Part shown: positions 1 to 25,400 of the stretch, one piece after another
Position numbering within the stretch: position 1 is the first letter of the stretch
Layout: each line of letters starts with the position of its first letter
DNA from: a virus
DNA length: 25,400 nt
Virus record (IMG/VR): IMGVR_UViG_3300037882_003789
Span: 1 to 25,400 of that record
Strand: one strand, 5' to 3'
Notes under the pieces: generated by a model
What the model saw: the letters and a program-made list of their open reading frames with translations, nothing else
Database searches by the model: none
What the model was told of the DNA's origin: nothing
Program-made: the position numbers and the translations under genes

Positions 1-1
1 C

Positions 2-130
2 TTCGATTCGTTGATCGTAGCCGTAACTCGCCTGCCGGCTATTGTCGATGGCGCAGATGGCGTTATTTTCGAAGTTCAATGTAATAATCGCGGTATCGAT
101 GTCCCCCGATTATCAACGCGCGACAAATGA
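2..130 (+). CDS. Partial open frame, possible interrupted host gene
   Basis: An open frame enters from the left edge and runs 42 codons to a TGA that lies inside the first GCGACAAATGA repeat. The peptide looks protein-like (it begins [20 protein letters not shown]) but I do not recognise it. It points towards the leftward phage genes and has no phage neighbour on its own strand. It may be the truncated end of a host gene broken by the prophage, whose stop is supplied by element DNA. It is short, so a chance open frame is quite possible. Confidence 0.25.
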
Positions 131-153
131 CCTGCCAAAACTGCGACAAATGA
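120..153. repeat. Tandem GCGACAAATGA repeats, probable transposase binding sites at prophage end
   Basis: Two exact copies of the 11-mer GCGACAAATGA lie at 120-130 and 143-153, a period of 23 bp. A degenerate GACAA copy follows at 175-179. Read on the minus strand the repeat contains TTTGTCGC. Ends of Mu-, Tn7- and TnsB-type elements carry several sites of about 22 bp for the transposase, so the position beside the last late gene fits a prophage end. The exact boundary is not visible. TG dinucleotides at 100 and 142 are candidate termini. Confidence 0.5.
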
Positions 154-169
154 AATTTCTCATTTTTTT
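148..169 (+). terminator. AT-rich inverted repeat followed by T-run
   Basis: AAATGA (148-153) pairs with TCATTT (160-165) around a 6-nt loop, and T166-T169 follow. Read on the plus strand it resembles a weak intrinsic terminator facing transcription from the left flank. The stem has only one G-C pair and overlaps the second end repeat, so it could be incidental. Confidence 0.25.
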
Positions 170-251
170 ATTTTGACAAGAATTTAAGGGGGATTTATTG
201 GAAAACCAAGTAGGGGCTGCTAAAAAACGTTCACTATTTTTCGAGAAGTTA

Positions 252-2609
252 TTAATCGATTTTTGAGATGCTTATGTTATCTATTTGGTAGACATCGGAG
301 GCATTGCTACCATATATTTTTAATGTAAGGGCGGTAGTGGTGGTGGTAAAGTAATATAGGTGAGTATCCGGGCTAATATTATTATAGGTTTGTGTTGTAG
401 AATGAGCACCGGAAAGGTTGATGGTTAAATTCCCTGAACCGGAGACACGATACCCGTCAAACTTTAATTGATAGCATTCACCAGATAAGGTCGTAACAGT
501 CTGTTGCATGAGGTCAGTAATACTGGCAGAATTAGTAAACCGCTGAGCAAAATTTTGGTTCGTTGGAGCGATGGATCCAGTCCCTGTGCGCCAACCTTTA
601 GCAAGTCCATAGGATTCTTTTATCTGTTGACTTGTCATTACTATATTAGAGTAACGTATTTCATAGATTGTCCCTAAAAACCACTGTAAATTGCCTCTTG
701 TTACACCTATCTCAAAATTATCAGTATCACTTATATCTACTGAGTTAGAAACTGTTTGAATATCAACCTGTGAGCCGTCCTTATAAAGGATTTGATTTCC
801 ATCTCTGTCTAAGGTAACAGAGAAGAAATAATCTGTTGATGTAGAGACGCCGGTATTGAATGAACTCCCGTTTATCCAAGCGCTTCCACTTCCATCCAGA
901 ACGGATGTTCTAAATTGAGAAGCAGTGCTAATTGAGAGAATATACTCTTTGTTTGTGGGACCAAATGCGCCACCTTTATCGACAATACTCCTGATTGCTG
1001 AAAAATTTGCCCCAGTTTTCAACCTGACATCGAATGTTCCGTCTCCAGTGCCCAGGTTAAAATCTCCTGCTGATGCTGCTAAAATATGGAATTTCTCAGA
1101 AGTTCCATTAAAAGTCAAACCTTTACCGCCCTGGTAGATCGGGCTGGTGACGGTTAGTTCATCCACATAATTTACACTAAAACCGGTAGCCGTAAGGTTA
1201 TTTCCATTGCCGCTAAGATCATTTACTATTTCTGCCGCACTTCCATGATAGGTGCTATCGAATATCCAATGGCCCTTAGTGCTGTCGTCGTTATCCATTG
1301 TAAAATCACTAAAATCACCGTTAACGACGACATTACCCACTACAGGATAGGGTATTTCGACTTCATAAGAACCAATATCACATTCATCCGATTGTGGTCT
1401 TTCTATACCTCGTTGGTCTTCCGTTATACTTCCGCAATCCGCGGCATCCCAAGCCGGGGAACAAGGATTAATCGGGTGAATCCATGTGTCGGAAACTTCC
1501 GTTAAGGCAGACAAAAGTGGGTCTGTATCCAATAAGTTTCCACCGAGGTCATTTGTGGTGGTTAGGCCGGTATCGTCGCCTATGATAGTGTTTAGCAGGT
1601 TGGTGATGGTGCACGAACCAACATCATCCGCCCCTGCTGTATCTGTATTATCGGCAATAATGGAATTGCTGACATTGGTTAACGTTCCGGTTATCCCTCC
1701 ACCATTACCGGTGCCATGTAAAGAATTATTGGCTATTGTGACAAAATTCAAGGTTGTAGTGGTTGCCGGTAGCAAACCCCCGGCATGGCTGGCCTGGTTT
1801 CCTGATATGGTTGTATTCGTTATCGTGATATTGGTAAAACCTTCGTTGGATATACCGCCGCCTTGCTCATTAGTTCCGGTTCCAATAACATTGTTGTTGT
1901 AAAAGACTGATTTCTCTATCAACATCCACGCCGTTAAACTACCACTTGAATAGTTTGATACTCCACCACCACGTTGGGTGACCGATGAGGTAGCGGTAGA
2001 AAGATTACCACGTATGATACAATTTCTGATAGTAAATAACTGGCTGTCACCCGGCCCATGAGACGAAGATCTGACGCCGGTATTATGGATAGCGCCACCG
2101 CGTGCGGAATTGGTTGAACCTCTGGATTCGGAATTCTCAATTATACAATCTTCAATCGTAACCAATCCGTTTGAATCATTAAAAATTGCACCGCCCCTGG
2201 CTGCAACAGCAGAGCTTAAACCTTCTGTTATGGTTAATCCTGTTATCTTGACATCAATCCCGGAGCCAGAAATATTGAATATACGAGAAGCGTCATTTCC
2301 ACTTACCTCTAAAACGTCGGCACCGGGGCCAATGATGTTCAAATCTTTGGATATGGATATTTCACCGGTAGTTAAGGTTATCGTTCCGGTTACTGATTCA
2401 TCAAAACAAATGGTATCACCACTGGCGGCATCAATAACCATTTGTCGAAGGGATCCGGATCCGGAATTATTGGTGTTGGTTACCGTCCACTCACAAGGCC
2501 CGACCACATCCTCAACATTACCGCCCCAGCGGGGATTCTCGTTAATCCAACTGCCCCATTGCGCCTGGCAAAATCCAAAGGATAAAATCAGAAATAACAG
2601 GAATCTCAA
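252..2609 (-). CDS. Exported beta-helix/LamG protein, possible adhesin or receptor-binding protein
   Basis: This is a 785-residue protein with a Sec-type signal peptide (MRFLLFLILSFGFCQAQ). Residues of about 40-400 form a right-handed beta-helix of the choice-of-anchor/POMP type, with a SGSGSLR motif and several GGAI/GGGI turns. From about 426 comes an NGDF jelly-roll start, then a LamG/concanavalin-like segment (about 440-665), then the rest of a jelly-roll (about 670-785). The start is TTG: GGGAG lies 7 nt upstream and the signal peptide begins there. It is the last gene of the leftward operon, its start directly abutting the stop of the lipoprotein gene upstream. Virion proteins are normally made without export signals, so it may be a lysogenic-conversion surface protein rather than a tail fibre. 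The substrate or receptor cannot be told. Confidence 0.8.
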   Translation of the reverse strand: MRFLLFLILSFGFCQAQWGSWINENPRWGGNVEDVVGPCEWTVTNTNNSGSGSLRQMVIDAASGDTICFDESVTGTITLTTGEISISKDLNIIGPGADVLEVSGNDASRIFNISGSGIDVKITGLTITEGLSSAVAARGGAIFNDSNGLVTIEDCIIENSESRGSTNSARGGAIHNTGVRSSSHGPGDSQLFTIRNCIIRGNLSTATSSVTQRGGGVSNYSSGSLTAWMLIEKSVFYNNNVIGTGTNEQGGGISNEGFTNITITNTTISGNQASHAGGLLPATTTTLNFVTIANNSLHGTGNGGGITGTLTNVSNSIIADNTDTAGADDVGSCTITNLLNTIIGDDTGLTTTNDLGGNLLDTDPLLSALTEVSDTWIHPINPCSPAWDAADCGSITEDQRGIERPQSDECDIGSYEVEIPYPVVGNVVVNGDFSDFTMDNDDSTKGHWIFDSTYHGSAAEIVNDLSGNGNNLTATGFSVNYVDELTVTSPIYQGGKGLTFNGTSEKFHILAASAGDFNLGTGDGTFDVRLKTGANFSAIRSIVDKGGAFGPTNKEYILSISTASQFRTSVLDGSGSAWINGSSFNTGVSTSTDYFFSVTLDRDGNQILYKDGSQVDIQTVSNSVDISDTDNFEIGVTRGNLQWFLGTIYEIRYSNIVMTSQQIKESYGLAKGWRTGTGSIAPTNQNFAQRFTNSASITDLMQQTVTTLSGECYQLKFDGYRVSGSGNLTINLSGAHSTTQTYNNISPDTHLYYFTTTTTALTLKIYGSNASDVYQIDNISISKID

Positions 2610-3476
2610 TTAATATCTCCCAAAAATCTTTATGTTATAGAAAATGACTGGCCCGGTGCCGACGGAAACCGTCAAGAAAAATTGGATAGGAAGATCGGTT
2701 ACAACTGCCGGAGTATATTTGATGATCTGGTTTTCATCAAATAGAGGCTCGGATACAGCGTCGGTGAATATCGTTGCATCGCTACCGTAGTTATTCTCAA
2801 AAATCTGAAACTTGGTAATATCGGAATCACCATCTCCCAGAATGTAAAAATATACACTATCAATCTTGAAAGTGTCGGCACTGGCAGTATAGGGAATGTT
2901 AAAATATAGGGTATCGGCAGCAGCGGCATCCACAACGACGCCGTTACGGGTAACTTCCCTATTCCAAACGTGCGCTGATGCCAGTAAATTTATAACCCGC
3001 CGCCTGCCCATATTGCTCATTTCGGTCATGGTTAACGATCCGTTGAGAATATCGTGAGCCGTTATACTTTCATCTTTGACTGCCCCACCGGAACCCCCTT
3101 GTACAGCCTGGTAGGCCAGGTGCAGATTAGTAACTTCGGCATTTCCAATACTGATTATTGCCGTTGGGCCGGTTCCATCATCAACATCTATTCCACTTCC
3201 GGGAAGGATTTCATTAACACCGGCAACTCCGAATTCGTAAACGTCACCGTCTTTCCAAAATAATAGAACATCTCCGGCAGCCCTGATAGAGTCTACATAT
3301 TGCTCCATATCAATCAGAAGACTTGTAGGGTTTACAAAGCTGCCACCGCTTTGAATTTTCAGAGCTTTGCGGGCTTTTAAGGTATCAGTTTCTACCTCTT
3401 TATTTTGCCCTTGCACTTCCGGTGGGTTGGTGCAGTTTAGCAGAATGATTAATGACAGAAATATGATTCTATTCAT
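2610..3476 (-). CDS. Lipoprotein-signal protein with fibre-like body
   Basis: The product has 288 residues. I chose the ATG at 3476 because it begins directly with a lipoprotein signal (MNRIIFLSLIILLNC) whose Cys follows an LLN lipobox-like stretch. A TTG 14 codons upstream would bury that signal. The start overlaps the previous gene by 8 bp and the ribosome binding site is weak. The middle has a SGIDVDDGTG-like stretch and a VKDESITAHDILNGSLT stretch, both typical of phage tail-fibre stalks, and the C-terminal half is beta-rich. A fibre-like body behind a lipoprotein signal is odd: it could be a surface-exposed lipoprotein of the lysogen, or a fibre gene that has acquired a signal. Function is unknown. 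Confidence 0.7.
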   Translation of the reverse strand: MNRIIFLSLIILLNCTNPPEVQGQNKEVETDTLKARKALKIQSGGSFVNPTSLLIDMEQYVDSIRAAGDVLLFWKDGDVYEFGVAGVNEILPGSGIDVDDGTGPTAIISIGNAEVTNLHLAYQAVQGGSGGAVKDESITAHDILNGSLTMTEMSNMGRRRVINLLASAHVWNREVTRNGVVVDAAAADTLYFNIPYTASADTFKIDSVYFYILGDGDSDITKFQIFENNYGSDATIFTDAVSEPLFDENQIIKYTPAVVTDLPIQFFLTVSVGTGPVIFYNIKIFGRY

Positions 3477-3822
3477 ATAAAAAGTCCGTTTTATCAGGGG
3501 AGACCGCGCCATCGGCAATCTTAGGATTGGTTACCGCGCCGTCATCCAATTTAACAGTGGTTATTTCACCATCTAAAACCATTTCTTCACCGGGGAAAAA
3601 TTTACCTATCATGGGAGTAAATACGACACTATTTACCAGGACGGTGCCCTTGAAGCGCTCCCCGTTGTTATCGATATAATAAGTGCCGTCCCCGTTGTCG
3701 GTGAAGTCACCGATTTTGGGGCTTTGATAATGCGGGCTGCCATTCAAAAACGTCCATACCTCTATGGTCGCCCCGGGATCCGGGTTTCCATTAGCATCCA
3801 GTTTTAAAATAGTCGTTCTCAT
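3469..3822 (-). CDS. Small tail/baseplate fibre-attachment-like protein
   Basis: The protein has 117 residues. The N-terminus (ILKLDANGNPDPGATIEV) looks like a carboxypeptidase-regulatory or Ig-like beta domain, with a second FTDNGDGTYY turn. The C-terminus carries the repeat-like segment LDDGAVTNPKIADGAVSPDK, a common stalk motif of phage fibres. The start ATG shares ATGA with the stop of the gene upstream, and AGAGGAAG precedes it. Position after the distal tail genes suggests a tail-tip or fibre base component. The stalk motif ends abruptly, so the gene may be a shortened fibre. Confidence 0.7.
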   Translation of the reverse strand: MRTTILKLDANGNPDPGATIEVWTFLNGSPHYQSPKIGDFTDNGDGTYYIDNNGERFKGTVLVNSVVFTPMIGKFFPGEEMVLDGEITTVKLDDGAVTNPKIADGAVSPDKTDFLYE

Positions 3823-4229
3823 AATATTACTTCCTCTCCCATAATTACAATTTCCGGTAGCTGCACACCCAGGGCTTTTACCCGGAATCTTAAAGTGGGG
3901 TTGGTTAAAATGTTATAGCCTTTAAACAGTTCGAAGTCGATAACGCTGTCGGCGTTTACGACTTCAAAAGTAACGCCATCGATGATTAGCTTTTTATCGG
4001 TGGCCTGTAAAAAATTGGTCATAGCCAAGCCTTGAATGAGATTGAGTTGCAATTTTATCTCAATGCGCTGCCGGTGGTTTTCCTGGTAGTTCTCTACCAG
4101 TTCATAATCCAGCTTTTCCAGCACTTCGCCGACCAATTCGAGTGAGAATTTTACCCGTTCGCAGAATAGGGTAAACTGCTCAATGTTTCCATTATGAATG
4201 AAGGTAACGTTGACATCCCGGTTCAGCAT
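3819..4229 (-). CDS. Putative tail protein (136 aa)
   Basis: I do not recognise a family. The 136-residue product is acidic-to-neutral and mixed alpha/beta, with no signal or membrane segment. It begins MLNRDVNVTFIHNGNIEQF. Its ATG overlaps the stop of the 407-residue tail gene (TAATG) and its own stop overlaps the next start (ATGA), so translation of the whole tail-tip cluster is probably coupled. By position it is a distal-tail or tail-tip component acting in virion assembly. Confidence 0.65.
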   Translation of the reverse strand: MLNRDVNVTFIHNGNIEQFTLFCERVKFSLELVGEVLEKLDYELVENYQENHRQRIEIKLQLNLIQGLAMTNFLQATDKKLIIDGVTFEVVNADSVIDFELFKGYNILTNPTLRFRVKALGVQLPEIVIMGEEVIL

Positions 4230-5452
4230 TACAATACGATCCCTTCCACTTTAGCGACGCCTTCCTCGTTGATGGAAAGACGGTTTAGCTTTACCGTCTC
4301 GCTGCCGGCCAGCAGTTCGTCTAAAACTACTTCGTTATCATAAAGGATACTCCCGGTAAATCCATCGTTACTGGAGATGATGTCATCGTAAGCATCCTCA
4401 ATATCTCCGAAGGTGCTGAATGCTCTATTTCCAAAGACAATGCTGCCTATTTCCCACCCGTTAACCGGGTCATGGTCGGCCATTGTCCAATACAAAATAG
4501 ATGGATCAATAGAATCGATAAAGTCGGCAGGGTCAGAAATTTCTAGGCTTTTATCAAAAACAAATTTGCTGTTAAAATTTTCGTAAGTGAATTTGAAGTT
4601 ATCACCGTTAATCACCACACCATCGATACGATATTTATTATGGATTCGCTGGCGTTCTAACCAGGTAACATTTTTAGAATCCATCTCACTAAATTTTTTG
4701 GGAATCAGTTCAATGTCTAACCCCAGTATGCCGGATTCGATTATTGGTGTAGCCCGCAAGTAACAATTGTAGGCATAAAGAGCCATCTTAAATACATCCA
4801 TCCAGGGAATATCGTGATCACCAAAGGTAAAGTCCACCGCTGTTTCTTCGGTCTCCGATTCATCCAGTGATATGTCACGAAATAAAGCCGGTACGGTCGT
4901 TTCACCGGCGATGTATCTCAGTGGAGTTGACAGGTCGATCAATTGGTATCCCTTACCATTACTTTTACCGGCCATATTGAGAATCATATCTCCCAGGGAG
5001 AATCCCCAGACATCTTCCGCATTAATCAATGGATTGACGGTAAATATTTCTTTGATGATTATTTTGGCATTGCTCAACTCATAGCTCCAATCGGCACTAT
5101 CGGCGCTGTAAACGATGTTGGTATCCTGCAAATCATCAAAGAAAAGATTTTGAATGGCAATTAAACGATGCTTATAAAGACGGCTTTTTTCATCATAGTT
5201 TAAGTATGGCCGGTCGATGTGATAGATTCCTTGTAGACTTCCGTTCCAATAAGCCGCCAAAAAATCCCGCGCCGGGGGGTTAGAAATGGTAAACGGCTCA
5301 CGGGTGGTCAAAGTAATATCCCCGGATTTTAAAAATTGTTCGTCGCCAACGGTTACTTCGATGCTGATACTCTGCTTAATCACCTCCACCGGGATTTGTT
5401 CACTGATTAACCCATCGCTATCAGTTCCGATGTATTGAAACGTGAAACTCAT
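4229..5452 (-). CDS. Putative distal tail/tail-tip protein (407 aa)
   Basis: The gene directly follows the tape measure and starts within its stop (ATGA). The 407-residue protein is soluble with no signal. Its N-terminus (MSFTFQYIGTDSDGL) and first 100 residues look beta-rich, including a FTISNPPARDFLAAYWNG stretch, as in distal tail or tail-associated hub proteins. In siphoviruses the genes after the tape measure normally encode the distal tail protein and tail-associated lysin. No peptidase or lysozyme motif was seen here. The family assignment rests on position. Confidence 0.65.
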   Translation of the reverse strand: MSFTFQYIGTDSDGLISEQIPVEVIKQSISIEVTVGDEQFLKSGDITLTTREPFTISNPPARDFLAAYWNGSLQGIYHIDRPYLNYDEKSRLYKHRLIAIQNLFFDDLQDTNIVYSADSADWSYELSNAKIIIKEIFTVNPLINAEDVWGFSLGDMILNMAGKSNGKGYQLIDLSTPLRYIAGETTVPALFRDISLDESETEETAVDFTFGDHDIPWMDVFKMALYAYNCYLRATPIIESGILGLDIELIPKKFSEMDSKNVTWLERQRIHNKYRIDGVVINGDNFKFTYENFNSKFVFDKSLEISDPADFIDSIDPSILYWTMADHDPVNGWEIGSIVFGNRAFSTFGDIEDAYDDIISSNDGFTGSILYDNEVVLDELLAGSETVKLNRLSINEEGVAKVEGIVL

Positions 5453-8142
5453 ATCCGCCTCCGGTTCTCATTCTTCTCATATTCCGGCAGGTTATCCCGG
5501 AAAAATTTTATCGTATCTATATCGGAGAGAATATCAATTTTAATTTCACGGATTGCCCGCACAGTGTCTTGCCGAAACGAGGAAAACTCCCTTGCTAAAC
5601 CGTTATCCGGTGCAACTTGAATATTAGAAGCCGGGCGCAGAACATCACCAAACAGCCGGGAAAAATTACCGGAAACCCCGGCCCCGTAAGAGGCCGAAGC
5701 TCCGGGTTGGGAGGAAGTGCCAGCAGTGCGATTGATGGCATCCAACAACGGTAAAAACCGGGAGGTAGCCGCCCGGTTTACAACATACTCTCCATCATTT
5801 CCGGCAAACAGCCGGTTTTCCCCCAGGCCAAAACTTCCGCTGGCGACTCCATTTCCAATAAGCCCGCCCAGGTATTTCTTTTCAAAATTGACGTTTTGGA
5901 TTTTAACCACGTTAGCAAAGCCGGCAGCAATAGCCGCGGCCGCGGCCGCAGCACCCAGCGCCGGCCCCACAATTGGAATTCCGGCCAGCGCTTTATAGGC
6001 GGCCTGCGCTGCGGCGTAAGTGTTATACTGGGTCTCAGCCAGTGCCCCGGCTTTTCCGATGCCGAACATACCGGAATAGCTGACGCCGAAGGCTTTAAGA
6101 ACCGAATCCAAACCACTAACAAGGTTAGTGTTTTTATCTTCGTTTAACGATATGGATTGATCGGTAACGTCCTGCTCGTATGAAATACGTTTATCGGCCA
6201 GGGATTGCCAGATTTCGGCCTCTAAATCGGCGGCCTGGCGCGTTTGTAGAATATGTTTTTCTAACGGTAAAGAAAATTCCGAGGTTGAGGGTTGTTCCGG
6301 TTGTCCAACAGCACCGCCAGCGGTGGGCGATCCGGTTGCAGGAGTCTGGGCAATCACCTGCCGGGCGGCAATGAATTTCTCAATTTCTTCATTGAGCTTG
6401 GAGGCTTCTTGCTCCGAAAGCTTTAACTCCGCGGCAATCTGCGCAATGGCTTCGGCGCTGTTGATGTTCTCGAAGTTGGAGAGCAGCGCTAAGGTTCTGG
6501 GAAGTTCAATATTAGCTTCAGCCAGTTCCGTTCTCAATTGCTCTTGAGCAGCTGCGACGTTTTCAACACTTCTTTGATGCTGTAACCATAATTCAGGATT
6601 ACCAATGGATTCTTCCATCAACTCCTGGTGAGTCTTCTGTAAATCGGCAAGCCTTGCAAATTCCGTTGAACCATTGGCAACCGTCTCAATCAATGATTTT
6701 AACTGCTCTTTGGCCCCTTCAAAAACATCAAATTCCGTAACACGTAAAAGGCTTTGCTGCTGCTCAATCATCGCCCGGATTGCCGGAGCGTTAACGCTCA
6801 GGGCGTCTCCGTATTGATTCACCTGGTCGATTGCACCGGGAAAAGATTTTGCCAGCAGGTCGGTAACTTCCTTCAAGCGCTGTTGTTCATCGGCAGTTAA
6901 TTCGGTTTTGGATTTGAGCGTTTCATACTCGTTTAAAACCGCCGATAAATCCTCAAACTCTTGTAACTGCTGGCGGGTAGTTTCCAGGCTTTCCGCCAGG
7001 CTGTCGGTTTCACTGGTGGCGCTTAAAACCCAATCCAGTAAATCACTGCCGGCTTCCAAAACAGCGGTGATGGCCGGAACCACCTGGTCGATGAAAATAA
7101 AAGTAAGCCGATCCCACTGGTTGGAAAGCAGTTGCAGCTTGCTTGCCATCGTGTCACTCTGGATCTCGAACGCCGCATTCATCGATCCGGTGGCATTCTC
7201 CATTGCAGCAGTTTTTTCGATGAAGTCATCATACTGGCTGGTGGTAAGCGCCAGCAGCGCCGTGACTGATTCCACGCTGCTAAACAGGGTAGTCATTTTG
7301 GCAGCGCTGCCCTGGGTGGCCTTTGCCACAATTTCCAGCACCCCCGCCAAACCTTTTTGCGCAACGGCTGCTTCCACGCTGGCAAAACCCTGGGAGGTAA
7401 TCAATTCGGTAAGTTCATCGGTGGGATCGGCAAGGCCGGTGGCAATTGCTTTTAACTGGGTGGCAACTTCACTGGTATTTCCGGTAACGCCGGTAAGGGT
7501 GGCAAACGCTCCAAAAAGCTCATTGGTGGATATTTGCAAGGCGGAGAAAATCGGAATAACCTGACCGGCGCTGGCGGATAATTCTGAAAAGGTAGTCTGC
7601 CCCAGGTTGACGGTAGTAAAAGCCTGATCCATCACCGCCTCGAAATCCGACCATTCCTTGCTGTAACCTTTGATAACCGCGGAGCCGATTTGTAAGGCTT
7701 CCGTAGTCTGGGCAAGGCCGGCTTTTGCGGCTTTGGCGGAGGCTTCCAAAACGCTGATTTGATTGTTAGCATCCACCCCGGCGCTAACGACCTCGTAAAG
7801 GCCGCCGCTTAAATTTTCTAAGGGAACGGAAATATTACTGGATAGGTCTAAAACTGCTTCGCTAAGGGCATCAACATTTTTAACGCCCAGGCTGCCAACG
7901 TTGGCAATGGCCGTTTCAAACTCGCTGAATTTACGAATGGGAACTGCCAGGGCATTTACCACCTGGCTTATAACGTTGGTAATCTCGTTGAAGGTAAAAG
8001 AGAAAGCGGTTACTTTACCGATCATGGAATCGAAGGAAGCACTAATCTTTCCTTGAAGATTGCCTACGGCGTTGTCGATGGCGCCGGTTTCGCTTTTAAA
8101 CTGGCCACCTTCTAATGTAACCTTAACTCTTAAATCGGGCAT
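5449..8142 (-). CDS. Phage tail tape measure protein
   Basis: This is the longest gene, 897 residues, and it sets tail length. Residues of about 60-350 match the TP901-type tape measure core: a SEFETAIANVGSLG start, an ENLSGGLYEVVSAGVDANN stretch, and alternating small and hydrophobic residues. A charged coiled-coil stretch follows (about 370-440, with QQLQEFEDLSAVLNEYETLK). A very hydrophobic Ala/Gly segment lies at about 720-745, encoded partly by a GC-rich CCGCGG repeat. The C-terminus has a GGLIGNG...FAGNDGEYVVNRAAT motif often seen at tape measure ends. It lies downstream of the frameshifted chaperone pair, as in lambda-like tails. Its length suggests a tail of roughly 130 nm by the usual 1.5 angstrom per residue rule. 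Confidence 0.92.
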   Translation of the reverse strand: MPDLRVKVTLEGGQFKSETGAIDNAVGNLQGKISASFDSMIGKVTAFSFTFNEITNVISQVVNALAVPIRKFSEFETAIANVGSLGVKNVDALSEAVLDLSSNISVPLENLSGGLYEVVSAGVDANNQISVLEASAKAAKAGLAQTTEALQIGSAVIKGYSKEWSDFEAVMDQAFTTVNLGQTTFSELSASAGQVIPIFSALQISTNELFGAFATLTGVTGNTSEVATQLKAIATGLADPTDELTELITSQGFASVEAAVAQKGLAGVLEIVAKATQGSAAKMTTLFSSVESVTALLALTTSQYDDFIEKTAAMENATGSMNAAFEIQSDTMASKLQLLSNQWDRLTFIFIDQVVPAITAVLEAGSDLLDWVLSATSETDSLAESLETTRQQLQEFEDLSAVLNEYETLKSKTELTADEQQRLKEVTDLLAKSFPGAIDQVNQYGDALSVNAPAIRAMIEQQQSLLRVTEFDVFEGAKEQLKSLIETVANGSTEFARLADLQKTHQELMEESIGNPELWLQHQRSVENVAAAQEQLRTELAEANIELPRTLALLSNFENINSAEAIAQIAAELKLSEQEASKLNEEIEKFIAARQVIAQTPATGSPTAGGAVGQPEQPSTSEFSLPLEKHILQTRQAADLEAEIWQSLADKRISYEQDVTDQSISLNEDKNTNLVSGLDSVLKAFGVSYSGMFGIGKAGALAETQYNTYAAAQAAYKALAGIPIVGPALGAAAAAAAIAAGFANVVKIQNVNFEKKYLGGLIGNGVASGSFGLGENRLFAGNDGEYVVNRAATSRFLPLLDAINRTAGTSSQPGASASYGAGVSGNFSRLFGDVLRPASNIQVAPDNGLAREFSSFRQDTVRAIREIKIDILSDIDTIKFFRDNLPEYEKNENRRRI

Positions 8143-8145
8143 GTT

Positions 8146-8403
8146 CTAATTTCCCATCATGCGCCAAAAGACGGTTTCAAAATCGTTTTCCAGGAGTAGA
8201 AAAATCATTGCATCTTTTAAATCCGCCGCTGCGCATTCCTGGTAGCTACCAAAGTTTGCTTGTTTCAACCGCTTTATGAATCGATCCCAAACGAAAGGGT
8301 CATCCTGCTGATCCAGCCATCGATAATCTTCGTCGCCCGTTTTACGAACCGCCAATTGCCCACGAATAATCTCTAATTCAGCGAAGCATTGATGAACTTT
8401 TGC
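8146..8403 (-). CDS. Tail assembly chaperone, GT-type -1 frameshift extension
   Basis: This frame would be translated as the C-terminal part of a fusion made by -1 slippage from the upstream chaperone. From 8403 it reads AKVHQCFAELEIIRGQLAVR, then a KTGDEDYRWLDQQDDP segment and an alpha-helical acidic end, 85 residues in all. The open frame continues unbroken across the 92-residue-frame stop. The only internal start candidate is TTG at 8355, which lacks a ribosome binding site. The predicted fusion is 82 + 85 = 167 residues. GT-type products chaperone the tape measure and recruit the tail tube. A separate 69-residue product from TTG 8355 is the alternative. Confidence 0.7.
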   Translation of the reverse strand, partial: AKVHQCFAELEIIRGQLAVRKTGDEDYRWLDQQDDPFVWDRFIKRLKQANFGSYQECAAADLKDAMIFLLLENDFETVFWRMMGN

Positions 8404-8648
8404 AAAAAACGGGTGAGGCCCTCCGATAAAATCCGGGTATCGAATTCATCAAATTTCAATTTGCTGAAATCGTCCTGGTAGATGGTTGCCAGCACCGATT
8501 TGGTTTTTTCTTCATCGGTGCAAACTTCCAGGAGCGCCACAGCATACTGCCGGGCGTCGCTATCCAGGAGGCCGAATTGTTTTAAATTTTTAAGAGCCTG
8601 GGGGGTCACTTTGTTAAGTGTCAGTTGCTGCTTGCTGTTTTTTTCCAT
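8373..8648 (-). CDS. Tail assembly chaperone, G-type
   Basis: This 91-residue alpha-helical protein lies between the likely tail tube gene and the tape measure, the usual place of lambda gpG-like chaperones. The ATG at 8648 was chosen over GTG at 8651 because the GGGAGG site leaves 5 nt before ATG but only 2 before GTG. The sequence holds KVTPQALKNLKQFGLLDSDA and a Cys-Thr-Asp-Glu stretch, with no known enzyme motif. Residue 82 is the Leu of the slippery codon, after which normal reading gives 9 more residues. It would work in the cytoplasm with the GT fusion on the tape measure. Confidence 0.75.
   Translation of the reverse strand: MEKNSKQQLTLNKVTPQALKNLKQFGLLDSDARQYAVALLEVCTDEEKTKSVLATIYQDDFSKLKFDEFDTRILSEGLTRFLQKFINASLN
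8403..8409 (-). promoter_or_regulatory. -1 ribosomal frameshift heptamer TTTTTTG
   Basis: On the minus strand the zero frame reads CGT TTT TTG, so the heptamer T TTT TTG has the X XXY YYZ form. Slipping back one base puts the ribosome exactly in the frame of the downstream extension, which is open from there to 8146. The zero-frame stop TAG comes 9 codons later. I did not find a convincing downstream stem-loop by eye. Confidence 0.7.
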
Positions 8649-8677
8649 CACTTCCTCCCTAAGAAAGTTTAGGTTAA

Positions 8678-9148
8678 TTAATCGTTATCCCACACCAATT
8701 CACTGGTGTCGGTTCCTTTCGCCTTCAGTTTTAAATACGTCCACTGGCCATGCTCAAAGGGCAATTCCACCGGGTCAACAAATTGAATGTCGGTAATGTC
8801 AAGGGTCTGGATTAAACCGTCGCTGGCACGAACTACCCCAAAACGAATGTCGTATTTGGGCAGCGTGCGGAAACCCTGGGTTTTGGTGAAAACGCTGGAA
8901 CTGTGAGTGCCGCCCAATGCCAATACCAGGTGGTCGAGGGTGGCGGCCATCATTACAAAATCGGATTCAAACAGGGTACCAACCTCAGCGCGGGTATTGG
9001 GGGCCGGGCTGTTGGAACTCATACGCTCCACAATCGCCGGGGCAATGTTTATGCGGGCTACTTCTTTGGCCAGTTTATTTTCGGAAGCGGCATCCAGGTC
9101 TCCACCTGCTGCCACAATCTTCACATAAGTTGCGTGTAAAAAATCCAT
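8678..9148 (-). CDS. Probable major tail (tube) protein
   Basis: The 156-residue soluble protein is rich in beta-type segments after an N-terminal helix: NTRAEVGTLFESDFVMM, then FTKTQGFRTLPKYDIRFGVV, then FVDPVELPFEHGQWTYLKLK. It lies immediately before the chaperone pair and tape measure, where siphoviruses place the tail tube gene. Its ATG overlaps the stop of the small membrane protein gene upstream (TAATG). No family signature was certain, so the tube assignment is from position and general make-up. A head-tail joining protein is the alternative. Confidence 0.6.
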   Translation of the reverse strand: MDFLHATYVKIVAAGGDLDAASENKLAKEVARINIAPAIVERMSSNSPAPNTRAEVGTLFESDFVMMAATLDHLVLALGGTHSSSVFTKTQGFRTLPKYDIRFGVVRASDGLIQTLDITDIQFVDPVELPFEHGQWTYLKLKAKGTDTSELVWDND

Positions 9149-9387
9149 TATCGCCTCGATCTTTTATTTTCTAACGTCTCTACTTTATCCCACAGTCGCC
9201 CAAGTTTTTCCTCGGTCTCCGGTCGCGGGATGTAATCTTCGAATCTCTGCTCTATCTTAATTAGCAAATTGTTGATGTTGTGAATATCGGTTTTCACGGA
9301 GCTTAAGAACCAGATTAAAACCCCGGCATGTCCCAGGATAAATAATACTACCCCGACTAAAATTTCTACATTGATGGTCATGGTCAT
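9148..9387 (-). CDS. Small membrane protein with coiled coil (XhlA/spanin-like shape)
   Basis: The 79-residue product has one N-terminal membrane helix (VEILVGVVLFILGHAGVLIW), then a heptad-rich stretch (VKTDIHNINNLLIKIEQRF) and a charged tail. This shape is shared by XhlA-type proteins and by some inner-membrane spanins. It overlaps the gene before it (ATGA) and the gene after it. Location inside the head-tail cluster is unusual for a lysis gene, so a role in lysis is a guess from topology only. Confidence 0.6.
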   Translation of the reverse strand: MTMTINVEILVGVVLFILGHAGVLIWFLSSVKTDIHNINNLLIKIEQRFEDYIPRPETEEKLGRLWDKVETLENKRSRR

Positions 9388-9575
9388 TTAACATCCCGTT
9401 GGCCTTTTCCATTTGCATAACGATGCTCAAAAATATTAGCCATTGCGGTCGGCGTTAACAGCGAACCGATTCCCAGGCCAAGATTAAAGGCGTCGATGTG
9501 GGGATTCTGAACCATCAAAATGCCGTAAATGACCAGCCCCAAAATGGTTTGCCAAAATTTTCTACTTCCCACCAT
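9384..9575 (-). CDS. Small membrane protein, holin-like size
   Basis: The 63-residue protein has two hydrophobic stretches (FWQTILGLVIYGILMV and FNLGLGIGSLLTPTAMANIF) and a charged C-terminus ending GQRDVK. It overlaps its upstream neighbour by 14 bp and its downstream neighbour by 4 bp. Size and topology fit a class II holin, and it is paired with the coiled-coil membrane protein. No endolysin gene is nearby, so the function remains open. Confidence 0.6.
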   Translation of the reverse strand: MVGSRKFWQTILGLVIYGILMVQNPHIDAFNLGLGIGSLLTPTAMANIFEHRYANGKGQRDVK

Positions 9576-9846
9576 CTTGCTGCTCCAGTTCCGGGCATTT
9601 AAAACCCCAGTTTTTTACTAATACCAGTGCTTTTTTAGGAGTAGTCCAGGCCAGGCCATCTTCAAACTTGACACCAAAAACCCGTTTGTTTTCATGAACG
9701 GCGTCGCTGTAAACCATCACGGTTTTTTTTGCCGGTTTTTCCACTTCCTCCAATATTGCAGGAGTATCAACAGGCGTTTCTTCCACGTCGGATATTGAAC
9801 CGTCAATCTCAAAACCTTCGGCAATTTGTGATTTTCTCTTGCCCAT
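9562..9846 (-). CDS. Hypothetical phage protein (94 aa)
   Basis: I do not recognise this protein. It is small, soluble and charged, with an acidic first half (DGSISDVEETPVDTPAILEE) and a basic, hydrophobic second half (ENKRVFGVKFEDGLAWTT). The start overlaps the stop of the preceding gene (TAATG), so it is part of the coupled structural cluster. A minor head or head-tail joining role is possible by position only. Confidence 0.6.
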   Translation of the reverse strand: MGKRKSQIAEGFEIDGSISDVEETPVDTPAILEEVEKPAKKTVMVYSDAVHENKRVFGVKFEDGLAWTTPKKALVLVKNWGFKCPELEQQDGGK

Positions 9847-10184
9847 TATGCCGACATCCTTATTGCCGCCACCGTTACCGAAGTGACACCGGAGTAAGTT
9901 ACCTGAACATTACCATCTCCATCATTGAACCCCACTTGGTTGATGGGGCCAATCATCCGTTCCTCTCCATTGGTAACCGCTACAACTACGTCTTCCTGGG
10001 CGGTTCCTGCCGGGGGATTGGGATGCTGCGAGGCAATGGTTACATTGATGGGAGAGCCGCCGCCGTTTTTAACGTGCAGAAAGGTTTTGCCGTCGTTAGG
10101 GAATTCATCCCCGCCACCGGCTGCCGCTGCGTAGGTAGCTTCCAGGCCGGTAATCGCCATTTCTTGAATTGCCAGAGTCGCCAT
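9846..10184 (-). CDS. Putative capsid decoration/structural protein (112 aa)
   Basis: The product is a small beta-rich protein: an N-terminal MATLAIQEMAITGLEATYAA, an FPNDGKTFLHVKNGGG motif, then VTIASQHPNPP and a C-terminal VQVTYSGVTSVTVAAIRM. The NDGxTFLHVKNG stretch resembles small head-decoration-type proteins seen next to capsid genes in many phages. It lies three genes after the capsid, in the same coupled cluster. The decoration role is inferred from this resemblance and position. Confidence 0.65.
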   Translation of the reverse strand: MATLAIQEMAITGLEATYAAAAGGGDEFPNDGKTFLHVKNGGGSPINVTIASQHPNPPAGTAQEDVVVAVTNGEERMIGPINQVGFNDGDGNVQVTYSGVTSVTVAAIRMSA

Positions 10185-10471
10185 TACTTTTTACCCTTCC
10201 TTTTATTATCAAAACCGCCGCCCGCTAATTTCATATTGGCTTCCGGCTTTCCGGTGATATTGGTGTCAGAGAGATTCTCATCCCCAGGATTTTCATCCGC
10301 TAAATTTCCATCCAGGCCGGAGTTTTTGAGATGATAGCGGTAAGGCCCTTTCGGATCGGTTAATTTTATCGCAAGGAATTCATCTTCGGTTACCCCGATT
10401 CCATCGATGAAGGTAAGACCTTCACGCACGCCTCGGAAATTCCGGTTGGGAGTTGCAATAATAAAACGCAT
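10184..10471 (-). CDS. Hypothetical structural-cluster protein (95 aa)
   Basis: The 95-residue protein has a folded-looking N-terminus (MRFIIATPNRNFRGVREGL, then a short acidic stretch). The C-terminal half is polar, likely disordered, with Asn/Asp-rich segments and a very basic KRKGKK end. No family was recognised. It overlaps the exported-protein gene upstream and the decoration-like gene downstream by one base each. A role in head completion is only positional. Confidence 0.6.
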   Translation of the reverse strand: MRFIIATPNRNFRGVREGLTFIDGIGVTEDEFLAIKLTDPKGPYRYHLKNSGLDGNLADENPGDENLSDTNITGKPEANMKLAGGGFDNKRKGKK

Positions 10472-11031
10472 TAGTATTCCTCCTGATAAGCATACAGGTA
10501 AGCGTTGAATACCGTATCGGATCGGTTTAAAGCCACTCCGAAAATCTTCATACGGTATTGGGGATACTTCTTATTATTGAAATTCAACTGGGCGACCGTG
10601 CGGGTTTCCGAGGTCAAATCGGTAAATAAAGTATCGACCGGATCCCAGTTACTGCCGTCAAAACTTCCCTCGATATAACCGGTAATTTTGGGAGAGCCGG
10701 CTGCCGAGGTTGCCTGGTATTGAATCCAGAACGGTCGTCCAACATGCCCACCCTTATCCGCAATAGTTAAAAAAGCGCCGCTGGCCAGGGTATCCATCGT
10801 GCTTACCGTGTCACGATTGCTGCCCCAGTAAACGTTATCATATTTGCCCAGTTTAAAAGTCGCGCTGGTCAGGGTGTCGATGCTATCCACCGTGCAGGTA
10901 AACCGGAAAATTTCTCCGTAGGGCTGTGAATCCTTACGGGCGTTATTGCTCCATTCGCCATCCCCCGCCCAGGCGGTAAAGGCCAGTAGAATAAAAAACA
11001 GGATAAACGAAAAATTAAATTTGAATTTCAT
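10471..11031 (-). CDS. Exported protein with signal peptide next to capsid gene (186 aa)
   Basis: The N-terminus is a clear Sec signal (MKFKFNFSFILFFILLAF, then a TAWA|GD cleavage-like site). The mature part is beta-rich with regular Asp/Thr/Ser repeats (VDSIDTL, STMDTLASGAF, PVDTLFTDL), followed by FNNKKYPQYRMKIFG, which recalls F5/8-type or immunoglobulin-like folds. GAGGTAGCT precedes the ATG. It sits between the capsid gene and the decoration-like gene, where a virion protein would be expected, so the export signal is odd. The function is unknown. A periplasmic or surface protein of the lysogen is one option. Confidence 0.7.
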   Translation of the reverse strand: MKFKFNFSFILFFILLAFTAWAGDGEWSNNARKDSQPYGEIFRFTCTVDSIDTLTSATFKLGKYDNVYWGSNRDTVSTMDTLASGAFLTIADKGGHVGRPFWIQYQATSAAGSPKITGYIEGSFDGSNWDPVDTLFTDLTSETRTVAQLNFNNKKYPQYRMKIFGVALNRSDTVFNAYLYAYQEEY

Positions 11032-11051
11032 AGCTACCTCGTTTTAAGCAC

Positions 11052-11100
11052 AGCCAGGGTTGTTAATCCTAAGCGTTTCCGCCGACAGGCAACCCTGGCT
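11052..11100. terminator. 11-bp inverted repeat after the capsid gene
   Basis: AGCCAGGGTTG (11052-11062) is exactly complementary to CAACCCTGGCT (11090-11100), with a 27-nt loop. It lies in the 151-nt gap between the capsid stop and the next start. On the minus strand (direction of transcription) no T-run follows directly, so attenuation or mRNA stabilisation is as likely as termination. Confidence 0.45.
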
Positions 11101-11127
11101 TTTCAGGGTTGGTTTACAATTTTAAAG

Positions 11128-11167
11128 ACGGGCCTGCGTGCCAGGTTGTCCGGCCCAGCAAGCCCGT
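11128..11167 (-). terminator. Hairpin with T/A tail just past capsid stop
   Basis: On the minus strand ACGGGC (11167-11162) pairs with GCCCGT (11133-11128). The internal GGGCC and GGCCC segments offer an alternative stem. CTTTAAAATT follows. Read-through past this point would lower expression of the downstream tail genes relative to capsid, as is usual in phage late operons. Confidence 0.45.
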
Positions 11168-11182
11168 TCGCCTTATCTAGGC

Positions 11183-12109
11183 TTAATTCAGTTTCCATCC
11201 TTGCGACAACACCAGCGCCCAGGGTTTCTGCAAACCTAAAACCATATCCAGGTTGATATTGGTCAACAGGTAATTTCCGCTTTGGCCGGCGTCGCGGGCA
11301 ATTAAACCCACCGAGGTTAATGCCGAAACATTATCCGCCTCGCCCCATTGCGTAAAGAATACGCTGGAGGAATTACCACCGTTGACCGCTTCCGTGAACG
11401 GTAGCAGCGGAACGCCATCGGCGTCATAACCGGCGCCCTTTAAAATCACGTTGCGAATTTGCGGGATCGGCACTCCAAATTCGTCGATGGTTTCCCGGTA
11501 GTAACCCAGACTTTTACCCACCGTTACCCAGCGGGTCAAAAGGTCTTCGTTCATGTAGGCAATCGGGTTGACTGCCCGAAGCTTCTGGGCTTCTTTCAGA
11601 AAGGCTTCCACTGCCAATTGTTGCGCTTCTATTACGCCGTCACTGTTACCAGCCGGAACTAAAACGCCGTTTTCGTTGGTGTAGCTGCCACTGGCAATTT
11701 TCCGTAAGCCGTTAAAATCTTCTGCATCCGCCGCGGCGTCGCCCTCAAAAATAAGATACTGCAAACGGAAACCGGCTTGCCGGGCTTCCCGCTGGATTTG
11801 CCGGATCATCGCGGTCGGTAAATCATATCCCCGATCCGCATAAACCACGTCGACCTTTGCATCAAACGATACAATCTTTTTAGTCAAGGTTGCCGGAACC
11901 GGGGTGGGCGGGGTGGCGCTGTTATCCTCGTTTAAGGAACGGGTAATTTTAGCTTTCGCCGCCGCGTCAAAATCCTGGTAGATAGTATCGCTGGAACCGG
12001 GTTGCGCGTAAAACTCAATATCCTCCAGCGCCGGAGCGACTTCGGCCAGGGCGTCAATCGCCGTATTGGTGAGATTATCACTGGCGGAAATTTCTCTAAT
12101 TCGTGCCAT
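11183..12109 (-). CDS. Major capsid protein
   Basis: The product has 308 residues, the typical size for Mu gpT/HK97-fold capsid proteins. The N-terminus (MARIREISASDNLTNTAIDA) is followed by a VYADRGYDLPTAMIRQIQRE spine-helix-like stretch. A middle domain has AYMNEDLLTRWVTVGKSLGY and the C-terminus has KPWALVLSQGWKLN. It comes directly after the protease/scaffold gene and before small structural genes, the standard order. AGGAAAAG precedes the ATG. It would form the icosahedral shell after scaffold removal. The assignment rests on length, position and general sequence character. Confidence 0.85.
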   Translation of the reverse strand: MARIREISASDNLTNTAIDALAEVAPALEDIEFYAQPGSSDTIYQDFDAAAKAKITRSLNEDNSATPPTPVPATLTKKIVSFDAKVDVVYADRGYDLPTAMIRQIQREARQAGFRLQYLIFEGDAAADAEDFNGLRKIASGSYTNENGVLVPAGNSDGVIEAQQLAVEAFLKEAQKLRAVNPIAYMNEDLLTRWVTVGKSLGYYRETIDEFGVPIPQIRNVILKGAGYDADGVPLLPFTEAVNGGNSSSVFFTQWGEADNVSALTSVGLIARDAGQSGNYLLTNINLDMVLGLQKPWALVLSQGWKLN

Positions 12110-12129
12110 GTTCTTTTCCTTTTAAATGA

Positions 12130-12627
12130 TTAATTACGGTTTTCGTAGTATTTGGCATCCAGGCCGCGTTGCTGCCATTTCAAACGCAATTCCTCCGCAG
12201 CGTCTTTCGCGTGGTTTTTCTTTACCGGTTTTTCCTGGGCTTGCGGAGTTTCCAGGCTGCCCGGTTTGGCGGCATTGGCTTTGATGTTATCCAACACTTC
12301 TTTGGTTTTGGCAAAATTCTGTTTGGCGGAGTTAATATAAATCTCTTTTTGCGCCGGGGTAATTTTACCGGCGTTGATGGCGCTGTTTACCAGTGCTTCC
12401 ACCGCTTCATTCACACGGGATTCCTCCCGTTCTTTTTCCCGATTTTCAATCGCTTCCAGGCGCACTTCCCATTCTTCTTTTTTCTTTTCGCCTTCCGGAT
12501 GCGGTTTATCTTCCGGTTTTTCGGGATCGGGTGCAGCATTCAATTTTTCTACTGCTGCCTCCACTTGCTCCGGGGTGGCGTCTTCCGGCAACCCCAGTTT
12601 CTTTAAAAATTCTGCGGAAAATTTCAT
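12130..12627 (-). CDS. Nested scaffold protein (gpZ-like), in-frame internal start
   Basis: Met166 of the protease gene begins MKFSAEFLKKLGLPEDATPE, and a GAGGA site lies 4 nt upstream of its ATG at 12627. Translation from here would give a separate 165-residue scaffold without the protease domain. Mu genes I and Z have this nested arrangement. The charged coiled-coil composition fits a scaffold. Spacing is slightly short, so use of this start is likely but not certain. Confidence 0.5.
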   Translation of the reverse strand: MKFSAEFLKKLGLPEDATPEQVEAAVEKLNAAPDPEKPEDKPHPEGEKKKEEWEVRLEAIENREKEREESRVNEAVEALVNSAINAGKITPAQKEIYINSAKQNFAKTKEVLDNIKANAAKPGSLETPQAQEKPVKKNHAKDAAEELRLKWQQRGLDAKYYENRN

Positions 12628-13122
12628 ATCATCCTCGTGGTTTGAGTTACGAATATGGTCTATTTCGTTGTCAAGATACGGCTCATTGGTAAGCGCCACG
12701 TGCAACAATTGTGCACCGATGGGCATCCCCAACTTATTGCGACTTTCCAAAACGTAAGCCGGGGAAAGATACCGGTATTCCCGGTTCTTCACCATCTCCG
12801 TAGCGTGCGGCGTAAAGTCCGGGTATTTAACATACAACCCATCTTCCAGAACCTCCGCCGATGCACTCCATCCGGCTGCGCGGGTATCACCAAACAACGA
12901 ACGATGTTCAAAGTCAAAGAGTAAATCCTTTTTGCTGTTATTGAAATTATCCGCCATCTGTTGCAGATGGGTAGCGGTAATTTCATGTGGGCCGTCCGGA
13001 TGATTTGGGAAAACCCCAATGGGAACCACTTTAATAAAGTCGCCCTGGGCGATTTCTACCGCGTTAAAAAAACAGCCCTTTTTTCTGCTTGACTTATTTC
13101 TAAAAATTGCTAACTTAAACAC
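12130..13122 (-). CDS. Mu gpI-like prohead protease with C-terminal scaffold
   Basis: The protein has 330 residues. Residues 1-160 carry features of the phage I-like protease family: an FPNHPDGPHEI stretch, a DFEHRS motif with D70, E72 and H73, REYRYLSPAY at 114-123 and ALTNEP at 143-148. Residues 166-330 are highly charged and helical (EKKKEEWEVRLEAIENREKE), as in scaffolds. The start is GTG at 13122, with AAAGG 11 nt upstream. It directly precedes the capsid gene. The protease would mature the prohead and degrade the scaffold. The gene starts a leftward operon from the divergent region shared with the portal. Confidence 0.85.
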   Translation of the reverse strand: MFKLAIFRNKSSRKKGCFFNAVEIAQGDFIKVVPIGVFPNHPDGPHEITATHLQQMADNFNNSKKDLLFDFEHRSLFGDTRAAGWSASAEVLEDGLYVKYPDFTPHATEMVKNREYRYLSPAYVLESRNKLGMPIGAQLLHVALTNEPYLDNEIDHIRNSNHEDDMKFSAEFLKKLGLPEDATPEQVEAAVEKLNAAPDPEKPEDKPHPEGEKKKEEWEVRLEAIENREKEREESRVNEAVEALVNSAINAGKITPAQKEIYINSAKQNFAKTKEVLDNIKANAAKPGSLETPQAQEKPVKKNHAKDAAEELRLKWQQRGLDAKYYENRN

Positions 13123-13274
13123 GTTCGTTTTTGCCTTTCTTGTTCAAGACATCGTAAAAATAATTCCCCAAACCCCATTTTTAAAGAGTTCTCGCCACAA
13201 CTATACTGCCGTGCGCTAAATTTTAGTAAACGCCGTTGGCCTGTTATAAATTTCCCGCTGTCGAAAGGAATGAT
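13123..13274. promoter_or_regulatory. Divergent late promoter region between protease and portal
   Basis: The 152-bp gap separates two diverging late operons and so should hold promoters for both. On the plus strand an extended -10 element TGTTATAAA lies at 13242-13250, with only a poor -35 (TTTAGT at 13222). This is what an activator-dependent late promoter often looks like. On the minus strand I saw no convincing -10/-35 pair. AAAGGAA at 13264-13270 is the portal ribosome binding site. Confidence 0.4.
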
Positions 13275-14393
13275 ATGCTAACGGTAAACAAAAAAATTTC
13301 TCAAGCGCGGGTGCAGTTCAACCCCGATTTTTACAAACGCGCTTATCAGCAATACAAAGATGGGGTCTTTACTGATCTGATTGCCTTGATGAAAGAATCG
13401 GCCATCGATAGCTACGTTGCCGGATGCCTCGCCAGCCGCCGTTCCGGTTTCCAGCGGGATTGGACAATCAAACCCTTTGATCCCGATAACGCCGCCGACC
13501 AGGAACGCGCCCTGTTTATCCAGAACATGTTTGAGAATATCAACTCCCGGTTGTTCTTTAAAAAAATCCATGAAGCCACCACCTACATTTATAGCGTGAT
13601 CGACTTTGAGTGGGAAGTCATTAACGGCTTACAGGTTATCACCGGGTTTAAATGGTATGATCAAAAATATTTCAAGTATGACCAGGACGGTATTTTGAAA
13701 GTCGATTGGGGAAAGAGCCTGCGCCCCATCCCGGAAACCACGTTGGTTTGCGAGAGCAAAGAAACTCCCATCATGCTGCCGGTGCTGCGCGACTTTATCT
13801 TGAAAAATTTTGGCCTGGAATCCTGGGCTTCTTTCATCGAAGCCTTCGGTGAAGGAATCCTGATTGGAAAATATCCCCCCGGCGCTACCGCCGATTTTAA
13901 ACAGGAATTGGAAGACGGCCTGGATGCCATTGCCCGCAGCAGCCGCGGCACCATGCCCCAGGGCACCGAAATCGACATCGTGGAAACCAACCGCACCACC
14001 GGCGATCATAAAGATTTTACACAAGTGTGCAACGAGGGTATTGCCATCAGCCTGCTGGGGCACGCCAACGCCGTGCAGGATAGTAGTGGAATGCGGATCG
14101 GTGAAAACCTCGCTCCCTTCAAAGTGCGGCGAGACCTGGCCCTTGATGATATGTATTTTATCGAACCTTGCATCAATAAAGCCATACATATCATCTACGA
14201 TCAAAATTATGCTGATGCCCGCTACCCGCTTTTCCGAATGGATAAAAGCGAGCCTATCAACATCACCGAGCGCCTGGATGTTTTGGATACCGCCTTCAAC
14301 CAGGGTTTGATCATCGACCCCGACGAATACCGCAAGCTCGGTTTAAAAGTTCAGGATGACCAGGAACCCTTACAAAAGGATTCCATCTTATGA
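13275..14393 (+). CDS. Phage portal protein, DUF935 (Mu gp29-like)
   Basis: This 372-residue portal forms the dodecameric DNA entry vertex. I use ATG 13275, preceded by AAAGGAA. A TTG 13 codons upstream lacks a site and overlaps the promoter. Family-like segments are ESAIDSYVAGCLASRRSGF near residue 45, DFEWEVINGLQVITGFKWYD in the middle, and WASFIEAFGEGILIGKYPPG, which corresponds to the conserved FxExyG region of gp29-like portals. The C-terminal GHANAVQDSSGMRIGENLAP is also typical. The gene overlaps the small terminase gene (ATGA). In Mu the portal follows the terminases, whereas here it precedes them. Confidence 0.9.
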   Translation: MLTVNKKISQARVQFNPDFYKRAYQQYKDGVFTDLIALMKESAIDSYVAGCLASRRSGFQRDWTIKPFDPDNAADQERALFIQNMFENINSRLFFKKIHEATTYIYSVIDFEWEVINGLQVITGFKWYDQKYFKYDQDGILKVDWGKSLRPIPETTLVCESKETPIMLPVLRDFILKNFGLESWASFIEAFGEGILIGKYPPGATADFKQELEDGLDAIARSSRGTMPQGTEIDIVETNRTTGDHKDFTQVCNEGIAISLLGHANAVQDSSGMRIGENLAPFKVRRDLALDDMYFIEPCINKAIHIIYDQNYADARYPLFRMDKSEPINITERLDVLDTAFNQGLIIDPDEYRKLGLKVQDDQEPLQKDSIL

Positions 14394-14869
14394 AATTCTC
14401 CGCCACCGTTTACAACGAAGCCAAACGCCTATTCATTGAGGAAGAATTGAGCCTGCATCAAATCTCTGCCCGTTTTAACGGCCACCCCAGCGCCCCGGCC
14501 ATTCACAAGTGGTCGAAGATTCCTGACAATGATGGAAAGACCTGGAAGGACTATAAACTTGCCTACCGTGATGAACTATACAATATGGTTTCTCCCCAGG
14601 CCATTGCCGTAAAAATTTTGGATAACATCCAGAAGCTTTTGAACAACGAGAACTTCGGCACCAAAGACGCCGACGCCCTGGCTAAACTCCAAAAGAGTAT
14701 GCAGAAAATCACCGATCCCAAATACCAGATACCGGTGATGTATTCCATGCTCACCGACCAGATGAAGTTTTTCCAGAAACATTACCCGCAGATCGTCAAC
14801 AAGGATTTGGTGGATGCTATCCGGCATTTCAAAAACGAGTTGGGAAAGAGGTTGAGCAGTGGACAGTAA
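14390..14869 (+). CDS. Terminase small subunit-like protein (Mu gp27 position)
   Basis: The product has 159 residues. The N-terminal third is a helix-turn-helix (AKRLFIEEELSLHQISARFN, followed by IHKWSK) like those of small terminases that read packaging sites. The rest is helical with a regular charged pattern (KILDNIQKLLNNENFG, ADALAKLQKSMQKI), suitable for ring formation. It overlaps the portal stop and ends inside the start of the large terminase gene. In Mu-like phages the small terminase starts packaging from the integrated end. Confidence 0.8.
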   Translation: MKFSATVYNEAKRLFIEEELSLHQISARFNGHPSAPAIHKWSKIPDNDGKTWKDYKLAYRDELYNMVSPQAIAVKILDNIQKLLNNENFGTKDADALAKLQKSMQKITDPKYQIPVMYSMLTDQMKFFQKHYPQIVNKDLVDAIRHFKNELGKRLSSGQ

Positions 14870-16379
14870 TCATCTGAAAAACATCGACGTTGGGTTTGAA
14901 CGGCTGCTGCTGGATATTCTGCACGGCGTCGATCAATTGGAATTCACCCCGGAGCGCCGTGCCTTGCGCCGCCAGGTGGTTGACGCCGATGATCTGGCCT
15001 TTTGCAAAACTTATTACCCAAAAATTTTCGACCTGGAATTTAACGCCCTGCACCGCCACATCGCCGGCCTCAAGGAAGGTAAATACACTGTGGAAGGTTT
15101 CCCGATGTCCGGCAAAACTGCCTTCACCTTCATCACCAAAATTATTAAGCCGATGCTCACCGGGGGAAATGGCCTGTTTAACGTTACCCTTCGCACCCAG
15201 GACATCGCAAAGGAACGCACCTTTCACATATTTCGTCTCATAACCTTCAACCGTTTGTTGATGTTCGATTATGAACCCAACATTCTCCAGGAGCAGAAGG
15301 GTTACTACATCATCAACAAGGCGACCCTGGTAGCTACCAGCGTCGAGACCGGCTTGCGTAATTTTGTTGACGATGATTTTAAACGCTTCAAAGTAAGCGT
15401 GGCCGATGACCTTTATAACCGTGTATCCGTGCGTTCCGAAAAGGATAACGAAAACGTCGCGGAGTTCGTTACCGGGGAGCTTTACCGGCAGATGGAACCC
15501 GATGGTTTGAGCGTCTGGCTGGGTAACGGAATTAAAGAAGATTGCCCGATTCGCCGGGTTTCTAATTTGTTTCCCGACCAAAATTTTATTTTCCCCATCG
15601 TCGATGAAAACGGCAATTCCAACTGGGAAGTAAAATACCCCACCGAGAAGCTGCCGGAACTGCAAAAGGATATTCCCTGGGATGTCTGGGAAGGCGAATG
15701 GCTCTGTAAACCGGCCATGAAAGGCGACATCTTCCAGAAGGATTGGCTACATACCATCAACATCAATCTTCTGAAGATCATCGCCAGCCTTTCCGCCTGT
15801 GATCCCTCGCACGGTAAAAGCCCGGCAGCCTGCAATAAAGGTTTAATCACCGGAGGCGTCACCAGCAAGCATGAAGTCATCGTCCAGGACATTTACCTGC
15901 GCACCGAATCCTACGAAACCATGTTCGACTACGTGGCCGCCCTGCGCCAGCGTATTTCCAACTGGAAAGTTTTGCTGTTTGAAAACGACTTCGAGCAGTG
16001 GAATTTTGCCGATGCCTATTATAAAGACTGGATGAAAACCCGCAAATCCACGCTGCCGATTATGACCTTTTACAGCAAGGATAACGCCACCGAATATCGC
16101 GGGGCCGATAAAGAAAGCCGTATCCTTAACCTGGTGCACCCACACCAGACCGGCATGATCCTTTACAGCGACCTGCTAACCGGCACTTCCGATTGGGTGA
16201 AATTCCAAAGCCAATACCTGGCCTTTGGCAAGGCAAAGGAAAAGCAAGACGGCCTGGATGCCCTGGCCACCCTTTATATTATGATTTTCCGATACATCGA
16301 AACCGGTAACTTTAAAGCCACCAAAAGCAAACGTTACCAGAAACCAGGTTGGTTTGCCAAATTCCGGGAGGGCCGCTGA
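14859..16379 (+). CDS. Terminase large subunit (Mu gp28-like)
   Basis: This is a 506-residue packaging motor with ATPase and nuclease parts. Walker A is G80-FPMS-GKT87, an exact GxxxxGKT. Walker B is probably VSVAD183D184. The nuclease residues are likely D315 (in ACDPSHGKS), E375 or D377 (LLFENDFEQ) and D464 or D467 (KQDGLDALA), the RNase H-like triad of terminases. Translation starts at GTG 14859, with AAGAGG 8 nt upstream and an 11-bp overlap with the small subunit gene. The stop shares TGATG with the next gene. It would cut prophage DNA and pump it through the portal. Confidence 0.92.
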   Translation: MDSNHLKNIDVGFERLLLDILHGVDQLEFTPERRALRRQVVDADDLAFCKTYYPKIFDLEFNALHRHIAGLKEGKYTVEGFPMSGKTAFTFITKIIKPMLTGGNGLFNVTLRTQDIAKERTFHIFRLITFNRLLMFDYEPNILQEQKGYYIINKATLVATSVETGLRNFVDDDFKRFKVSVADDLYNRVSVRSEKDNENVAEFVTGELYRQMEPDGLSVWLGNGIKEDCPIRRVSNLFPDQNFIFPIVDENGNSNWEVKYPTEKLPELQKDIPWDVWEGEWLCKPAMKGDIFQKDWLHTININLLKIIASLSACDPSHGKSPAACNKGLITGGVTSKHEVIVQDIYLRTESYETMFDYVAALRQRISNWKVLLFENDFEQWNFADAYYKDWMKTRKSTLPIMTFYSKDNATEYRGADKESRILNLVHPHQTGMILYSDLLTGTSDWVKFQSQYLAFGKAKEKQDGLDALATLYIMIFRYIETGNFKATKSKRYQKPGWFAKFREGR

Positions 16380-16852
16380 TGGCCGAATTAAACGACGTCC
16401 CCGACATCCTTGAAAAACTGCAACGCCGCCTGTTTAGCCGGGCGCTGCTTAACAAAATCGGGTTGGCCGGTATCCGGTTAATCAAAGCCCGCACCCGCCT
16501 GGGCATCGATGTCAAGGGCGCTGCCTTTGAACCGTATAGTGACGGTTGGGCGATAATCCGCCAGGCGCATAACCTGCCAACCGCCTACGTCAACCTGGAG
16601 TTTAACGACATCGACGGGATGTTGAAAAAGATCGATCACGTGGTGGCCGCCGACCTGGAAAGCGTCGAAATCGATATTCTCGATCCCGACAAACGTAAAA
16701 TTGCCAGCTACCACAACGACCTGGGCGCCGGTAAAAGCCACGTCAAGCGCCGCTTCTTTGACATCAACCAGCAAGAAATGAAAAAGATCGATGAACTGGT
16801 CGAGGCAGATTTGAATTTATTATTAGCCGATTTAACACGGGAGGCCGACTAA
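16379..16852 (+). CDS. Virion morphogenesis protein, Mu gpG-like
   Basis: The 157-residue protein matches the phage virion morphogenesis family (Phage_tail_S/gpG). The ATG at 16379 overlaps the terminase stop. The N-terminal helix ends LLNKIGLAGIRLIKARTRLG, then comes a GAAFEPYSDGWA segment, typical of this family, and a C-terminal charged helical region. Members act in head-tail assembly. The gene ends in the start of the gp36-like gene (TAATG). Confidence 0.82.
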   Translation: MAELNDVPDILEKLQRRLFSRALLNKIGLAGIRLIKARTRLGIDVKGAAFEPYSDGWAIIRQAHNLPTAYVNLEFNDIDGMLKKIDHVVAADLESVEIDILDPDKRKIASYHNDLGAGKSHVKRRFFDINQQEMKKIDELVEADLNLLLADLTREAD

Positions 16853-17256
16853 TGGCTTTGATCGACATTACCGAAGTTCAGGAAAAGTTTGAAGTCTGGG
16901 AAGATTATTGCACCATCAACGGCCTGGATAAAACCGCCGAGGAAGTGCTTCAGGATAAAATCGACGACGGTGAAACCGAATTGCTGGAATACCTAACAGT
17001 GGATGAAGACACCATCACCGCCATTCACCAGCGGCATTTGATGAACATCATCCGCTACAACTGCTTCCGTGTCAAACACGGCGATACCGAGTTTGAAAAC
17101 AAGCCGCAAATCGTGGTGGATTACGAGCGCACTATCGAAGCTCTAAAACAGATGAAGGTGAGCGACGAATTAGGGGCCGCCCAAGACCTTCCGCAGCTCA
17201 AAGCCAAAACCCGGATTTTCGACGAGGGCGGCTGGTTTACCGACGAAGCTGGATAA
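16852..17256 (+). CDS. gp36-like head-tail connector (DUF1320)
   Basis: The 134-residue protein resembles the Mu gp36 family: an N-terminal EVQEKFEVWEDYCTINGLD, a helical core where ILQ-type helices lead to HQRHLMNIIRYNCFRVKHGD, and a C-terminal tail ending FDEGGWFTDEAG. Members join head and tail after packaging. It overlaps the gpG-like gene and is followed by a 130-nt gap with hairpins. The Arg-Tyr-x-Cys stretch and length of about 130 residues fit the family. Confidence 0.82.
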   Translation: MALIDITEVQEKFEVWEDYCTINGLDKTAEEVLQDKIDDGETELLEYLTVDEDTITAIHQRHLMNIIRYNCFRVKHGDTEFENKPQIVVDYERTIEALKQMKVSDELGAAQDLPQLKAKTRIFDEGGWFTDEAG

Positions 17257-17295
17257 TTCCGGCTTGGTCGATTGATCTCCCCGTATAACGCAAGG

Positions 17296-17317
17296 CGAAC
17301 GGCAAAAACACCGTTCG
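17296..17317 (+). terminator. Stem-loop in the gp36/gp37 gap
   Basis: CGAACGG (17296-17302) pairs with CCGTTCG (17311-17317) around an 8-nt A-rich loop. A second palindrome, ACTCC-CC-GGAGT (17325-17336), is followed by TTTTT at 17339-17343. Together they may attenuate transcription before the gp37-like gene. Neither is a strong terminator by itself. Confidence 0.35.
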
Positions 17318-17386
17318 GATGGAAACTCCCCGGAGTGCTTTTTCCGCTTCCGGCTGTCTTTTTAAAAAAATCGGAGAATTTTTTAA

Positions 17387-17806
17387 ATGTATCGCGCCCA
17401 GCAATCTTTACTCAGGCATCTCAAAGCCGGCTTCCCCGGAGTCACTTTCGAGGAATACGCCGGCCAGCTTCGTGACGCCAACAAATTAAAACAGCGTAGC
17501 CTCCCCTGCGGCTACGTCGTTTACATCGACGGCCAGCCGATGGCCCAGCAGAAGCAGCATCAACTGGATGTAATCACCGTCTCGGAAAGTTTAGTGCTCA
17601 ATAAAAAGGATAACAAAAACTCCAACCTCTTATTCAGCGAGCAGGTCAACGAATACCTCCGCCAGCACACCCTGTTTAATACCCACGACGGCGCACCCGG
17701 CGTTTACATTATCTTGAATGAGCAAACCATTTCCCGCACCCTAATGGTGGATGCCCGTTTTACCATTTTGTCACTCAGTCTCCAGGTTAAGGATTCAACG
17801 CCTTGA
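17387..17806 (+). CDS. gp37-like tail terminator/joining protein
   Basis: The 139-residue protein looks like Mu gp37-family and related tail-completion proteins. It has MYRAQQSLLRHLKAGFPGV at the start, a GYVVYIDGQPMAQQKQHQLD strand region, a helix with FSEQVNEYLRQHTLFN, and a final beta segment (MVDARFTILSLSLQVKDS). Its place after the gp36-like gene agrees. The gene would cap the tail or join it to the head. It stands alone between two short non-coding gaps. Confidence 0.75.
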   Translation: MYRAQQSLLRHLKAGFPGVTFEEYAGQLRDANKLKQRSLPCGYVVYIDGQPMAQQKQHQLDVITVSESLVLNKKDNKNSNLLFSEQVNEYLRQHTLFNTHDGAPGVYIILNEQTISRTLMVDARFTILSLSLQVKDSTP

Positions 17807-17841
17807 CCTTAAACCAATAACCTTATATAAGGAGTAGCTAA

Positions 17842-18174
17842 ATGAATTTAGAAATGTTGATTGCCGTAGGAATGACTTTTATTCTAAGCCTGATCGGTTC
17901 CGGCGTCATCGCCAAAATTGTTGCCACCTTCGGTAAGGCCGAGGAAATAACCGCTGCCATCGAAGACTTTGCCACCCAGGTAAAAGAACTGCTGGCCCTC
18001 ACCGCCACTGTATTGGCCGATGGCACCGTCACCCAGGATGAAGTGGCCCGCATCATCAAAGAAGCCAAAGACATTGAGGAATCCCGCAAGCGCCTGTTTG
18101 ATGTTTTCAGTATTCGGGTACAGCAAAAATCCGTTCATCCCCAGGAAATGCTACGATCCAATAAAAAGAAATAA
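17842..18174 (+). CDS. Small membrane-anchored helical protein (holin-like?)
   Basis: The 110-residue product has one N-terminal membrane segment (LEMLIAVGMTFILSLIGSGV) and a helical, charged C-terminal part ending in SNKKK. The middle region (ADGTVTQDEVARIIKEAKDI) resembles an EF-hand-like or heptad pattern. AAGGAG lies 10 nt before the ATG. Genes at the end of a late operon often encode lysis proteins, so a holin or pinholin is one possibility. No lysozyme gene is adjacent. Confidence 0.65.
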   Translation: MNLEMLIAVGMTFILSLIGSGVIAKIVATFGKAEEITAAIEDFATQVKELLALTATVLADGTVTQDEVARIIKEAKDIEESRKRLFDVFSIRVQQKSVHPQEMLRSNKKK

Positions 18175-18183
18175 CCCAGGAGG

Positions 18184-18198
18184 GAGTTCGGGGAACTC
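18184..18198 (+). other. Short stem-loop in intergenic gap
   Basis: GAGTTC (18184-18189) pairs with GAACTC (18193-18198) around GGG. No T-run follows, so it is not a terminator. It may affect translation of the membrane gene at 18273. It could be incidental. Confidence 0.25.
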
Positions 18199-18272
18199 GC
18201 TGCTCCTTACTCCCCGGCCAGCGGGCGGTATCCAAATTGCTTACCGTCCCTGGCTTATTATGAAAGGTTGTT

Positions 18273-18656
18273 ATGGAAGAAACCATGTGTTTTATCGTTC
18301 TCTATCTTATCATCGGTTTTCTAAAAGCCACCCGTGATATTATCCTGTTCCGATTCACCTGGAGCATTTTTAGCGAGTGGCCGCAATGGATCCGTAATTT
18401 CCTCACCGGCTTAAACCGCTCTTGCCGTATATGCGACGGATTTCACCTGGCCGACGGCCTTATCGTTCAACTTCCCGCTATGGGAATTCTGATACTGTTA
18501 AACGTATTTATTTACGGTATCTCCCAGTGGTGGGTGCTCCCACAGTGGGTAGTATTTTTTGTCTTATTTTACAACGGTTGGTTTAACAATCTATATCATT
18601 ACATATTGATGAAAAAACAATACCGGGGAAAAGCTGGACATGGCTTACGAGAGTAA
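18273..18656 (+). CDS. Integral membrane protein, end of late operon
   Basis: The 127-residue protein has about three hydrophobic stretches: an N-terminal one, MGILILLNVFIYGISQWWVL and WVVFFVLFYNGWFN. A loop holds SCRICDGFH, a possible metal-binding pair. AAAGG lies just before the ATG. The gene's last codons lie inside the terminator. No known family was recognised. By position next to the other membrane gene it may take part in lysis or superinfection immunity. Confidence 0.6.
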   Translation: MEETMCFIVLYLIIGFLKATRDIILFRFTWSIFSEWPQWIRNFLTGLNRSCRICDGFHLADGLIVQLPAMGILILLNVFIYGISQWWVLPQWVVFFVLFYNGWFNNLYHYILMKKQYRGKAGHGLRE

Positions 18657-18679
18657 GCTAATATTTTTCCCCGTTTTTT
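18624..18679 (+). terminator. Intrinsic terminator at convergent junction
   Basis: An outer 9-bp stem, CGGGGAAAA (18624-18632) with TTTTCCCCG (18665-18673), encloses an inner hairpin GCTTAC (18643-18648) with GTAAGC (18653-18658). T674-T679 follow. It overlaps the end of the membrane gene and lies 19 bp beyond the repressor stop. A T-run at 18610-18617 on the other strand suggests it may also end repressor transcription. Confidence 0.85.
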
Positions 18680-18697
18680 ACAGGGAGTCAAAACGAG

Positions 18698-19084
18698 TCA
18701 CTTCTTAAACACCTTTACCAACTCATAAACCTTGCGCAAGTCTTCCTCGTTTAAACCTTGTAGTAGCTTTACAATTTTCCCCACATAGCTGCTGGTAACC
18801 GCTGTTGCCGTGTAGCTACCGCCCGCCTCGCTAACGCCGTAAAATCCCCCGCCGTTTTCTTCCGAAAAACCTCTACCAATTAAAAACGGCGTGCCCTCAC
18901 CGGAGATTAGCCAATTGATATTCACACCATGTTTTTCATAAATCCTCAATAACATTAAAGAACCCGGATTCGATCTTCCTGCCAGCCAATCACCAATATT
19001 GCCGGAAGTCGCTCCAATCGATTTTGAGAAATCCTTTTTTGTTAAATGTAATTCCTCAATAAGCCACTTCAATCTTTCACGCAT
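18698..19084 (-). CDS. Phage repressor, XRE/CI-like HTH
   Basis: The protein has 128 residues. Residues of about 14-36 (LTKKDFSKSIGATSGNIGDW) form a helix-turn-helix, followed by the AGRSNPGSLMLLRIYEKHGV and NINWLISGEG pattern typical of CI-like repressors. After a Gly/Ser-rich linker the C-terminal helices (LQGLNEEDLRKVYELVKVFK) look suited to dimerisation. No S24/LexA peptidase motif is present, so induction by self-cleavage is unlikely. It would bind the two palindromes upstream, shutting off the early operon. Its ATG is at 19084, with only a weak ribosome binding site. Confidence 0.88.
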   Translation of the reverse strand: MRERLKWLIEELHLTKKDFSKSIGATSGNIGDWLAGRSNPGSLMLLRIYEKHGVNINWLISGEGTPFLIGRGFSEENGGGFYGVSEAGGSYTATAVTSSYVGKIVKLLQGLNEEDLRKVYELVKVFKK

Positions 19085-19114
19085 TTGAAGCCCAAATATT
19101 ATTTTAAAAAGTTG

Positions 19115-19130
19115 TCACTTAAATAAGTGA
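19115..19130. promoter_or_regulatory. Operator O1
   Basis: The 16-bp site TCACTTAAATAAGTGA has perfect 7-bp arms around a 2-bp centre. It is the inverse-complement partner of O2, 31 bp away (three helical turns). It lies 31 bp upstream of the repressor start codon, where it could cover the repressor promoter. Confidence 0.75.
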
Positions 19131-19138
19131 TTTTCATC

Positions 19139-19167
19139 TTGACAGACACTTATTTAAGTGTTAAACT
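19139..19167 (+). promoter_or_regulatory. Early promoter
   Basis: TTGACA (19139-19144) is a consensus -35. A 17-bp spacer leads to TAAACT (19162-19167) as -10. Transcription would begin near 19174 and reach the Ner-like gene after about 40 nt. The spacer contains operator O2, so repressor or Ner binding would block polymerase. Confidence 0.75.
19146..19161. promoter_or_regulatory. Operator O2
   Basis: The site ACACTTATTTAAGTGT has perfect 7-bp arms. Its 14-bp core is the exact reverse complement of that of O1. It fills the spacer of the early promoter between the -35 and -10 hexamers. Confidence 0.75.
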
Positions 19168-19214
19168 TCCCTGTGTAAAATTAAAGATCAATTATTTAAA
19201 CAGGAGCAGCAGCT

Positions 19215-19466
19215 ATGAGAATAGAACCGATTGAGTTTAACGAGAGGGAAGCGCGGGTGGCTATGGAGGTTTTAGGTGCCAGCCAAACGCAGATTGCCCG
19301 CCAGTTTGGGGTAACTCCCCAAACCGTTTACAAGGTATTAACCCGCCAGAAAAACAGCCAGCGCATTAACCGGCATTTTAAAGAGATCATAAAACGCGCC
19401 AACCGGGTGGTAAACCTGCGCCCGTTAAATGTGCAGCAAGGCGGCCAGCGCCGCCAGGCTTCTTAA
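19215..19466 (+). CDS. Ner/Cro-like HTH regulator
   Basis: The 83-residue protein carries a helix-turn-helix at about residues 23-44 (SQTQIARQFGVTPQTVYKVL) and a basic C-terminus (RINRHFKEIIKRANRVV). It is the first gene of the rightward operon and diverges from the repressor, as ner does from c in Mu. AGGAG at 19202-19206 lies 8 nt before the ATG. It would bind the same operator region to turn down repressor or early transcription during lytic growth. Confidence 0.82.
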   Translation: MRIEPIEFNEREARVAMEVLGASQTQIARQFGVTPQTVYKVLTRQKNSQRINRHFKEIIKRANRVVNLRPLNVQQGGQRRQAS

Positions 19467-19589
19467 ATGTCTTTTTAGCTCCTGACAGGAAAGTTTAACC
19501 ATTCACGAGAAAGGATTCAATAGCTATGAAAAAATTACTGGGATTTTTGCAACGCCTGTTTACCAGGCCAAAACAGCGAGGAATAAATC

Positions 19590-20024
19590 ATGAACCCCCA
19601 ACTGCAACAGGCCCTTTACAGCGCCTTTCACCAGGGAGCCATGAAGCCCCGGGAGATCGCCCGGATGCTCAAAGTCAGCTACAACTACCTTGCACGTGCC
19701 TGCATGGCTGGAAAGAGCCGCGTAGCCTTTCCCATCCACTGGCTACCGGATTTCATCAAGATAACCGGCAGGGTGGAGCCGCTGAAAATCATTTCGAATT
19801 CCAGCGGATACCTTTTATCCCCGATCCCATTGCGCTCCGTTCCAACGGAAAAGGAAGTGCTGGCAATGATGTCAACCTTTTCTCAGGCCATGCAAGCCCT
19901 GGCTACCTGGGCAAGAAATCCCGGCGACAAACTCGCCATGGAAACCATCGCCCAGTTGACCAGAACCCAGGAGGAAATCGAATATTGGAAACGCCTGATT
20001 CAATCCCCGAAGATCAGCAAATAA
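19590..20024 (+). CDS. CII-like phage regulatory protein (Phage_CP76-type)
   Basis: The 144-residue product has an N-terminal helix-turn-helix (MKPREIARMLKVSYNYLARA), then the pattern FPIHWLPDFIKITGRVEPLK and a hydrophobic SGYLLSPIP end. This order is typical of CII/CP76 regulators. The C-terminal third is helical (EEIEYWKRLIQSPKISK) and may mediate oligomerisation. AGGA precedes the ATG by 7 nt. An overlapping longer frame runs through the whole gene in another register, but its peptide here is Pro/Gly/His-rich and shows no fold, so this frame is preferred. Confidence 0.78.
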   Translation: MNPQLQQALYSAFHQGAMKPREIARMLKVSYNYLARACMAGKSRVAFPIHWLPDFIKITGRVEPLKIISNSSGYLLSPIPLRSVPTEKEVLAMMSTFSQAMQALATWARNPGDKLAMETIAQLTRTQEEIEYWKRLIQSPKISK

Positions 20025-20329
20025 TCACCTGCCCGCACTGCGGCTACCGCCACGCCTACGACTACTGGAACTTCCCGGAGATCCGCCTTACCGAGGGCCT
20101 GGAAAACCTCTCCTGCGAATCCTGCGGCGGCTTCCTGTTAGACGACGATTTTAACGCTAACCTGCAAAACTACCAGGGCGACCTGCAACTCTCCCTGCTG
20201 CGTCACCGCAGCCGTTGTTACGCCTTTTTTAACGGCCAGGAATACACCCACAAAAATGGCCTCTATGCCCTGGCCATCGCCATGCAGAAATACTTTCGCC
20301 ACGAAGGTTTGAAAGGGGGGAAACCATGA
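19985..20329 (+). CDS. Small zinc-ribbon protein (TTG start)
   Basis: I place the start at TTG 19985 because AGGAGG lies 10 nt upstream (19969-19974), giving 114 residues. Near the N-terminus are a CPHCGYRHAYDYW motif and a CESCGGFLLDDDF motif, two CxxC knuckles of a zinc ribbon. The C-terminal part (FNGQEYTHKNGLYALAIAMQ) is helical. The same frame is open back to an ATG at 19526, so a 267-residue product cannot be excluded. The overlap with the CII-like gene suggests coupled translation. It may be a small DNA- or RNA-binding regulator. Confidence 0.6.
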   Translation: METPDSIPEDQQIITCPHCGYRHAYDYWNFPEIRLTEGLENLSCESCGGFLLDDDFNANLQNYQGDLQLSLLRHRSRCYAFFNGQEYTHKNGLYALAIAMQKYFRHEGLKGGKP

Positions 20330-20673
20330 AAATTATGATCCGCCGCAACCCTTACCGCTGGTTTTACCTGCGCCGCCATCGCATCCGTGGGCGCTACTGC
20401 CTGGATGCTTTGGAAGTATGTTTCTTCACCATCGCCTTTATGTTTATCCGGCGAGAAATGAACCTGATGGAAGGCCACGCTTATGTCTCCACCTTCTACA
20501 CCCGCGCCTTAGAGCCAATGGGCGAAGCCATCATCGACTTAATTAAATGGGATACCGTCTTTTTCCATTACCGTAATCTACCCCGCCAGGAAATGGAATT
20601 GTCGATACCCCTCTTTTATGACTGTTACCAGGAACCAAAATTAGGAGGAAGTAATCATGCCAAAATCAATTAA
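20326..20673 (+). CDS. Hypothetical early protein (115 aa)
   Basis: I do not recognise this protein. The 115-residue product begins with a very basic, aromatic stretch (MKIMIRRNPYRWFYLRRHRI) and has a hydrophobic segment (ALEVCFFTIAFMFIRREM) that could be a membrane helix or a buried helix. It ends with FYDCYQEPKLGGSN. It overlaps the zinc-ribbon stop (ATGA), with a run of G's before the start, and overlaps the following regulator by 17 bp. It is probably an early accessory protein. Confidence 0.6.
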   Translation: MKIMIRRNPYRWFYLRRHRIRGRYCLDALEVCFFTIAFMFIRREMNLMEGHAYVSTFYTRALEPMGEAIIDLIKWDTVFFHYRNLPRQEMELSIPLFYDCYQEPKLGGSNHAKIN

Positions 20674-21025
20674 CCAACGGCAGATCATTGCCATGTATCA
20701 AACCGGCTGTTTTAGCAACGCCGCCATTGCTCGCCGGCTGGATGTATCGGAAAAGACCGTGCAGCGGGTTATCTCCGATAACCTGGAAAACGGCATGTTC
20801 CCCGCCGAGCGTTTTAAAGAAATGACCCCCGAAGACGAAAAAGCCGTCTGGCTGGCCTGGTTTCGCCAGGGAGCGCCTTACAGCTACATCGCCTATTGTT
20901 TCGGCGTAAAACGCCAGACCGTTGTAAGCGTGATGGAAGAAACCCTGGATCAAATCTTCGAATCCGATCAAACCCTTTCCCCGGCCCCGGCAGCCGTGGA
21001 AAATGAACTCTTAAACATTTTTTAA
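20657..21025 (+). CDS. Tandem HTH regulator
   Basis: The 122-residue protein has two helix-turn-helix motifs: about residues 20-42 (SNAAIARRLDVSEKTVQRVI) and about 72-93 (GAPYSYIAYCFGVKRQTVVS). This tandem homeodomain-like arrangement resembles transposase or late-activator DNA-binding domains. AGGAGGAA lies before the ATG. As a mid-operon DNA-binding protein it could be the activator of the late promoters, a Mor-like role, but no sequence match supports that directly. Confidence 0.7.
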   Translation: MPKSINQRQIIAMYQTGCFSNAAIARRLDVSEKTVQRVISDNLENGMFPAERFKEMTPEDEKAVWLAWFRQGAPYSYIAYCFGVKRQTVVSVMEETLDQIFESDQTLSPAPAAVENELLNIF

Positions 21026-21035
21026 AGGAGCAGCC

Positions 21036-21305
21036 ATGAGCGAGAAAAATATCATCCCCGGCAAACTGGTCGACATGGGAAAACTCACTTCCTACGACAA
21101 CCTCAATTATTACCAATACCAGCCGGAAGGTAACAGCAACTTGCGCGTGCGCTTTTTCCCGCTGGAGCACAAACCCAATATCTTTCTGGCCGATTACAGC
21201 CGCAATTCCGGCATGTCTTTCGAAAGCTGGCCCGGTGCATTCCAGGAGTTTACCCACCTGGAGCGCCACGCCCGCCATATATGTAAAATTTTAAACGGTG
21301 AATAA
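21036..21305 (+). CDS. Hypothetical early protein (89 aa)
   Basis: I do not recognise this protein. It is 89 residues, soluble and aromatic-rich (SYDNLNYYQYQPEGNSNLRV, FESWPGAFQEFTHLERHARH). No Cys pairs or membrane segment define it. AAAGGAGCAGCC stands just before the ATG, almost the same site as before the next gene. It lies in the early operon between a regulator and another small protein, so a host-takeover role is plausible. Confidence 0.6.
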   Translation: MSEKNIIPGKLVDMGKLTSYDNLNYYQYQPEGNSNLRVRFFPLEHKPNIFLADYSRNSGMSFESWPGAFQEFTHLERHARHICKILNGE

Positions 21306-21315
21306 AGGAGCAGCT

Positions 21316-21519
21316 ATGCAATACTTTCTTTTACTTTTTCCCGATGGAACATTTTCAATCTTAAAATCCAGCCTCGACCGCCGCCCGGTTAAGCAGGATT
21401 TTCAAAACGGCACTCGCCTGTTTTTAGTCGATTCCGATACCAACATCGAAAACCTCTGGGAATGGACTTGTGAGCGCTTCGATGGTAATAAAAAATCTTA
21501 CCTGGAGTTATCCTGGTGA
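21316..21519 (+). CDS. Hypothetical early protein (67 aa)
   Basis: The 67-residue protein starts at ATG 21316, directly after AAAGGAGCAGCT. A start six codons upstream would place that site inside the gene. It begins MQYFLLLFPDGTFSILKSSL and ends with NLWEWTCERFDGNKKSYLEL. The composition suggests a small beta-alpha domain. No family was recognised. It is tightly packed between two early genes. Confidence 0.6.
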   Translation: MQYFLLLFPDGTFSILKSSLDRRPVKQDFQNGTRLFLVDSDTNIENLWEWTCERFDGNKKSYLELSW

Positions 21520-21531
21520 AAGGAGAAAAAT

Positions 21532-21966
21532 ATGATTATCAATAAAATCTATTTAGCAAGTTCCTGGCGTAATGTTTACTACCCACAAGTATTAAAGTTA
21601 TTGAAAGAGTGTGGTTATGACGTTTATGATTTCCGTAATCCCCATGCACATTTTAAATGGTCGGATATAGACCCGGAATGGGAAAACTGGGATACCGATC
21701 AATATAAACGTGCTCTCAATAATTCATTGGCTGTCAAGGGTTTCAATAATGATATGTTTATGCTTACTAACTGCGATTTGTGCATAATGGTTCTACCTTG
21801 TGGGCGTAGTGCCAATTTAGAGTTGGGAATTGCTATCGGAAAGGGAATACCCACCATCATTTATATACCGGAAAAAATCGAACCGGAACTCATGTATAAA
21901 GCCGCCAATTTTATTGTTTCAAGTGAAAAAGAATTACTGGTAAGGATCGGCTGGCTACAAACATAA
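21532..21966 (+). CDS. Nucleoside 2-deoxyribosyltransferase-like protein
   Basis: The 144-residue protein fits the nucleoside 2-deoxyribosyltransferase superfamily: IYLASSWRN (residues 6-14), a VYDFRNP strand-loop, then D82 in NCDLCIMVLP and GRSANLELG (91-99), whose E97 is placed like the family's nucleophile. These enzymes cleave or exchange N-glycosidic bonds of deoxynucleosides or related nucleotides. The gene uses A/T-ending codons far more than its neighbours, a sign of separate origin. AAGGAGAAA precedes the ATG. In phages such enzymes may act in nucleotide salvage, DNA base modification or counter-defence. The real substrate is unknown. Confidence 0.8.
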   Translation: MIINKIYLASSWRNVYYPQVLKLLKECGYDVYDFRNPHAHFKWSDIDPEWENWDTDQYKRALNNSLAVKGFNNDMFMLTNCDLCIMVLPCGRSANLELGIAIGKGIPTIIYIPEKIEPELMYKAANFIVSSEKELLVRIGWLQT

Positions 21967-21998
21967 TCCGAACGATAACCGCCAAACGTCGGGAAAAA

Positions 21999-22037
21999 GT
22001 GTCCACTCGAGGACACCAATTTTGTGGCATCCTTTTT
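21999..22037 (+). terminator. Hairpin(s) after the deoxyribosyltransferase-like gene
   Basis: GTGTCC (21999-22004) pairs with GGACAC (22011-22016) around ACTCGA. An alternative pairing of GGA at 22011 with TCC at 22030-22032 ends in TTTTT (22033-22037). The two foldings exclude each other, which fits an attenuator or weak terminator before the coiled-coil protein gene. Confidence 0.4.
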
Positions 22038-22074
22038 AAAAACGAACTCTAAATTTTAATAACAGGAGTAAAAA

Positions 22075-22983
22075 ATGAGCAAAAAAAATGGATCAGCGAC
22101 CGTAGAAACCACCCCGGAAGAAACCGCTGTGGAGCTTTCTGAGGTTCTGGAAATCAATAACATCTATGATGATGAAGAAAAGAAGCTCCACAAGATCACC
22201 CCGGAGCGTCGTTCCCTGGCCGGTTTCCTTCACCAGCAGTTACTGATGGGTGCATTGATCACCGCCTTTGCCATCAAACGCATCTTTGATGAAAAGCTCT
22301 ACCTCGAATTGGGATGTGGTAGCAAAGAGGAATATTGCGAAACCATGCTACCGTTTAATCGCAAACAGGCTTACAAATACTTCGCCGTTGCTGAAAAATT
22401 CGGCAAATATCTCCCCGCCAACTTCGATCCTGCCAAACCCCTGGTGGAAGGCGAAAACCCCCTGCCCACCACCGAGATCACCAAACTCTACGAGCTTACC
22501 CGCCTGGAACCGGAACAACTCGACCAGCTAATGGATGGCGAGTCCGTTGGAAACATCGACCCCCAAAACATCCACGTCCTCTCTGCCAACGCCCTGCGTG
22601 GGCAAATTAAAGAAATGCGCAAAACCTACGGAAGCCGGGTCACCAACCTGGAGGAGCAGGTAAAAACCCTCAAAGAGGAAATCAAAAACAAGCAGCACCT
22701 GGTGGCCGAGGCCAAACAGCTAAAAGAAGATTACGTCTTCCTGCAAACCCACTTCGAGAAACCGGCTGCCACCTTAAAGGAAAAAGAAAAAAACCTGGAA
22801 CTCGCCCGTAAGCACATGCACGACCTCCAGCCGGCCCTGCTAAATTGCAACATCTCCGCCGACGATCCCGACACCTTACAAGATGACCTCATGGATTTAA
22901 TCAACCACATACAATGGATCGTCGATTACAGCAAAACCGTTTACGGCGAAGTGCTCTTATCCTTTATCGAAAGACGCCAATAA
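22075..22983 (+). CDS. Coiled-coil phage protein (302 aa)
   Basis: No known family was secured. Residues of about 41-112 form a helical domain (ERRSLAGFLHQQLLMGALIT, then LELGCGSKEEYCETMLPFNR and KQAYKYFAVAEKFGKYL) that resembles the host-killing or partition-type helical domain of DUF3102-like proteins. Residues of about 175-250 are a coiled coil (RVTNLEEQVKTLKEEIKNKQ). The C-terminus is helical and acidic. AACAGGAG lies before the ATG, after the hairpin region. It comes before gemA and transposase, so it may work in DNA-linked early functions. Confidence 0.65.
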   Translation: MSKKNGSATVETTPEETAVELSEVLEINNIYDDEEKKLHKITPERRSLAGFLHQQLLMGALITAFAIKRIFDEKLYLELGCGSKEEYCETMLPFNRKQAYKYFAVAEKFGKYLPANFDPAKPLVEGENPLPTTEITKLYELTRLEPEQLDQLMDGESVGNIDPQNIHVLSANALRGQIKEMRKTYGSRVTNLEEQVKTLKEEIKNKQHLVAEAKQLKEDYVFLQTHFEKPAATLKEKEKNLELARKHMHDLQPALLNCNISADDPDTLQDDLMDLINHIQWIVDYSKTVYGEVLLSFIERRQ

Positions 22984-22993
22984 GGAAACCAAC

Positions 22994-23476
22994 ATGGCCA
23001 CCGCTAAGCAGATAAAAGTTATAAAAGCCATCCAGCGCGATAAATTCTCCAGCGATGAAGAATACCGCGACTGGCTGCGTAACAACTTCAAAGTCACTTC
23101 CTGCACCAAACTCAACAACCAGGAAGCCAGCGAAGCCATTCAACTGCTTACCGAGGGAAAAATAAAACCGGTCACTCCCGCAAAATATCGAGGCAACGGC
23201 AAACGCGGCAGCCAGGTGCACCTGACACCCGCCCAGGCTGAGCGTATCCGTATCCTGGAAGAAATCCTCGACTGGCATTCCAACGGTCGCCGTCTGCAAG
23301 GATTTATGAAGCGTATCTTCAACCGTGAAACCCGCGTTGACTGGCTAAAAAATTACGAAGCCGTAAAGCTCATTCTGGGAATGACCAAATTAATTTCCGG
23401 TAAAGACGAAACCCTTTTTAAAAAACTTAATTCCATGAACAACTCCGAACTCCAAACCTATCGGGAAAACCTGTAA
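22994..23476 (+). CDS. gemA: GemA-like early protein (DUF1018, Mu gp16)
   Basis: The 160-residue protein matches the GemA/gp16 family: ATAKQIKVIKAIQRDKFSSD at the start, then a YRDWLRNNFKVTSCTKLNNQ stretch with the conserved 'short helix, S-C-T-K-L, E-A' order, and EASEAIQLLTEGK. The C-terminal part is basic and helical (ERIRILEEILDWHSNGRRLQ). In Mu, GemA affects host DNA gyrase-related functions. Here the gene overlaps the transposase start (TAATG), a neighbour choice not found in Mu. AAGGAAA lies before the ATG. Confidence 0.85.
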   Translation: MATAKQIKVIKAIQRDKFSSDEEYRDWLRNNFKVTSCTKLNNQEASEAIQLLTEGKIKPVTPAKYRGNGKRGSQVHLTPAQAERIRILEEILDWHSNGRRLQGFMKRIFNRETRVDWLKNYEAVKLILGMTKLISGKDETLFKKLNSMNNSELQTYRENL

Positions 23477-25107
23477 TGTTAAAAATTGACTGGAACGCAT
23501 TACGGGAGGAATGGATAGCCGCCCCTCACGGTGGCAAACGTGCGGTCATCCAAAACTATGCTAAAACCTGTAACGTCAGCTACGCCACCCTCTATCGTGG
23601 CCTGCAAAAACGTTACGGCCCCACAAAAGATGTTATTCGGGAGAAAAAAGTGCCGGATCAAATAATCGACGAAGTTGCCAAAATTAAAATCGCCGGGGAA
23701 AAACTGTCCCTCAGTCCCCGGGAACTATCCACCGGGCTTTGCATCGACATCCTTTCTAAGGAGGGAAAAATCAAGGACGGTGACGTAACTGTCAGCACCG
23801 TAAACCGACGCCTCCGGGGATCCGGTTTTCGTATGGAAAACCCGGTGGTGCGGTTTGAATGTTCCCGCGCCAACCAGGAGCACCAGATGGACTTCACCCG
23901 CTCCAAATATTTCCAGATGTATAAATTCTCCGAACTGGATAACGACTGGCTTCTCAAACGCTCCGGTAAAAACCTGGAATACAAAGAGCACGATAAAAAA
24001 TTCCGCACCTGGATTGTATCCCTGGTCGATAGCTACTCACGCGTGCGCCTGTCGCGTGCCTATCCCGCCACTAATGAAAGTGCCTTCCTCGGGCTCGGAT
24101 TCCTGCACTGGGTATGGACTCGTGAGGAAGATGCCATCCCTTTGCGCTACCTGTCCGATATTTTGAAAACCGACAACGGCGCATTTGCCAAACGCACCGA
24201 AGTAACCGCCGCCTTTACTTCCCTCGGCGTTGACCTGCGCACCAGCGCCCCCGGCAATAAAGACAGCCAGGGAAAAGTAGAACGACCCTTCCGCACCCTC
24301 TGGCAACGCTTCGAGTTATTCCTATCGGTTAAAATGGATCGCGCCGGCCAGGAAACTCTACTGCTACGTGAATACAACGACCTGTTGCTGGAATACTGCG
24401 CCCAGGAAATGCAAGAAGCCCATCCCATCCACCGACTGCATACTCGCGAAGCGCTTTACCGCCAGAGCATCCTGCAACACGCCCCCCGCCAGTTTGATGG
24501 CGACATCTTCGACCACGCCTTCCGTGTCGAAGAAAGACAAGTCGGGCGCGACCTGATGGTAAAGTTCCGGGGAGAAAATTACGAAGCCCCCCTTTACTGC
24601 CTCGGAAAATCCATCCGCGTCTATCAAAATATGAACGGTGAATTAATGGGCGACCTGATAGATGATTACCGTGAAAAGCCCTTCCTATTAACTCCCTACC
24701 GCGTCCGGGAATACGACGATTACGAAAACCGTCCCCACGGTACCTACCGCCAGCAGATGGAAAAAGAACTCCGCCAGGAAAAACAGGCCAAAGTCAAAGA
24801 TACCCACGACCCCGCCGCCGCCGAATCCCAACCCGCCAAACAAAAATTCTTGCCGCCCCGCCCCATAGCGGCCAAAGCCGAAAGTGTTTTCACCTTAAAT
24901 AATTCCCCGGAAACCTTTAAAAGCCCTTTTGAAGCCCAGGCTTACATCGGAAAACAACTGCCGGAAGGTTACACCTATCAAACCTTCCGCCACGTGTTCG
25001 ACGATCTCCTGGAAAGCACTCTGGAGAAAAAAGCCATAGACGCCGTGCTGCTGGCCGTTAAAGAGACCCTGGGAGATAATAACCTTAAACTCATTCAAGG
25101 AGGATAA
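23476..25107 (+). CDS. Mu-like DDE transposase (MuA/TnsB type)
   Basis: The protein has 543 residues. An N-terminal DNA-binding region (about 8-50, including GGKRAVIQNYAKTCNVSYAT) is followed by an rve-type core. The acidic triad is D139 (in HQMDFT), D233 (LKTDNG) and E269 (SQGKVERPF), so D-D-35-E. A Mu-type C-terminal domain follows (about 330-400) and a charged linker leads to a final helical part (ESTLEKKAIDAVLLAVKE) that may contact the ATPase. It would pair the prophage ends and join them to target DNA. It overlaps gemA and is followed by AAGGAGGA for the next gene. The D(35)E spacing is closer to TnsB than to MuA (55). Confidence 0.93.
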   Translation: MLKIDWNALREEWIAAPHGGKRAVIQNYAKTCNVSYATLYRGLQKRYGPTKDVIREKKVPDQIIDEVAKIKIAGEKLSLSPRELSTGLCIDILSKEGKIKDGDVTVSTVNRRLRGSGFRMENPVVRFECSRANQEHQMDFTRSKYFQMYKFSELDNDWLLKRSGKNLEYKEHDKKFRTWIVSLVDSYSRVRLSRAYPATNESAFLGLGFLHWVWTREEDAIPLRYLSDILKTDNGAFAKRTEVTAAFTSLGVDLRTSAPGNKDSQGKVERPFRTLWQRFELFLSVKMDRAGQETLLLREYNDLLLEYCAQEMQEAHPIHRLHTREALYRQSILQHAPRQFDGDIFDHAFRVEERQVGRDLMVKFRGENYEAPLYCLGKSIRVYQNMNGELMGDLIDDYREKPFLLTPYRVREYDDYENRPHGTYRQQMEKELRQEKQAKVKDTHDPAAAESQPAKQKFLPPRPIAAKAESVFTLNNSPETFKSPFEAQAYIGKQLPEGYTYQTFRHVFDDLLESTLEKKAIDAVLLAVKETLGDNNLKLIQGG

Positions 25108-25108
25108 C

Positions 25109-25249
25109 ATGAGAAGTTTTTTAATTTCCATTTTTAAAAGACGCTTCCGAAAAATCTGTATGGGATGCTGGGGCTGGAAAGACGGCGTCTGTAACTGGTG
25201 CCAGCACTGCCCCGATTGCGGCCATATAAACGTTTGTCCCAAACGATAA
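25109..25249 (+). CDS. Cysteine-rich mini-protein
   Basis: The 46-residue product has a basic, hydrophobic N-terminus (MRSFLISIFKRRFRKI) and seven cysteines: C17, C20, C28, C31, C34, C37 and C43, in CxxC pairs with His33 and His39 nearby. It would bind one or two zinc ions. The ATG follows the transposase stop by one base, and AGGAGGA overlaps the transposase end. It is squeezed between transposase and ATPase genes, so it may belong to the transposition machinery. No family was recognised. Confidence 0.65.
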   Translation: MRSFLISIFKRRFRKICMGCWGWKDGVCNWCQHCPDCGHINVCPKR

Positions 25250-25265
25250 CCGAAAGGAGTTTCAC

Positions 25266-25400
25266 ATGAATAACCGTATTTTAAATCATTTTGGCATCAA
25301 CCAGCTAATATTCTTCCTTAGCGAAACCGTCCGCCGCTTCATCAACGACGTAAAAGATGCCATTCTCAACGACCGTATGATCGCCTTAAGTGGAGCCGTC
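25266..25400 (+). CDS. Truncated N-terminus, probable MuB/TnsC-type AAA ATPase
   Basis: The frame runs from ATG 25266 to the window edge, 45 residues, with AAAGGAG before the start. The last residues (DRMIALSGAV) look like the beginning of a Walker A motif of the GxxGxGKT type, which would continue just beyond the edge. Upstream is an amphipathic helix (LNHFGINQLIFFLSETVRRF). Position directly after the transposase and a mini-protein fits the target-choosing ATPase of Mu- and Tn7-like elements. The rest of the gene is not visible, so the assignment is an inference. Confidence 0.6.
   Translation, partial: MNNRILNHFGINQLIFFLSETVRRFINDVKDAILNDRMIALSGAV

Follow-up and report, generated by a model that had tools for sequence, protein, structure and literature searches.

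A predicted −1 ribosomal frameshift of the lambda G/GT type at a conserved slippery site before the tape measure gene of Mu-like phages

Two short reading frames, here called G and T, lie just before the tape measure gene of the IMG/VR virus record IMGVR_UViG_3300037882_003789, and they raise the question of how the second frame is translated. PMC5009743 describes the G/GT frameshift, which joins two such frames, as widespread among phages with long tails and as occurring in −1, −2 and +1 versions. The stretch analysed, called the window below, spans 25,400 bases and is in itself a complete viral contig record. It codes for a Mu-type portal (PF06074, E 1e-46), a Mu-type I protease (PF10123, E 1.6e-37) and a GemA-like protein (E 9.9e-15), and by these matches the phage is Mu-like, with Mu-type head genes. 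The late genes at 3469-16379 are divergent. The portal, a small ORF and the terminase lie on the plus strand, and the minus strand carries the protease together with the genes for head and tail, with a start near 13.1-13.2 kb. Mu late genes are all found on one strand.

The tape measure gene (5449..8142, minus strand) encodes an 897 aa protein that matches PF10145 (E 3.8e-24) and phrog_991 (E 4.8e-38), and its ATG is separated from the T stop by 3 nt. Upstream of G lies a 156 aa gene (8678..9148, minus strand), homologues of which precede G in four related contigs (L005, L008, L010 and L011). This gene gave no family match in Pfam, PHROGs and further searches, tail tube families included, and it is a plausible tail tube gene judged on its position. 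The earlier note had placed the pair between the likely tail tube and the tape measure; the tape measure side of this claim is borne out by family matches, while the tail tube side is positional.

G and T are very probably a single gene expressed by programmed −1 ribosomal frameshifting of the lambda G/GT type. G (8373..8648, minus strand) is a predicted zero-frame tail assembly chaperone of 91 aa that runs from the ATG at 8648 to the TAG at 8375-8373. It is preceded by the ribosome binding site TAGGGAGGA (8653..8661, minus strand), which forms an anti-SD duplex of −11.6 kcal/mol. Read in the zero frame, the slip site on the minus strand is ...CTC ACC CGT TTT TTG CAA..., where CGT TTT TTG are codons 80-82 of G and T TTT TTG is the slippery heptamer (8403..8409, minus strand). 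A slip of one base brings GCA at 8403 into place as the next codon. From there the −1 frame of the T region (8146..8403, minus strand), which would be read by shifted ribosomes only, has 85 open codons and ends with the TAG at 8148-8146. Upstream, this frame is closed 36 nt before the heptamer. Joining G and T by the −1 shift gives a 167-residue GT fusion with the predicted junction ...TRFLAKVHQ... and the expected Glu-C junction peptide GLTRFLAKVHQCFAE. The codons at the heptamer, the 85-codon second frame and the product lengths of 91 and 167 residues had all been given in the earlier note, and they were confirmed to the base, coordinates and frames included.

In the proposed mechanism, most ribosomes would end at the G stop and release the 91 aa protein, and a minority would slip one base back on T TTT TTG, where tRNA-Phe reads TTT and tRNA-Leu reads TTG, and carry on through T to make GT. 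By analogy with lambda (PMC5009743), G would coat the tape measure protein and the T part of GT would recruit tail tube subunits, so that the G:GT ratio set by the heptamer would matter for tail assembly, and neither protein would be present in the finished virion. The window taken alone is suggestive of this mechanism but is not proof of it, since in-frame heptamers are common. Among window ORFs no shorter than 70 aa, a scan for the X XXY YYZ pattern counted 100 heptamers in frame, and for 6 of the 100 the −1 frame extends at least 50 codons past the stop, which makes the heptamer and its frames only moderately unusual. One further site of this kind is the in-frame TTTAAAC at 10531 (minus strand) in the ORF at 10471-11031, where the −1 frame is open for 95 codons beyond the stop. 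That frame is the next gene, which has its own ATG and SD, and the TTTAAAC was taken as chance.

Viral contigs searched directly with G, T and the tube gene yielded no relatives, searches of annotated phages with G or T gave no match, and the window portal protein used as the sole query was equally unsuccessful. Relatives were reached via the terminase, portal alignments and the tape measure, which together gave nine distinct related contigs. Five of these carry homologous G and T: L002 (= L004 = L007 = L013), L005 (= L009), L008 (= L012), L010 and L011. These five and the window make up the six loci counted below. G homologues were found by tblastn in L011 (3.2e-15), L010 (5.0e-7) and L002 (5.8e-7), and those of L005 and L008 were not found in this way. 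T homologues were found by tblastn in the −1 frame in L008 (9.6e-11), L011 (3.8e-10), L010 (2.7e-9) and L005 (9e-7). The T of L002, at 11% identity and with no tblastn match, is not recognisable by sequence and is assigned by position and openness only. Every one of the five loci has at least one supported part, because tblastn found G or T in each. Identity to the window protein is 24-41% for G and 11-38% for T. Two further matches were taken as chance, namely a tblastn match of G antisense to the L012 terminase (E 0.001) and a match of the L002 G inside the L010 tape measure (E 0.008). L002 (IMGVR_UViG_3300028030_000035, 38,406 bases) has the most divergent G and T. JALVAK010000022.1, which gave the same match as L002, is binned as a Nautiliaceae MAG, a binning that may or may not point to the host.

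The remaining four contigs (L003, L006, L014 and L015) were left out of the counts. They share head genes with the window and gave no convincing G or T match by tblastn, apart from which L003 gave a weak match to the tube gene (E 0.049). Window-like head and terminase genes are thus combined with other tail modules in these contigs, which is head/tail mosaicism. Candidate −1 sites in small ORFs were seen in three of them, T TTT TTA at 772 in L003, A AAA AAG at 2690 in L006 and TTTTTTT at 1980 in L014, and the ORFs with the L003 and L006 sites gave no chaperone family match. A region of L003 (3385-6111, minus strand) looks like a diversity-generating retroelement, as recognised by eye. Its apparent parts are a YMDD-containing reverse transcriptase (3385-4407), an Avd-like small ORF (4696-5034) and an ORF (5059-6111) whose C-terminal RGG...IGFRPA stretch recurs as an N-rich copy within 4316-4702.

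Comparison of the six loci provides the strongest evidence for the frameshift. An in-frame T TTT TTG or T TTT TTC occurs at the same aligned place in 6/6 loci, and the run is exactly six T in each of them. The site reads CGT TTT TTG in the window and L005, AGT TTT TTG in L011, AAT TTT TTG in L008, TCT TTT TTC in L002 and GAT TTT TTC in L010. The residue before it varies (R in the window and L005, S in L002 and L011, D in L010 and N in L008), and the codon for this residue always ends in T (6/6 loci). Counted from the start of the second heptamer base, it is 24-57 nt to the G stop, the −1 frame is open for 82-92 codons from the heptamer, including in all five relatives, and the fusion is 160-177 aa long across the six loci. 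The chance that codon choice gives T TTT TTN, conditioned on the residues encoded there and on how the long ORFs of each locus use codons, is 0.052 in the window, 0.024 in L005, 0.40 in L002, 0.047 in L011, 0.42 in L010 and 0.037 in L008. The joint synonymous-codon chance for the six sites is about 10^-6.4, a value that presumes nearly independent loci, which their divergence makes reasonable. What exceeds chance is the conservation of the site and not the heptamer itself. The alignment of homologous loci had been proposed in the earlier note as a check, and the heptamer and both frames are kept in all five loci with the gene pair. The outcome that the note considered contrary to a frameshift, a T gene that has a start of its own and lacks a slippery site, is found in none of the five. 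The heptamer is also a better marker of the G/T gene than the protein sequence, because the site was kept while the proteins diverged to 11-41% identity.

Start codons in T were examined in the same loci, and they bear on the possibility that T is a separate gene, translated without any frameshift by re-initiation just past the G stop. The sole ATG, GTG or TTG within the first 46 T codons of the window is the isolated TTG at 8353..8355 (minus strand), which lies in the T frame, 54 nt from the heptamer and shortly past the G stop, where re-initiation could use it. The region upstream of this TTG pairs with the anti-SD at −2.9 kcal/mol, compared with −11.6 for the G start, which is no useful SD and agrees with the observation in the earlier note that T has a lone TTG and no ribosome binding site of its own. 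The TTG is not kept in the relatives. Their first ATG, GTG or TTG lies 114 nt (L005), 198 nt (L002), 138 nt (L011), 126 nt (L010) and 138 nt (L008) from the heptamer, so T has no start codon for about 38 codons or more in 5/5 relatives, and a start at these places would remove much of T. The T homology in L008, L005 and L011 begins directly at the heptamer, which counts against re-initiation further downstream, and re-initiation would leave the kept heptamer unexplained. Independent initiation of T is unlikely because of the late starts in the relatives and the TTG without a useful SD in the window, and we give very little credence to T as a separate gene. An automatic annotation would report G and would miss or truncate T.

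The exact length of the T run in all six loci would also fit slippage of RNA polymerase, since homopolymer runs can slip, and in this case the fusion would be made from the edited part of a mixed mRNA. The account in PMC4066793 gives AAAAAAA and UUUUUUU as under-represented in all frames of E. coli genes, which was counted in favour of polymerase slippage. The zero-frame register T TTT TTN, however, is kept in the loci, and the register matters only for tRNA re-pairing. Six T are short for transcriptional slippage. In addition, frameshifting in the lambda version of this gene pair is ribosomal according to PMC5009743, and slippage of the polymerase is a very improbable source of the fusion. 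An indel of assembly or sequencing, or decay, could also split one ordinary gene into two frames, and a one-base indel in a homopolymer is a common error. The same split, in the same register, is present in six distinct contigs at 11-41% protein identity, and an error would not arise repeatedly at the same aligned codon, which refutes this reading and makes a split ordinary gene extremely unlikely. Ribosomal −1 frameshifting at the heptamer is the explanation that we prefer.

The frameshift may be assisted by an upstream element. An SD-like stretch that fits the SD criterion of PMC4066793 lies 9-10 bases upstream of the heptamer in 6/6 loci. Four loci have GAGG, at a distance of 11 counted from the second base, and two have GGCGG or GGTGG at 10. 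In the window this candidate stimulator is GGAGG (8420..8424, minus strand), 10 nt before the heptamer. Such motifs occur at 9-20% of codon positions per locus, and the product of these frequencies is 4e-6. The amino acids encoded at the stretch are E-G, E-A or G-G. Under synonymous resampling the product of chances for the motif is 0.044. With the same kind of control, the pairing energy gives a Fisher p of 0.036, or 0.060 over a wider stretch, and the best single locus is the window (p 0.024). A role of the SD-like stretch as a shift stimulator is no more than plausible; the synonymous control is weak, and constraint on the amino acids may explain the motif. A conserved downstream structure was rejected as a stimulator. 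In the 50 nt after the site, the MFE z is near zero in 5/6 loci (−0.6 to +1.0), and a strong hairpin is found only in L010 (z about −2.4).

A comparison with E. coli bears on the expected yield of the shift. Homogeneous UUY codons shift better than UUR in E. coli, and the 18 efficient and under-represented heptamers given in PMC4066793 include U_UU.U_UU.C and do not include U_UU.U_UU.G. The word "canonical", which the earlier note had used for the heptamer, is correct for the X XXY YYZ pattern and does not extend to membership of this efficient group. A low GT yield is expected because T TTT TTG falls outside the 18 heptamers, in a ranking that is that of E. coli and may not be that of the host. 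A low yield would suit the need for much G and little GT, as in lambda, for which PMC5009743 gives a G : GT ratio of 30:1. Two tail chaperone frameshift genes assayed in PMC3711429 shifted at 6% and 7%.

The proteins are not recognised by existing libraries. G and T of the window gave no Pfam match above the cut-off and no PHROGs match. Members from the six loci gave no convincing match in Pfam or PHROGs either, the best chaperone hit being Phage_TAC_7 (E 0.15) in one of six members. Searches with G and T against PDB sequences and hhalign comparisons with the lambda or D3112 counterparts also gave no match. The protein family is thus unrecognised in Pfam, PHROGs and PDB searches, while the frameshift mechanism itself is known. 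An AlphaFold2 model of G built on the six-sequence alignment shows four helices with good confidence (pLDDT 87.6, pTM 0.77), and its fold search gave at best a Foldseek E of 1.8 in the PDB, a VIA-align Z of 2.6 and an E of 0.42 in BFVD. Three entries named "tail assembly chaperone" were among the matches (E 3.0, 4.7 and 5.6, TM-score 0.30-0.31) and are too weak to use. The missing fold match of the G model does not show a new fold. The T model is mostly helical and of low confidence (pLDDT 66, pTM 0.41), too weak for a fold search. The last predicted helix of G (residues 71-90) contains the shift site, and T in its weak model starts with a helix (residues 2-24). Because of these two helices, GT may carry a single helix over the junction.

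Lambda G/GT uses a different heptamer, GGGAAAG, which was located in the lambda sequence. Under the criterion applied here no SD-like motif accompanies it, whereas 6/6 loci here have one. Lambda G is 140 aa long, compared with products of 91 and 167 aa here, and there is no detectable sequence similarity. The arrangement of the window, with its putative tail tube gene, resembles that of lambda (NC_001416), where G, T and H overlap, the two frames lie between the major tail protein and the tape measure, and the −1 shift takes place near the end of the first gene. The phages PaMx73 (core ORFs 35/36) and D3112 (orf42) are alike in having Mu-like head genes with a different tail. For the Mu-like siphophage PaMx73, a −1 site T TTT TTC was predicted in putative tail assembly genes (PMC4378225), and a T TTT TTC heptamer is in frame in D3112. 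The D3112 chaperone has 161 aa and shows no detectable similarity. The gp41 region of Mu also has a frameshifted chaperone before the tape measure, and the window shares the Mu-type portal and I protease. Mu, however, is reported to use a −2 shift (PMC5009743, PMC2628397), whereas in all six loci here the open second frame is the one that a −1 shift at a −1-type heptamer would reach. A Mu-type −2 shift in the window was rejected, as it leads to the remaining frame, which has stops.

Two further systems show partial likeness. Bacillus phage vB_BhaS-171 has a tape measure that is 36.5% identical over 37%, preceded by two small ORFs in which T TTT TTA is in frame and the −1 frame is open (L016:4194-4807). 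Its G is not alignable, the criterion applied here reveals no SD-like motif, and the two ORFs are annotated as hypothetical proteins; the region at 4194-4807 is probably an unannotated G/GT frameshift. In the −1 shift of E. coli dnaX, a homopolymer-type heptamer is preceded by an SD-like stretch (PMC3711429). It differs in that dnaX is an unrelated gene and also has a downstream hairpin, of which none is conserved here. The pair in the window is very probably a further case of the known G/GT frameshift and is not new in kind, because the lambda and Mu versions were already described and the PaMx73 site was already predicted.

The position of the tape measure gene permits a more speculative proposal. 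The tape measure may be made mainly by shifted ribosomes, with SD-like tuning of G:GT, so that GT and the tape measure would be produced in step. If ribosomes leaving T read the tape measure, the shift would also set its output. The tape measure start pairs poorly with the anti-SD in 6/6 loci (−4.2 to +1.5 kcal/mol), compared with −7.2 to −11.6 kcal/mol for the G start in five of the six and −2.8 in L010. The T stop overlaps the tape measure start or lies within 3 nt of it in four of the six loci (window, L005, L010 and L011). This layout is broken by a long gap in L002 and by an inserted ORF between T and the tape measure in L008. The strong SD of the lambda tape measure start (−10.3) and the presence of other window starts that are also weak against the anti-SD count against coupling, and we consider it an unlikely possibility. 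The inserted L008 ORF (5517-6011, plus strand) is a moron-like ASCH-domain gene (PF04266, E 2.4e-5), and in HK97 a moron (gp15) is likewise annotated ahead of the tape measure.

If the coupling is true, one frameshift would set two ratios, and the tail parts would be made in proportion. For the gene pair itself, the finding extends the G/GT frameshift, as predicted from its conserved site, to a library-unrecognised protein family in uncultured Mu-like phages.

Follow-up and report, generated by a model that had tools for sequence, protein, structure and literature searches.

Gene content of the window

The window, i.e. the whole stretch of DNA analysed here, is a linear IMG/VR virus contig of 25,400 bases (IMGVR_UViG_3300037882_003789). 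On the structural side, HMM scans identified genes for a Mu-type portal, a protease of the Mu gpI type, the major capsid protein, and a tape measure protein; they also recognized a CI-like repressor, GemA, and a MuA-like transposase. The portal (PF06074) and protease (PF10123) scored well over the cut-off, both a MuA-like DDE transposase and the start of a MuB-like ATPase are present, and a DNA-level search against 50,697 phage records gave no match to the window. The window is a Mu-like transposable phage of a clade matched by no described phage, and represents roughly 80–88% of a genome whose full size is estimated at 29–31 kb. Profile scans made via the large terminase, covering viral contigs and a single genome for each species, yielded 28 further records carrying this gene (G001–G009 and G011–G029); a single-protein portal scan of viral contigs retrieved no relatives, alignments being required.

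The left arm, encoded on the minus strand, contains the head and tail genes, namely a Mu gpI-like head maturation protease (12130–13122; PF10123 Mu-like_Pro, E = 1.6e-37), the major capsid protein (11183–12109; phrog_212, E = 5.9e-20), a run of small proteins, a probable tail tube protein (8678–9148), an 897-aa tail tape measure protein (5449–8142; phrog_991, E = 4.8e-38; PF10145, E = 3.8e-24), and distal tail genes (252–2609, 2610–3518, 3469–3822, 3819–4229, and 4229–5452). The tail tube assignment is based on an AlphaFold2 model (pLDDT 76) whose top Foldseek matches are tail tube proteins. The distal tail genes were assigned by profile matches; several are kept in relatives, and the gene at 252–2609 carries a Laminin_G/lectin domain. 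Regarding the tail type, the tube fold and the long tape measure protein are accompanied by a capsid-to-tape-measure interval with no ORF larger than 186 aa, i.e. none of sheath size. A PF04984 sheath search found nothing in the window and also missed the annotated sheath of Winoviridae used as a positive control, and this search was therefore uninformative with respect to sheath absence. The gene following the capsid gene (10471–11031, minus strand) starts with a signal-peptide-like stretch, and about ten relatives carry homologues next to their capsid gene. For a structural operon, an exported product would be unexpected. No endolysin was recognized anywhere in the window, whereas in the gut virus hankyphage (Bacteroides phage p00, BK010646) and Elizabethkingia phage TCUEAP3 (OK632026) a lysin gene directly follows the capsid gene.

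The right arm, encoded on the plus strand, begins with the Mu-type portal gene (13236–14393; likely start at ATG 13275; PF06074 Portal_Mu, E = 1e-46). As claimed in the first-pass annotation, the portal gene (13275–14393 from this start) precedes the terminase genes. The first of these encodes a DUF1804-like small terminase (14390–14869; PF08822, E = 3.5e-5, under the Pfam cut-off), which is conserved next to TerL in relatives and aligns with the annotated TerS of three known phages. The second (14859–16379) encodes a 506-aa protein with no match in PHROGs, Pfam, or PDB sequences. Its AlphaFold2 model, built from 22 sequences (pLDDT 86.6), had PhiV-1, D6E, Sf6 gp2, and T4 gp17 as top PDB matches (best E = 1.3e-15); because these top fold matches are large terminases, the model identifies the protein as the large terminase of a divergent family. 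It is distantly alignable with its hankyphage counterpart. Downstream lie genes for a gpG-like virion morphogenesis protein (16349–16852; PF05069 in the G013 orthologue, E = 2.7e-6), a Mu gp36-like connector (16852–17256; PF07030 in the G001 orthologue, weak, E = 0.012), and a Mu gp37-like connector (17387–17806; PF08873 in the G013 orthologue, E = 5.6e-4, under the cut-off). The names given to the small terminase and to the gp36- and gp37-like proteins come from weak or relative-based matches and are tentative.

The early operon, including the transposase gene, lies at the right and runs away from the late genes, as had been proposed, extending rightward from 19215 to the contig end. It is preceded by a CI-like repressor gene on the minus strand (18698–19084; PF12844, E = 6.6e-10; phrog_8). 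The first early gene encodes an HTH (Ner-like) protein (19215–19466; phrog_664 and other HTH families), and the distal part of the operon contains a conserved early gene (22075–22983; phrog_1748) in the position of the DUF3102 gene of Pseudomonas phage B3, followed by genes for a GemA-like protein (22994–23476; PF06252, E = 9.9e-15), the MuA-like DDE transposase (23476–25107; phrog_310, E = 7.8e-28), and a MuB-like ATPase, of which 45 N-terminal residues are encoded before the contig breaks off (25266–25400), all on the plus strand. The candidate catalytic residues of the transposase (D139, D233, and E269) are invariant in 12 relatives. The MuB-like fragment matches the post-transposase gene in 12 relatives, and its G013 orthologue has an AAA domain. 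The operon also encodes a nucleoside deoxyribosyltransferase-like protein (21532–21966, plus strand; phrog_12607, E = 1e-48), for which no homologue was found in the other contigs of the set. Two frames, 19526–20329 and 19590–20024 (plus strand), overlap. Because homologues exist in relatives only for the latter (CII-like, weak PF06892 match), the former is probably not a gene across its whole length.

Genome ends and the Mu-F-like gene

A phage genome end was identified at 119–153 (plus strand), where GCGACAAATGA occurs twice, at 120 and again at 143 (spacing 23 bp). The spacing of this pair is the same as that within the 35-bp inverted repeat CCTGCAACAAATGACGGTCTAAACTGCAACAAATG found in G013 at 85 and 32289. 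Similar repeat pairs with this spacing are located near one end of G005, G003, G011, and G028, and that of G018 lies ~1.7 kb from the contig end and is followed by apparent host coding sequence (KSB1 MAG). Because matching repeat pairs sit at the ends of relatives, the left edge of the window is probably a true phage end preceded by ~115 bases of host DNA (1 to ~115), with the end position approximate. Terminal repeats were thus found at the left end in the window and at both ends in G013 alone; they are putative transposase-binding sites. The distance from the MuB start to the genome end is 3.6 kb in both G013 and G018 and is longer in G028, suggesting that the right side of the window is short by about 3.5–6 kb. 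In G025 (JAKAKL010000087.1), a 99-bp inverted repeat occupies both contig ends (bases 1–99 and from 41893); it does not resemble the phage ends seen in the other members and may represent a host repeat or an assembly effect.

The first-pass annotation noted that no gpF-like minor head gene is seen. This is correct within the window but does not hold for the clade, in which 22 relatives (G013, G017, G003, G006, G011, and 17 more) carry a Mu-F-like gene, e.g. L047:11162–11974. In these contigs, the gene lies in neither late arm but at the distal end of the block of early genes; it shares the strand of the other early genes in every one of the 17 contigs in which both were identified. The F-like assignment is made by a joint profile, the Pfam score being under the cut-off in several members. 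Because the window ends inside MuB, short of the position of F in relatives, its lack of gpF probably reflects truncation in addition to relocation of the gene to the early block. Two F-like proteins are approximately twice as long, i.e. L062:2063–3508 (481 aa; G018, KSB1 MAG) and G027:23948–25456 (about 500 aa). The extra C-terminal part of the G018 protein weakly matches zinc metallopeptidase families, and this protein can be likened to the MuF-plus-effector proteins that occur in temperate phages.

Divergent late arms and comparison with known phages

HMM matches, protein folds, and orthologues in relatives all place the portal, terminase, and connector genes rightward and the protease, capsid, and tail genes leftward, as the first-pass annotation had described. 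The shared gap, 13123–13274 (152 bp), was also correctly given if the portal gene begins at ATG 13275, a start preceded by the purine-rich sequence AAAGGA. Gene maps show that the late arms diverge in all 24 contigs, including the window, that carry both the protease and the large terminase genes, and in the window the AT skew changes sign where the coding strand changes. Given the conserved divergence, the gap may act as a late control region for both arms. No late-activator gene was recognizable in the window, and no promoter or site was recognized in the gap. In eight relatives (G002, G004, G006, G007, G011, G012, G016, and G021), the divergent gap contains a 14-bp dyad, CANATNNNNATNTG, located 29–99 bases ahead of the right-arm start. 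Exact copies number 8 in 7.1 kb of gaps and 11 in 680 kb elsewhere, i.e. are ~70-fold denser in the gaps, the dyad having been defined on the same eight gaps. This hints at a shared regulator of late genes and is a lead only; the dyad was absent from the gap of the window and, being exact in only those eight gaps on which it was defined, was rejected as a general late site.

Late-arm divergence is already known from Bacteroidota phages. Hankyphage, Porphyromonas phage007a (PP754929; proposed Alisviridae), and TCUEAP3 show the same single-gap divergence and share a Mu-type portal and MuA/MuB-type transposition genes with the window. Their gene order, however, is TerS-TerL-portal, in contrast to the portal-first order of the window, and their early operon, whose repressor gene occupies the genome end, is directed toward the late arm, opposite to the window. 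An F-like gene lies beside the portal gene in the late arm of hankyphage, TCUEAP3, and B3, whereas in the present clade it is part of the early block. In the text of the hankyphage papers found (figures aside), the late-arm divergence is not discussed, although the deposited map shows it plainly. B3 (NC_006548), a long-tailed transposable phage, resembles the window in that its early operon and transposase gene are directed outward to the genome end, its repressor is internal, and its DUF3102 gene directly precedes the transposase gene. However, its late genes lie on one strand (TerS-TerL-portal-F-G-protease-capsid) rather than in two arms, GemA and Mor are located at the far end, and its proteins are very distant from those of the window. 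The likeness to Mu comprises the portal, protease I, G, gp36/gp37-like connectors, GemA, MuA/MuB-type transposition, and Gam, the last in relatives of the window; unlike the window, Mu has a single late direction and a TerL-portal-F order. In Mu, the repressor is at the left end and the tail is contractile. Winoviridae (Flavobacterium phages pippi8-1 and FPSV-S1) have a portal of the Mu type, placed on an adjacent branch of the portal tree, but their packaging genes and protease/capsid genes are on one strand, a tail sheath is annotated, and the protease is of the ClpP type; the window portal falls outside their clade and its late genes are not co-directional. Outside Bacteroidota, portal and protease genes lie on one strand in SuMu, HS6, Mushu, 3927AP2, B23, Helicobacter prophages, and others, among the records in which both genes matched. 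The genome is accordingly rearranged relative to Mu, as the first-pass annotation stated, but not novel in its divergence, which is present in deposited transposable phages of Bacteroidota; none of the described phages examined shows the portal-first order or combines the two layouts, so described relatives share the layout only in part.

In the portal tree, 26 portals form one clade (support 100/100) apart from the hankyphage group and Winoviridae. Together with the lack of a DNA-level phage match, this largely bears out the proposal of a distinct lineage of transposable siphoviruses; its siphovirus part, drawn from the tail-tube fold and the lack of a sheath-size ORF, is tentative. Some relatives are in MAGs labelled Bacteroidetes, Ignavibacteriales, Melioribacteraceae, KSB1, and Neomarinimicrobiota. 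Binning errors may account for other labels, e.g. Deltaproteobacteria and Nautiliaceae; the length and match range of the 'Nautiliaceae' contig equal those of an IMG/VR record. A literature search for Mu-like prophages of Ignavibacteria found no paper. The portal-first order is confined to one group of 15 rows on the portal tree (95/88), which includes the window, suggesting a single origin; on the terminase tree two changes are needed. G012 (IMGVR_UViG_3300031576_001287) has the order TerS-portal-gpG-TerL. Its portal is placed on one side of the portal tree and its terminase on the other side of the terminase tree, which suggests recombination within the right arm of this contig.

Alternative readings and proposed working

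An assembly join at 11–14 kb, fusing two phages or inverting one arm, would make the divergence an artefact, and the first-pass annotation, which had a single contig to read, named such a join among the things that would overturn its layout. The same junction occurs in all 24 contigs with both markers and in the three described divergent phages, and the change in AT skew coincides with that in coding strand; therefore, neither chance nor a join explains the layout, and we assign the artefact a negligible probability. It is also very improbable that the window simply falls within the hankyphage group (proposed Alisviridae) rather than within a separate lineage. The late arms diverge in the same manner and the large terminases of the two can be aligned over 423 columns, but the 100/100 portal clade excludes hankyphage, phage007a, and TCUEAP3, which are nearer to Winoviridae. 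In addition, tblastn of the window large terminase and transposase against all three phages gave no match, the protease is of the Mu gpI type rather than ClpP-annotated as in hankyphage, and the F gene is grouped with the early genes and not with the late arm.

To account for early-block orientation, the large-terminase tree needs no fewer than five reversals and the transposase tree four, and in the gene maps the flipped unit is the whole block, from the repressor through the F gene. In the nearest relatives of the window by both terminase and portal (G023, G026, and G004), the block is the opposite way round. These observations would fit an actively invertible switch, in which case a living population would contain both states and the window orientation would not be fixed. 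However, no invertase gene was recognized, the block boundaries lack consistent inverted repeats, relatives are just 40–60% identical, so that the flips may be old, and Mu and B3 already hold the two orientations as fixed traits; we consider such an element highly unlikely. Boundary repeats of 13 bp (G003) and 15 bp (G018) were rejected as its ends, each being confined to one genome. The broader proposal that the block inverts often enough to switch between transcription geometries, and that the F-like protein now has an early or genome-end function and not that of a late minor head protein, is unlikely.

We hold with considerable confidence to the overall model of a transposable-phage clade with a two-way late region, an outward early operon, terminal repeats, and a predicted F-like gene past the window edge. 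Under this model, the CI-like repressor and the HTH (Ner-like) protein, which diverge at 19085–19214, would set lysogeny and control the early operon. Rightward transcription would cover GemA, the MuA-like transposase, and MuB and then, past position 25400, Gam and the Mu-F-like gene. The transposase would act on the paired end repeats, so that the phage is copied by replicative transposition. Late expression would proceed both ways from 13123–13274, to the right through the portal, terminase, and connector genes and to the left through the protease, capsid, and tail genes, and a single late activator could turn on both particle halves. Set against Mu, the packaging/portal/connector block is reversed, a trait shared with hankyphage; the early block is oriented as in B3, the portal gene has shifted to before the terminase genes, and the F-like gene is part of the early block.

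What is new here is the clade, the combination of layouts, the repeated early-block flipping, the portal-first subgroup, and the F-like gene in the early block. Transposable phages can be viewed as reversible blocks, i.e. early, packaging/portal/connector, and protease/capsid/tail blocks, and one clade contains both the Mu-type and the B3-type early orientations. The large terminase missed by public families provides a marker for Mu-like phages in little-sampled phyla, the transfer of the Mu-F-like gene to the early block opens its role to direct tests, and one region of ~150 bp is now marked for seeking the late activator.
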